A program made the position numbers and the translations under genes. The notes under the pieces were generated by a model. The model was not told where the DNA came from, made no database searches, and saw only the letters and a program-made list of their open reading frames with translations. A stretch of 64,000 nucleotides of DNA from Oidiodendron maius Zn. Lineage: Eukaryota; Ascomycota; Leotiomycetes; Myxotrichaceae. The stretch is taken from NCBI GenBank assembly GCA_000827325.1, contig KN832891.1, positions 587,861 to 651,860 of the forward strand, in the 5' to 3' direction. Position 1 is the first letter of the stretch, and each line of letters opens with the position of its first letter. Below, in pieces: positions 1 to 64,000 of the stretch.

Positions 1-133
1 CTTTACCAAAACTGAAAAGCAGCCACTACAACAAACTGCTTATTTGAGCGGCCGTCAGACAGACTCTTCTCATGTTTCCAGAAGGCAGCCAGCGACGTCT
101 TCTATCATTGAACCCTGATCACTCATTGCCATT

Positions 134-2296
134 ATGGCCCCACCCGTCATCCCAGAAGACTATCTGGAGAAGGTATATGCTGGGGTATTAGGAAAGTTGA
201 TTGGCGTCTATGTTGGCAGGCCTTTCGAAGGATGGTCGCACCAGCGTATTATGAAGGAATTAGGCCACATTCGGTATTACGTTCATGAACGACTCAACTC
301 GCACCTTGTGGTTACGGATGATGATGTCGCCGGAACATTTGTCTTTATTCGTGCTTTAGAGGAACACGGGGTTACACCTAGCCTCTCCGCCGAACAGATT
401 GGCAAAACCTGGCTCAACAACACAGTTGAGAAGAAATCTATCTTCTGGTGGGGTGGTAGAGGGCTCTCGACAGAACATACAGCTTTCCTGAACCTAAAAC
501 ACGGTATTAAAGCTCCATCGAGTGGCTCTATCCAAACCAATGGCAAGACAATTGCTGAGCAGATTGGGGCACAGATATTCATTGATGCTTGGGCAATGGT
601 AGCACCTGGTAACCCATCCCTAGCCGCCAAGCTTGCTGAGGCGGCTGGCTCAGTCAGTCATGATGGCGACTCCGTGAACGCCGCTAAGTTATGGGCAGCC
701 ATGGAGGCTGAAGCATTTGTGTCCAAAGATATCGACCACCTCTTGGATACCGGATTGAAATATATCCCACGAGGCTCCCTTATCGCCAAAATAATCAACG
801 ATATCCGTGGCTGGGTAAAGATTGATCAGAACTGGGAAACAACGCGCCAACGGATCGAAGATATATATGGCTACTCCAAGTTCCCTGGAATTTGTCACGT
901 TGCACCAAACCACGCTCTCATGATTGCTACTATTCTTTATGCCAGCGACTTCCATGAAGCTATGCATATTATCAATACCTGTGGCTGGGACACAGATTGC
1001 AATTCAGGGAATGTGGGATGTTTGATTGCTATCATACACGGACTTTCAGCGTTCGAAGACGGACCTGATTGGCGTGGTCCACTAGCAGATCGTGCATTGA
1101 TTTCGAGTGCAGATGGGGGATACTCGGTGAACAATGCCGCGAGAATTACTTATGACGTGGCCAATCTTGGCCGCAGGCTTGCTAGAGAAGCGCCTATCCC
1201 CTTGCCGAAAAAGGGGGCACAGTTTCATTTCACGCTTCCAGGAAGTGTGCAAGGCTTCATCGCAAGTCAAAATGCCCTCCTCCCTAGGCTAGTCCATGTT
1301 GAACAAGCTATCGACCGCAAAAATCGTCCCGGCCTTGCAATTCGTCTCAGAGGCTTGACAAATGCAGTTCAGCCTGTCGAAGTGCTAACCCAAACCTTCA
1401 CGCCACCAGAGATTGTAAATATGAAGATCTACGATCTTATGGCTACTCCTCTAGTTTCCCCCGGACAGACAATACATGCTATCCTGCGCGCAGATGATTC
1501 CAATAATATACCCGTGGTAGTAATCTTGAGAATTAAGCACTATAACGCTGCCGACACTCTCTCTTCATTGGATGGCCCTTCTATTGTTCTCTCTCCTGGC
1601 GATGACCAAACACTCACTTGGACAATACCAGACATCCTCGACAGTCAGCCGATCCAACAGATCGGTATAGCTGTCACTTGTTCCGAAGGGCATCTAAACG
1701 GCACCGTATGGTTAGACTGCCTCTCGTACAGTGGAACACCATGCTTAACTCTCAAACGCCCCTCCGCGGCGCAGAGTAACCCGTTCCAACCCGTCCCGGC
1801 AGGGCAACCGTGCGACTTTTGGAGGAGAGCGTGGATTGATACCTTGAGCACTTTCCGCACTAGGTTTCCGGGCGCGTCCTTCTTTTTGGCGCAGGATCAA
1901 GGTGAGGGTGTCCTAATTACAGGAACCAGGGAATGGATCGACTACACGGTTTCTGTGCCGACGTTCAAGATATATCTCGGGGGTGCAGGTTTGGCCGTGA
2001 GAAACCAGGGACTGAACAGATACTATGCACTTATATTCAAACCAGGAGGAAAGAGCGTGGCCCTTGTCAAAGCCAGGGATGAAAAGAGAACGGAACTCGC
2101 TGCTGCGATTCATGATTGGAAATTGGATGAGCCATACATGTTGACTGTGTGTGTCAGAGGCAAACAGATCACAGGATTTATTGATGATAAATTGGTAGTC
2201 GAGGCGCAGGATGACGACTATGAAAATGGTGGAATTGGTACTGTAGTTTTGGATGGAAGTGTATCTATAGATCAGTTTGATATTGCCCCTATATAG
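134..2296 (+). CDS. ADP-ribosylglycohydrolase-fold protein with C-terminal beta-sandwich domain
   Basis: Intronless, 720 aa. The N-terminal half (about residues 10-350) has the three metal-binding signatures of the ADP-ribosylglycohydrolase family (PF03747): TDDD at 61-64, HDGD at 176-179 and DTD at 286-288 inside GWDTDCNSG. Family members remove ADP-ribose from proteins or nucleic acids using two metal ions, but many fungal members have unknown substrates. Residues from about 560 to 720 look like a LamG/DUF1080-type beta-sandwich, a fold often used for carbohydrate binding. That makes a glycan-related role as likely as ADP-ribose removal. No signal peptide is seen. The start at 134 gives a normal MAPP... 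N-terminus and directly precedes the conserved YAGVLGKLIG helix. A solo LTR follows about 370 bp downstream. The family is secure; the substrate is unknown. Confidence 0.85.
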   Translation: MAPPVIPEDYLEKVYAGVLGKLIGVYVGRPFEGWSHQRIMKELGHIRYYVHERLNSHLVVTDDDVAGTFVFIRALEEHGVTPSLSAEQIGKTWLNNTVEKKSIFWWGGRGLSTEHTAFLNLKHGIKAPSSGSIQTNGKTIAEQIGAQIFIDAWAMVAPGNPSLAAKLAEAAGSVSHDGDSVNAAKLWAAMEAEAFVSKDIDHLLDTGLKYIPRGSLIAKIINDIRGWVKIDQNWETTRQRIEDIYGYSKFPGICHVAPNHALMIATILYASDFHEAMHIINTCGWDTDCNSGNVGCLIAIIHGLSAFEDGPDWRGPLADRALISSADGGYSVNNAARITYDVANLGRRLAREAPIPLPKKGAQFHFTLPGSVQGFIASQNALLPRLVHVEQAIDRKNRPGLAIRLRGLTNAVQPVEVLTQTFTPPEIVNMKIYDLMATPLVSPGQTIHAILRADDSNNIPVVVILRIKHYNAADTLSSLDGPSIVLSPGDDQTLTWTIPDILDSQPIQQIGIAVTCSEGHLNGTVWLDCLSYSGTPCLTLKRPSAAQSNPFQPVPAGQPCDFWRRAWIDTLSTFRTRFPGASFFLAQDQGEGVLITGTREWIDYTVSVPTFKIYLGGAGLAVRNQGLNRYYALIFKPGGKSVALVKARDEKRTELAAAIHDWKLDEPYMLTVCVRGKQITGFIDDKLVVEAQDDDYENGGIGTVVLDGSVSIDQFDIAPI

Positions 2297-3031
2297 AAAC
2301 TACTGCTAGGCTCTCAGGAAGAGACACAAGCCATTGCTTCGACTCATGTAGAAATAATCTTGATATAGCAGCAACAGAGCAAATAAGCATACTCGGCTTA
2401 GAAGGACTGTTGGTCTGTTCTATTCCTCCGTTTCGTCCAAATGTACTGCAAATATGTGGAGTAAATGGAACCATTATACCAAATATGGTGGTGAGAAGAG
2501 ATGACGAGAAGAGGCCGTTGCTAGAAAGTGGAGGAACTAGTATCTGGGTAAATAGGACGGGAAAGAAGTAGCGGCGGTAGGACTAGCTTATATGTAGACA
2601 AGCAATTAGAGACTGCTAAGTTAGAAATAATATCGATTATTCCGTGTTAGATATTCTTAATCAGAGGCAATATAGGTGCACAGGTTATAGTCGGATCAAG
2701 GTGAAACTCAGTTATATTGACTATTGAGTGATGCAGAGACAACTGAGGGGATAAGACTACAGAATACAACACTTATTATATACCTGCTTGGGTGGCAATA
2801 TGCGTAAGCCCTTACGACTATACAGTCGTATGCCATTGCGTATGTTGCCACTAACCCTGAGACATCGTGATGTATATGCTTGAAGCCCTGACACAGTCAA
2901 CAGATATGATTGACCTTTGCACAACACAGATGTCGGACAGCTTCATAGACGTAAAGCCAAACAAGTAGCAGTGCTCCGTTGATTTGAAGAATGCCCCAAT
3001 ACCCGGACAGCGATTTAGGCACATTTAATGT
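2297..3031. other. Intergenic gap holding a solo LTR
   Basis: No gene is seen in this 735-bp stretch between two tail-to-tail genes. Its only recognisable content is the solo LTR listed at 2662-2900. Confidence 0.6.
2662..2900. repeat. Solo LTR related to the copia element at 28-33 kb
   Basis: This stretch aligns end to end with the LTRs at 28476-28765 and 33164-33453. Shared blocks include CAAGGTGAAACTCAGTTATA, the hairpin TACGACT-ATAC-AGTCGTA and GAGACATCGTGA followed by GCTTGAAGCCCT. It lacks about 35 bp after the first block and is otherwise diverged by substitutions. No internal retrotransposon sequence adjoins it, so it is read as a solo LTR left by recombination between two LTRs. It is less AT-rich than the 28-33 kb copies. 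Its ends are accurate to about 10 bp. Confidence 0.75.
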
Positions 3032-3408
3032 CTATACAGCGAAACTTTCGAAGAACACCATCACTAGCCCTTGGTGGACTGACTTGGCAATCGCCTTCAA
3101 AGCCGCATGAGCCTGGCATTCATTATCATAATAATCCATATCCTGCTTGGACTTAAAGACTGTTACGGCCACAACAGTAAAGCCTTGATTGCGTTGATCT
3201 TCAAAGGTGAGACCAGCAGTCACTGAAAGAATGTATGGCTTTCCATCCTATAGTTTATGAGTATTTTGAATGCCGGACGCAGTGGGGAAGATTGCACCTT
3301 CACTGCTTTGGTGGGTATCTCCTTGTACAATGCCAACAGTTTCTGCTGATCGTCGACATTTGGAATCTTGAAGAGAGTGATGCGGTTTATAGGCTTTGTA
3401 GAAGTCAT
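3032..3408 (-). CDS. Small Dabb (stress-responsive A/B-barrel) domain protein, copy 1
   Basis: Two exons, complement(3298..3408) and complement(3032..3247), are joined in phase 0 across a 50-bp GT-AG intron, giving 108 aa. The protein begins MTSTKPINRITLFKIP and ends with a hydrophobic VMVFFESFAV strand. The beta-alpha-beta pattern (RITLFKI, then LLALYKEIPTKAVK, then FTVVAVTVFKSKQDMDYY) is that of the dimeric ferredoxin-like Dabb family (PF07876). Dabb proteins include plant olivetolic acid cyclase and several fungal tailoring proteins, but many have no known reaction. The gene lies on the same strand as the FAD monooxygenase 1.05 kb upstream and resembles a second Dabb gene at 6.5-6.9 kb. 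The domain call is good; the function is unknown. Confidence 0.7.
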
Positions 3409-4457
3409 AGTGCAGAAAAATGATGAAATCCAGAGTAGTTAAGAGTAGAAAAGAAATACTTTTTATGGAATCTCTCGTCCTTACATGCTTGACTGACAAC
3501 AAAGCATAGTCCTTCTACAGTTTTAATCAAAGGCGTCCTGTGACAAAACGAACTGGCTAACAAACGGCAGTGATGGTCGGCAATTACTTGATCCGCAACG
3601 GAGTATTTCCGAACTTATCTGTTGGCATTTGCGGAAGTCGGCGGGAACAGAAGATAGATGTAATCGTAGGGAGGTAACAGGCCGCCACGTTTGTCCCTCT
3701 TTCACCGCTCCGGCCTCGAATAGGGTGCTGGCACTGCACTTCGGCGTGCATAGAGCTTGAAGGTGGATTGAAGTTGATGCATCAGTGATCGATTGTAGAT
3801 TTTCATTGGTCATTGGATTGGGTAGTATGATGTGTTGGAAGGCTACTAAAATAGCGAATTCCATTATCATGATGCGTCATCATATCAGTAGCTATTGACA
3901 CAAATATCCGAAGTCTGTTGAGAGTATTCACTGAGGTAATGAAAGGTTCAGAGTCTAGTACAATAAACGTGACGGTCTTCGTGCGAAACCATTCCTCTAA
4001 CCCATATTACCCAAATCTTCCATATCCACTGGCTTTCATACCTATAAATAAAAAGTTTGCTTTCTTCCACGACGACCTTTCGAATAGTTGAAGCCAATTT
4101 TACTTACCGCCATGTGGCAAATAACGCGGTGGAGATTGAGAAATCGAGCCTTAGATGTAAGAAAATGCCCAGACAAAGAAAGCAGGGATTTCATACTTTT
4201 ATTTTCTTGACATATAATTGTTAAAGCAAAAACTGAGATGCCACATTGGCAAATCTGTGACGGACACAGTGATATTAATAGAGAGATATTTAACTGCAGA
4301 GTACGGAGCACCATTATGTAGTATTGTGTTTATATAGGGACAGGACAGAATTCAATAAATTTTCGAACGAAATGATCTTTTCAAAAGAAGCTGCTGAAGC
4401 GAAAGTTTCAGAAGGAACTCCATGCTTCTATCCAAATCAATTTCATGGCATATCAGC
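3409..4457. other. Intergenic region, no feature recognised
   Basis: About 1.05 kb between the start of the small Dabb gene and the end of the FAD monooxygenase. It presumably contains the Dabb promoter and the monooxygenase 3' UTR. No convincing coding exon, repeat or RNA was seen on either strand. Confidence 0.5.
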
Positions 4458-5839
4458 TTACACCACTGGCAAACCGAATCCATCTTCTACTTTGTACCCA
4501 TACATCCACGCCATTCCGCCTGTGGGCCCATTCCATAATGACTGACCCCACATGATAAGCTCTTTAGCCATCTGCTTGAAGCCATTACTCTCCGGCCTCC
4601 TCTTTCTTCCATTCTCACGTGCCGTTGTGAGAACTTTCTTTACCCTCTCCTTACGATGGGCTTCCCATATTGATAAGAGGTCTAAACCGCGAGTTTTGAA
4701 ATCCTTATGCGTCATCGTATACATCAAGCTATGGGCGTCTTCAAATGCAAGCGAGGCTCCAATGCCCGCAAGAGGTGACATGGCGTGTGCAGCGTCGCCG
4801 AGGAGAATAACACGGCCCTTGGGACTATGCCAATATTCTAGTTCAGGAACCTCAAAGAATCTTCCTATAGTGGTTAGCTCTGACATCTCGTTCATCTGTG
4901 GCTACGTGGCATCTTACGGGTGACCATTAAGATTATCCTTCGCCTGCTCCCTTACGACCTTGCTAATGTGCTTAGGCCAATCGTCACCACCAAATCTCTC
5001 GACAAGCATCTTCTGTTGTTTATCCCTATGTGCCATGAAGTCATCCCAATACTCCTTGCTCTGACTAGGGAACGGGAACGTGGAGAAGAAATCGACTACC
5101 GAGCCATCATAACTGGACGGTAGCATGGCGACGAAGCCAGACTTCCCAAAAGTAAACGCCGGAAAAGATATGTTCTTATGGCTTTCGTGCAGTTGGTTCT
5201 TGGGAACTGCGAGGCCAATGACGCCTATGGACCCGCTATATACCAGCTCGACGTCGACGATGTAGGGGCGCACCCTGGAGTGTATGCCATCAGCTCCAAT
5301 AGCGAAGTCTGCCTCTACAGTTTGCCCATTTTCAAATATAAGCTTGACCCCATTGTCTGTTTCTCCCTCAACGGTAAGGAGCTTCATATTACTGTAAATC
5401 GGGATACCCTGCTCTTTGACCTTGTCGAGCAGCCCCTGATGCACGAGAGATCGATGGATGCGCAGCGCAGGGTAGCCATAGTACTTCCGGCTACCGTTAA
5501 AAAAGCTCCCCAAGTTTTGCCCTCGCGCATTGTATGTGGTGACAGCCTCAAAATTAAATCCTTTCGTGCGAATTTGGTCATATATACCGACATGATCGAG
5601 AACTCGAAGACCGTTTGGAGCCAGTGCAATATTAGCACCCCTGTTATCTCCTTCCTCGCGCAATTCATAAATGGAGGGAAGAATGGAGCCCTCTTTCGCC
5701 AGGGAGAGAGCCAAAGTCATTCCCTAGTAATTATTTTTGCATTAGTTTGAATATATTATAAAGCGACCGCGTTGCGGAACGAGTAGCTTACAGCAAGACC
5801 ACCGCCAATAATTGCCACTGTTTGCTGTCGTTCCGCCAT
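4458..5839 (-). CDS. FAD-dependent monooxygenase (group A, salicylate-hydroxylase-like)
   Basis: Three exons are inferred: complement(5792..5839), complement(4918..5723) and complement(4458..4860), giving 418 aa. The first exon carries the Rossmann motif IIGGGLAG at residues 10-17, completed across a 68-bp intron. Later come the GADGIHSRVR (DG) motif and GDAAHAMSPLAGIG, where the ribityl phosphate of FAD binds. These define the PHBH-type flavoprotein hydroxylases, which use NAD(P)H and O2 to hydroxylate aromatic or related substrates in the cytosol. The second junction is less certain: the donor GTAAGA is good and a CTAAC branch site is present, but keeping the conserved HP-FFEVPELEYW frame requires an AAG acceptor, giving a 57-bp intron. 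It sits among pathway-like genes, so a tailoring or catabolic hydroxylation role is likely. Confidence 0.85.
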
Positions 5840-6471
5840 AGAGACTTGCTATGAACAGAAAGTTAAATAATAGGCTTAGGAATAGAGAGCAAAATTGGCA
5901 TTTTTTGTATCAAATGTTGTATCAGACGTAGATGGCGAATGCTTCAACAAAGCTGGACACTAGTGCCAATTCCCGAGATTGCTGGCAGAGTGGTGGTAGC
6001 ATACGAAGTATATCAAGCTATAATGGTGACAAGGATCGGCGTATCCTCCTCCGGAATCCGTCTCTAGCACCAGCCCCCACCGCGGAGGACTCATCTCGCT
6101 CTGCAACATGACACGGAAGGCGGGAGGATTGCAATACCTCCCCACTCCGGATGAGGATGTGACACCAGCAGGGGTCGCTAGGACTTGTACTCCGGTTATA
6201 TCGCAAAGCTAACTTACAATTGCCACGTTAGGAGACAATTCCTGTAATATTTCCACAAGGCTTTCTTTAGGAAAGGGAGCAATACGCTTCACTGGAAAGT
6301 AATTATAAAAAATTATTAGTTACGAGCATAATTTCAGTATATTCCTATGTTTGTTCCAGACAGGTAATGTTTAAGAGTTAAGAAATGAACAAATCCGTAT
6401 TATAAGTCAATAAATGATCGCTTTCCATTTTAGATCATACGTCTTTCAATACATATGAATTTAAGCTCTGA
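5840..6471. promoter_or_regulatory. Upstream region of the FAD monooxygenase
   Basis: This 632-bp gap separates the monooxygenase start from the 3' end of the second Dabb gene on the same strand. It should hold the monooxygenase promoter. The palindrome-like CGGAATCCG at 6052-6060 has the CGG/CCG form of Zn2Cys6 binding sites; the same 9-mer recurs at 21567-21575. No gene is seen. Confidence 0.3.
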
Positions 6472-6925
6472 TTAGAATTCAATGTCATAGGCAAGACTAT
6501 CCTCACAGATAGCTTCTCTCAACTCATGAAGCCTGCACAAAATTAGCTAATTGATTAACAGTTCTGCACCTGACAAAGTGGCAAACCTAATATGCTCCGG
6601 ACTCTCAGCCCATGTCTTCAGATTTTCTTTAGACTCTAAGGTCAGAACCACCCCCATGCTGTATCCTTTCGCTCTAGAGTCATCAACGGGTGGACCGGCA
6701 TTATTAGATATAACGCCTTTAACAAAATTGTAAGCATACTGGAGAGCATTGCAACATTAGTTACCCACCAGGAGTTTTCCCTACAACAGCACGAGAGCTA
6801 GCAATGAAATCTGCTATCTGCTCCTTTGTGGCATCCTTCTTCAGGCGGAATAATACTTTACCACCCAGTTAGTACAGAGCGTTTTAAAACAGGCTCTGAC
6901 GCCTACCAATGCGATGAACAGGCAT
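6472..6925 (-). CDS. Small Dabb-domain protein, copy 2, in four short exons
   Basis: Too fragmented to appear as one open frame. Exons complement(6907..6925), complement(6769..6855), complement(6587..6716) and complement(6472..6532) join in frame across introns of 51, 52 and 54 bp, giving 98 aa. The product starts MPVHRIVLFRLKKDATKEQ, contains the loop GKTPGVISNNAGPP and the strand GYSMGVVLTLESKENLKTW, and ends EDSLAYDIEF. This matches the full Dabb module (PF07876) in length and strand order, including the conserved SPEHI segment near the C-terminus. It is more canonical than the copy at 3.0-3.4 kb. The two Dabb genes flank the FAD monooxygenase on the same strand, so a shared pathway is plausible. 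The reaction is unknown. Confidence 0.75.
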
Positions 6926-7645
6926 AACGTCGGAAATACTTCGTTGCAATAGCTTCGACCGTTTCTATGTGAGTAAATGAGAATAGCAAAGGATAAATTA
7001 TGATGTTCCAGGCAAGGGGGTAATTGAGGGCAGTAAATAAATGATCAGTCCCGGAGCTGCCGTGACCCCGCATTACAGCCATAAAATCAGAGCTTTCTGA
7101 CGCGATCCTGCATCTCGGCACAGTCATGCCGAGAATTCCCCCTTTGTAATGCGGAATTCCCCCGCAGGTCAGACGGTCTTCTTCGGCTCGTAGACTTTTG
7201 CAGAGATCGTATTCTTTGCTTACGTCGTTTCAAGGGCAACGTACATGCCGACTTGTCACGGAACCCGATTTAGGCACGGCGGACCGGCAAGCTGCGAATT
7301 TAAAGTTCGCAAGGCTAACCACAAATGCCATAGGCCGTAGTATGCCAAGTATTTCCGCAATCACGCTTTTCCATGTCTGGCTTGGAGACTGAACCAGGCG
7401 GACTACTCCATAAGATCTATCTGAATTGGGCATTCCAATTCCTCGTCATCGCGGCTCGCGATGGATGTCTCATCGGCACTTGATGACTGATGCCGTCTCG
7501 AGGGCCAGAGGTCGGCGTGGAAATTCCCAGAGGCCCGACTCCTATAGCATGGCATGGCAAGCCATTAATACAGCCGTCACTTATCTGGGCCGCGTCTATA
7601 ATCTCATAATTCCATAATCATCACTGTCCTTCACAGTACATCAAC
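6926..7645. promoter_or_regulatory. Divergent promoter region, Dabb copy 2 / carboxylesterase
   Basis: A 720-bp gap between two outward-facing start codons. It contains two close GAATTCCCCC blocks (about 7132-7165), the second within CGGAATTCCCCCG, and one copy of the dispersed 18-mer AAAGTTCGCAAGGCTAAC at about 7302-7319. No protein-coding exon is recognised. Confidence 0.35.
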
Positions 7646-9500
7646 ATGACTACGACACTGCAACATCCTACCCTTGGTGCCATTACTGGAGTTGTCAAAG
7701 ATGATATAGTTCAATACTTGGGAGTCAAATATGCTACTCTTGAAAATAGGCTGGCTGCGCCAGTTCCCCTGGTCGACAATGGCGGCCGAGGGCCGATAGA
7801 TGCGACAAGATTTGGGTAAGGCAAATATACATCGTCTTTGTAGTTCTTATTCTTTTAGCCGGACATCAATAGTTTTAACGCCATGCTCCAGGCCCTCTGC
7901 TGTTCATCCAATCAAACTGCTAGATGTCGAGTTCTCTGCAATCCAACAACATCTCCCCAAACCAGATATAACTATCTCTGACACAGAGTGTCTGAATCTG
8001 AATATAACGGTACCTCGGGGCTCATATGAAAAAGCCCTGCCGGTATTTATGTTCATCCATGGCGGAGGCTATGCAATTGGCAGCAACTCCTGGCCTCATC
8101 TAGATCAAGCGCGTATAGTGCGGTTTTCCGCGAAGAAGAACTTACCTGTTATTGGTGTCATTATCAAGTAAGCGTTCCCCATCCCAAGATCTTCTCTTTT
8201 ATGTTGCCGTAATGACATTTTAAGCTACCGACTCGGCCATCTTGGGTTCATGACTTCAGATGAATTGCGAGCTGCGGGTTTCAAATCTAACAGAGCACTT
8301 CTTGACCAACGTGCCGCCCTGCAATGGATCCAGAAGAGCATCGCTGGATTTGGTGGCAATCCTGACAATGTAACAATTTTTGGCGAGAGTGCAGGAGGAA
8401 GTATGTGTCCTATTTCTTGGCGATGCTCGAGGTTGACTAACATGCCAACTATCAGTCTCGTCGATGATCCATCTCAACACATCGAAGCCCCTCTTTAGCA
8501 GAGCAATAAGCATGTCAGGCACTACACTTATGCGAAAACCCATGACCGCAAAAGAAGAAGAGAAAAGTTACAAGGGAGTCCTTGACGCCTTGGAAATAAA
8601 GGACGGGAGACCAGAGGATCGCATCAATGCCCTGATGCAAGTTCCCTTTGAAAAATTCTTAACCATTCCAAGGAGTGTTGGCTGGGCTTGGTGCGTCGAT
8701 GGTGATTTTGTTGACAAAACACTCAGTCATGCTGAACTTGCTGCACTATCTGGACAAACTTCTAAAGCTATTTCGGCCATGCCAGCAGCAGCATTAGTAA
8801 AAGACTTGGTCCTTGGTGACTGTCAGCTGGATGTCAGTTTACCAACCCTCTACATGTTTATCAAATTAATTTCGGCTAACATACTTCATAGACTTCTATG
8901 GTATCCATATTTCTTGCGCCCCGAAAGCCTGGAATTGGCAAGGAATTCTCCGACTTTATGAGACGGACTTTCAGCACAGAGCCCACAGGAGTGGAAGCCA
9001 TTTTAAACGCGTATAAAATTAGCCCCACCACTGCAGACGATGAGGCCTTTCTCCATGTCCTTCAATTCGGCACAGATATCGCGTTTCTCGCACCCGTCCA
9101 CTCCTACGCTGCGGCCTGGCCGGGAAATGCCTACGTCTACCACTTCAATCAGCCTAACCCCTGGGATGGCCCGTGGAAGGGACAAACTGGGCACGTTCTG
9201 GACGTGGCCTCCTTGTTCATGAATTTTGAGGGTGCTCTCACGGTCGAGCAGCGTGCGGTCGGTGAAGCTTTTGCGGAGAACTTCATTAAGTTCTTCAATG
9301 GCGTTGTCCCTTGGCCTGCCTATAAGCAAGATGATCCTTCCACCCTCATTATCGGGGACAGAGATCAGTCTCGAGGGCCAGCATATGTAACCAACAGCTG
9401 CGATCCGAAAGATACCGGACGTAGGCGGGATATATATTCCTTTGCCCGAGTCGTCGGCTTGGACGCAATTATTGACGCATGGAATGAGTTTCGAGGCTAG
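7646..9500 (+). CDS. Type-B carboxylesterase/lipase (alpha/beta hydrolase)
   Basis: Five exons (7646..7815, 7892..8167, 8225..8400, 8456..8832, 8892..9500) give 535 aa; all four introns are 55-76 bp GT-AG. Features of the carboxylesterase B family (PF00135) are the oxyanion-hole segment FMFIHGGGYAIG, the nucleophile elbow GESAGG with Ser about 204, and the catalytic His about 434 in QTGHVLDV. The third member of the triad was not assigned. No N-terminal signal peptide is visible (MTTTLQHPTLG), so the enzyme is probably intracellular, unlike secreted fungal lipases. It should hydrolyse an ester, possibly releasing or trimming a pathway intermediate. It is divergent from a Dabb gene and convergent with the ThDP enzyme at 9.9-11.8 kb. 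Confidence 0.88.
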
Positions 9501-9902
9501 ATGTTCATTGAGACAAGGAGAAATTGATAATCTTCACCGTATAAACTCATTAAGCGAGAATCAGTTCATCTTTGTGATAGTGATAGATTAGATATAGGCT
9601 TACTAACTCCCCAATCAATGCAATTTATTGATATGTATTGTGCATATAGCGGCTGTAGATCACCAGCCGCAGATTTCTATTATTATGGAGGTGATTGATG
9701 TCTGTTTTATATCCCTTAACACTTGAGGAACACATTCCGACTAAATGAAGTGGTGGGCTCACTCTATTATTCCTCTGAGAAGGGGACATCCAGATCGACT
9801 GAGTCATCGCATTGGATCAGAAATCAGTCATTTATTCCAACACAGTGGAATATATGTACTCTAGAAATGTTGACGGAATATCTACATTACCCACGCTGAG
9901 GA
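9501..9902. other. Convergent 3' region, no gene seen
   Basis: This 402-bp stretch lies between two converging stop codons and should contain the two 3' UTRs. It is AT-rich and has no recognisable exon or repeat. Confidence 0.5.
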
Positions 9903-11759
9903 TCAGTATCCAACAACTATTCTAACTTCGACAACAGCACTAATGCCGGACTCAACACTTTCTACTGCTTTCTTCATAACCTCCTCAAGCTCATCAGCTC
10001 TGTCCACTGTTGCGGTAAACAAATTCCCCCCAGCTGCGGCCTTGGCGATTCCAGCATAATCCGGCGTTGGCGCGAAGGAGATATGAAGTTCTTCGTTGGT
10101 GGCGCGAGACCCTTCGCCGTCCGGATGCACAAGGAGAAGGGACTTCCTCGGAGCATTCCAGCCATTGTTATTAAGGATGATAGTAAGGACTGGGATCTTA
10201 TACCGCTGAGCAATCCAGTAGACGCTCCCAGGAACGCTAAATAGATAACACCCATCTCCAACGATGCAGCAGACAAACTTTCCCTTCCCATTATTCTCCG
10301 CATCCGTGGCAAGCTTTATTCCCAGCATTCCACCTCCAGACCAACCCAGTCCGCCGCCACCGCAATTAATCCAAGAGCCAGGTAAGGTAGCTTGGATCTG
10401 GTCAGCTATGAATGCGGTGTTTGTCACGGCTTCAATAGCCCATATCGTGTCTCTAGGCGCAATGCGGCGGATAGTTGCGGCAACGAAGGACGCTCCAAGG
10501 GTATTATCACTCCTTGGAGCCGCAAGACTAGAGATTTCGATTAGACGCCCTTGGTGAGCTTCTGTCATGTCGCGCCAGCGTGATGTATATTCTCTTAGTC
10601 GACTAGAAAATTCTTTAGTTGCTTTGATGTATTTCGAGAGTTGCGTAATTGCCGTGAAGCTATCTGCCCTATAACGAGCTTCTGCAGACAAATAAAATAA
10701 AGGAAATTGTTGTTTAAGGGGATCGGCGTCAATATGGACTACTTTTGCTTTCGCGGATGGACAACACTGCGTATTGATCCATGGCACATCACAATCCACA
10801 ACTAGGATCACATCAGCAGTTCTGATACACTGATGTATCCCATAGCGAAATCCTAACCATGCTGGATGGTCTGCAGGGAAACACATATCACTCCCTGCCG
10901 TATCTAAAACCCGAATTCCTTTAACAGTATTGGCAAGTTCAACCAGCGCCGGAACGGTCTTCTTGTTTCTGCCACTATACCCAGTCACAATCAAAGGCTC
11001 TCTTGCTTCCACTATAGCCTTTGAAATCTCAGCAACTGCTTCCTCGTCAAGGGCTGACGGTGCCACTGGCTTCCAGTGAGCTTGATTCAGCTGATACGGA
11101 TCTAGCTCCTCCTCCATGACTTCCCTCGCACCGCATAGGTATACAGGTCCTTGCGGGGTGCTCAGTGCGAATTGTAGAGCGCGATTTACCATTTGTTTAA
11201 TGTTTTTTCCTGTTTTGATCTCTGCCGTATAACGACAATATTGCGCAACAATCATCCTCTGATCGTGAACGTCCTGGAGCCAGTGTATAAATTCCGTTCG
11301 AGACCCACGCAATTCCCCATCTAGAGTATAGGGCGAAAGGCCGGCAAAAATAAGAACTGGAGCTCGGCCAGCGGATGCATTATGAACAGCTTGGCCTAGA
11401 GCCTGCGTACCAACGTCGACATGGACGATAACACATTGGGGTTTGCCAGTCACCCGTGCGTACCCATCAGCCATAGATAGAGCAACCATCTGCATAAAGA
11501 ACATTAGGATTAAGCCTGTACGGGATCGGATATAGAAAGCATAACCTCATTCGGACAGGTAATGATGCGTGGAAATTGCTCCTTCTTAGTATTTAGCGCC
11601 TGAGCCATTGCCTCGAGAATACTTGGGTGATCTGAGCCGAGATTGACAAAGCAGTGCGAGACTCCGGCTTCCCAGAGTGCCTCGAGGAAGGCGAAAGATG
11701 CCGTATACCTATTCGGAGTTAACCCACTGCTTTAGAAACTTATCTGAACAGAAGTACAT
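9903..11759 (-). CDS. ThDP-dependent enzyme, acetolactate-synthase/carboligase-like
   Basis: Main exons are complement(9903..11489) and complement(11546..11708), separated by a 56-bp intron. A 20-bp first exon at 11740-11759 is proposed but needs a very short 31-bp intron, so the N-terminus is uncertain (about 589 aa if right). The three ThDP-enzyme domains are complete. The catalytic Glu ends CPNE (about residue 61), followed by ALSMADGYARVTGKP. The diphosphate/Mg site GDG-x26-NNN is at about 472-503 (VGDGCYLF ... ILNNNGW). The VHVDVGTQALGQAVHNAS segment is typical of the acetolactate-synthase/oxalyl-CoA-decarboxylase side of the superfamily. Such enzymes decarboxylate a 2-keto acid and either release or ligate the carbanion. 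No mitochondrial targeting peptide is evident, so this is probably not the housekeeping Ilv2 enzyme. It is transcribed divergently from a second ThDP enzyme. Confidence 0.85.
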
Positions 11760-12304
11760 TTTATTTAACTCGGCGTGCTACCTCTTTGCCGTGATCAGGG
11801 AAATGTAACTGAGTAGATGCTTGGGAATTGCATAAAACAAGGCCTAAGAAGCAGGTGGGACGCCGCCGACAATTAAATATTATTCGGGCATATGAAGCAT
11901 TCAGTGTGCCTTCTCGGGGCATATTTCTATTAATTTTGGGCATATTTACCCCACTCATCCGTAGTTGTAGGCAAGGGTAAGGATGTATGATTCCATACTT
12001 TTTGCTTCGCAAGCGCGGCTTATGCAGATGCGTCACAGGTCCAAGGCGGATAAAATTAGAGCCGGAACAATTACATCCGGTATTCCAGGAGGCTGTGAAC
12101 TTCGCTGCTAGTCATGGCAGAGAAGACCGACGTAAGCCATTCAACAGTTGTAACTTCCGGCTCAGAGGCTAGGCAACGAGCGGAATTGTCCCGCAATACG
12201 TCTTCGCCGAGCTCTCAGAGTAGCGGATGGAGACCATTTTAAAGAAAGTGGCATGTAATATATGTGTTGCTATAGAGTCTTTACAACAAGACGACAGTTT
12301 TATC
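11760..12304. promoter_or_regulatory. Shared promoter between the two ThDP enzymes
   Basis: About 545 bp between the inferred start codons of two outward-facing ThDP enzyme genes, so their promoters are likely shared. No recognisable gene lies inside. If the first exon of the minus-strand gene is further upstream than proposed, it would be here. Confidence 0.45.
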
Positions 12305-14448
12305 ATGGATCGCCAAATCCCCCTCGCTCGGTATCTCTGGACAAGGTGAGATTTCCAAAATCTACCTCTATTGGTCACTGATGAATTCATTATCAGGGTC
12401 CGTCAACAAGGCGTCAAAAGCATAATGGGAGTACCTGGGGACATGAATCTTGAGTTGCTAGACTACATTAAATTAGTCTCTGATTTAACATGGGGTCCGA
12501 GTTCTGTTGAAATATCTCTCATACAATTCTTATTTTGACGATATGTAACAGTGGGCAACGCAAATGAGTTAAACGCAGCTTATGCGGCGGACGGTTATGC
12601 GCGAGTCAAAAACTGTCCAGGAGTTTGTAAGTCTCCAATAGCAGCATATCCAGATACGTATCTACTTGAGTGAAACTTACTATATGTAGTGGTCACGACC
12701 ATGGGCGTTGGAGAGCTAAGCGCCATAAATGGCATTGCAGGAGCGTACACAGAACAAGTTAAAGTCATACATATCGTGGGAACGACGGCAACAGATACGC
12801 AATCGCAAAGACTCATGATACATCATAATCTTGGTCCTAGACCCGATCACAGAGTGAGCATGGAATGCAAGAAATATGAGTTGATCTGACCGGAGAGACA
12901 GGTGTTCGAAAAAATCTCATCTCATGTTAGATGCACCTACGCCTGGCTGGATAACGCAGAGACAGCCCCTGAAGAAATAGATGTATAACAAAACCTTAAA
13001 TTTCAGATGTCTTCCTGAAGGTAATAGCTAATTCTTTTGGCACAGAGAGTCATCCGCGAATGCAACGTGCAGTCGCTCCCCGTCTATATATACGTTCCCA
13101 TGGACTTTGTTCACACTCCAGTATCCAGTCAACGTCTTGAGATGCCATTGGAGATATTTCCTCCTATTGATCTAGCAAACGAAGAAAGAGCTGTTAGCGC
13201 AATTCTCCATATAATCTCCGCTTCGAAGCATCCGATCGTTCTTATCGATGTGCTTACTGCACGACACAATGCGGCGGCAGATACTAGGGAGCTGGTTGAC
13301 GCTCTCGATTTTCCGTTCTTTGCAACGCCAATGGGAAAATCAATTGTGGACGAGACTCATCCTCGATTTTGCGGAATCTATAACGGGGCGATTTCGTACC
13401 CGGGGATTGCAGATGTAGTTGAGTCCAGCGACTGCGTTATAAACATTGGTCCACTCTTGTCAGACAGTAACACAGGCGGGTTATCGAGAATGCTGTCTGC
13501 TGAACAATTAATTGTTCTTGAGTCATCGCATTGTGAGGTATAGCATATTGCATAAATTACATTTACTGGCACTTCTAATAAACTGACGGGCTAGGTTCGA
13601 GGAGAAAGATTTGAGCAAGTCTATTTATCATCTGGTAAGTTCCCTTCTGTGATAATAGGCTATTCATCTGACGGGGCAGCGATTCGGAAAATTACCAATA
13701 GAGTTGGTCAAGTTAAAATACCTTCGAACAGCAACCCTGTTATACCTATACCGACCCTCCCAAAAGACCACGAATCAACTTCTATCGTTCAATCATGGAT
13801 ATGGAAACGACTTGGGCAGTTTACGCGCCCTTATGATATCGTCATTGTAGAGTCCGGAACTGCGCAGTTTGGGATCCCAGATGCTTCCTTTCCTCCAAAT
13901 ACCACCCTCATTAGCCAGGTTTATTATGGAAGTATTGGATATTCCGTTGGGTGTGCCATAGGTGCAGGCTTAGCCCAGCGAGAACTTAGTGTTGAGAATA
14001 CTACTGCCGCTGGAAGGCTCCTCCTGGTAGTTGGGGATGGCAGTCTCCAGTTAACTGTCCAGGAGATTGGTACCGCCATCAAAGCTAACCTGTCTCCAAT
14101 TATGTAAGTTTCCCGCCATTTAATTGATTTTAGCCTAGCTGATGATTTAGAATTGTTATAAACAATAATGGTTACACGATTGAGCGGGCGATCCACGGTC
14201 CAACTGAGTCGTATAATGATATAACGCCCTGGCGGCACCAGTTTCTCTTGGAATTTTTAGGCGCTAAGAATGCAAATCAGTGCAGCCGAGAAGTCAGGAC
14301 GAAGGTAGAGATGGAGCGCGTACTTCAACTATTAGACTATATTTCGCCCAGTTCCATCCAGCTCCTCGAGGTGTATATGGCACAGATGGATATACCATGG
14401 AGATTGAGGGACCAAATTTCTTTAGTTCAAAGGAGGAATAACAAATAA
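12305..14448 (+). CDS. Pyruvate/2-keto-acid decarboxylase-like ThDP enzyme
   Basis: Nine exons (12305..12345, 12397..12494, 12552..12626, 12690..12853, 12902..12982, 13046..13537, 13595..13634, 13680..14103, 14151..14448) join in frame to 570 aa, the usual length for pyruvate decarboxylase. All catalytic residues of that family are present: Asp29 in GVPGD, Glu52 in [18 protein letters not shown], the His pair 116-117 in MIHHNLG, the GDG-x25-NNN cofactor site at 449-478, and the NNNGYTIE Glu at 483. It should therefore decarboxylate a 2-keto acid to an aldehyde in the cytosol. It departs from housekeeping PDC elsewhere, for example [15 protein letters not shown] and a divergent C-terminal region, which suggests another substrate such as an aryl- or branched-chain keto acid. 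It is paired head-to-head with the other ThDP enzyme. Confidence 0.88.
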
Positions 14449-16068
14449 TATTATTGAGTAACAGAATTACTATAGTCTGATAGCCTTGTTTATAAGTTCA
14501 AAATCATAGGGCATTCGTTACTCATAGAACATGCAATTCAATGCTACGAAGTGGCAATATTCCTTTGTGAATGTATTTCGCAGTGTTTTGGTGTCTATTT
14601 ACATAAAATTCATGGAGATTAGGAGCTCTACGCTCTTGATAATTTTAATAGAATTGTTTCCTAGTGAGCATCTGCCACCATATACCATAGTAAGACACGA
14701 ACTAATTGGCTGCTGCTGCTCTTGTTATCAAAGATTTATTCAATTCATAGAGATGACCTTGGGGAGGTCTGGTGCTGCCGCTCTCTGGTTTGATCGAGTC
14801 GTAGTCTATACTAATATCAAACATTTGATGAACTTGAATGCGTGCCATAATTCATTTCTGCTCCCCTTGATGCCGCTCCCAGTGGGATAGATTGCCCTGT
14901 CACTTCAAATTACCTATTTGGCTGGTTACATTTGCACTCATCCGGCTAGATACTAGGCTAGTTACGCGACTGGACGATTGTACGCACAGCTCCAAACTCG
15001 TGCTATCAGTCCAATGCCCGTCATAGCAGTCTGGTCCTGAGGCCTCAGCGCCATGTTCTCCTATGTTTGCAGGTTCAGGTGGTGGTAAATCGCTGTGGAG
15101 TTTGCCCACAATTCAAGCCGAGTATAGTTAGTTGGTTTCGGCCTTTGCATTTGACAACTTTTCCAGTCTGTCTCTCGCTATCACCCTCCTTTTTTCCCCC
15201 GTTTTCTCCCTTCTCGGTCCTAATTTTACCTCTTTCCCATTACCGCTAACCCCTTACCCGTTACGCCACTATTGCCAATTATGGAGACGCTCATTCCGCG
15301 TCTCGTAAGGACTACGGGGCCGTGTTAGCATCTGTGACATTCCGTGAACAACTACTCGTATCTGGGATAAATAAATGCACACCATGTTCCTCGCTTCCCA
15401 GGTAACTATTATATGTTATTGGTCAAAATCCCCTGAAGCGAGGAACAGGGTGTGCGTTTATTTATCCTACTGTACTGTAGATATGAGCAAACATCCCGTT
15501 CCAGGAGCATGGTTACCCCAGTCCTGTTCGCACGGCTAGATAAATTGAGCGGCATGTCTAATATAATACTTCATACAGTACATAGCAAAATAAAAGGGGG
15601 CGAATCAACATATAGAAAGCAGGGGGCATCCTTAGCGCTGTGGCATGCGACGACGGAGCAGGGGATAGGAGCTTTACTTTGCCATAATGGGAATAGGGCT
15701 TCCGTATGATGTTGCCAGGTCTATCGTAAGCACAGTTCCGACCTCACGCCAAGACCGGGCAGCAACGGATTCTCCAGGAAGCGGGTTTGAGATAACGGCA
15801 GTGGCTTTCCCCAAGGTTACATAATACTGCACATTCGTAACACCGGGTTTCGATAGGGAGGCACCTGACTTACGTAGACCAGAGAGAGCTGTGGGCTTTA
15901 TGGTTGCTCCCTTATCTTCTCGGTTGAACTGAACGCCCAGTTCGTTCCGACGCTGGTACCAGGTCGCCGTTACCGTTCTCGACACGGCTTCCCAGCTCGC
16001 AGCTTACCATTGCTCTGCAACCTCTGTGGAACATTGCAGGCGGGGAAAGAACCTATGCCTATCCGAGG
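14449..16068. other. 1.6-kb intergenic region with an inverted repeat
   Basis: No gene is supported here. The stretch 15140-15250 is pyrimidine-rich. An imperfect inverted repeat lies at 15364-15466 (listed separately). The last part should be the promoter of the Zn2Cys6 gene at 16069. Confidence 0.45.
15364..15466. repeat. Imperfect inverted repeat (hairpin-forming)
   Basis: The left arm at about 15364-15400 (GGGATAAATAAATGCACACC, then TGTTCCTCGCTTC) is the reverse complement of the right arm at about 15431-15466 (GAAGCGAGGAACA, then GGGTGTGCGTTTATTTATCC), with only a few mismatches. The arms are about 35 bp with a spacer of about 30 bp. It could be a small non-autonomous element, a regulatory hairpin or a transposon scar. 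Confidence 0.6.
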
Positions 16069-17806
16069 ATGGTTGGCATCCCAGGTCGAAGTAGAGGTTG
16101 TCTGGCCTGCCGACAGCGCAAGATCAAGGTGCGCCTCATCATGCCACCCTGTCGTTTTCATACTCTCTCGCGCCTTCTGAGGAAGAAGAGCTGGGTCTGA
16201 CTGTCCCTAGTGTGATCAAGCCCTTCCGGCATGTTCGCAGTGCCGTCGCTCACGACGACGCTACAGATGCACTGGCTCCATAACTGGAGTTTTCATTTCG
16301 ACCATGACATCAGAGAGCGTAAACCAACCTACAAGTGCAAAGGAGCTATCGCGAGACTCCCCTTCTCCATCACCTCTTATAAACGCCCAGTTCGAAGCCC
16401 AGAGCACCCTTGCCAGGCCAAATGATGCAGGTGGACTCGACCGCGAACAAGACATTCTCTCGAACTCTCAGCTACAGACTCTTCAACTTCCGCGCGCCAA
16501 AGCCTTTGAGCAGTTATTCATCTCCCATTTTGTTGAGTCTTTTGGTAATACTCGCGATACCCCGCCTTTCTGGCTAGATAAGCTCCCGGAATTCTTCTTC
16601 TCCTCTGCATCAGGACCAGCCCGGGAATCAATCCGTGCAGCTACAATGTTGTTCTATGGCATCTTGACGTGTAATATTCCTATACAAACAGAGGCGAATC
16701 GATTTTACGCCAGAGCCTTGCGCAGTCTGCGTGCCTGGCTACAGAATGGGAATGGGACCCCTTCTAACAGTGGCTATAGCACTAACCTCAGCGCCGCCCC
16801 GATATCTGATAGTATAATCGTCTGTGCTCCAGTTATGATGTGTCACTTTGAAATGATGGCTAGCTCTTCTCCAGATGGCTGGATGAACCATATTGAGGCC
16901 GCAGCCGGCATGCTAGAGAGACTTGGCCCTGAGAACTGCCGTCTTGGATTGGAGCATGAGATGTTTCTCACCGTGAGACTCTTTATGGTAAGGCTCTTTT
17001 CCGTTCTGCTTTACCCGTATTGCCTATTGGATAAACTACGCAGATCTCTAACTATTATTCGACAATAGGTGTTCGTATGCATGACGAGAAATAAGGCACA
17101 TTTGTTTATGTCGGAGCCTTGGATGACGGTTCCTTTCGAGAAAAGTTCGAAAAATCTACGGGACGAGCTCGTTGACGTTCTCCTTTTACTACCAGGATGC
17201 CTGACAGTGAGCGAAGAGTTCTTAAATATAAGAAGGCTGGGATCAACGATGGTAGAGATAGAGGCCAAATTGCGTGACTCTGTCCTGTCTCTAGTGTTTG
17301 CACTTCATCAGTGGTGTCTCAAATACTGTTATACCGAAGATGGCTTTGGACGGCTTTACCTTGACGCTGATGTTTGTACAGGGGTGCCTTCTCAGGACCG
17401 TACTACTTTGGTTGCTGTATTCGACGCTGCAAATGTAATTGCCTTCTCACTTTTGCTTCTTGTAACACCAGCAACATATCACCCCAATCACAGTTATCAA
17501 GCTCGGCTTCATGCTCAGTCAGCTCTATCCGCAGATGCGTATATTGACTCGAACTATATCACTGCGCCTGGTGGTGGATCTTTGTTGATGGCGTTCGCAT
17601 TGAAGATCGTTAGCGTTTGGGCTCCACTGCAAGAGCAGAGGGACTATGCCATTAGAAAACTCCAAAATTGGGATCTGAGCAAATCTTCCCATGAGAGCCG
17701 TGGGTTCGCGGCGCCAGTCTTCCGAGACGAAGTATGCAACGTTTATTATGTTAATGTGGCTAAAGAAATATCACACCGACTAGACGATCCAATTCTCCTG
17801 GAATAA
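16069..17806 (+). CDS. Zn2Cys6 transcription factor within the metabolic run
   Basis: Three exons (16069..16128, 16211..16987, 17069..17806) give 524 aa. The first intron, 82 bp, splits the zinc cluster. Residues 15-41 across the junction read C-x2-C-x6-C-x6-C-x2-C-x8-C (CLACRQRKIK joined to CDQALPACSQCRRSRRR), the binuclear zinc cluster that binds CGG-type half-sites. The remainder is a helical fungal regulator domain (PF11951-like) with MLFYGILTCNIPIQTEANRF and FHFEMMASSSPDGWMNHIEAAAGMLERLGP-like segments. The start ATG is the only one in frame close to the zinc cluster. Its position between the ThDP enzymes and the SDR/methyltransferase genes makes it a candidate pathway-specific activator. 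Confidence 0.85.
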
Positions 17807-18049
17807 TGGGCCTGCGGACGGTTTGTGGTAGGCAAGGATGGCTGCTGCTGTGATTTAGCTGCGGTTGAGCTTGAATATGAGCCAGATTAATACAATTGGT
17901 GGCGTAAGAGAACAGCTTCATGCACTAGATACAGGAATTATATCATAGCCCTAATTTCCTTGGCAGTGTAGATATTGCAATCTGAGTGAATAGGCATCTG
18001 CTTCGAATTTGTTTATTCATGACCGAAATATTCTATGCTAATGAACTAG

Positions 18050-19018
18050 TCAAACAACCATCCTCATTTTAAGTTTGTCCCCCTTGACAATCTCCTCTTG
18101 CCTTGCTTCTAACTCATCAACGTCCCAAGTAGCACTCAGATATCTGCCACTTAGCCATGACCTCTGGCCTTTAGTAATCCACACAAGAAAACAACCACAG
18201 AGCTCTGGAGTATCGATAAGCACTTTCGTTGTCAGTAATAATTTAGAACCAGAAAGGTAGTACCCACATGGCCGGAGTGCCTTGCTTCTCTTCGTCATCT
18301 CAGTTAGCACGCAGCCGGGGTGTACCGCAATGCAATTCACACCATGCTCTCCATACTCAGCATTCACAAACTCTGTAAATCGGAGGAGAGCAAATTTGGA
18401 TGTCTGATAAGCGGAGACACTAGCATGAGTCTTATGTGCCCCGTCCGAGCTCATATTGATAAGGTCAACCTGTTTTTTCTGATTCTTGGCCGTTGCAACA
18501 AGCAATGGAAGAAATGCTCGGGTCACCATGTAGGTTCATTTCATATGTACTGTCCATATTTTCCAATAACGATCCACATCGCTCTCCGCGATAAGAGCAG
18601 GTTGAGCACCCACACCTGCGTTGTTGATTAAAACATCGAGTCTTCCCTCCTCCTCCTTCACCAGATCCGCTGCCAACATAACCTGTGTATCATCGGTGAT
18701 ATCCAGTGTTAGTTTACGGATTTTAACATTTATATTCCTCGCCTTGACGGCCTCTTCGACTTCATCCAATTCCGAAGTTGTCTTAGAGCAAAGGATAATG
18801 CATCCTACCCCACTGTCGGCATAACGTAGAGCAATGGAACGACCAATCCCCCGCCCGGAGCCGGTGATCAAAACCACCTTAAAAGGCTGCGATAGATTAG
18901 ACTTTGTGGGATCTATAGAAGAATAGATGTCGTGACGAAGAATAGCAGTAAAGTTGTGTCCGATATTCTCCACAAAATCAGCATTCTCAAGAGTGGCTAT
19001 CTCCTTAGTCTCAGTCAT
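18050..19018 (-). pseudogene. Short-chain dehydrogenase/reductase broken by one TGA codon
   Basis: One frame runs from ATG 19018 (MTETKEIATLENADFVENIG) to 18050. It contains the cofactor motif TGSGRGIGRS, the NNAG motif (LINNAGVG) and the active site Ser/Tyr/Lys (NMSSDGAHKTHASVSAYQTSK), so this is a classical SDR. TGA at 18536-18538 (about codon 161) falls between VHMK and TYMVTRAFLP, where SDRs of this type have Gly (KGTY). GGA to TGA is a single G-to-T change. The downstream part stays in the same frame and is well conserved, including the C-terminal WLSGRYLSATWDVDELE. A probable 45-bp intron lies near 18207-18251. No intron can plausibly remove the stop. Either the gene died recently, the base is a sequencing error, or the stop is read through. 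An in-frame ATG at 19090 is less likely as the start. Confidence 0.75.
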
Positions 19019-20147
19019 AATAAAGTATAAGGTAGTGAAATATGGGTGTGCTGGCAGCTTGGGCTTCAAGGTACTTTGGATGGGAATCATCTACTCTTTA
19101 ACTACACTATAACTGGGAAATTTAAACGTTGTGTTCTGTAATCATTACCTAGAGATCCACCATTACCTTATGGCCATCCTTGGCCTAGCATTTATTCCCA
19201 TTAGTCTCATATAGCGGAGTGGCTCCGGTTACTCCAGTAAGTTGTAAGCAGCCCATTTCTATGTGGTCATATTTTACCGTGTTCTCTTGCCGAGAGCGGG
19301 ATCAAAACGGGTAAATAATCAAGCCCCGAAAGGCTTCGCTTTGTTAGCTCTTTGTATTGCTTGTCAACAGCTAATTTCTGGTCTCTTTCCCAGCACTTGG
19401 TCGGCTCGCATTCGCTCCCTAGTTGGTAGAAGTAAAATTGTCGGGCAAGAAATCGTCTAGACAAAATTTGTTAGCAATTCACATACAAACTCCATTAGAG
19501 GGCCGGCCTGAAGATATGATGTAACAATGATATATTAGCAAAAATCAAAAGGATAATTGGATCAGAAGGATGCAAGCATGATGAGGTGATGGAGAAACCC
19601 CCAAATCGCAGCTGTGCCATTTCCCATTAGAGACCACCACGACACATCTATAACTGAAGAAATATCCCTACATTAAAGAGGTTAATTTCAGCTCCATCAC
19701 TACTCTATTTATTTCTATACTTTGAAACGAAGCGATAGGGACAACTACCAGGCCGGCGAGAGCAGGGGGGGAAGAGCACCAAGAAGCCGGCACAGAAGAC
19801 TACTGCAGCGACTATACTCAATACGGGGTTCGCCAGGTTGTTTAAAAATATTGATATCTCTGCAGATACCGCGCAATAAGTTGTGGCGCAAAAGTTCATG
19901 CAATTCAGCTGGACAAATGCTTCATTAATTGAAGGATATGGCCTCTAATCTAGGGGTTATATATACAAGAGATCAGGCTTCAATGCTTAACTTATTCTTC
20001 GGCACCGATGACATAAGCAAAGCCTTGACAAAGTTTGTTGTCTCCTCGCGTCTCTTCGCGGCGCGTTGTTGACTTGTTTATAAAAGGCAATTCGAAGTCT
20101 CATATTAACCACATGTCTTTGCCAATTATCCAACATCAGCACGCGAC
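19019..20147. promoter_or_regulatory. Divergent promoter region, SDR relic / methyltransferase
   Basis: A 1.13-kb gap between outward-facing starts. Several short open frames occur, none with recognisable domains or splice structure. No repeat or RNA gene is seen. Confidence 0.4.
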
Positions 20148-21168
20148 ATGGATGAGGAAGTCGGGCCAATATCAGGAGTGTCACGTCCAGAATGGACTTC
20201 TGAAGACCAGTTCTACATTTCAGACAAGGCTAAAGACCTCCTTGTAAACTACAGTGGTATTCTTGACACTAATATCCGCAGCTACTCCGTTGCCGTTGTA
20301 CGTCTCCCAGTCACCGACCTATCATAATCCAACAACTTGTTCTATATACTGATTGGCAGATTAGAGAGACAAGGCTTGGAAAATATTTCCATGTACGCCA
20401 ACTCTAGTTAGGATACAGAGAGAGAAAGATACACTAACATATTGCGGCTTAGATCGATGCATAGGAACATTCCGATTCCTAGACTTCTCCTTGATAAGGA
20501 ACCCGGCGTATGGCGAAATTCTCACTCGCATCAAACGGGGCCAGAAGTTCCTCGACATCGGTTGCTGCCTTGGCTCGGACATACGTGCTCTCCTCTATGA
20601 CGGAGCTCCGGCATGCAACGTCTTCGGCCTCGATATCGAAGCCGAATTCATCAATCTTGGCTACGACCTTTTCGTCGACGAGGAAAAACTGGCGCGGCAT
20701 CATTTCCGAATCACAAGTATATTTGACCAAACTATTACCTGTCCCGATGGTACATTAGGCGATTTGGCCGGCAACATCGACATTGCACATTGCGGAGCTT
20801 TCCTTCATCTATTTGAGTGGGACGGCCAGGTCCGTGCAATCGAGAAGATCATTTCAGAAATTCTAGTCCAAAATCCTGGGTGCCTTCTTCTGGGACGTCA
20901 GAAAGGCTGTAAAGTCCCAGGCACATATAATCATTCATTCCGTGAACAGAAGAGCTACGGACACAATGAGACCTCATTTAAAGCGATGTGGAAGGAAATT
21001 GGAGACCGCACGGGAACGGATTGGAAGGTAGATTTCACATTCGAAGGAGACCTGATCGATGGAAGCGGAGAATCGAGTAGGTTGGTCATCTTGAAAAGTG
21101 GAAGTAACACAGAGGGGGATCGCCAGGTGGTGCAGAATTTTAGTTTCAAAGCCGAGAGGGTCAAATGA
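20148..21168 (+). CDS. SAM-dependent methyltransferase, fungal meroterpenoid-cluster type
   Basis: Three exons (20148..20297, 20365..20392, 20453..21168) give 297 aa. The 28-bp middle exon restores the conserved RDKAWKIFPYRCIG segment that precedes FRFLDF in this family. Motif I is KFLDIGCCLGSD (residues about 91-102), followed by the acidic GLDIEAEFINLGYDLF loop and the DIAHCGAFLHLFEWDGQ motif. The arrangement matches the fungal methyltransferases found in meroterpenoid and other natural-product clusters (the AusD/Trt5 type), which methylate carboxylates or hydroxyls. It is the clearest hint that the neighbouring genes form a biosynthetic rather than a purely catabolic set. No signal peptide or membrane segment is present. 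Substrate unknown. Confidence 0.85.
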
Positions 21169-21966
21169 TTTTCTACAGTCAAGAAAGACATTCGCCCTAT
21201 CTCATTCAGATCATCTAGCATGGCCTGAATCTAACCCAATAGCCTGAATCTACACTAAGAATATACTAAGAATGAAGTCCTTGTCTAGTGTAAACGCAAA
21301 GACCCACCGACACAGCGCCAGTTCCTAGCTACATTCGCTGAGCTGTATACCCGGCATGTATTCTGTACATCAGCAGCATCTATATATCCCACGAAAAAGC
21401 AATGCCGTGCCTTACTGTATACAATTGACCCACCAACTAAGTTTTTCCGGATCTCCATCGTGACCAATGCTATGCTATAGACGGCTGTCGGCCGATACTT
21501 GCTCGAATCCAATGGGAGCGATGTGCGGCGGTTCGCTGCGCCCCGTTGCTTTCCGCATCTTTCCTTCGGAATCCGGGGATGAGCAGGATCTTGGTTGGCT
21601 GTCGGCCAATCATTTCATTCCCTTGGCGGCAACCGAGGGTTAGTGAAAATTTATTGCAGTAGAGAAATTGGGGGGGATTGATACTAAAAATACTACTACA
21701 TATAGTGCGGCGGAAATAACCTAGAGCGCTCTGGCCCCTTTACGTGTAGAATATAAGTGGATGCGGAGTCCCGGCTTGTGAAATCGGCTGTTTGTCGCTG
21801 ACACCAACGAGTAAACTGCCCCGAAGACAAGCATGGAAACCCCATCTTCTGTGATCCTTACTGCTGAAGAGCGACGTCGGCAGGCTCTCACGGGACATGT
21901 GTAAAGTAAAATCCTATGATTAAATAAACCTATACAATTAATATAGCACTAAGCATGCTTCAAGGT
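21169..21966. other. Convergent intergenic region
   Basis: About 800 bp between two converging stop codons. It contains a second CGGAATCCG at 21567-21575. No coding exon is supported. Confidence 0.45.
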
Positions 21967-23472
21967 TCAGGCGTTTTCCCATCTTCTGTCGTCCATGCAC
22001 AAACTGTTATCTGACGTTCCGTAATTATGCATTCTTATTATCTCCAACACCTGTGACTCCTGACTGCCTCTTATATTGGAATGAATTTCATCGGTGTTCG
22101 AATTTTGCATCGAGCTTGCATTATTCGAGCTCGAATCCGTCCGATTTAAATGACTTCGACTCACGAAAGCTAGCCCAGAAGCTTCGGAGGATACATCTTG
22201 CGAGTTAGCATTATTTTGTACGTACGTGGCTCGACTTCTGCCGCTCCTACTTAATGGATAACTTGCGGTCCAAGCGGGAGAATTAGAAACGATAGAGCGA
22301 TATAGTGGACGCAGCATGCTTGCTGAAGCTGCAAATATACCAAGGCCCGTTTCTACAGTGCTCCAGATATGGATATCCCTACCAAATCTGTTAGAAAGAA
22401 AGTCGGTCTGATAATGTTGAATCTGGCCTTGCTTACACTGCCTCGTACATTGCATCTTCTTGTAGCAACACCAAATATGGGATGCGCAGCAGAGTGGCTA
22501 CTCCAGCGCTGTGTCAAGTTAGTAAACGGGGGCGACGATAAGGCATTATGACTACCAACAGTAGACCCAAAGCGAGAAGAGCTGCTAGAGACACCTTTGT
22601 GCGGCGACCCATTTGGAGATTCCAGAACATGACAATAGGCACCAATCCAAGAACACAATCTATAATAAAGGAGACAACAGATTGGGCGATCGTTACATCC
22701 CGTACAGGATAGACTATGCAACTGCCATGGCCCCCAGCAAAACCTAGATTAATAGACAAGTTAGCCATTCACTAAGCATACCTTGAAAGAAAGGAGGGTA
22801 AATATTCCGAGCTGGGAAATAATATCATGGAAACTCTGAGAAGGACATACGACTCCAGAAAAAGTCGACAGGAGAGCATTCAAACAATATAAAGAAGAAA
22901 TAGAAGATGGAGTAGGTGACGGTTATAGTCATCGACGTATAGATGATAGTATCGTAAACTCGTTGAACAGACACCCTGGTTAGAAATATCGCCACTGCAA
23001 GACGGACGAAGGTAGCTGAAAGTACATATAACAGTCTAAATTAGCACAAGTCAGCGATAGAATCAGGTTGGTGAAGCGACGCTCTAAAGATGCTCACTCG
23101 GACAAAAATGCAAGATAAGCTATTTTGGGTCGATTAGCCGGTAGAATATTGTTGACATATTTCCCCATCCCGTAACTTATCGCCAGTGCGCCACAGATAC
23201 AATTGCTCGTAAAGAATACCTGCCTCCACTAAGGTTAGCAAGAAAAGGACGGGCTGTAGTATAACGCACAATAGAAATCGCCACTAGTACATCATCCCAT
23301 CCGAACGACTTGGTAATACACCTTCTGACATAGATACGAAGAGGAAAGAACACCCATGAAATTCCGAGCATGATCCCGATCACGACAGCTGGAATGGTGA
23401 GAATTGACACCGTGATACACCGACTCTCCGAGATAGCTCACCATATTCAGTGCGCCTGTCGTCCGACGCCAT
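21967..23472 (-). CDS. Seven-transmembrane rhodopsin-like fungal membrane protein
   Basis: A multi-exon gene. Exon 1 is complement(23442..23472) (MASDDRRTEY), joined over a 53-bp intron to an exon starting at 23388 with AVVIGIMLGISWVFFPLRIY. The second loop has the family signature VRRCITKSFGWDDVLVAISI. Later exons encode FLSE-LLYVLSATFVRLAVAI, FLTRVSVQRVYD, VTYSIFYFFFILFECSPVDFFW, the extracellular GGHGSCIV segment and VVSFIIDCVLGLVPIVMFWNL. The closing helix IWSTVETGLGIFAASASMLRPLY is typical of the fungal rhodopsin family (PF20684). The Ser/Asn-rich cytoplasmic tail runs to the stop at 21967. These proteins are common in fungal clusters and the plasma membrane, but their function is mostly unknown and they are not light-sensing opsins. 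Internal junctions were not all fixed, but no broken frame was found. Confidence 0.75.
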
Positions 23473-24901
23473 CTTATGCCGAAGCAGCGGGGCTCTATAT
23501 TGTTGTTACAAGAGAAGTGACATTTCACGGTATGTAGGGCTTCATATGCATGGCTGAGGAATGAGTTTGCCCGATATTTGTACCTCCTCCTGCGGGAACG
23601 AGCGGAAGGGGAACCTCAGCACCGGATTTGGTCCTGGGAGCCGAGCCGACAACCTGAAATGGAGAAACACTGGGATGGTGTCCTAGGCACTGTGCAAGTC
23701 TGGCCGATGTGACCGCCCGGCCGCCCCCTAGGCCTCGCAAGGGTGGGGCTCCATGCCTATATGAGGTAGTAGCTGCGTGCTCCTTTTCCCCATACTCAAA
23801 TTGCTCTTAATGATGATGATCAAGGATGATTGAAAGGCACCAAGAGCCGCCCCTGCGTGCCGTCCGTTATGCGCTGCCGCGTTGTGATTGGTGGCGGGCG
23901 CGGCTTGTGGGAATTGTTTCGTAAAGGCACCAAGATCTCGATTTCGAGACTTTGAAGGGAAGATGACAGCAATCAGCCACGAGTTCTCATAAGCATCACA
24001 ACACTCGGTCCCCTCGTCTAGGCACCCAGCCGTGGAACGGGACATCGGTAAGTGGACTCGGCAGTCCGTAGGCCAGATTTGTCTAGAGAGCAGGTACGAA
24101 TATCTTGGAGGCACTCCCACAGCAAAGATCGTGCCGCAATCCAGCTGGCTTGCAATTCCGCGGTGTAAACCTATATAGGTAATTTATGAAGAAAGAACAG
24201 ACATTTAGAGTCAGGCCATAACTCGTCAGTGACCCTAACTCGCACAATCATAAATCCAGAATTGGGGTGTCGTTGATGTACTCCCCTCTAAAGAATGATC
24301 ATCACTTCTAAATCGTGCCGCAAGCTGGTCCAATGGAAAAGTTAAATCTATTGCCAGGTGCTTTGCTGGGACCAACACTTACATTCGGTGCAGCAAATAC
24401 TGTAATTTATACATCTAGCTTAGTTAGCTATTTCCGCAGCACATCAGAGAAGCTTATTTGTTGATGGTACGTACCAAATCAATACTGAAATGGCTAGAGA
24501 ACTGGGAAAAGGAGAGTTGGAAAAATGAAGAACTATTTCTGAATTGGTATCACCATTGCACCTGCCTCTAACCATTGCACATATGGGAAGAAGGGACTGC
24601 CGAAGGCTCTACTTTCCCACCTACAAGAAAGAGGCAGGTGCCTTGGGCCTTCTCACAACGCCGAATTGCAGCACAAGACGCTCACTAACATATATTGTCC
24701 ATAGTATTAAGTCACCTCCAACTATCGAGCTTCTTGAATCATGGAGAGTCAATATTCAAATAGTGCATCATCACGAGCCTACCTAACAGCTCTCGGTAGT
24801 TCGATATCAACTAGCCATGGGCTTTGTGTTAGAAGCCCCCAACTGCCTTCGATTGAGGCATTGACGAACAGGGTCTGCTCGTTGTTGATAGGATACTCGT
24901 T
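23473..24901. other. 1.4-kb intergenic region, nothing recognised
   Basis: It separates the rhodopsin-like gene start from the metallophosphoesterase relic end. Open frames of up to 130 codons exist on the minus strand (23525-24120), but they have odd composition and no domain or signal peptide. They are not called as genes. Confidence 0.4.
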
Positions 24902-25754
24902 TCATGTGCAGTGGCTAGTCTGGCAGCATCTGGCCAACTTATAATGTTCCAACCTTTTCAATTTCTGTGCTGCTGCTTCTTCTGTGTCGTATTTCGATGG
25001 CTCGAGGCTTGCGAGTGTTTCTATTACATGTGAATTGTTGTTATCGATAGCGGTGAAATGTGTAGGTCGTTCACCATATGTATCTTGCCAGGTCACTAAC
25101 TTGACCCCCCACCCTTCGTGGATGTGCCCGAAGCAGTGTAGTTGTGGCCTGGCATGTGCAACAGCTGCGAATAAATGTGCGCACCCGGCTCTTTCTCGAC
25201 CGTAAGTATAATCCGGAATGCCCTTTGGTGGCCCATTAGTCATAACGATGTCGGCCCCTTTCTCAATAGAGAAGTTATGGACTCGCTCAGAGGGGTATTG
25301 AAACCCCCAAGCTCCTAACGCCGGGGTGTAGGGACTTGCATAAACGGTCAGCCGCGCCCCATTTTGAAGGGTGAAGTGGTGAGTGCCTTCGTCCAGCAAT
25401 ATGATACCTACCTCCTTGGCGTCTTCGAATATCTTCTTTGCCTCTCCTATCGTGCCATACTCCTTCGCAACAAGCTCGAGATCAGGAGGCGGCACTGCTT
25501 CCACGACTTTCTTCTCGAATGCAACATCGTCTAGTGTGAAATCGTGGTTCCTGCGATGGCAAGCTTTAATGGGGCGTCAATGTCTTTGAGGACCTTGATT
25601 GTGTTCGGAACTCATTCAACTTGGAGCCGTCAGTGAGATCGCCACAATGGATGGTGACATCGGTAGGTTGAAACGGTATATTTGCAAGGTTGAGGTCCAT
25701 GCCATGTGTGTCTAAGATGATGAGGAGACGGGTTTTGACAGTAGCCTTATCCAT
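24902..25754 (-). pseudogene. Decayed calcineurin-like metallophosphoesterase
   Basis: The N-terminal part (25754 downward) begins MDKATVKTRLLIILDTHG and has the metal motifs DTHG and CGDLTDGSKLNEFRT. The C-terminal part (to 24902) has FHFTLQNGARLTVYASPYTP-like, GPPKGIPDYTYGRERAGC and CFGHIHEGWG segments. Between them the frame shifts twice, about 25599-25604 and about 25548-25552, the second inside the GNHD metal motif. Each shift fits a one-base loss, and the amino-acid pattern between them (VLKDIDAPLKLAIAG) is conserved coding sequence. A 43-bp GT-AG segment (25551..25593) would restore the frame as an apparent intron, but it would delete that core strand. The usual His of THGPP is Asn (TNGPP), another sign of decay. 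It borders the transposon block. Confidence 0.7.
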
Positions 25755-26103
25755 ATTGAATGGTGTGTTGTCGATCCTTCAGATATCCTATGTTGTTTTA
25801 AGGACGGCGAAGTGTTGTGCTAAGGATGAAGAAGATGACAGTCGTGACGTGCTGGGAGCAAAATATTATATGCGAGCATGAACGCCCGAGACGAGACTAA
25901 CCCGACCTGAACCGACCCGTCATCGATTGAATCATCGACTCGTTTAAGGTTCCGATATGTACGGTAGACTTGAGGTTTATTAAGAGTACATTTTTATTTA
26001 TTTGGTTAGTGTAGCATTAGCTAGTACTTAACTTTCTCGTCATTGTAGTGGAAGTTTACTATTAACTCACGGTGAAGATAAATATGACTAACGTGTATAT
26101 ATA
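25755..26103. other. Gap between the phosphoesterase relic and the transposon block
   Basis: 350 bp that turn sharply AT-rich from about 25970 onward. It should hold the former promoter of the phosphoesterase. No other feature is seen. Confidence 0.5.
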
Positions 26104-27938
26104 GTAAGCGATCCAGATAAGTTAGCGATCCACTTTCTAGAACACCCTTTATAAAATTAATTATTACTTAACTATAATACTATATAATTAAATATATTAA
26201 TATAAATTGTCTTCTTTAGAGGTCTCTAATACCCTTTTATAAGTGCAAGTATTATATCTAGTCTTGCTGCAATTACTATAGTGCTGAGTATATAGTTAAG
26301 TACTATCCCTACTACCACTACTACTGCCTATTTCCTTATTTCCCTGGCTACCCCCTTCCTCTAGAGCTATTAAGGCCTTAGCGTCTTTAACTGATAGTAA
26401 CCCTCCTTTCTGTAGCCTAGTCTTTTTAGTCTTATAGTGCTTGCTTAGTCGGTCATTTGTCTCTTTAAGCTTATAGATATACGACTGTAATAAGGCTACC
26501 TTATATATAATTGCTACTGATCCCTTTATAAACTGGTTGATAGTATTAATTATATATAATAAAGAGCTGCCTTAGTAGCTACTAATGCGATTTTTAATAA
26601 ATATTGATTACTAGAAGGCTTAGGTTGTATTTCTGGGGGTTTGAGGGTACCAGGTATAGGCTATATTTGGACAAGAATTAGATAGACTAGGCATTGCAGT
26701 ACAGGGAGGCAGGGCCTCTAGGACTCGCTAAGGGTTAAATAGGCTAAGTCTAGCCCCTTTAAAACCCCTTTAGATATTAGAAGCAGTTATTGAGTCCTTA
26801 AAAGCTATCTAGAAAGCAAGGAAGAAATCCTCCTTTATAATATAGGTCTGGCTGCTATATATATAACCCTTAATCTGCTTGCTATAAGCCTTTTTTAATA
26901 GGCTAAAACACCCTATATCTAATAGCTAGAGTATATAGGAAGAGTATATAGGTATATAGAGGGTAATAATATTATAGTCCTTATAGTAGAGCTTAAATTC
27001 AGCTAAATAGTAGGATTTATAGCCATTAAGGATTAAAAGTTGATATCTATCTATTTTTCAACCCTCTATATAGGTATTAAAGTACTTAATCTAATCTAGA
27101 CTATTCTTATTTATAGTCTAGCTATTATTGTTTACTACAATCCTCTAACCCTTTAATAGTTTAAATTCCTGATACTAGAAATCAAGGATATAAGCACCCT
27201 TTATAATTGTAAATAGAGGTATTAACCAGCTATCTATATAGACAGCCTGTATTACTATAATCTATTCACGATTGCTAGGCTGCTTTGCCTTTACCCTACT
27301 AGCCCTATCTAAACTTGTAACGACTATTACAGTAGAGATAACGCTTATTATAAACCTAGTCTTATTAAAGTTATAAATATCCAAGGCTCTAATCCTATAC
27401 TTTATAATTATATTCTCTATAAGCTTAAACCAAGCTCTAATTATAGTCGAATCTTTATATTTAGCTCTTTAATAATTATACTTTTAATTAAAATGTATAG
27501 TAAGTTATAGTTGTTATTTTATAAAGTTTGAAGTCTAGTATAATCTGATATATCCTATATTTCGCTTAGTAAGGAGAAGATTAGCTATATCTTCTATACT
27601 ATAAAGCCTAGGAGGAAACCCTTTAGAATTAAGGTTAAGAATATATTGAACAATTACTTCCTCCTTAGAATTAGTCAATTTTCGAGTAGGGGGCTGCCAA
27701 TCGTGTTTAGACTGCTGACTAGTATATCGCTTGCCAAGGGTTATATATAAGATATTATATAGTTTGGCTATACTTTAGAGGATAAGATTAGGGTTATTTT
27801 GGAGAGCTTGAAGGGTAAGGATAATTTTGCTTTTATTAGAATATAAATCCATGTTATAATGTGGTCAATATATGGTATTGAATGTAAAGGAGGGTAAAAA
27901 TCCAGAAAGTGGATCGCTAACTTGTCTGGATCGCTTAC
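26104..27938 (-). mobile_element. Dead pogo/Fot1-like DNA transposon, element B
   Basis: Terminal inverted repeats of 35 bp (26104-26138 and 27904-27938) differ at one position and are flanked by a TA duplication (26102-26103, 27939-27940), as in Tc1/mariner/pogo elements. The minus-strand transposase relic starts near 27852 (MDLYSNKSKIILTLQALQNN). It keeps the HTH/Tc5-like part (VIVQYILNLNSKGFPPRLYSIEDIA) and the DDE core pieces (DIYNFNKTRFIISVIS, YQLLILNGYKSYYLAEFKL). It is interrupted by many TAG and TAA codons where relatives have CAG, CAA or TGG. This CpA-to-TpA pattern, with very high AT content, indicates RIP. The element is about 1.84 kb, the usual Fot1 size. It cannot encode an active transposase. 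Confidence 0.85.
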
Positions 27939-28212
27939 TATACATACACGTTAACACAACAAAAAGAGAACTTGCTAAATTGCCCAGAAAGCGACCGCCC
28001 AATGGATCAGTATCTTCCGCCATGACAACTGCCAGCTGTTAGAGAGACTCCGTTAGAAGGAAAAGGCTATAAGAGAGTAGTATAAATATGTATTGTTGCT
28101 ACATAAGTCGTAAATGCAAGTAGAAAGGGGATTTCCGTACTCATCACATGGTAGCGATTCAGGTCAACCTCGGGCGAAATTATAGTAAAGAGACTAAGTT
28201 AGGTATAACATA
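27939..28212. other. Spacer between the two pogo-like elements
   Basis: About 270 bp with near-normal base composition, unlike the RIP-mutated DNA on both sides. A plus-strand stretch (about 28015-28130) reads like a coding fragment with stops, but no family could be named. Confidence 0.35.
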
Positions 28213-28254
28213 GGTGCATAGCGAACCGGCCAACATAGCGAACCGGCCACTTTT
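28213..28254 (+). repeat. Left terminal inverted repeat of element A
   Basis: 42 bp, identical to the reverse complement of 35016-35057. It contains two copies of CATAGCGAACCGGCCA in tandem, 17 bp apart. Confidence 0.9.
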
Positions 28255-28475
28255 CGCGAAATTACTCCCTTCCTTTTATAAAAATCTTTTTTAAATCAAC
28301 TACAACATGTCTCAAAAAATCAATGAAGCTCAATTAAACCTTGCTATTTAAGCTTATAAAAAACACCCAAATCAATCAGTTCGTGTATTAGCTAAGATCT
28401 ACTAAGTAGATTATTACAGACTAGGCAAGAGACTATATAGTGTACTCCCTAGACATGATATCTTATTGATCAGGT

Positions 28476-28765
28476 ATAAAGGGTCAATATAGGAAGGTGT
28501 TGCACAGGTCGTAATCGTGAATCAAGGTGAAACTCAGTTATATTGACTATAGGCTTTCGGCATAACAGATATACAGAAAGCAGTAGATAACTTAAGTGAT
28601 ACAGAAACAACTAAGGGGTTTAGACTACAGAGCGCAACGCTTATTATAAGCCTGCTTATGTAGCAACATACATAAGCCATTACGACTATACAGTCGTATA
28701 CTATTGCATATATTGCCACTGCTTCTGAGACATCGTGACATATGTGCTTGAAGCCCTAGTCAATA
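28476..28765 (-). repeat. 3' LTR of the copia element
   Basis: 290 bp, differing from 33164-33453 at seven positions by my alignment, all A/G on the plus strand. It contains the TACGACT/AGTCGTA hairpin. Confidence 0.88.
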
Positions 28766-31700
28766 CTCCCCTAGCTGAATACATATGTTTGAGTAAAAAC
28801 ACCTCGAATACCCTCCTTATTTGACCTCCTTTACCAGCATCAGGAGTCTTATAAACCTTGCATATGCTAGTGATTTCAGGACCTTAGTTAGGCCATCAGC
28901 TGGTATACAGTCTGTAGGTATATAGGCTAGTTATAGCCTACCCTCTTTGACTTTCTGGTGTATTAGGTGGTATCGGACAGCTATATGCTTGCTTCTGCGA
29001 TAAAAGGTAGGGTTCTCAGCCAATGAGAGTGCACCTTGGTTATCCCTATATAGGGTAATAGGGTCTAAGTCCTAACCCTTATATTCTAATCCCTCTAGAA
29101 GGTATCGAATCCAGGCTCCCTCCTTAGCTGATTCTGATATAGCTATATACTCAGCCTCTATACTAGACTAAGCAACTACCAACTATCGCTTTAATTGCCA
29201 TGATACTAGCCCTCCTGCCACAAAGGTCACATATCCACTAGTCAACCTGTATGTATCACGGTCCCCAGTGTAGTCTGAGTCCATATACAGTCAAATATCC
29301 AGGTTGTATAGGCTATATTTCAGCCCTCCAAGGATAATCCCATACATCATAGTCCCCTTAAGGTATTATAGGGCCCTCTTGGCTGACTTAATATAAGCTA
29401 GTACTAGATTAACCAGGAATCGTAATAATATAGAGGCTATAAATACAATATCACACCTCGTTTAAGTGGCTAGGTAGTTAATTCGCCCGATCAGAGACTA
29501 ATAGAGCTTAATTTGATCCTCGGAGGCTGTTCCCTAGTAGGGGACTAGCAATTCACTAGCTCCTGGATCAAGGGGTATTAATACAGCCCTACATTCTAGC
29601 ATACTATACTGATCTAGGGTCTTACACACATATACATCCTGACAGAGGGTAACCTGGTGCCTCTGTCTATCCCATATAATCCTGACCCCTAAGAAGTATT
29701 GGCACTTGCCTAGGTCCTTCATATCAAAGGCCTCTAATAGCTGCTACTTCAGCTTCTTAAGCTCCTCCCCTTACAGTCCGATTAGCAGGAAATCGTCTAC
29801 ATATATAACGATTATTAAGCCTGTATCAGCACATCAATATACACATTGATCCACAACTAAGGGCAGGTATCCTAGCCTTTTAAGTGCTGCTTTCAGGGTA
29901 AGTTACCAGAGCCGAGGTGACTATTTCAGGCCATATAGAGCCTTTTAGAGTAATAGGGCTGTCTCCCCTAGTTCGAATATATCAGGGAACAGCTCCCAGC
30001 CATCAGGCAGATCAACATAAACCTCTTCATCAATATCGCCATATAGGAAGGCTAATTTAACATCCATCTGATCGACTACCCAGTTGTTTACTGCTGCTAG
30101 CCCTAGGACAATCCTCCAGGTAGTTGTATATACAACACCAGCAAAGGTTTAATCATAATCTAGGCCGTATCGTTATTCATATCCTTTGACTACCTAGCGT
30201 GCCTTATACTAGATAATCTAGTTATCGGCACCACGCTTGATCTTGAATACCCACTTAACACCTAGAGGCTTCTTGCCCTAGGCTTTAAGGCGGCCGTTAC
30301 TGACTGATATAGCTCTCCAGGTATTATTTTTAATTAAGGACCTTAGCTCTGTATATATAGCTTCCAGCCACTCTAGCCAGTTAGGTGAGTTCTTAGCCTC
30401 CTGGAGTGTTTTCAGTTCCTCACAGTCCGTAACAGCTACTATATATCCACTAACCTGTGTAGCTAGTAAGGCAGTTGCAAATAGGGTTGGATTACCCTAG
30501 GTATATAATCGAGTAATCCGTCAGTTTAAGAGATCTAGAGGAGGATAGTCCTAGCTACCCTGAGATACCTCCTCACTCCCCTGACTAGGCTCCTCTTGAT
30601 CGATTTGATCAGGTAGTCCTATCCGACTAGGTGTCTCTAAACCTAGTTGAATAGTTAATAGTACTAAAGCTCTTGGCTTATTCTTTGATCCTTTTGGTTG
30701 ACCTCTCCCTCTAGGTACAGGCACTAGATTAGTATCAGGGTCACTATCACTATCCTCCTAATCTACCTCTATATCGACTACTATAGTCAAGAGGGGGTCG
30801 TATTCCTAATCAAGGCCACCATCTTCCCCTTGACTAGTAGCTTTAGGGATATATCTGATTTCCCCTAGCAGCCAGGTTAAATCATCCGTGTTTTCAGGGG
30901 TTTCTAGGTCTTCTAGAGGCTCTGACTTATCAAATATACAGTATAATAATCGTACAATCTTTTGAGCCCTGCCTAGGAGATAGACACAGTATATCTTACT
31001 CCCCTCAAACCCTACTAGGTAGCCTTCCTCTACATAAAGGGCTAGCTTTACGCTCTTGACCCGTCTTTCCTTAGGGATATTCACATACACCTTACAGCCT
31101 AGGACATATAGGTGGCTGATATCCAGCAAATAGTTAGCGTCTTATAGTCCTAGTTCAACCTGGCATTTAAATACTTCTACTAGAGTCATCTTATCAAGTG
31201 ATAAGATAGCTATACAATTCGTAACATATACTACTCCCAGCAGTATTTCAGGCCACAATTCTGGTAGCAGGTCAGAGTCCTCAATAGCACTCCTTACCTT
31301 ACTGAATATCGTATGGTTTATACACTCTATAATACCATTCTGTTCTAGTATATAGGGAGTAGTAATCTCAGACAGCATACCATGCTTCTTTAGGTACTAG
31401 ACTAGCTTATATCCACCATACTCCTTGCCCCTATCAATCCAATACGCCTTTACAGTAGCATTCCACTACATCTTAACCAGTTGGTTAAAATACACAATTG
31501 AATAATATACATCACCCTTATTCTTATAGGACCAGGCCCATCTAGCACATATTGCATCATCTATAAATAGGCTGGCCTATGTATAGCTATTGAAGCCAAC
31601 TAGTAATATTTTTTCAATATCAACATACACTAACTCAAATACATTCCATCACCTTAGTTAAGGCATACATAATACATTCCGAATCAAATTAGCCACCTAG

Positions 31701-33163
31701 CATATACAGCACAGGCCTGGCTCTAGCTCTAGCTCTGATTGGCTAGCTTTAATCGATATTCCCTTTATTATCTATACTATCTCTTTTACCCTATCAATTA
31801 AGGTATATAGTAGATATCTATACTACAGGTCTAAGGGCTTCAGCTTTGAGCTCACTGAGCTTAATAATACATGTGTAAACATAGGCTCCTTCACTACCTT
31901 TAGGAAGTACCCTAACTTAGTAGTCTTAATCAGAGCTACTAGTTCATCGCTACCAGTATAGAGGACTCCCTTCTTAAGGTAGCCTCCCCTAGTGCTTTTT
32001 TCAAACAGCTGTCCAGAGAAGAGGTTAATTAGTATAGAGGGTAAATACAATACATCCTTTAGCTCTAGCTTCAGAGGCTTGCTATCAACACCCTCAATCT
32101 CCATTCTGACTATACCACTACCTAGTAGCTTAGCAGGTCCATTGGCCGTTAATACAGTCAGTAAAGACCCATCGTTTAAAGCATACAACTTAAAGTTAGT
32201 ATATATATATATAATATACAATACTACACCATTATCGAAACACCAGGAGTATCAGTCTAGCCCTAACTTAGTCAAAAGGGCCATTACTAAGAGTACTGGA
32301 GTATCGTCTTCATCATCATCCTTCTTCTTCTAGTTCTTGCCTCTAGAGGGTCTTAGTTTAGGGTACTTTACCCAGCAGCTGTTGTCATTATAGCCATCCT
32401 TTTTACAGTAGCCATACTTGACTGTATCACCCTTATTCTTATCACTCTTATGACCCTTACATCCCTTCTTTACATCCGGCTTCCCACTATATAGTACAGT
32501 CATCGCTTTTTCAGCTTTCTGAGACTCATCCAGGATATCAGCTATAAGGTCTAGCAGGGTTAGTGATATTTTATATACATTAGACCTTTACCAGTCTACC
32601 TATACAGGGTACTGCACGTCTAGGAGAGCGATAAAGTTGATTATATAAACCTCCTCTAGTAGGGGTAGTCCAATCGTATCAAGCTTTGACTTAAGAGCCT
32701 TATATTAGTTGATAAATACACCAATCAAGTCGTAGTGTTCAACTCTTAGGGTATTATATTTAGTCAAATACTTGTGCTTAAGGTTCCACCCAGTTGAGGT
32801 ATACCTCTAGTCGAGTAGGTGTATCATTTCAGCTGGATCTATAACCCCCTTTAGCCCTACAGCTAGTTCAGGGTAAACTGACCCTTTAATTGATATTGTG
32901 TATATCATCTTCTAGTAGTCAACTTCATCTGATTCAGGTATAATCAACCCCTTTATAATGAACTTAGCTAGTCCTTTCAAGCCTAGGAACAGGGTTATAT
33001 TGTCCTTCCAGTCTTTATAGTTATCCTCTCCCTCTAGCCACATAGGCTTAAGGAGGAACATCAAGCTAGAGCCTTGATTGGCCATAATCAAGTGACTTAA
33101 GTTAAAACTAGGTAATTCCGACTTCTCCTAATACAACCGGTGCTCATAACCTATTAACCAGAA

Positions 33164-33453
33164 ATAAAGGGTCAATATAGGAAGGTGTTGCACAGGTCGT
33201 AATCATGAATCAAGGTGAAACTCAGTTATATTGACTATAGGCTTTCGGCATAACAGATATACAGAAAGCAGTAGATAACTTAAGTGATGCAGAAACAACT
33301 AAGGGGTTTAGACTACAGAGCGCAACGCTTATTATAAGCCTGCTTATGTAGCAACATACGTAAGCCATTACGACTATACAGTCGTATGCTATTACGTATA
33401 TTGCCACTGCTTCTGAGACATCGTGACATATATGCTTGAAGCCCTAGTCAATA
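33164..33453 (-). repeat. 5' LTR of the copia element
   Basis: 290-bp partner of 28476-28765. Next to it internally, the minus strand reads CTGGTTAATAGGTTATGAGC, where a primer-binding site is expected. The same LTR family appears as a solo copy at 2662-2900. Confidence 0.88.
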
Positions 33454-35015
33454 TATCTTAGCTAACTCTCAGAAATTAAAAAATCTAGAAGAGGATATAC
33501 TTATAGAATATATTCTCAATCTAGATTCTAAAGGATTTCTTCCCTAGCTTTATATTATTAAAGATATAGCAAATCAAATTATTACAATATATCAGGGTGA
33601 ATATATTGGATTATAATAGGCTGTAAATTTCGTATAATGACGACTAGAGCTTCAGATACGTTTTTAATACAAATACAACTATTAAAGAGCCAAATATAAA
33701 GATCCAGAGATAATTCAGGGTTAGTTTAAGCTTATATAGAATACAATCACTAAATATACAATTATAGATACAGATATCTATAATTTTAATAAGACTAGGT
33801 TTATAATAGGTTAGATCTTGATAGGAATAGTTATAATAAGCTCTAACGGCCAGGTAAGAGTAAAGAGGATCTAGCCTAGTAATAGGGAATAGGTTATAGT
33901 TATCAGGCTATTAATTCAACTGGTTATATAGTCCTACTATACTTGATTATTATAGGGAAAACTTATCTTGATTTATAGTATAATAAAATAGAATTCCTAC
34001 TATAATAGTGTATTGGTATCTCTTAAAATAGCTGGATAATGAATGAATTAGCTATAGATTAGATCTATCACTTTAAGGAGTTTACTGCTTCCTGAAAATT
34101 AGGTGTTTACTGCCTCTTAGTCCTTAATAGATATAAAAGTCACTATTTAAACGAATTTAAAGAATATTATAAAGCCTATAATATAATTACTCTTTATATG
34201 CCTCCTTATTTATCTTATATCCTCCAGCCTCTTAATATAGGGTGTTTTGGGCCTTTAAAGAAGTCCTATAGTCAACAAATTGAGCATCTAATATAGTAGC
34301 AATATACTTATATAACTAAGGAAGACTTTATTCCTGTATTTCGAGTTGTATTTGAAGCATCGCTAATAGAAAGCAATATCCAGGGGGGTTTTAGAGGGAC
34401 TAGATTTGTTCCTTTTAATCCAGATAATATAATATTAGCCCTAGATCTCAAGTTATAGACTCTAACGCCCCAGAACTCCTGGCTAAGCACTGCCTAACTA
34501 TAGACCTCCTAGACCTCTAGTAATCTAATACAAGCTACTTCCTAGAGTTCTTTTATTAAAGATCAAGTAGTAAGACACTATAGAAGCTCACTAACCTCAA
34601 TTTTGGATACTATTGATCAGTTAAGCAAAGGTATATCTAGGGTAATAGCCAAGTTAGTATTATTAGAGGCAGAAAACCGCAATCTCTGAAAGGCAAATAA
34701 GACATTAAGCAAGCGTTATAGTTATAAAAAATTATATCTACAGATAGGAGGATCACTTAATCTACAGGAGGTCCAGGCCTTAAGGGATAAGAGGGATATA
34801 GCAGACCAGATCAAGCAGGAAATATATACAGGGAGTAGTCGTTAACCAAGGACTGAAACGTATATACAACGCTATAGCAATTATAATACAACAGGCCACA
34901 ACTTGTGTATATATCCAATTGTAATAGAGACCTTAGAGGAAGATAATTCCGAATAAATAAATTTGTTCTGACTTAAATTGGTTGAGTTATTATAAGTTTT
35001 ATAAGAATGCCAAGA

Positions 35016-35057
35016 AAAAGTGGCCGGTTCGCTATGTTGGCCGGTTCGCTATGCACC
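35016..35057 (-). repeat. Right terminal inverted repeat of element A
   Basis: Perfect inverted copy of 28213-28254, followed by the TA target duplication at 35058-35059. Confidence 0.9.
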
Positions 35058-35450
35058 TACGTTAGTAGTAGTCCTAGATAATTTCAAGGAGGCAAGTTTT
35101 ACAAGAAGCATTATATTTCACTAGTTCGGAAGGATTTTATATCCTGAGCGATCTCTACTCTGTTTGAAATCTGACACTAAAGATGGCTTTATCCAATCCT
35201 GAAAATGGCTTTGTGTTCAGGTCGTTAGTGCCGGGTTCACTGGTTCAACAACACTAATTAGGTAATGATCATGTATATAAATGCTTACATCGCAAATTAT
35301 ACGGTTAGATAGATAGTACAATAGTAGGATACCGACATATTATGCAGAGAAACTTAAACAGATACAGAGCACTCATTTTCACCCTTCCCTAACTTCACAA
35401 AGCTATGTCTAGCCTCTATCTTATTAGACCTCCCTAACATTTCCATGCCT
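35058..35450. other. Gap after the transposon block
   Basis: About 390 bp between the right end of element A and the SnoaL-like gene's stop. No feature is recognised. The part nearest the gene is probably 3' UTR. Confidence 0.5.
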
Positions 35451-35945
35451 TTAGAAAGGATCCGGATTGGTTGAATTCGGCGGCAATGACTCAATTACAT
35501 CCCAGTGCTCAACGATACAAGTCCCGTCAAATCGATAAAAGTCGGCGACACCTGCAATCGGCAAACCCGTTCCTGGCTTCCCGACGTACCGATTCAACGT
35601 TACAGCAAGGCCCTTCTCTTCATCAACCACGACCAATGAGAAGTTTGGCCCGTCATAATTAGCTAGAATTGGGCCAACTGCGGCAACCATAGCTTCGCTT
35701 CCATTCGCAATTTGAGGATTGTGTTGAATGAGATTGGGCGACAGATATTTTGCTGCGGAATCAGAAAAGTTTCGTTGGTAGACCCATTCGTCGACAAATT
35801 GATTGAAAATATCACGAATCTCCCATCCAGTAGCAGGGTAGCTGGGAGAACAAAAACTTGTCGGCTGGTGTAAGGGCGACCCAGACGTCCCAAGCGACAG
35901 GCATGCTATAGCCACAGATGCCTTGCTCAAGATGGAGAGATGCAT
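35451..35945 (-). CDS. Secreted SnoaL-like (NTF2-fold) protein
   Basis: Intronless, 164 aa from ATG 35945. The start at MHLSILSKASVAIACLSLG is chosen because it opens a typical signal peptide, with likely cleavage near GTSGSP; the open frame extends 52 codons further upstream without such a signal. The mature part has the SnoaL pattern: an N-terminal helix IFNQFVDEWVYQRNFSDSAAKYLSPNLIQHNPQIANG, cut in the family by the HNP motif, then FSLVVVDEEKGLAVTLNRY and the closing GVADFYRFDGTCIVEHWDVIE strand with the EHWD signature. SnoaL-like proteins include polyketide cyclases and hydratases, but secreted fungal members mostly have unknown function. It is the first intact gene right of the transposon block. 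Confidence 0.8.
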   Translation of the reverse strand: MHLSILSKASVAIACLSLGTSGSPLHQPTSFCSPSYPATGWEIRDIFNQFVDEWVYQRNFSDSAAKYLSPNLIQHNPQIANGSEAMVAAVGPILANYDGPNFSLVVVDEEKGLAVTLNRYVGKPGTGLPIAGVADFYRFDGTCIVEHWDVIESLPPNSTNPDPF

Positions 35946-37095
35946 ATTGTATGAGTGCGTCAGTGTGGTTGTGCGCTTGGTCGGGTTTAAAGGAAAACTC
36001 GTCAGCAAGTGCAATGTCACGAGATGGGTAGTGTTAGTTAACAGTTGTGGAGGAGATAGGACATCGAAGAAAGCTCCACGGCTTTTATAGCAGTCGAACA
36101 CCTATGTACCGCCGAACTACCACCTCCTTACAAATATGTTGTCATCCATTAAAGTGGCTCCACCGGATACAGGGACCACGAAAGCTTTAAGTTAGCAGGG
36201 TAACTTTATTAAGTAGAGTTAATATGAGTACGAAGTAGTGGCTGGCACGGCGTCTGGTCTCGTTAGGATTACTATCCATGCTGGCGCCGAAGCGTGCCAA
36301 GGCGACTTTGCCCACTATGCTTATGCTCCATAGGGCTCTTCCGGTGGCCGACGTCACCTCGCGGCTTATCAATCCCCCTTAACTACTGTAACATCAGAAG
36401 GCTATTAGCGTCGGCCGATTATCCGCTAGACCGGCAACCACTGCCCACGTTAGTAAGGAGATTTGCTTGAGTAATAATCCTTAGATTACTCTCTATCGAG
36501 CTCCGTAACTGCTTGAATCGGAATAGCTGTTCATTACTTTGTGTATTTTCTTTAGGAGCCGATTAGAGCAGCTGAACTCACCAGCGTGGAGGGGATAGTA
36601 CACTAAATTAGCACTCATGGCTGGCCACCATATCCCAGAACAGCTTACAAGCATTCCATTAATCAGATCACAAATTCCCTTTTATAATATCTAACATTGC
36701 TCAATTTGAAACACTCAGCACAGCCTGAGCTCCACCATAGCAGCCTACTTATCCTAGGTTTCAACAGTAAGTGCTGCAGATTATGCAGGAACGAAAGAAA
36801 TTGGGGCGGCTGAAAGTTCTATCCTGCAGGGAATGGAATCGTGCGCTGCATTTGACGTGTAACATGTGTATAACCATCAGAATCTCATGTTCGCATCCCC
36901 AATGAGATTTAACGTATTTAATTTTTATACTCCAACTGTAAACCTAGGTCGATATAATAGACTCCCTCTTAGTGTCAATTGAGTGTCGATTGCCTTTATT
37001 CTGGCTTCGTTTTTTAAGCTTTGGATTACATTGTCTATCACCGCTTGAATTTGCAGTAGAGGTAAGTCGGATCAGAATTTATACTTTTGCACCAC
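35946..37095. other. 1.15-kb intergenic region, nothing recognised
   Basis: It separates the SnoaL-like gene from the 3' end of the regulator gene on the same strand, and includes the SnoaL gene promoter. No exon, repeat or RNA gene is seen. Confidence 0.45.
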
Positions 37096-39218
37096 TTAGT
37101 AAGGCAGTTGGTCTCTTTGTTCGTCCAACACGTCGAACCATAGTTTCTTACATCGCTGTTCCCAAATGCGCTCAGACCATAAATACCTTCGTAAACTTCC
37201 CTTGGTATCGTGCCAAGACCGCAGCTCCAGCTGAGAGCAAACTAGGGTCAAAGTCGACACGAACCAAGATCTAATCGGCTCCTCCACCGCAACAGCACCA
37301 CCAACGAATAAAATCCAGAGTAACACGGCGCCGAGATTGCCGGAACAAGACACCAAGTTCATCTGCATTAGTTCTGCTCTTAAATAGCTGGTAAGAGTAG
37401 TATGAATTGCAGCCCTAGGCTGTAATTCGCGGAAGACCATATTTATATATATGAGAGCCGCTAGCCGACAGGGTCCTTGAACGTTCTGAGCTTTACCCAT
37501 TCCTTGTCGCTTATCCTCATCTCCTGCCATCGTCAAAATCCGATATTCAATGGAAGCTCGCTGGTCATTAAAATATGTCATATCTCGAAATGTAAATTCC
37601 TGTGCCATATGAGAGATAGGACGAGGGGCATCCACGAAGGCGGTTAGGTACGCCATGTCTTCAAGAACATTCGCCAAGTCAATGCTAATGGAAAAGGTAT
37701 GAGCAAGGGCTTTAATATCTGATCCAATTAATACGGTGGGGTTATCATAAATGGATGGTTGCGGTCTTAAAGTGCTTGGATGTCCGGCTGGAGGAAACCG
37801 AGGCTTGGATTGACCAAGAGTGGCACCAATAACATCGGCCCTACAGCATAATCGTGAGTTTGTCAGAAAACTTAAAACTTAGGAAGATATTGGAGTCAAT
37901 ACCAAAGAATCATACGATGTATCAACCCGTCTAAACCTAAAGTGTGCAGGCCTCCCTTTAGTTTGATCATAGTTTCGAGACCTTTCATATGAAGTTCCCA
38001 ACTTGCAAGATCTCCGACCATTGTCTAGCACCACGAAAAAATATTAGCCACCCACATAGAATAGAGGATCTAAGTAAAATCATGCGGCAACGCTCACCTC
38101 CTTGACTGCAAGATGAGCTATGGCTGCAAATGTTGCGTCTTCCATTGCTCGCTCCTTGTCGTGGAGTGCCTCATTTATCAAATGGATAGTTCGCCCTCGA
38201 AAGTCACTAACCTGGCGGCTATCACACGCGCCTCTAAGATGGAGGCTATGTGAAGCCACCAGGAGGATTGCTTGGAGTAGGTGTGGGTTCATTATAGCGA
38301 GTGGGAGACATATAGTCGCTATGGGGTTAATCGCTTGTGTTGCAGCATGCGGGAAGTGTGCCGACGCAATAAACGTAGTATCTTCAGTAAATGTTAGCAA
38401 TTCCGGTAGTCAAAAGTCTATCTTAATAGAGAATAGAGCAACTAGATTTGTGGCGATAATTCATGGAAGTAGATAGATATTCCATATATGAAACCTCAAA
38501 TCAAAGAAGTCAACCGTTACTTACAGTGATTGATGAGTGGCCACATATAAGTCTCTATTGTGACAGGAAGGCTCGCAAAAGGATCGCCATGCCCAACACC
38601 AATGGCTACAGTCATTGCAGAATTGTTGGTGTGATCTGGTTTGGGCTGTTGTCGCTGGAATTCGAGTGATAAAAATTGGCGGCTACACTGCCAACACTCA
38701 CACTGTTCACAGGGCATATCACAATTACTCTCGTTGAAATCGGGAAAGGATGGGAAATAATTTCTGTCTTCCACAGCCATCTCAGCTGTGTTAACAGGCT
38801 TCAAATGATGATGCACAACTCTCGAACTACTTTTCGCCAGCAGTGACTGCGGGGTGGCCATATTTTGGACTCTTGGGTCTTCTGATAGAGAGATCGGGCG
38901 CTCTAATGGAGTCGATGCTACCGGGCTATGAGTGGACGAAGCTGTAATGTCGGCTCTCGCAGGCACTGCGACAGGGACATCTGCATTGACGACCCAGCCT
39001 GCAATACCATACTTCCGTAGCTCTCGTTGATAATGAGATTGACGGGCTGCATGAGATCGGATGACTCTGTGACGCTCTATAGGTTGAGTCCGCTTTGGCA
39101 AACTCGTATTAATAAATTGCAAGCGGGACACATTAGTCCCTTTCCCTATTGCAAAGCCACCAGTCACCCTTACGGGTGGAGCAAGAGCAGTAGTTTCAGG
39201 TGCTTGAGTTTCTGACAT
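37096..39218 (-). CDS. Fungal-specific transcription factor domain protein (Fungal_trans_2 / 'tachykinin family' type)
   Basis: Four exons (complement 38525..39218, 38098..38381, 37903..38024, 37096..37840) give 614 aa, with introns of 143, 73 and 62 bp. The N-terminus has no zinc cluster. It carries the short basic motif typical of this subgroup, LQFINTSLPKRTQPIERHRVIRSHAARQ (residues about 33-60, split here in two parts for length: LQFINTSLPKRTQ and PIERHRVIRSHAARQ). A Cys-rich stretch (CDMPCEQCECWQC) follows near residue 170. The C-terminal helical domain includes NPHLLQAILLVASHSLHLRG and MKGLETMIKLKGGLHTLGLDG, conserved features of PF11951. The long first intron is supported by a TGCTAAC branch site 11 bp before its acceptor. 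It is probably a nuclear regulator without direct zinc-cluster DNA binding. Targets unknown. Confidence 0.82.
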
Positions 39219-41280
39219 AGCAGCACCATGAGGACATAGCGACTTTAGAGGGCAGCTTTCGTCTAGCTGGGGAAAGAATTAGAGACACTCGGGTCGCTGC
39301 CGAGGAGAATACGCCAGTTTTCAAGTATAACCCGAAGAAAAACCTCGTTCCCTCCTGTTGCGTCTTGGTCTGGTAAGTAACAGGCAGAGAACATTCCCAT
39401 CAGTAATAGTGAGGGAGTAGCGGGAAAGGTAGTACTCTTGCTGCCTTTGCAGCTAGGAGAGAGGTTATTAATTTAGGCAACCGCATCACCCATATCTGGC
39501 TAGTCATATGCGCAGGTGAACAGTCAGCCTCTCATAACCCGCCTTACTAATTTGGGTAACTGCATGACCTAAATTAGGCTAGCCACCTTTATGGATTTAT
39601 CAGGCTATTTGTTCGGTTGGAAACCCGTCAAGCTTATTAATATGGGGATACAAAAACTGTTTTTTGATTAACCTTCCAATTAGCTAGTTGGATTGTGCAT
39701 TCCATCTTCGCATCGGTTCTCGACTATCTGCCTGGGATATTCGACGGCTTTCCATTAATTTGCGGAGTGCGGGCAGGACGGAGTTATGGTCACCATCAGC
39801 AGTCCAGGACGAAGTAACTCGCAACCTGGGCATGCAAATTGTGGTATTCCAGTCGCCTGACTAGCATTTCAGCATACACTTCGGCATCACTCGATTCAAC
39901 TGTTGGGCTCGGACACTCTTGCGCTAGAAGATTGCTCATTGCACTACCTAGCAGATATCATCCGACCACCGGAGAACTATCATGGTGTTGTAGTAATGTG
40001 ACACATTCTTACTTAGAGACTTACTGGAAGCAAAGTGTCCAATTTTGGTTCTGTAAATGCTGTTCTATTCTATTGAAGACACGTCTTGCTAGCTCTCGCT
40101 TGCGGGCGCAACGAGCGTGCGACTTGATTGCAAACCCATTCTAGTTGCTCTCTCACACTAAGAATAAATTCTCAACAGCTAGGACCAGAGCCCATCATTC
40201 ACTCATAGAGAATAGAGGCCGAATTGAGAATGCATGACTTGGAGACTTGGCGCATATCCTGTCAATTTGAAGTATACCGTGGGTTAAGGAGAATGGTGAT
40301 GGAGGGCAAAGAGCATTGCTGTGCTGCAAGTGAACGTGATAGAGGAGGTAATTGTCGTACTGAAGGGGATTTGCTCCCTCTGCTCCCAGCTTAGAGGTAA
40401 AATTCTCATATGGGTTCTTCTATTGGTGGGACACTCTGCGAGCCCCTAGCCAGAGGGCTCTCTAACTACCAGTTAGCGCCGTCGCGACGGCGCTGAGGCT
40501 GGTACTCAAGTCACGTGAACATTTCCGGCAACAGTGATGAAGTACGAATTGTAATATCTCGCAGAGTGACTATATTATGGGGAGAAGTGACACGGAATGC
40601 TGTCAGGGCACACGTAGAGAGTGAAGGAGCCGACCACGGAGTCCGCGTGTATGGAACACTTAGTGGTGATTCGCCGGGACTGCAATAAAGAGCCGCCTCT
40701 AGAAGCTAGCGTATTCGAAAACATTCGAAAAATAAGCTCTGGCCCTCTTTATCGAATCGCCACGTGGCCGTGGTGCTAGTATATACGCGCATACTTTCAG
40801 AAGGCTCCATAAAGAGTAGTGAGATAGGCTAGGCATTTACTAAGAACACAGATATGGACCAGATTACCTGTAGTAAGAACAGCTGGTTGTTTGTCCAGAA
40901 TAATCACCCGCACGAAATCTGTTTCTGTTCGGAATGGTGAGCGTAGCTGCATTGTTAGCTCGGAACTTAGCCCCGGTATAGGCTGTAGATGGCGACAGGT
41001 CTATCAATAGACTAAAGATCAAGCGGTAACTGAGAAAAGAATCTGGAGTGTAGTTGAGTGATGCAAAGAAATACACCGCCGAGTGTGAGTGAACTGGTGG
41101 TGGTGCTCGTCCCTACTTCATTGATAAAGTAGGTATATTGGTGCCTTAGGGCAGTAAAATTGGTTCCAATATTTGAAGTCTACTGTAGTCCTCGTCATAC
41201 TAGCCCATCAACCATATCGTGTAGCAGACTGCTGTCATTTAGGAACATGCCAGCATAACCAGGGACTTGTTTACTAGCCT
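39219..41280. other. 2-kb gene-free region with a palindrome and a diverged direct repeat
   Basis: No gene is supported. Two related segments, about 39473-39513 (TAATTTAGGCAACCGCATCA...) and about 39548-39588 (TAATTTGGGTAACTGCATGA...), form a diverged direct repeat. A 20-bp perfect palindrome lies at 40475-40494 (listed separately). A short minus-strand open frame at 40864-41076 was not accepted as a gene. Confidence 0.45.
40475..40494. repeat. 20-bp perfect palindrome, GC-rich
   Basis: AGCGCCGTCGCGACGGCGCT is its own reverse complement. Outside it, TACCAG (40467-40472) and CTGGTA (40499-40504) extend the symmetry with a small gap. It could be a dimeric protein-binding site or a cruciform-forming scar. 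Confidence 0.75.
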
Positions 41281-42241
41281 TTAATCTTGTAACAGAGGCG
41301 TAGTCTCGTCCGTTGTCACTGCCTGGACAACGCTTCTCCGGCGCACCGCAATCCACAGCAAGACTGCTTGGACAAACGCAAATACAGTATTATCCACGGT
41401 TGCCCAGCCATCTAATTGATACCAGGTGATGAATCTCCGCAGAGGTGGCAATTCTAAGTGTTCTCGGGACGGCGTTATTCTCCATGGCCAGTAAAGCGCC
41501 ACAACTGCGAAGATAACAGCTTGGATAGCTAGGCCTGTGATACTCAGTGTCCCCGGTGATGGTCGCGAGAGGGTCTCCCGTGCTTGCGGAAACAATGATG
41601 CGAAGCAGATAATTGTGACAATAGGGTTGATGTAAATGGTATGGTAATGAGAGAAGAATGCCATAACCCAGCGAATATCCTGTTCTGTGATGTAAGAGAG
41701 TTCAAAGATAACCGGAGCGACCGAAATCAGTAGGAAAGAGACATAAATGGCCGAGACGGTATATTTCTGGCCAGGACGCTCTGGCTGGCAAGAGAGACAC
41801 AGGATAAAACTTTAGGTAGGTAGAAACTGTTAGTATTTCTAGTCTCCAAGAAAGCGCTCCAGCACAGGAATTTGAACGTTTGGACTTACAGGACCAAGTA
41901 GCAAATCCAGACTAGAGTGTGTTGGCACAAATTGAGCCAATCGCCTACAGTTGGCTTGATATGAATGACACTGTCTCCTCCGTCAAAACTCTCTAAGATG
42001 AAGTGCAAGCCTAGGGCAAACTGCTCCGTGAAGGCTATAAGATTGAAGAGAACGTAGGATAAGGAGATGCCCGAACAATCCCGTTTCGACCGAATGAGGC
42101 GGTATTGGGGAATGAACGATACAAGACTGAGGAAGAGCAGGATACTGCGGTAAATTAGCGTGAGCTAGACCTAAGTGGCATCACAGGGTGCATTTGGGCA
42201 GACAAAACTCACGCTCTAATAATGATTGTTATGCTACCCAT
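41281..42241 (-). CDS. PQ-loop family multi-pass membrane protein
   Basis: Three exons (complement 42213..42241, 41890..42144, 41281..41809) give 270 aa. The 29-bp first exon encodes MGSITIIIRA and joins to ILLFLSLVSFIPQYRLIRSK, which contains the Pro-Gln of the PQ-loop. ISLSYVLFNLIAFTEQFALG follows, as in PQ-loop (SWEET/cystinosin-like) fungal proteins. About seven hydrophobic segments can be counted, among them LVWICYLVL-FILCLS, TVSAIYVSFLLISVAPVIF and TVFAFVQAVLLWIAV. The C-terminus TTDETTPLLQD carries an acidic dileucine-like signal (ETTPLL) seen in vacuolar or endosomal sorting. A transporter role in an internal membrane is likely. The substrate cannot be deduced. Confidence 0.75.
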
Positions 42242-43010
42242 GATCTATGAAGCCGCAGAGTAAGTTGATGAAGAGTTGATAGAATATTGGTTTGGTGTGT
42301 TAAGCGGGAGTTAAAAAAAGGAAATCCCATTCAATGTTGGCGACCTGTTCTATCCAACTCTGGAGCCTAATCTCGGCGGCTACAGGTTCGCAGCTTCCCA
42401 ATCCCAAAACCTGTGGCTTTGCTATGCGAGAGACTGCAACTGATTGTGGATGAAGGACACAGGATAAATTGTCGCCAAGTGGGAGGAACAGGATGGAGGA
42501 CGGAGGATGGAGGACGGAGGATGGACGGAGGATGGAGAATGGATAAAAGAGAGGCCAGCTGGTAGTGCACGTGATAGTTGGGGGAATTTCGCCAACAGCG
42601 GCAAACTCAGCCCCGCCACAGCTTCATTTGGAGTTGGTTTTATGATAGGAGAATATAGTGCTATTTTTGAAAAGGCTACGACTACAAAGCATAAACAATG
42701 AGAGCAATATAGGGGAAGCAGGGCGAGAGCAAGGACCAAGGTGTTCTGATTGACTAGAGTTATCTATTAGATTACAGCAGTTACTGTGCCTCTTTATATA
42801 TGCTCTACAGTATCCCTTAGAGATCAGTTCTCTCTAGAGGGATGCATTATTAGGAACACTATAGGCACACTATTGCTTCAGAAGACAATATATCAGAAGA
42901 TGATATATCTTCTGAAGAATACGACACGGCATATTTAGTCACGTGCTGAATCCAACAATGGCTGCACCGAAATACTCTCAACACTATTAGTTTATTGGAA
43001 CTGAATTGTA
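42242..43010. other. Upstream region of the PQ-loop gene with a purine-rich minisatellite
   Basis: About 770 bp. At 42491-42541 the plus strand is a run of GGATGGAGGAC-type units (about 10-11 bp, four to five imperfect copies). A reverse reading gives Pro/Ser-rich open frames that are artefacts of this repeat. No gene is seen. Confidence 0.5.
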
Positions 43011-43880
43011 GAGTGATAATGGAGCGTCGGATATTTTTCTGTCGATTGGACAGGCAACTTGGATGGGCGATTTGATGGACAGGGCAATTTGATGGATGGG
43101 TGGTTTAGACATATGGTCGAAACAACGAGCACGCAAAAGGAGTCGAAGGCAGCAATATCGACTACTATTCCGTTGATCATAATATCGAGGGGCATGTCGG
43201 TACTGCTAGCCTGCAAGATGGGGAAGCATTTTCTGATACCGACTCGCTACAGATCCAAGGGATTAGAAGAGTATTCTAGGGTTCGTCTTTATGGTTTACG
43301 GAGGCGCTGTCATGACGTACAGCAAGAAGATGAAGTCAGTGGCAAGGTTTACGACAGAGGTGGAGTACGTTGGGATGGGAGAGGCCACAAAGGCTGCCCT
43401 CTGGGGATGTCGACTACTCGCGGAACTAGAAGGGAAAGGGGAGCAAGTAGTGCCACTATTACTTGGAGATAACAAGGGATCTGTAAAGCTAACCCGAGGA
43501 GTATCAAACACATAGAAGATCAAGCACATTGATACTGCTTTTCATCACGTCGTTGATGAGGTCAAGGAAGGGAGAATCCAAGTTTACTGGGTTCCAGGGA
43601 AGAATATGCTGGCAGACGTGACGACCAAACCTTTGCCTAGGGAGGCATTTGAGAGGAATAGGAGCCGGATTGGAATGGGGCCTATGTGCCATGAGTAACT
43701 TCGTTACGTTGGTCCAAGTCTGACAGCTCTAGGGGAGTGTTGACTTGGTGGATGTCAGGTAGCAGTGTTGTCTGGCCAACACTTGATGTAGGTCAAGTGG
43801 TGAGTCACTGCCCTATGTGTATAAATGAGAGCTGTCAGTCAAGCTGGATGGAAAATATATTCAATCGCAACAAAAATTCA
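43011..43880 (+). mobile_element. 3' fragment of a Ty1/copia element, a different family
   Basis: From about 43280 the plus strand encodes an RNase H region: GAVMTYSKKMKSVARFTTEV and EYVGMGEATKAALWGCRLLAEL, then after one TAG, KIKHIDTAFHHVVDEVKEGR and YWVPGKNMLADVTTKPLPRE. This is the RNase H end of a copia polyprotein. A polypurine tract (AGGGGAG) precedes the LTR, which begins TGTTGACTTGG at 43738 and ends about 43880. The 5' part of the element is missing. Unlike the 28-33 kb element it is not AT-rich and has few stops, so it is younger or escaped RIP. Confidence 0.75.
43738..43880 (+). repeat. LTR of the copia fragment
   Basis: About 143 bp from TGTTGACTTGG to AAAAATTCA. It follows a polypurine tract, and its TG...CA ends are the usual LTR termini. 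No partner LTR was found in the window. Confidence 0.6.
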
Positions 43881-44114
43881 TATTTTGTAGGCTCAAGCTA
43901 GAGAGTGCAATATATTTAAATGAAACTTGAATTTCGCAAATATAAAATAAGGCAAGAATCCAGCAAGGTCGCCTGTATTCCCACCTATACAGCTAAAGAT
44001 ATACGAATAAGTTAACTTAATAACCTCTTGGTTAATACCCCAACCGTTATATAGAGAGATTGTCCTCGCATTAGGCCAGGCAGCTAGCATGCAAGCTTGT
44101 GCTAGTTCATCTCC

Positions 44115-44582
44115 TCAGAATGCCGTCTGGTCTAAAGGTATCGGCTGCGCGCTGCCAACACGATGAGTGCGAAGATGTATCCGCCCTTTGCACTCAACAA
44201 ATAGAACCCCAAGATCCGCGCGAATAGCATCTACTAGTGACGCGTCGTCAGACTTAGCTTCGTAGACGGTTATGTCTCCAAGCAGAACATCGTTCACTTC
44301 GCCAACATCGAGGATCGCGCGCTCGAGATCAACAGCGCGGCCGGTCCTTTGCTTATGCTGCTCCAATGAATAAGAGTTGGCCAGACTAACGACGTATGTA
44401 TCCGGGATCCGCTGGGACGGTGGCATATTGCATTGAAGAGGTGCCGGTCCGCCTAGTGTTCTTCGGGTGATTCTCGAAAGGAGAAGCCATGGTAAATCTG
44501 TCCACTCGCGAGGCAACAAGGTTAATGAGAAGAAGATTGTCAGTGCAACGATAACCACAATTGCGGCGAAAGGGTTCCGCAT
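44115..44582 (-). CDS. Stand-alone inhibitor-I9-like protein with N-terminal membrane anchor
   Basis: Intronless, 155 aa. Residues 5-23 (FAAIVVIVALTIFFSLTLL) form a signal peptide or signal anchor. Residues about 60-135 resemble the I9 fold of subtilisin propeptides: IPDTYVVSLANSYSLEQHKQ as strand plus helix, DITVYEAKSDDASLVDAIRA, and GVLFVECKGRI as the last strand. No protease domain follows. Such lone I9 modules are known in fungi as cytosolic or secreted protease inhibitors or chaperones. The neighbouring subtilase relic on the opposite strand has a related propeptide (VPDSYMVAFKQNYTIAQH), so this protein may derive from, or once have paired with, that protease. The I9 assignment is by pattern only. 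Confidence 0.6.
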   Translation of the reverse strand: MRNPFAAIVVIVALTIFFSLTLLPREWTDLPWLLLSRITRRTLGGPAPLQCNMPPSQRIPDTYVVSLANSYSLEQHKQRTGRAVDLERAILDVGEVNDVLLGDITVYEAKSDDASLVDAIRADLGVLFVECKGRIHLRTHRVGSAQPIPLDQTAF

Positions 44583-45432
44583 TTAGCTAAAAAGACGAGA
44601 AGTTGATGCAAGCACTGCAATTCGGCCGTTTGAAGAAAGTGACGAACTTTATTTATGTCGTAATTGTTGTAACGATCGGATGGGAGTTAACGATTCGATT
44701 AGCCACGATAGCAGGAGGAGTCGACTGACTACCTTTATATACGAACTGCGATGACTCAGCGAGCAGGCTTAGACAACCAACAGATCCTCCTGTCGAGCCT
44801 GACCTAGATGCCACGATATCGAACCATTGGGATGGCTCTAGAAGGGCGACCTAACATTTGTCGCATTACGCGTGCCCTTTCGTCAAAAGTGTCGACCGCT
44901 TGGGGCTGAAGCTAATAGCTGACAAGTTTTATATGTAACTTCCTCTTTACCAACATCCAACTGCGATCCTCCCAATGCCACAATTTCTCTCCAATGCTGA
45001 ATCCTGTATAACGTGCCGCATCGTGCGCCTAGGCGTCAGCCATTTCGATATATTAGCCACACTTGGTCGACACGCACAGCCATCGCTGCTCCCAGTCGCC
45101 TCCTTGCACCTGCCGCCTTCTTCTTTGCAAAATCTGGCAACGACAGAGTATTACCAGATATTTCTTACCTTTGCAGTCCTTAGTGGCATAGGGGGTCATC
45201 TGGCAACGACAGTCCTGGGATTTGATCCATTATCCTCTCGGGGCAGTGTTTGTTGGTTGGTTAGGTTAACTGGCAGTTTGCCCTCCAGGATCGAGAGCTG
45301 AATCGATAGTGTAAATAATTCTGTTGCGCTATATAGAATGGTAAGCCTTCTAAACATCTTCCCTCCTCTTCATTCAGCAATTCCTTTCCTATCACTACAT
45401 TCAGAAATACCTTTCCCATCTCTTCATTCAGC
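44583..45432. promoter_or_regulatory. Divergent region between the I9-like gene and the subtilase relic
   Basis: 850 bp between outward-facing starts, probably containing both promoters. Three TTCATTCAGCA-like blocks occur just before the subtilase start (45368-45435). No gene is seen. Confidence 0.4.
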
Positions 45433-46406
45433 ATGTTACAGTCACTATTTCTTTATTCCTTCCTCGGATCTGCCATACATCTGCCATACACCAAGTATCT
45501 GGCTTGGCTCTTAGTGATACTCCTTACCAAGCCCAATTGCACGGAGAAGGCCACCCTGATGCTGTCCCTGATTCGTATATGGTCGCTTTCAAGCAAAACT
45601 ATACTATCGCACAGCATTAGCAAACAATTGGCACAGATCTGTCCAATGCTACTGACTTCGTTCATTTTGATGCGTTCCGGGGTTATGCAGCAACGCTGAT
45701 GAGTCTTGCTTTTGTCACAACTAGTTACTATATAGTAAGCTTACTGCCATCGTTGTCTCAGGATACCAACACTCTGAATCTCGTTCGAGGAGACCAGAAT
45801 GTTGCTTTTGTGGAGACCGAACAGCTCCTAAACAATGGACCGATGCTGTCTAGCAGTCCCTTATCTGACAATCCCTTAACCAACGACTCCGTAGCATCCG
45901 CAAAAGCAAAACGTGACTATAATTCCATAACTGACCTAGATGCTCCCTTCAATCTCCAGATGATTGGTGCTGGAGTAAAACTAACAACACCCGTTTATGA
46001 TGGAGGGGGTTATGAACACATCGAGAATGCTGGCAGAGGTGTAAACATCTACATCCTTGACACAGGTGTGAGGGTGTCGCACACTGCCTTTGGAGGTCGT
46101 GCCACGAATTTTGGTGGCTTGAAGTCAACTGACGTTTCACCCTACTGTAATAAGGAGTAAATGATAGACTACGACGGCCATGGAACCCAGTGAGTATCCA
46201 CTATATAGTCGATAGACAAAGAATATCTCTAATCTGCTATCAGTGTTGCCGGCATTGCAGGTGCGAATCATTTCGGAGTCGCTCCAGGTACAAACATCAT
46301 CAATGTTAAAGTTATTTGTAATGGCTTCTCGACGAAATCTGTGATCAAAGTACTAAACGATGTTTTAAACGAACACAACGCAAACCGTAAGAATAAAAAG
46401 GGTTGA
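45433..46406 (+). pseudogene. Truncated subtilase (S8, cerevisin/proteinase K-like)
   Basis: The N-terminus MLQSLFLYSFLGSAI looks like a signal peptide. An I9 propeptide follows in another frame (VPDSYMVAFKQNYTIAQH, then a TAG, then QTIGTDLSNATDFVHFDAFR), ending VRGDQNVAFVETEQLL. The catalytic Asp region NIYILDTGVRVSHTAFGGRA is intact. The catalytic His motif DGHGTH is reached only past a TAA (46157-46159) and is split by a 53-bp intron near 46190. After HVAGIAGANHFGVAPGTNII the sequence stops at TGA 46404-46406. The oxyanion Asn and the catalytic Ser region are absent. The protein cannot be an active protease: two internal stops, at least one frame change and a lost C-terminal half. Exact intron positions in the propeptide are uncertain. 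Confidence 0.75.
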
Positions 46407-46843
46407 GATTTCCGCTGATCTGTCATCAACATGTTTGTACTCTGATGCACGCCAAAATCGTCATATGGCTTGCTAAATATGCCAGGTCCTTTGGTGGATA
46501 CGGCGGGCAATTCTGGCTCGGCCAGGCCGTGGGATAGGCTAGGTGGTATGGCATTAATCTTGCTGGCAAATTGGTTTGCACGTCGATTTGGTGAGAAAGG
46601 TGTGTAGAGTAATAAATAGTATAGGATCCCGGCTAGATTAAGACGAAGATGGGTGGTGCGATGAGTTGCTGGTTGAAAGAGTAGGCATGGCCCAGAGGCA
46701 GACGGACAGGTATTACTATCAAAGTAAAGAAGAGAGTTATCTGAATCCTAGAAGTGATGAAAAAAGACAAGATGCACTGATCGAAATCTTGGCAAAGATA
46801 CAACATACTAAAGCGATTATAGATACTAGACTAAGACTTAGTT
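46407..46843. other. Gap after the subtilase relic
   Basis: 437 bp where the missing subtilase C-terminal half would be expected. No subtilase motif, repeat or other exon was recognised on either strand. Confidence 0.5.
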
Positions 46844-48264
46844 TCACCTTTGCTCCTCTAGATTATCTATGGAGACCGACATTGGCCACGCGATATACTC
46901 CAGCATAGGTGGCGGTATCTGGCTGCATAGCAAAGCCATCCGGAATATAGTCCTCCCGTTTGGACCACCTAGGTCTCTAAGACCCCACTCGAGCGGCCGT
47001 ACAGGATATATCAGAACCAGGATCGAAGCGAAATGAATGAGCAGGATCTTGGCCACGACATTAGACGGGTCCATGAGCAAACGGAATTCCTCTTCGGGGA
47101 GTGCAGGCAGCGCTATACACGCCAACCCAAATTTCAGAAGAGCTGTACTAAACATTAATATCCAAGCTTTTAAATCCCACAGGGAGAGAGAGGCAGTATA
47201 CACAGCCAACCAACCTTGATAAGAAGACGCCTCTAGCGTCAGCACAATCTCCATCAACCATCCCCAAACCTTCCCTTCCATCCCCCTCCCCCTCTCGCGA
47301 CACAACTCCCCTACGCGCTCCAACGACTCCCTCGCCGTACCGCACCTCAACCCCCCATTCATCTGCTTCCCCCCTTCAGCCTTAAACCAACAAGTCTCTC
47401 CCTCCTCTTCCTCCTCCCCCAACCTTCCAAACCAGCACCGCCCCCCCAAACCCCCAAAGACGGTCCCCAATCTCTCTGCCCAGCGCTGCGTCATAAGCAC
47501 ATGGCATCCCCTAAGCATGACCAGGAACTCCGACACACTCTCGCCAATGTAGAGAGCTTGCATACTCAGTGCGTAGCATGTGGCGAGAAGGGCGTCGCCA
47601 TCCTCGCGCCTCCTCGGCGCTGCCGAGAACGCCCCGTTAAGCCCCCTCACAGCCTGCACCCGGTACGCAAGTGAGCGCGCCTGCATATTCGAAGACGGCG
47701 CGATGAGAGATATATGCGATGCCGCGAGGCCCAGGATGGCGTGGGCTAGGAAGGGGTACTGTTGCGGTATTTAGTATGTATGCATATGTATCAGTGAGCG
47801 AGCGGGGGCCAAAAAGGGAGCCGAAGACAAATCGAAGGAGGAACAATAAAGAAAGATAGGCTTCTTGAGGAGCTAAAAAGAAGGGGACGCACTGCGTTAA
47901 CCAGCCGCGGGATCTCCGTCCTCCAAATCCTGTCGTTGGCCAGCGGGACGTGCGGATACGCCGTCGTGCGGAAGTGCTCAAACAGAGGCATGTCTGTGGG
48001 GGGGAGAAGCGTAGTGAACACGGAGTGCATCTGTATTGCCGGGAGCAGTGCGCGTGGCGGCCCGTGCCGGTGCGAGCCCGCGGGGTATTCGCACGCGAGA
48101 TCGCGCCGCGCACAGCCAGCGCACACGGGGCGGGTCTTGCTGCATCTGATCCTGCGGCGGCGGCAGTGGGAACAGGCGTTATGGGACTTGGTGTGGTAAC
48201 GGCGGCGGCGGGGGATGGCGGCGGGGTTTGTGGCCGGCGGGGCTGGGGCGGGGCAAGAATCCAT
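46844..48264 (-). CDS. Zn2Cys6 transcription factor (second regulator)
   Basis: Two exons (complement 47893..48264 and 46844..47758) with a 134-bp intron give 428 aa. The start is placed at MDSCPAPAPP, 234 bp of open frame having no further good start upstream. The zinc cluster CSHCRRRRIRC-x6-CAGCARRDLAC follows at about residues 32-57, preceded by the basic RRRRYHTKSHNA. The regulator domain includes YPFLAHAILGLAASHISLI, typical of sterol-uptake (Upc2-like) and related Fungal_trans_2 regulators, and a Glu-rich insert (EEEEEGE). It is oriented away from the sugar-transporter relic and amino-acid permease. Its targets are unknown. Confidence 0.82.
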
Positions 48265-49043
48265 TGTGTAGAGGCATAGGAATAGAAATTGGCGATGATC
48301 TGGAAGAAAAGTGGGCACAATATATATTGACTGTGTTGAGCCCTCAGGCACATTTTTTCACGTAAATATCATTCGACGCCGCTCTATCTTGGCCGTACCG
48401 GCCCCGCGTGTTTCCTCCATTACTCGGACATCATCTGAGAAAACGTTCTCATATGATGCTGAGATTGGTAAAGGATTCTGGTCTTGCAGCGTTCTGGCTG
48501 CGAGATCTATCTAGAACGGGCTGAAGGTGGAATAGTGGGAAGGAAGAGCAGTGAGATCAGGCGTATCCGTATATATCATCTGAGCCCTTCGCTATTCATC
48601 CGCTTATTCCACTACCGTATGCTTTCCCAATGTCGTTGCCGCAATTGGATAGCAGGAGGCTAAGAAATACTATGGAACCATTCCGATCCAAGGTCCGCGA
48701 TACTTTTCTTAGACTCAGATCATCAGATATGCCAAGTGCATAGGTAACGTACTTGCTGTACTAGGTACTACCAAAGTTCGCAAGGCCAACCTTAAGTCCC
48801 GTGTTATGCGGCTCGCTGTGCATGTGTGTGCACAAGTGGCTTGTATATTTCATTCCCATTAAGAGATTTCCCTTGGCCTTTGGGTGCGTTAGCTGACAAG
48901 CAGGTAATGCAAGCTTTATTGCAGTCATTTTCTTTCAAGGTACATTTGCACTAGCTTAACGCTCCATTCGCACCGCGGCTGGGAGGAGAGGGATCGGCCA
49001 GACTCATGGAAGAGCAAAGGGGATCCGGAAAGCCCACAGGCTG
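48265..49043. promoter_or_regulatory. Upstream region of the second Zn2Cys6 gene
   Basis: 780 bp holding the promoter of the minus-strand regulator. One copy of the dispersed motif (AAAGTTCGCAAGGCCAAC) lies at about 48773-48790. No gene is recognised. Confidence 0.4.
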
Positions 49044-49598
49044 TTATTGCTCGTCTAGCTTTGCAGCGCCCCAGCAGTAATCAGCTGTTCCGATGACCCA
49101 ATATATGTTAATGAAAGAAGTTAGGAAGCCTTGGAGAGTAGAGGGACAAGTCTCTATCATCGCTAACACTCCCCAAGGGACCCCACAAAGAACCTCGCGG
49201 CCAAATAGGTAGAGAGAATGGGACGGCGATGAAACTGAGCAAGACAATCAAGGCCCCAATAATTACCCTGCGATATCCAAGTCAGTCAGATATGTATCCT
49301 TGGAATGGCAACTCTACGAAGGAGCCGATTGAAGTCGAAAAGCCCAGAACTGTCTGTCAGTTTTGTGCAATGCTGGATGGTTAGTCGCGTACTTCTGGCC
49401 GAACTGCGGTGAGGCTAATAGGCTTGGGAGTAGGATTGTGTCGTTTACCATGACGATCGTAAAGGCCAAAGCAATGGACCAGAAGACAGCCTAGCGATAG
49501 CGTTGGATGGCGACCCAGATGGCCATCTTGTGTTCAAGGGCTGTCTATAAGACTTACTGCTTTAAATTGTCGGATTGTGCGAGCTGATCAAGATCCAT
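49044..49598 (-). pseudogene. Relic of an MFS sugar (maltose-type) transporter N-terminal half
   Basis: The minus strand from 49598 starts MDLDQLAQSDN, then MAIWVAIQRYR, a TAG, and AVFWSIALAFTIVMVNDTIL with LLPSLLASPQFGQKYATNHP. This is the N-terminal region of fungal maltose/sugar permeases. Further on, LFGREVLCGVPWGVLAMIE and CPSTLQGFLTSFINIYWVIG match the next helices, but in a shifted frame. The gene ends within the first six helices, so the C-terminal half is missing. It has at least one nonsense codon and frame changes, hence a pseudogene. Confidence 0.65.
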
Positions 49599-49875
49599 CT
49601 TGCCAGAGCCGTGGGGACGGATCGAGAGTCTAATTGTTGCCCTTGTCGGTATGAAGTTTATAATGTCGTATAGTCTTGGAGCCAGAGATAGTAGGGAGGG
49701 GTTCAAGCATGAATGGTAAGGACGCGGACCTTAAGGAGTTTGGTCGAGTAGCAGGATCAAACTTGAGATTGGCTTGTGGAGAATGTCTCTATAAAGGCCA
49801 TATGGCCCTAACCCTAGGACCTACAACAATACTATGAAGACCTTTCTACAGAATTGCGACAATTTAGATGACAAT

Positions 49876-51969
49876 TTAGATGACACTTCTGACAACACGC
49901 ATAACGTAATCCATAGGACCTCCCTTCTTCTCCGCGTCAAGCATTTCAGCGACGCTAGCGCGTCTCTGCTCCTCCGGGACATCCGCCCCACTAACGGATA
50001 GCTGATTCTCTCTCATACCAGTGTAAATATCAATATCCTTTATTTTGACGTATAGTGGGCGATCTTCTGGTCGGACGAACCAACTGTAGACCTTCCAGAT
50101 TGCGTATAGGAAGAGAAGGAATGGACCGGCGAGGTATAGTTCGAAGAACGTTGTAGGATCTAAGTTGGGACCCCCGACTGGGTACAGCGCGACGTAGAAT
50201 TGTCCCATAAGGCAAAGGACGTTGATGAGCAAGCACAGCCAGGAGCCCCAAACACCGAAGGCGGCCTTGAAGGGCAGTTCGTCTACGGAATGACCATTGG
50301 CGGCCCTACAAGTAGTTAGTCACCGAGCAGCCAGCCGATAGTGCAGTTTAGAAACTTACCAGGCCCGGCGGAAGCGAATATGAGCCAGAGCAATACTGCC
50401 ATAAATAAAGAGGATGGATAGACCTGACAATGACAAAAGCCAATTAAAAATAACTCCACCATTCGGCGCCAAGTTAATGAAAGCTAAGCATCCAAAGAGG
50501 AGTTGAATGATGACCACAGTGACAGGGCGTCCCTTTTTGTCAATATAAGCAAAGAACTGGGGACCCATGCCTGTATATGAAGTTAGCGTTATGTGAAAGT
50601 TATGGAACGGTGTATGCACCATTTGCGGCCAGAGCCTGCATCGTGCGAGTCGAGCCGAAAGTGCAGGAGTTGGCGACACTCATGACAGAAATCAAGATAA
50701 CAGCGTTGAAAATCGATGGGAGGACCTTGATGCCAGCGAGCTGAATGGCAATGACGAAAGGAGAGTGACGGGATTCGGAACCTGAGCCACTATACAAGGG
50801 ACTGTCGGCTGGTACAATTAACCCGATAAGGAAGAGGTTGACGATGTAGAAGATGGCGAGACGCCAAACAACCTGCTTGGAAGCTCTTGGAATTTCCTTC
50901 AGAGGGTTAGAAGTCTCAGCAGCAGCTAGTCCAGTGAGCTCAGTGCCAGTATAGGCGAACGACGCTGTAACGAAAACAGTACAGAAGCCGTGGAAGCCGT
51001 TGAGGAATGCACTGTTAGGCGAGTGCCTATATTGCGTTATTAGTCTTGCCCTTAGCCACATCGAAAGTTTGAGCATACCAGTATCTTGCACCAATATAAC
51101 CTCTGGTGTCTGTTGGGACGCCGCCGCAGTCAATGATTATTCCGAGAAGCATGAAGCCTAAGCAAGCGATGATCTTCATAACACTGAGGACGAACTCGAC
51201 CTGTTCCAAATTAACTCGGTCCTTAGAATAGTTTCGGTAAACTCGCCTCGCCATAGCCTCTCACGCCAAAGATCTGGATGGCAACCAAAGCGGTAAGCAA
51301 CGGGACGATCCAAGCACTGTTGTTGATGCCCTCCGATCCGGGCCAGTAGTGGATGATGTTGCAAGCAGCTGAGACCTCAAAAGGAAGGACAGTCAGCCAG
51401 CTGATAGCATACTGCCAGCCGCAAGCGAAACCCCAGGAGGGATCAACGAAGCGGCAGATGTACATAGTGAAGGCTCCGTTGACCGGGTACATGACAGCCA
51501 ATTCTGCGAGAGCTTGCATCACGAGGTAACTAAATGACCAAAGTTAGAGGAGGACAGAGCCATTCAGCATCAAAGAAGCATACATCATGCCGCCTAAACT
51601 CAGGTTAATTACCACGTCACGTCGCAATTCCAAGAGCATATAACGTACCAACAATCATGAAACCAAGAAGCACAGAGCCGGGTCCACCAGTCTGGAAAGC
51701 ACTGCCAGAGCTAACAAACAGGCCAGCACCAATTGCACCACCACTATACGCATACGTTAGAATACAGATAACGGCGGTTCAGAGTGCTGAACTTGCATCG
51801 CAATCATCTGCATGTGCCTGCCTTTCAGATCTTGGTGAAGGATGTTCTCCTTTGCGACGACCAGATTTTCTGGGTCACTACCGAACTGCACATCGCTTTT
51901 GGGCTCATAGCCCGGAGCAGCGTTGGCATGCTTCTCAGCAACATCACCATTATCGAGTTTGAGACTCAT
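49876..51969 (-). CDS. Amino-acid permease (AAT/YAT family)
   Basis: A multi-exon gene starting at ATG 51969 (MSLKLDNGDVAEKHANA) and ending at 49876. Conserved permease segments appear in order: MQMIAIGGAIGAGLFVSSGS, VMQALAELAVMYPVNGAF, FVDPSWGFACGWQYAISWL, PFEVSAACNIIHYWP, FASFAYTGTELTGLAAAETS-like, NPLKEIPRASKQVVWRLAIF and SVANSCTFGSTRTMQALAANG. The closing RPLYVKIKDIDIYTGMRE tail is that of yeast-type amino-acid permeases at the plasma membrane. Exon 1 (complement 51797..51969) ends at a GC donor (GCAAGT), joined to TAG at 51744; reading across the 53-bp GC-AG intron restores MIAIGGAIGAG exactly. Three GATA boxes lie about 160 bp upstream, so nitrogen control is expected. No broken frame was seen. 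Confidence 0.88.
51744..51796 (-). other. GC-AG intron in the amino-acid permease
   Basis: 53 bp. The donor is GCAAGT, the acceptor TATAG and the branch-like site TCTAAC. GT donors nearby would break the conserved IGGAIGAG frame. Confidence 0.7.
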
Positions 51970-52128
51970 TGTCGCGGAGGATAGAATGAAGAAAGAACCA
52001 AGCAGGCCGAAGATTTTCGATGAAAAGCTACCACCCTGCCTTTTTAGAGCTTCAAGCAGCTCAAGGGGAGACGCTAGTCAGCTGGCGCCAAGGATGCGCA
52101 GTACGTACGGTAATTACGACGAATCAAA

Positions 52129-52144
52129 GATAAGATAAGATAAG
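52129..52144 (+). promoter_or_regulatory. Triple GATA box upstream of the amino-acid permease
   Basis: Three overlapping GATAAG sites (52129, 52134, 52139) sit 160-175 bp upstream of the permease ATG. They read GATAAG on the plus strand, that is CTTATC in the gene's direction. HGATAR clusters bind AreA/NIT2 GATA factors that activate permeases when preferred nitrogen sources are scarce. Confidence 0.65.
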
Positions 52145-54466
52145 CAGAGCGATGTGTGAGTGGTTGTGGAGAACGGAACAGAATTACATCCCCCATTTGG
52201 GGAAGGTAACAACCTGTCAGCCCACATTTAATTGGGGAAACACACTGGGTTATGGGGAAATTAATGCGCTACGTTCGTAGTTGATCTTTACCTTCCTTAT
52301 CTTCACACTACAGCTGCTGTACTACCCTCCCTCCCCTTCGAATAAAGGTCGCCACTCCCCTTTGGACCCTTCAAACCACTTAACTCAGACGAGTATAAAA
52401 TGAAAGATTTTTGCCCATTGCATCCAAGCAGACCTTACAGAATCCTTCGAGATATACTCTGACAACTTTAGCAGCAGCCTTAGGGTGAAGATTGGGCAGG
52501 TGACCTTTATTCGGGGAGGCCGAGAGTACAAAAGCCATTCACGGTAAGTCCGGGCACGGTCTGTCCGGATAGGACGAAAACGGGAAGGTGATAAGCGCGC
52601 CGCCAAATAGGGTGACAAGAGTGACGAGTAGATCAGTGCGTCAGGCCGTCAAGCCTATCCCTGAGTGTTCCTGTGGGCTGGATAGCTTGGTAAAACACCT
52701 AGTGGGGTGGGGGCTTTGGGTCTCTCGACTTGAATTACTTGCTATCTCGTAAGAGGTTGTCAGGTGGTCGTGTGCTCGGGTCCCCGGGGTTCCAAAAGTC
52801 GTCGCAAACCTCACCCGTCTCGCCGCCACGTTAAACCTGGACGTGAGGGTGTTAGTTCGAATCCAGCTCTAGACTCCCTTCTTCTATTCTCTCCCCAGAA
52901 GATGACCAGCAGCTGGTTTACCTTAGACTGCTCCACCTAGGCCCAGATTAAACCCAGATCCTGCTCCCCGATACTAGAGTAGCGGCGGGCCCAACCGAGA
53001 GAAATCGGGCAAACCCGGATACGACAGTAACGGTCGCCGAACCGAGAACCTTGGCAAACCCTACCCTTCTAAAGGGGTAAGCCTTTAGAAGCGACGAGAC
53101 CAATTCAATGATACGTGAACAGAAGAGCTTGGGACTAGGGCGATAGTGCCTTACAGCCGCGACCAGTCATGGAGCAGAGCGACTAGGAGATTCCGAGCCG
53201 CGTCGCGTGAGTCTGTAGAATCCTGGCATCGCCATGTAAGGTACGGGGTTATGCTTCATTGAGCGACCGCGCCAGTGAAGCCCTTGCAGAGGCGTTCCTG
53301 CCGGAGAGCCTCGAACATACGATGCTACATCAAAACGTAGTGGGGTCCCTCTAACTACCCTTTATTATCGCGATCATGGGCGGCCCCCTATGGAAGCGAA
53401 CGCCAATGTTGGATATAGGTGCCTAACAACCTTATAGGTTCAGTACTATATGCCTCATTTATTCAGGGCATTGAGGACTAAGCTAAGGTAAATACCTCAC
53501 GAAATCAGGGCGTTGAGGCATTTACGCACGACGTGAGTTGAGTATGCAACACTACAGTAGCTAGTTATTCAGTCGCTTTAATACGCTTAATTCATTATAT
53601 CATATTGCTGATATAGTCCGCACGCAACAATTTAGCTCTATGTAGCCCTGCAAGGGAAAGGTGTTTACAAAGAGAAATATCATGACTGGATGGGCGGCCG
53701 ATAGATTGCTTCCATTTAATCTAGATAGAGTTTTAGGGTAACACTGACGCCCCCGCCCCCCCGCTTAACCAACCCTTCTACCCGAGAACTGAAACAGTGG
53801 AGTTACTGGATGACCGGATAGTCTAATCAAACAGGATGCGTATACACTTAATAGGATGAGCATATAGCGTTTAGAGAGGCTTGTACAGTAGTTAGCCAAT
53901 ACCGCCCAGGCACCCCTTACCGAAATTGCCCTCCTCCATGATCGAAATCAGATATTGATTAGAATGAACAACGAAGCCAAAGTTCGCCGATCAACCAAGT
54001 TAATCATACTAGAGAAAGGAGAGGGAAATGCACCTGTAGTAATCACACACCCTTTCCGGACATTAAAGTGCGAATAGTAATCTTTTTCAGCTTGGATTTG
54101 AGCCCAAACCCCCCCCGGGAGTTCCCGAATATTGCGCCGTATCCCTTGGCCAACTCCCCCTACAGTAATCTGTGCGTCTTCTTCTTACCTTTCAACCTCT
54201 TTATATCATTCCTTTCCTGGTCAAGTAAAGTCTTAATTGTCGCATTAGTCTCTTATTGAAGTGAACTAACTGACCGTTCGTAGATACAAGGCAGTGTAAT
54301 TCATATAGGACCTTAAATTAACATGACTTCAGTTTATAATATTGTAGACAGGGCCGGATAGAAGACGATGAGCACCGAGCTGGGATACAAAAAGGGAATG
54401 AAATATCAAACAAACCCAATATTATTTTCAGATATCTCGAGTATCTCGCAATCGGCAGCATCTCAA
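52145..54466. other. 2.3-kb gene-free region between two transporters
   Basis: It contains the rest of the permease promoter. The stretch 52640-53400 is relatively GC-rich with short open frames and an AGTTCGAATCC (tRNA B-box-like) at about 52854, but no tRNA can be folded around it. The remainder is unremarkable. A C/G-rich run lies at 53750-53762. No gene is called. Confidence 0.4.
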
Positions 54467-56324
54467 TCACACACCCACTTTTTCCACTCGAGCAGCAAAC
54501 ATGGCCTCATTCTGCCATTTCAGCGGTCCATATGACGCCGTCCACCGACGAATCTGTTTTCCTTTGAAGTAGAAGACGAATGCAAAGATGATGAAAAAAT
54601 ATTCTATTGCGACCATCTGGCCAAATGCCTGATTCATATGTTATTTGGAGGAAGAGAGATACGGGGGACTTCTGGCAATTTGAAAGTCCATATTTGGCTA
54701 GACTACTTACATTTGCTACTCCAGCGGCTTGGATCCAGTCAAAGGCGAATAGAGATAACATGCACGCAATAATGGCCCGGACCACGAAGAAGAAGACAAT
54801 TCCTTCACCAGCAAGCTGGAGAAAATATTAGTGCATTTGGTTCCAACGATACTCATGTTTAGGAAGGCAAATGAATATGAGGGGACTCACAGAATGGTAC
54901 GAATCAATAGCATAAGTCACAAGAATGTTACTAGTGACTGATAAACCGAAAGCCTGCATCCCGTACCCGAATGCTGGACCAATCCACTTTGTCTTGTGCG
55001 CCGCACAGAGACTGAACGTAAGGAGGCCCATAGGCCCAATAACTGCGGGTATTATGAGAGGAGGTAGACGATACTCTGGCTCTCTGCGGCCGCCTTCCTT
55101 CTTGGTCATGCGATTCGCAATTATATCAATCATCTTGCCGCCGATAAAGATGGCGATGAAAGTACCAATCAGACCAGCGAGAGCAAGGTTACCAAGCTCG
55201 GAGGTTTTCCAGAGGTATGGGGGTGTTACGAAGAGAACCGAGGATTCAAGTTGAACGACAATATTCCTGTCTGAAGTTCAGTTCCCCCTTGATGATCACG
55301 GCCTGGTATATCGACGTGGAAGCCGGGGTAGAGAAAGACAAATCTTACCAGCTTACAAATACACCAGTGGTAATTCCACCCCAAACGATAGGGGGATAGA
55401 CGGCCATCGAAAAGATATTGATAAATGATTTGAGGAAAGACGAATGCTTATTATATCCTCGAGTTAGAGACATTCCTGACAAAAAGCTCGTCTTGGGGCC
55501 AAATGCCTCCGCAGGAGCATGAACGTCTCGAGAGGGGAAGGAAGTTTCGTGTAAGGTAAATATCGCGACCAAGAAATTGGCACCAGAGGCGATGGCAATC
55601 CACCCACAATTCCATTGCCACGAGTCGGTATACTGTGTCGCATACGCATTTATTAAGGGCCCGATAAAGAAGCCGCAACCGAGCGCAATCTGGAAGAGCA
55701 TCATAACGAAACCACGCTCGTGCACGAAGAAAAGATCGGCAGCTGCAGCTGGGGTTGGGGCGTCGCCGGCCCCTGCGGCGAATCCAGAGAGGATACGTGC
55801 CGCCAGAAGGCTGTTGAACGATGTGGCTTTGTAGCTCCAGACGTTCATGGCCATAAGGAGGATCATGCAAAGTAGATATACCGGGCGTTTCCCAATTACG
55901 CGGATAAGAGGGATCCAGAACAGATTGCCCATACCGAGTAAAAGGGTGTTGAAACATAGCAGATACGTTATGCGTGCATTGCTCGTGTTAAAGTACTTGC
56001 CAAGTGGCACGATGGCGACACTGAAATTGCTCGCGTTCGCCGTGGATAGGAATGTGTAGAAGCAGATTGTGCTGTAGGTCAGGTACTTTTGCCACAACGG
56101 CCAGTTCTACGAGCGTAAACATTAACATGGGCATCGTAGTCTGTTGGCTGACGTACCAGAGGATCATTGGGGTCGAGGGATGGCTGCGGCCTTAGCATTT
56201 GGTGGGCATCAGCCTCCTTGGCGACAACAATAGTACCGAACGTCTCCTCCACAGCCCGGATCTCATCAGGGTCGACATTTTCATGGTGTTCGAGCGCTGC
56301 TGGATGCTTCTGGGCAGATGACAT
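54467..56324 (-). CDS. Major facilitator superfamily transporter (DHA1-like)
   Basis: Exon 1, complement(56157..56324), encodes MSSAQKHPAALEHHENVDPD and ends DPNDPL. A 50-bp intron joins it in phase 0 to NWPLWQKYLTYSTICFYTFL at 56106, the usual PLNWPxWxK start of fungal drug:H+-type carriers. Transmembrane segments follow, with the motif FWIPLIRVIGKRPVYLL between TM2 and TM3 and RILSGFAAGAGDAPTPAAAA near TM4. Later exons (from about 55250, 55133 and 54785 downward) give VLFVTPPYLWKTSELGNLAL, the GGRREPEYRLPPLIIPAVIG region and the final helices, ending KWQNEAMFAARVEKVGV at 54467. It has about twelve helices. The substrate is unknown; efflux of a small molecule is the usual role. Confidence 0.85.
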
Positions 56325-57359
56325 TCTGATGGCGACTTGTACTTGAGTGCATAAGGAGAGTAGACGGACGACTGCGAGCGAGGATGTTATATATACCTAC
56401 AGTTAAAGTCGTTGGGGTCTGCAGGGGCTCGTCGTCATGCTCGAAAGAGAGATTCAAAGCGTCGTCGTTTCGGTGGCTTGTGGTTTGGCGCTGCCATCTA
56501 CCATGCCACTACCCCCTCGCATAGGAGCGGGCTTGGGGAAGAACTCACGCGGAACTCTTCCGACTTTCCATCCTTTGGCTGGCTTGGGATTTGACTATTT
56601 CCTGTACTGCAAGTGATATAGCACGTAGTTGTGATACATGTATGTTCATAATCCGCCCCGGATTCCAGATTGCGGGGTCTCCACACGTCGGCCACAAAGT
56701 TCGCAAGGCTAACTCTATGCAGAGCCTTGTCAGCAGCGGTTTGCGGGCTTGCATAGCTTACTGGACGAGAAGCGGGATTGATTGCCACTGGCCCACGCGT
56801 CTTGGATTAGTGGTCAAGCCTACCAAGTTTACGGGGCTATAAGCACTAAACTCAATACAGCTACTGGCTAACTATTCAGGATTGGCGATATCACTACGGA
56901 TATTATACCGAAGGATAGACTGCAATGGGTACATAATATGGCTGTAAGAATGCTTTTTAACTGCTTAAGTAATTAGTTAAGGTATATTGCCTCTAGCTTA
57001 CGGGGTATATATATTACGCTGCGACATGCAATATCGAAGAAGTGACTCTCGTAATATCTCAAATCCATAAAGCCCCATCCAAGTGGGAGTCGCCTCAAGC
57101 GTTTTGGCTAATTAATAAAAATAACAGTGGTTGCAAGATTTGCGATTGAATATCACGGAGTAATGTTCGCAGGGAATCCTGTGAACAAGGAAGCGGGACA
57201 ATCCATATTCTACATACAGGAGCTATAAGATAGGTTGGAACGCCCAACCCAAAGGTTGATTGGGATTGGGCAAATCTTACAAGGAGTACGTATCTTGAAT
57301 ATATTTATATTCCCCCGGGAGCTAACTATTCTAACATTATCATTGCTAGCACGGGATCC
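56325..57359. other. Upstream region of the MFS gene
   Basis: About 1 kb containing the MFS promoter. It holds one copy of the 18-mer AAAGTTCGCAAGGCTAAC at about 56696-56713. The rest is AT-rich with no recognised exon. Confidence 0.4.
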
Positions 57360-57531
57360 AATGATCATAGAATCTGAAGCGAAAGAACTCTGGCTAGATA
57401 ACTATCGTGATTATTGGCACCACCAGAAGGACGGCTACGTTGTTGGTTTTGATATGTTTCATACACTGCATTGCCTGGTACGACTGAGCAACTTAAGAGA
57501 CTTGATTAAGAGTAGTAGCGACTCCAATTAA
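57360..57531 (+). pseudogene. UstYa/DUF3328-like fragment
   Basis: A single exon-like stretch encodes ESEAKELWLDNYRDYWHHQK followed by DGYVVGFDMFHTLHCLVRL. The HTLHC is the first HxxHC motif of UstYa-family proteins, which oxidise or cyclise ribosomal peptides and other products. The second HxxHC motif and the N-terminal membrane helix were not found nearby, and the frame ends at 57531. A remnant is more likely than a complete gene. Confidence 0.5.
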
Positions 57532-58408
57532 ACCGCGATCAATAGGACCAGAGGGAATTTGAAAGAGAAGTTGAGCGAAGGTGCGAAAATATTCGTTAAA
57601 TGTAGCAGAAACTTCAAGCCGACCGTGATGTCCTTCTGCCGCACGAGGATGGTGTCGACCTCATGGGGCACAAAGCCATGCCAGCGACCCGCCAGGAACC
57701 TTCGCCATTCACCTCTATAATGGAACAAGATCTCAGCTTGACGCCTTGTCGCTGACAAGTACCGACCTTCCTACTACCAACCGCTTGTGCAGAGCCTGAT
57801 TCCAGGCGCCATTAAACCTTAAGTTTCAAAAGTTTCAAACATGATGACCATTTTGCCCCAGCTCTGAGGGACATAGGAGTTTACCGGGATATCTCAGAGA
57901 GCTGTAGCTCTCAAAGACTCATGATCCCGGCACTTATGTACTACACAAGGGGTTAGATTCTATACCGTATAGACACGAGATCCGCAGGTGGATTACCTGT
58001 CTCTCGGCCCAGAAGGGTTAAGCAAGGAGTACAGCCAAAAATTAGGGAGCGTTCAAGCGGAGTTTTATCTATACGATGTAATTGGCCATAGTTCCAATTT
58101 AAAAGCGCTGAACGCTCATATTCCGTTGTCAAATATTCTAGAATATTCCGCGAGAAGGACAGCAACTCTACCCACCTCCACAGTCCGATCTGCGAAGTTT
58201 TTGTTAGTCGGCCATTCACTGTCTGACACCTCTTTTAATCGGTGGCAGGAATACCAGGCCATGAAAGATGTACGGTCTACTCGAGGATTGATGCTATAAT
58301 TATGTGCTCGGGAATACAGTACTACAATCCTTAACGGGTACCTTTTTCACTCCTCACCGATTTAGCGAAAACAAACTCCACAACCATTAGTAGAGAACAC
58401 TTCGTTGC
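57532..58408. other. Gap between the UstYa-like fragment and the HET relic
   Basis: About 880 bp. Overlapping open frames occur on both strands (57528-57758, 57953-58299), with no recognisable domain. No gene is called. Confidence 0.4.
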
Positions 58409-60139
58409 CTAGTTGAGTAATTCATATGCCGTCGCAACATCCAAGAATAGGTCAAGTCTGTCATCCGGATGAATTGAATCAAACTGCGCTATCCCAAACT
58501 TAGAACCAAGGAGTGCGCTATCCCTCCTCGCTCGTGCCAAAAACTTATTCTCAGCCATCCCTGCAGTACCTATAATCCTCAGCCCAGTTCGCTTCCTTAT
58601 GATTAGCGCTTTCGCGATTCCTTGAACCTGGCAAACATAATCTCCTTCCTGGGCTTCCGGTGGTGCGATGCCCATTTTGCCAGAAGAGTCCGGATCAATC
58701 TCTTTGGTTCCTGACAACAGGAATAATCTTGGCTCAGCGAGCAAGGGCGCCTTTTCAAAGTTTTCTGTATCAAATGCAACCGTTTCCTCTCGTATGGAGA
58801 TACTATATGGTATTTTTGTTGGTTCCTAGGCGATGGTCCGGTCATAGCCAGAGACTGCTGCCAGATCCTGTTCAACCACATTCTCTAGTACTTCCATAAA
58901 CAAGTCATTTTCTTCCCTAGCGCTTGGAAGCTGGTCCTCTGGGATAAAACGAGTAATGTTGGATTTCCAACGGACCATTTTTCTGGTATCCGAAATAATT
59001 TCATGATAGGTCGGACCAAAGTGAGATATACGGCCAGCGAGTCGGGCAGGCAACATCAGCTCAGCTGTGTCTTCGTTGATGGTGCTATACACGAGTCTGT
59101 ATTGCTCATCAAAGACTTTGTCCACAGCTGTCATATACATGAGAATTTCACTCTGCACATCATCGCGGGATGCAATCCTCTGCCCGCCAAGTAATGTTTG
59201 AACTGTCTTAGCAAATCGTAAATGATCGTGCTGAGGTGAGTCTTGGTCCGCAGCCTTGAACAGGATTGCATCCTTCCAAACTTCGAAGAGGGACTTATTA
59301 TAGTCGATTGGAAATTGGTCCTCGCAGTCAATAGCAAGCCCAATAAAGCCATATATGTGATCTCTGGGTTCTTTGCAAAGACTGCCTCTATAGGTCTCGA
59401 TAAGAGTCTGAAGTTTGTGACCACTTGAGTACTTGTTGTCCAATTGCCTTTTAATTTTCAACGGGATGCTGTCGTGACATTTCTGGGATGATTCGATCCT
59501 AGAAATAAAACTTTCCCAATCCATATTGTAATTCCCACAGTAGACCTGTATTCTTCTCGCTAGCCCGATCTCCTGAATTATCCAAACCCGTCTCTAATAC
59601 GCATTCCTGCATAAGTTAATAAGAGCGGTAGATCCAAAGACCTGGTATGAGTATTGGCGGTCTACGCCACTTGGTAAACCCAGCCATACCAAGACCTGTG
59701 ATGCTCTGCTATAAGTGAACGGCATCATACGAATCTGTTGATTCTTCTCCGGGACATTGGCTTGATTAATGCAAATTGCATCAATCCATAGGACGCGGTC
59801 TCTATTAGCACATCTGATATGTTTTAAAGCGTTATAGAGGTTTCGCCCCACCTCAAATTCTTTTCCATTGATTGAGATCTGCTTTTTGGCAGTTTCGGCG
59901 CCCCATGTGTATGATAAGGCCTCGTACTTGGGCTTCTGGGCGAAGGTAACATGTTGCAGCGAACACGTGACAGAAACCTCAGGATCGATGGCTTTGTCGA
60001 GAGTTAACAGTCGGATGCCATCGGTCGAGGTGTCGAGCGGACTGTGATAGAACAGGTTCGCTTCATCTATCTTCTCCTTGAATAGACCGAAGCGTCGACC
60101 TGACGATTGTTTTGCTCCCTTCTTGCTACGTGAGAACAT
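58409..60139 (-). pseudogene. HET-domain (heterokaryon incompatibility) gene with two in-frame TAG codons
   Basis: A single 577-codon frame (MFSRSKKGAKQSSGRRFG... to the end at 58409) is interrupted only by TAG at 59594-59596 (codon 182) and TAG at 58826-58828 (codon 438). The HET domain (PF06985) is clear: KYEALSYTWGAE, the LYNALKHIR segment, RVLWIDAICINQ and SRASQVLVWLG. The first stop sits in NAY-TAG-RRVWIIQEIGLAR, where the family has Trp (WxRxWxxQE). TGG to TAG is the RIP-type change. Downstream, GSLCKEPRDHIYGFIGLAID and the C-terminal GDYVCQVQGIAKALIIRKR remain conserved. HET proteins trigger cell death on fusion between incompatible strains. This allele would make only the first 181 residues, so it is probably inactive. 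Confidence 0.78.
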
Positions 60140-61269
60140 CTTGTCGGCAGGGGAACATCATACGAATGGTAATGGCACAGCTGGTGTTGCGATAGAGAAA
60201 ACTTGGATAGTTTACCTGTGGGTAGGGCTGATGGTGTTATGAGATAGATAGATACCGTACTATTTTTTGTCTGGTTAAGGCCCGTGCGATGGCACGTGGC
60301 CTACTCCGAAATGGCGTCTTCATTGGTGCCGGGTTCTTCTGATTGGTTGATGCAACAAATTACTGTAGTAGGGTCGAATACAGCTGATATTGAGCTCAAC
60401 TACCTAACTACAGAGTTTCTGAATAGTCTCCTTATATATTCGAATATTCAGTAATATCGCAGATATTCGGCGCCGAGTATCGGTATGTCCAGGCCCTAGC
60501 TTCTGGGTCTGGATTCATGTTATCACCACTAAATCGGGCCGTATTGGCACAATAGGTCCATCTACGGTTCGTTCAATTCGCATATACTGGGGACTACTCA
60601 ATACCAGATACAGTCGCTTGCAAAACCACCTTCACCTCCCACAAAATTCATAGAATTTTACTGCGCCACACTTGCCTGGGACAGCTTACAGTAAGGTGAT
60701 AAACACTGAACATACTAGTATAGCATCTCAAATTAGAGGTAAGGATACATCCCCCGCAGAAAGAATTTCCAGGTCATCTCCTCCATTTATCTGCATAGTC
60801 GCTGCGCGTAGAAGGGTCTCTATCGTGAGACCAGTCGCTGACTCAGATCGCTGTGTGGACTACCTACCCATAGAGCGGTGGAGGCTTGGTGCGGAGGCAA
60901 GAATCGGCAGTCTACGTCACGGGACTCAGAAGGGTCCTGAGACACGGAATAGTCCTAGGAGTTAGGTCACAGGTTCCGAGGATAGAAAGGTTGATTGTTG
61001 CAGGTAGGGTCTCTGAACTTCTACAGTTGGCAATTCTAATGTATAGCAGAATCTAGCTCGGCGGCGATACAGCATAAGGTGCAGGAGACGGTGGGGAAGT
61101 GTCTCCTAGTAGGAGTAAAGTTTATACAACTAGATTATCAGCCGTGCCTAGACTTTCGCGGAGTATCGTAAGAGAACCCGCCCGCTTGAGCATCAGTGGG
61201 TCTGGTCTACGACCGTGCTGTTATAAATTGCTTGCCATCCAAATGTACGAGCCATGTTTATTCGTAACA
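60140..61269. promoter_or_regulatory. Upstream region of the HET relic
   Basis: 1.13 kb holding the HET promoter and the 3' flank of the next gene. No coding exon, repeat or RNA gene was recognised. Confidence 0.4.
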
Positions 61270-62928
61270 TTAATATTCACACATCGACAAATCAGTCCTC
61301 ACCTCCTTCCCGCATTTCCAAGCATTATATTCCTGGCCCATTACCATCCTCTCAAGCTCCTGTTCTATCTCCCCCCTACCATCCGACGGACCTTGGCCTA
61401 GCACGCCACAGCTAGAGCCCCAATTCAGATGAACGAAAAAGTTCTTTAGTCCTCTAAGAGCAGTCACTGGCTGAATTAATCCTTGGTATGTATGCAACAT
61501 GCGTTTCTTATAACCAGAGTCTGTCTCTAGTGGCATGTCCCAAATTGAAACGTAGAACTTTTCTGCCAACCGAATTTCAAGGTTAAGGACCGTAAGGTTG
61601 GCTTTCTCAGACAGTAGATTAACCGTACTTAGCCAATTCTTCCATCCTGGTTGGTTTGTTTGGAGCATGTCGAGCTCGGACCATTTGAAGTTAAGTACCA
61701 GGGAGGTGACGAATCGTATAGAACATTTCGGGAACCGATGAAGGCCTGGTATGATCGATATGCTACAGTCTGTATCCTCTGGCGATTCAAGTGAAGAACC
61801 AATGCCTGCCATAGATACTTCAAACGTATTTCTTCCATAGAAAACTTCAACAGCAGCAGTCCGAAATTCACGGCTGACAAGAAACAACGCGAAAGGAAAG
61901 CCTAAGCTTTCGCAGTGGTCGCAGTGGGAGTTAAACGCAGAGTGACCCCTGCGACAAAAGCATTTCAGGAGACCGCTGTTCGATCCCGTAATACTAGCAA
62001 CCCTCCCTTCGCCTGAACATGATCCACTGTATATCATACAGTTCTGTTCACAGGTAATGTAGTTGCCGCCTCCCAGTGATGTACGCTCGAGTACGTTAAG
62101 CTGAATCTCCTTAGGGAGGTCTGAGAATCTGAAACACGGTAAAGTTTGGACAGCTGGAGGTGGCTGGCCAATGAGACGTAAAACAGTATCTTTTGCCAGG
62201 CCTTGCAAATCTTCGACGTAATCTCTCGCAAGTCGTAACCCAAAGTCTTGTAGGATAGGCAGGGTCAACAACGGTGCAACAATCATGCCAGCTGTTTGAC
62301 GGTCCTTGCAATCGCATATAACGTACAGAGCAAGTTTACCGGGTTGCGCGCTTTTCGAAATTCGAGTACAAATGCGCTGCCACTGGGAAATGATGAGTTG
62401 ATCCGAAACCGACGCATGGCTCAAGATCGTGTCATGGTTTGAGGGGTTGCTACAGCTGCCATGACCGTTTCCACACCTGCGATTCCTATTACCACAACAT
62501 AGATTCGTACAAGATGCAAGGTTTAGCCGGACGATGAGAGACCTGATTTTTTCAAGGGTAGAGCCACTGAAGCGTTCTAGTGCTCGCAAACCCCGTGGAG
62601 CCCGTCGTGTAATGGCGAAAATATTCTCTCCGTAAAAAATCTGCCTAAGCTCGTCATTCACCAGGCGGCATACAGCAAAGAGGCCAAGTGGTAGGGAGGG
62701 TAGGTGGGAGTGGTCGTCGTCGCTATCAGAAGCTTCTCCGTTGGTGCTCGCACTCTGTCGTATAGCCCAGAAATTCATATGGATAGTCCTCCCCGACAGC
62801 AGGCCGGCTTCGTGATAGATCTGACGGCGAATGCTGGGCGGGAGCTCCAGGAAGGGGCATTTTGCATCGGGCCAGATCTTCTTCCTCGAGACAAGGGGAA
62901 AGAAGAGGGTTATCCTTTGCTGGCTCAT
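61270..62928 (-). CDS. Protein with two F-box/2EXR-like modules
   Basis: Intronless, 552 aa from ATG 62928 (MSQQRITLFFPLVSRKK); the frame is open for a further 31 codons to an ATG at 63021. Two similar modules are visible. Module 1 has FLELPPSIRRQIYHEAGLL followed by LFAVCRLVNDELRQIFYGEN. Module 2 has FSDLPKEIQLNVLERTSLGG followed by LFLVSREFRTAAVEVFYGRN. The LPxxI...IY / VCR...E...FYGxN pattern is that of fungal 2EXR or F-box-like proteins, which may recruit substrates to ubiquitin ligases. Between the modules is a Cys-rich stretch (CTNLCCGNRNRRCGNG and, later, CEQNC, CFC, CDHC) that could bind zinc. No signal peptide is seen. The function is unknown. Confidence 0.6.
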   Translation of the reverse strand: MSQQRITLFFPLVSRKKIWPDAKCPFLELPPSIRRQIYHEAGLLSGRTIHMNFWAIRQSASTNGEASDSDDDHSHLPSLPLGLFAVCRLVNDELRQIFYGENIFAITRRAPRGLRALERFSGSTLEKIRSLIVRLNLASCTNLCCGNRNRRCGNGHGSCSNPSNHDTILSHASVSDQLIISQWQRICTRISKSAQPGKLALYVICDCKDRQTAGMIVAPLLTLPILQDFGLRLARDYVEDLQGLAKDTVLRLIGQPPPAVQTLPCFRFSDLPKEIQLNVLERTSLGGGNYITCEQNCMIYSGSCSGEGRVASITGSNSGLLKCFCRRGHSAFNSHCDHCESLGFPFALFLVSREFRTAAVEVFYGRNTFEVSMAGIGSSLESPEDTDCSISIIPGLHRFPKCSIRFVTSLVLNFKWSELDMLQTNQPGWKNWLSTVNLLSEKANLTVLNLEIRLAEKFYVSIWDMPLETDSGYKKRMLHTYQGLIQPVTALRGLKNFFVHLNWGSSCGVLGQGPSDGRGEIEQELERMVMGQEYNAWKCGKEVRTDLSMCEY

Positions 62929-63050
62929 GATATGACCTTCAGGTTTGAGTTTGCGTAGTGTGTCGGTGATGAGAGATGCCAAGAATGACGGATGGAACTT
63001 GGGGTTGAAAATATTTATCACCCCGCGCAGGACCCGTCAGCCTTGTCAGC

Positions 63051-63335
63051 ATGCACCACCCAACTGAACAGCCCCCCTGGTGCGCCACGGTGTCCCGTGG
63101 GATATATCCGGTGAGGCTGAAGAAAAGAGCGGACACGACTCGGTACCCTGATGGCACAATCAGCGTTAACTTTAGCTATGCACCATCGGACTATGTCCTC
63201 ATCGATAAGAATGACCCTAAGAAGGGATATGAACTTCAGCAAGGTACTCGTCCGCACGAGATACCAAAATGTTCGAACTATCCTGGTTCTCGGGGTAAAT
63301 CGTGCACTGACGTTGCTCAGGAGTTATACGGATGA
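63051..63335 (+). CDS. Hypothetical small protein
   Basis: A 94-aa frame (MHHPTEQPPWCATVSRGIYP ... SRGKSCTDVAQELYG) transcribed divergently from the F-box-like gene, about 120 bp away. A second frame (63300-63585) continues with Cys-containing sequence (EPVCDTGKVC, NCREYTCCGIPEA), and a short intron or a frameshift could link them. No family was recognised and no signal peptide is visible. It may be a spurious frame. Confidence 0.25.
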   Translation: MHHPTEQPPWCATVSRGIYPVRLKKRADTTRYPDGTISVNFSYAPSDYVLIDKNDPKKGYELQQGTRPHEIPKCSNYPGSRGKSCTDVAQELYG

Positions 63336-64000
63336 ATATTGGTCCCCCACCGAACCTGTATGCGATACAGGTAAAGTATGCGCCAAACGCATTTTCTCAC
63401 TTAATATCACACTCAAAATTACGCTTCAAATAGCCCTCCAATATCCATCATCGCAGCTGTCGAAGGAGGATGAGGACAGGCTGTCTTGTTGGGAAGAGAT
63501 GCCCGATGGCAACTGCAGAGAGTATACGTGTTGCGGTATCCCGGAAGCTAGTCCAGTTTCGGTGCTGAGTAACCAACTCAAATGATGATACTTGTGCTCT
63601 GAATACTAATGTTATAGACTGTGTGAAGGAGTACATGTTAAGGATGCTGAAACCACTTGATTTGAGTTATTTGAGACTGTATTTGGAATTCTAGTCCTGT
63701 CACGAAGTATAAAGGTGGTGGTTGAACCCACCCTTAGAAAATAGAGAGCATCATTACCTGAAAATACGAGCCTATCACGTGCACCTACACTAAGCCCCAC
63801 TCGACGCAACAGTTATGAGTCCGGATTAACGCAAAAAGTACCTTCACACCTAATTTACTACGCTACGATACATCAAATCGAAAGCTGTAGCCATAAGGTG
63901 TTGGATACCACCACTGCAAGCCTCCTAAAAACGTCGAAGTGAAGCGTGCCGGTCACGTGATCATCGAAATCTCTCAAAAACACTAAATATATTCGAATAT
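63336..64000. other. End of window, nothing firm
   Basis: Apart from the Cys-containing frame mentioned for the preceding entry, no gene, repeat or RNA was recognised up to the window end. Confidence 0.4.

Follow-up and report, generated by a model that had tools for sequence, protein, structure and literature searches.

A run of ten genes at 3,032-23,472 of the 64-kb window (the whole stretch of DNA analyzed, which is fungal and, to judge by its genes, ascomycete) encodes two Dabb proteins, two ThDP enzymes, an FAD monooxygenase of class A, a carboxylesterase of type B, a Zn2Cys6 regulator, a short-chain dehydrogenase (SDR), a methyltransferase-like protein and a membrane protein with a fungal rhodopsin domain. 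One of the ThDP enzymes, ThDP1, belongs to the family PRK08327 (NCBIfam NF006203), and the other, ThDP2, is of the pyruvate/indolepyruvate decarboxylase type. Because the bacterial relatives of ThDP1 often adjoin genes apt for the breakdown of hydroxy acids such as mandelate, the run more probably represents a breakdown pathway than a new route for building a natural product.

Gene content and integrity of the run

All ten genes named in the original prediction were located in this interval, and Pfam backs each assignment except that of the methyltransferase, for which the match is weak. Complete open models were obtained for 9 of the 11 genes extending from the ADP-ribosylglycohydrolase gene, the leftmost of the window (at 131), to the rhodopsin gene. 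Dabb1 (3032-3408, minus strand; exons 3304-3408 and 3032-3247; 106 aa) and Dabb2 (6472-6925, minus strand; exons 6907-6925, 6769-6855, 6587-6716 and 6472-6532; 98 aa) are both intact and match PF07876 (E 7.8e-14 and 5.4e-17, respectively). No PDB match to Dabb1 was recovered at E values up to 1, and Dabb2 matched olivetolic acid cyclase weakly (E 0.0063). The FAD monooxygenase gene (4458-5839, minus strand; three exons, 419 aa, intact; PF01494, FAD_binding_3, E 7.6e-27) has tropone 2-monooxygenase as its best PDB match (96 bits), followed by salicylate monooxygenase, and its product scored under the cut-off of every one of the 25 NCBIfam models listed. The carboxylesterase gene (7646-9500, plus strand; five exons, 535 aa; PF00135, COesterase, E 5.2e-60) is also intact.

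To the right of the ThDP pair, the regulator gene (16069-17806, plus strand; three exons, 524 aa, intact) encodes Zn_clus and Fungal_trans_2 domains. The SDR gene (18050-19018, minus strand) is interrupted by a single in-frame TGA at 18536-18538, its halves being otherwise open and matching positions 1-99 and 115-190 of adh_short. What had been called a cluster-type methyltransferase is present as a gene (20148-21168, plus strand; two exons, 317 aa), with methyltransferase-domain matches that are all sub-threshold (the top one, PF13847, at 19.3 bits against a cut-off of 27) and no PDB relative at E values up to 0.01; the qualifier "cluster-type" is putative. The rightmost member is an intact fungal rhodopsin-domain membrane protein gene (21967-23472, minus strand; seven exons, 377 aa; PF20684, Fung_rhodopsin, E 1.8e-41).

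The accompanying statement that no classical core enzyme is in view holds across the 64-kb window, which yielded no PKS, NRPS, terpene synthase or DMATS gene. No core enzyme occurs among the proteins modelled at 1-23.5 kb, and of the 67 stop-to-stop frames with 90 aa or more that lie beyond 23.4 kb, 44 yielded 14 Pfam families, none of them a core enzyme. Also, no fungal cluster with this gene set was found in the titles and abstract openings of the open-access literature searched.

Family placement of the two ThDP enzymes

The two ThDP genes are divergently transcribed. ThDP1 (9903-11707, minus strand; exons 11546-11707 and 9903-11489, 582 aa seen) carries the TPP_enzyme N, M and C domains and has no convincing first exon or start codon, an open model for the first exon being obtained only with a weak GTTACA donor. 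Since no good first exon is apparent, the gene is possibly not expressed intact. Its product scores 567 bits against NF006203 (cut-off 456), a family annotated as "thiamine pyrophosphate-requiring protein", and shares 43-48% identity with the 21 bacterial genome sequences of the alignment. Unlike those bacterial members, ThDP1 is fungal, bears an intron and sits amid Dabb, monooxygenase and esterase genes. No mention of the family under the name PRK08327 was found in the open-access literature searched, and among viral contigs five pattern matches to ThDP1 gave no confirmed relative. A published study (PMC5897359) reports KOG1185, a thiamine pyrophosphate-requiring enzyme, as absent from five Magnaporthales assemblies.

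Among solved structures, both sequence and fold place ThDP1 nearest to benzoylformate decarboxylase (BFD). In sequence searches BFD scored 91 bits and HKA synthase 56 bits. A structure model built from 22 sequences (mean pLDDT 81) was compared by Foldseek, and matches 1-48 of the best 50 listed form a benzoylformate decarboxylase group, comprising benzoylformate decarboxylases, engineered formolase variants, the 4-hydroxybenzoylformate decarboxylases 7orx and 6qsi, and 4q9d; matches 49-50 include a ThDP-dependent HKA synthase. The entry 4q9d is titled a putative ThDP enzyme in the Foldseek listing and a benzoylformate decarboxylase in the sequence search. The HKA synthases BbmA and CsmA (8x3x, 8x3z), carboligases of natural-product pathways, share the superfamily with ThDP1, but their sequence match is weaker and their Foldseek rank lower than those of BFD.

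With BFD (MdlC of the mandelate pathway) and 7orx/6qsi, ThDP1 shares the fold, the three TPP domains and the catalytic Glu and His (E47 and H70 of BFD), which align both by sequence and by fold. Glu occupies the E47 column in 20 of the 22 aligned sequences and His the H70 column in 21; the Gln in row 1 of the E47 column arises because that row reads into the intron, the Glu of spliced ThDP1 being the end of exon 11546-11707. A GSDH motif near the Ser26 region of BFD is invariant in the 20 of 20 relatives' rows that reach it, this region lying outside the BFD alignments seen. In contrast, identity to BFD and 7orx/6qsi is about 20%, ThDP1 falls in an NCBIfam family of its own, and its score against the benzoylformate decarboxylase model NF005485 (130.5 bits) is far under the cut-off of 493. 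The second catalytic His of BFD, H281, is not kept: ThDP1 has Asn there, and the 22 aligned sequences show Pro in 20 cases and His in one. F397 of the pocket is likewise replaced by Asn in ThDP1. The replacement of H281 suggests that the substrate of ThDP1 may differ from that of BFD. Also distinguishing the family from BFD are VPW and AP motifs that are invariant or nearly so among the aligned relatives of ThDP1.

ThDP2 (12305-14448, plus strand; eight exons, 585 aa, intact; TPP_enzyme N, M and C domains) is, judged from its sequence, a PDC-type 2-oxo acid decarboxylase. It matches yeast pyruvate decarboxylase (2vjy) end to end over residues 4-583 (464 bits) and retains the active-site Asp, Glu, His-His and second Glu of fungal pyruvate/indolepyruvate decarboxylases. 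It differs from yeast PDC in having Gln instead of Ala at PDC position 392, and its 411 bits against the bacterial indolepyruvate decarboxylase model fall short of the cut-off of 946. No ThDP2 relative was found among viral contigs.

Genomic neighborhoods of the bacterial ThDP1 relatives

All nine bacterial relatives scanned passed the NF006203 cut-off. Genes that recur next to bacterial relatives of ThDP1 encode aldehyde dehydrogenases, oxidases or dehydrogenases of 2-hydroxy acids, transporters and MarR regulators; a mandelate-racemase-family gene was found once. This last gene occurs in the Ponticoccus locus, together with an alpha-hydroxy acid oxidase, a tricarboxylate-type transporter and an aldehyde dehydrogenase. 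An alpha-hydroxy acid oxidase, a MarR regulator and an aldehyde dehydrogenase make up the Paroceanicella set, and the Neorhizobium locus holds a carboxylesterase, a ketopantoate-reductase-type gene, an aldehyde dehydrogenase, a MarR regulator, a TRAP transporter and an alpha-hydroxy-acid oxidizing protein. In Novosphingobium a ketopantoate-reductase-type gene and an MFS gene are present, with catechol/beta-ketoadipate genes farther along. In several of these operons, as in the mandelate pathway of MdlC, the logic is to oxidize a hydroxy acid, decarboxylate the product and oxidize the aldehyde.

Relative to twelve 16-kb control windows, which are few and arbitrarily chosen, aldehyde dehydrogenase genes (one annotated as succinate-semialdehyde dehydrogenase) were more frequent in the annotated plasmid windows (8/11 against 2/12; Fisher p 0.012), as were 2-hydroxy-acid oxidase or ketopantoate-reductase-type genes (5/11 against 0/12; Fisher p 0.014). 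Three of the 11 windows (L030, L033 and L038) contain neither an aldehyde dehydrogenase nor a hydroxy-acid oxidase, and at 12 of 33 bacterial loci no seeded neighbor lies within 0.5 kb. These neighborhoods suggest a testable role for PRK08327, namely to carry out the decarboxylation step in mandelate-type hydroxy-acid routes of bacteria and, by extension, of fungi.

Searches of the first 33 bacterial loci by tblastn, with the Dabb, monooxygenase, carboxylesterase, regulator, methyltransferase-like and rhodopsin proteins as queries, revealed no relative of any of these. A carboxylesterase 28% identical to the fungal one occurs at one (L035) of 12 further loci. Weak matches to ThDP2 (22-25% identity) are present in L008, L016, L020 and L044, the one in L020 clearing the PRK08266 cut-off.

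Catabolic, biosynthetic and coincidental readings

We tentatively favor, as a possibility somewhat short of probable, a small, locally regulated fungal route that degrades or detoxifies an ester or a hydroxy/oxo acid, probably aromatic. In such a route the carboxylesterase would free an acid from its ester for hydroxylation by the FAD monooxygenase. A substituted 2-oxo (arylglyoxylate-like) acid would be the substrate of ThDP1, which would convert it to an aldehyde by decarboxylation, and another 2-oxo acid would be decarboxylated by ThDP2. The SDR, where intact, would serve to reduce or oxidize the aldehyde or alcohol, and the Zn2Cys6 protein would turn the gene set on. We infer this order of steps, the substrate and the co-regulation, as well as any roles of the Dabb, methyltransferase-like and rhodopsin proteins. 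A catabolic run had been named as an alternative in the original prediction, and it is the better supported one, given the decarboxylase-like character of both ThDP enzymes and the hydroxy-acid- and aldehyde-oxidizing genes beside the bacterial relatives of ThDP1. Counting against it, the modelled genes of the fungal run include no aldehyde dehydrogenase, hydroxy-acid oxidase or transporter. Should the run form a single pathway, it would represent a catabolic or detoxifying set invisible to cluster finders that rely on core enzymes.

The interpretation first proposed for the ThDP pair stands as to the two enzymes, the internal regulator and the lack of a core in view, and gains little positive support as to a scaffold made by carboligation with Dabb proteins as cyclase-like partners. 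It is very doubtful that the PRK08327 and PDC-type enzymes jointly make an acyloin or alpha-hydroxy-beta-keto acid skeleton, processed by the monooxygenase, Dabb and methyltransferase-like proteins with no classical core. Equally doubtful is the general form of this proposal, in which the pair decarboxylates keto acids and ligates them to give an acyloin scaffold for decoration by the other genes. Side carboligase activity is common among ThDP decarboxylases, a carboligase by name (HKA synthase) appears at the end of the ThDP1 fold matches, and the ThDP1 pocket departs from that of BFD; however, ThDP2 is a standard PDC-type protein, the bacterial relatives of ThDP1 often lie in degradative-looking operons, and of the Dabb proteins one has no solved relative and the other a weak one. 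A biosynthetic cluster whose core (PKS, NRPS or terpene synthase) lies to the left of the window, with the ThDP enzymes making or removing an aldehyde or oxo-acid precursor, is improbable. FAD monooxygenases, methyltransferases, Dabb proteins and Zn2Cys6 regulators are the common tailoring equipment of clusters, and the window begins close to the run, but its leftmost gene, encoding an ADP-ribosylglycohydrolase, is not a usual tailoring gene, and the search of the 64 kb turned up no core enzyme.

Finally, these common fungal genes (esterase, monooxygenase, Dabb, PDC paralogue, SDR, rhodopsin) may be adjacent without a joint pathway, beside a transposon-rich block, which we regard as unlikely. 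Such an arrangement would be consistent with the use of both strands, the intergenic gaps of up to about 1.6 kb, the interrupted SDR, the lack of a clear start for ThDP1 and the transposon fragments at 30.8-32.3 kb, as well as with promoter searches in which neither gapped CGG pairs (63 patterns) nor common 7- to 10-mers exceeded dinucleotide shuffles in eight promoters. Against it argue the Zn2Cys6 gene inside the run, the divergent arrangement of the ThDP genes and an element of 24 nt (88% matching) that precedes both Dabb genes and whose 10-base core also occurs before the carboxylesterase gene. Candidate regulator sites, on weak evidence, are CGGAAATACTCCG (3599-3611, minus strand) upstream of Dabb1, CGGAAATACTTCG (6931-6943, plus strand) immediately upstream of the Dabb2 start, and CGGAAATACTTGG (7345-7357, minus strand) between Dabb2 and the carboxylesterase gene. 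Exact copies of the core ten-mer AGTATTTCCG stand at three places in the 64 kb, ahead of Dabb1, Dabb2 and the carboxylesterase gene. It is taken as a lead only, since the number of ten-mers occurring at least three times in the first 24 kb is not significant: 16, compared with 7-19 in 30 shuffles, or 14, compared with 3-14, for those with at least four G/C.

Gene content of the run

Short GT-AG introns together with Zn2Cys6, HET and Fung_rhodopsin genes mark the window as fungal, probably from an ascomycete, and its gene models were rebuilt partly by a small splice-aware dynamic-programming routine and partly by hand. Pfam matches identified two Dabb genes, Dabb1 (3032-3408, minus strand) and Dabb2 (6472-6925, minus), an FAD monooxygenase (4458-5839, minus), a carboxylesterase (7646-9500, plus), the ThDP enzymes ThDP1 (9903-11707 for the part seen, minus) and ThDP2 (12305-14448, plus), a Zn2Cys6 regulator (16069-17806, plus), an SDR (18050-19018, minus) and a rhodopsin-domain protein (21967-23472, minus). 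With a methyltransferase-like protein (20148-21168, plus) that stays below every Pfam cut-off, these models confirm the gene set of the original prediction. No gene of the run stands out by composition (GC3 of 0.41-0.53 across the run). The window begins with a single-exon ADP-ribosylglycohydrolase gene (131-2296, plus; Pfam), which encodes the domain in residues 18-308 of 721, followed by a long additional C-terminal part.

The SDR had correctly been called broken, since a single in-frame TGA (18536-18538) splits halves matching adh_short positions 1-99 and 115-190; this TGA may be a sequencing error. Read one frame at a time, the rhodopsin and Dabb2 genes seem interrupted, but splicing out their introns leaves both intact. 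In ThDP1, two modelled exons leave 582 residues open with no stop, and a search for a first exon with a good donor found none.

The modelled proteins of the window include no PKS, NRPS, terpene synthase or DMATS by Pfam. The rest of the window has 67 stop-to-stop frames of 90 aa or more; a scan of 44 of these (22 of the 23 omitted frames overlap scanned ones) matched 14 families and no core enzyme. The claimed absence of a core enzyme holds within the 64-kb window, for the modelled proteins and these frames; a frame scan might overlook a core gene split into very short exons.

Both Dabb genes have upstream copies, inverted relative to each other, of a 24-nt element (88% matching); the core of this element, AGTATTTCCG, recurs before the carboxylesterase, with no further exact copies in the 64 kb. 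The element contains CGG, and the Dabb1 copy has CGG-N7-CCG, a shape of the type bound by Zn2Cys6 proteins; counting tests gave it no significance.

The two ThDP enzymes

ThDP2 belongs to an ordinary decarboxylase family: residues 4-583 match yeast pyruvate decarboxylase (464 bits), followed by bacterial alpha-keto acid and indolepyruvate decarboxylases. The Asp, Glu, His-His pair and second Glu of the active site all line up. At yeast position 392, Ala is replaced by Gln in ThDP2, so the aligned sequences suggest that its pocket may differ from that of the yeast enzyme.

The top solved relatives of ThDP1 are benzoylformate decarboxylases (BFD; 91 bits with the single sequence, 145 bits with a profile of 22), and it scores above the cut-off of NF006203/PRK08327, a family of thiamine pyrophosphate-requiring proteins. 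A structure model (mean pLDDT 81, pTM 0.84), predicted from ThDP1 together with 21 bacterial relatives, retrieved BFDs or engineered variants at ranks 1-48 of the best 50 Foldseek matches, counting a Mycobacterium entry titled only "putative" (4q9d); HKA synthase took ranks 49-50. Two matches, 7orx and 6qsi, are 4-hydroxybenzoylformate decarboxylases. In alignments with BFD (BFD numbering), the catalytic Glu47 and His70 are retained, as is Ala460, whereas His281 is Asn in ThDP1 (Pro in 20 of 22 aligned sequences) and Phe397 is also Asn. ThDP1 is therefore predicted, from sequence and model, to be BFD-like in fold and core residues, yet to lie outside BFD by strict features.

Bacterial neighbourhoods of ThDP1 relatives

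The species-genome collection, scanned once, yielded 28 loci with ThDP1 relatives, 21 of which, aligned with ThDP1, share 43-48% identity with it; L026, outside that alignment, reaches 36% in its best segment. A plasmid tblastn returned 364 records, from which 13 of 20 listed windows were retrieved. The nine bacterial proteins that were scanned are all NF006203 members; five further plasmid proteins (L037-L041), outside these nine, carry the same product name.

For the first 33 loci (28 from genomes, 5 from plasmids), neighbours were sought with seed proteins drawn from the same loci, which inflates hits for close relatives and misses distant ones, and several loci end at contig ends. The neighbours found no more than 0.5 kb from the ThDP gene were an MFS transporter (10/33), MarR (5/33), an FAD-linked 2-hydroxy-acid-dehydrogenase-type gene (FAD_binding_4 + FAD-oxidase_C; 3/33), an aldehyde dehydrogenase (3/33), a ketopantoate-reductase-type gene (2/33) and a second ThDP gene (2/33); 12 of the 33 loci had none of the seeded neighbours at this distance. 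The second ThDP gene lies at most 70 bp from the PRK08327-type gene in two Acetobacteraceae genomes (L016 and L020; about 9.5-11.2 kb), that of L020 scoring above the PRK08266 cut-off, so paired ThDP enzymes from two families occur in bacteria too. The ThDP genes of L010 and L011 are each followed by a ribonuclease J gene, which is probably unrelated.

Eleven of the 13 plasmid windows were annotated (L029-L031, L033 and L035-L041; L032 and L034 carry no annotation). Aldehyde dehydrogenases occur in 8 of these 11 against 2 of 12 controls (Fisher p 0.012); for a 2-hydroxy-acid oxidase or ketopantoate-reductase-type gene, the counts are 5 of 11 and 0 of 12 (Fisher p 0.014). The comparison is rough because window sizes differ (15.6-25.7 vs 16 kb) and two windows share a genus. 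The controls were 16-kb windows taken from four arbitrary 48-kb stretches, which came from four of the same plasmids; of the two aldehyde dehydrogenases among the controls, one lies near another ThDP gene. D-mandelate dehydrogenases include some ketopantoate-reductase-like proteins. Ponticoccus, Paroceanicella and Neorhizobium give the clearest cases; the Ponticoccus window combines an alpha-hydroxy acid oxidase, a mandelate-racemase family protein, a tricarboxylate-type transporter, an aldehyde dehydrogenase and the ThDP gene. The L036 aldehyde dehydrogenase is annotated as succinate-semialdehyde dehydrogenase, and the Novosphingobium window has catechol and beta-ketoadipate genes a few kb farther along. 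As counter-examples, the Aneurinibacillus, Thermomicrobium and Geminicoccaceae windows lack both an aldehyde dehydrogenase and a hydroxy-acid oxidase, although an MFS gene is close by in the first two.

Proposed route and other features of the window

As one inference, the original prediction had the ThDP pair supplying a scaffold, with Dabb proteins as cyclase-like partners. Its two ThDP enzymes, regulator and lack of a core enzyme in view stand; the scaffold idea has little positive support, and its cyclase part draws on the marginal similarity between Dabb2 and olivetolic acid cyclase (E 0.0063). The run is most likely a degradative or detoxifying fungal gene set of known enzyme kinds. If the fungal role equals the apparent role of the bacterial relatives, ThDP1 would convert a 2-oxo acid to an aldehyde, and an esterase acting earlier, with an oxidising or reducing enzyme acting later, would be consistent with a degradative route. 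The Neorhizobium window (L035) also has a carboxylesterase, with 28% identity to that of the run over 371 positions. The lack of an aldehyde dehydrogenase and a hydroxy-acid oxidase in the run is a real gap in such a route, and unlinked genes could supply both. The proposed route gives no step to the Dabb, methyltransferase and rhodopsin proteins. What is new is that the PRK08327 family gains a role open to testing.

Between ThDP2 and the regulator, 33-nt arms (94% complementary, 37 nt apart; 15365-15467) form a putative short MITE-like element or hairpin. An AT-rich block (26000-35000; GC as low as 32%) contains, at 30.8-32.3 kb, an SH3_retrovirus match and a sub-threshold Pol_BBD match, which look like a degraded retrotransposon, presumably of Copia type. 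At 35454-36101, close to Fungal_trans_2 fragments (37.1-38.4 kb), is a protein that looks secreted, its SnoaL-like match falling below threshold. A match at 57229-57528 to UstYa, a family of oxidases known from certain fungal peptide natural products, is too weak (21.5 bits, cut-off 25) and short for a call. The stretch from 46847 to 60157 holds another region of Zn2Cys6 type, amino-acid permease fragments, an MFS transporter and a HET gene.
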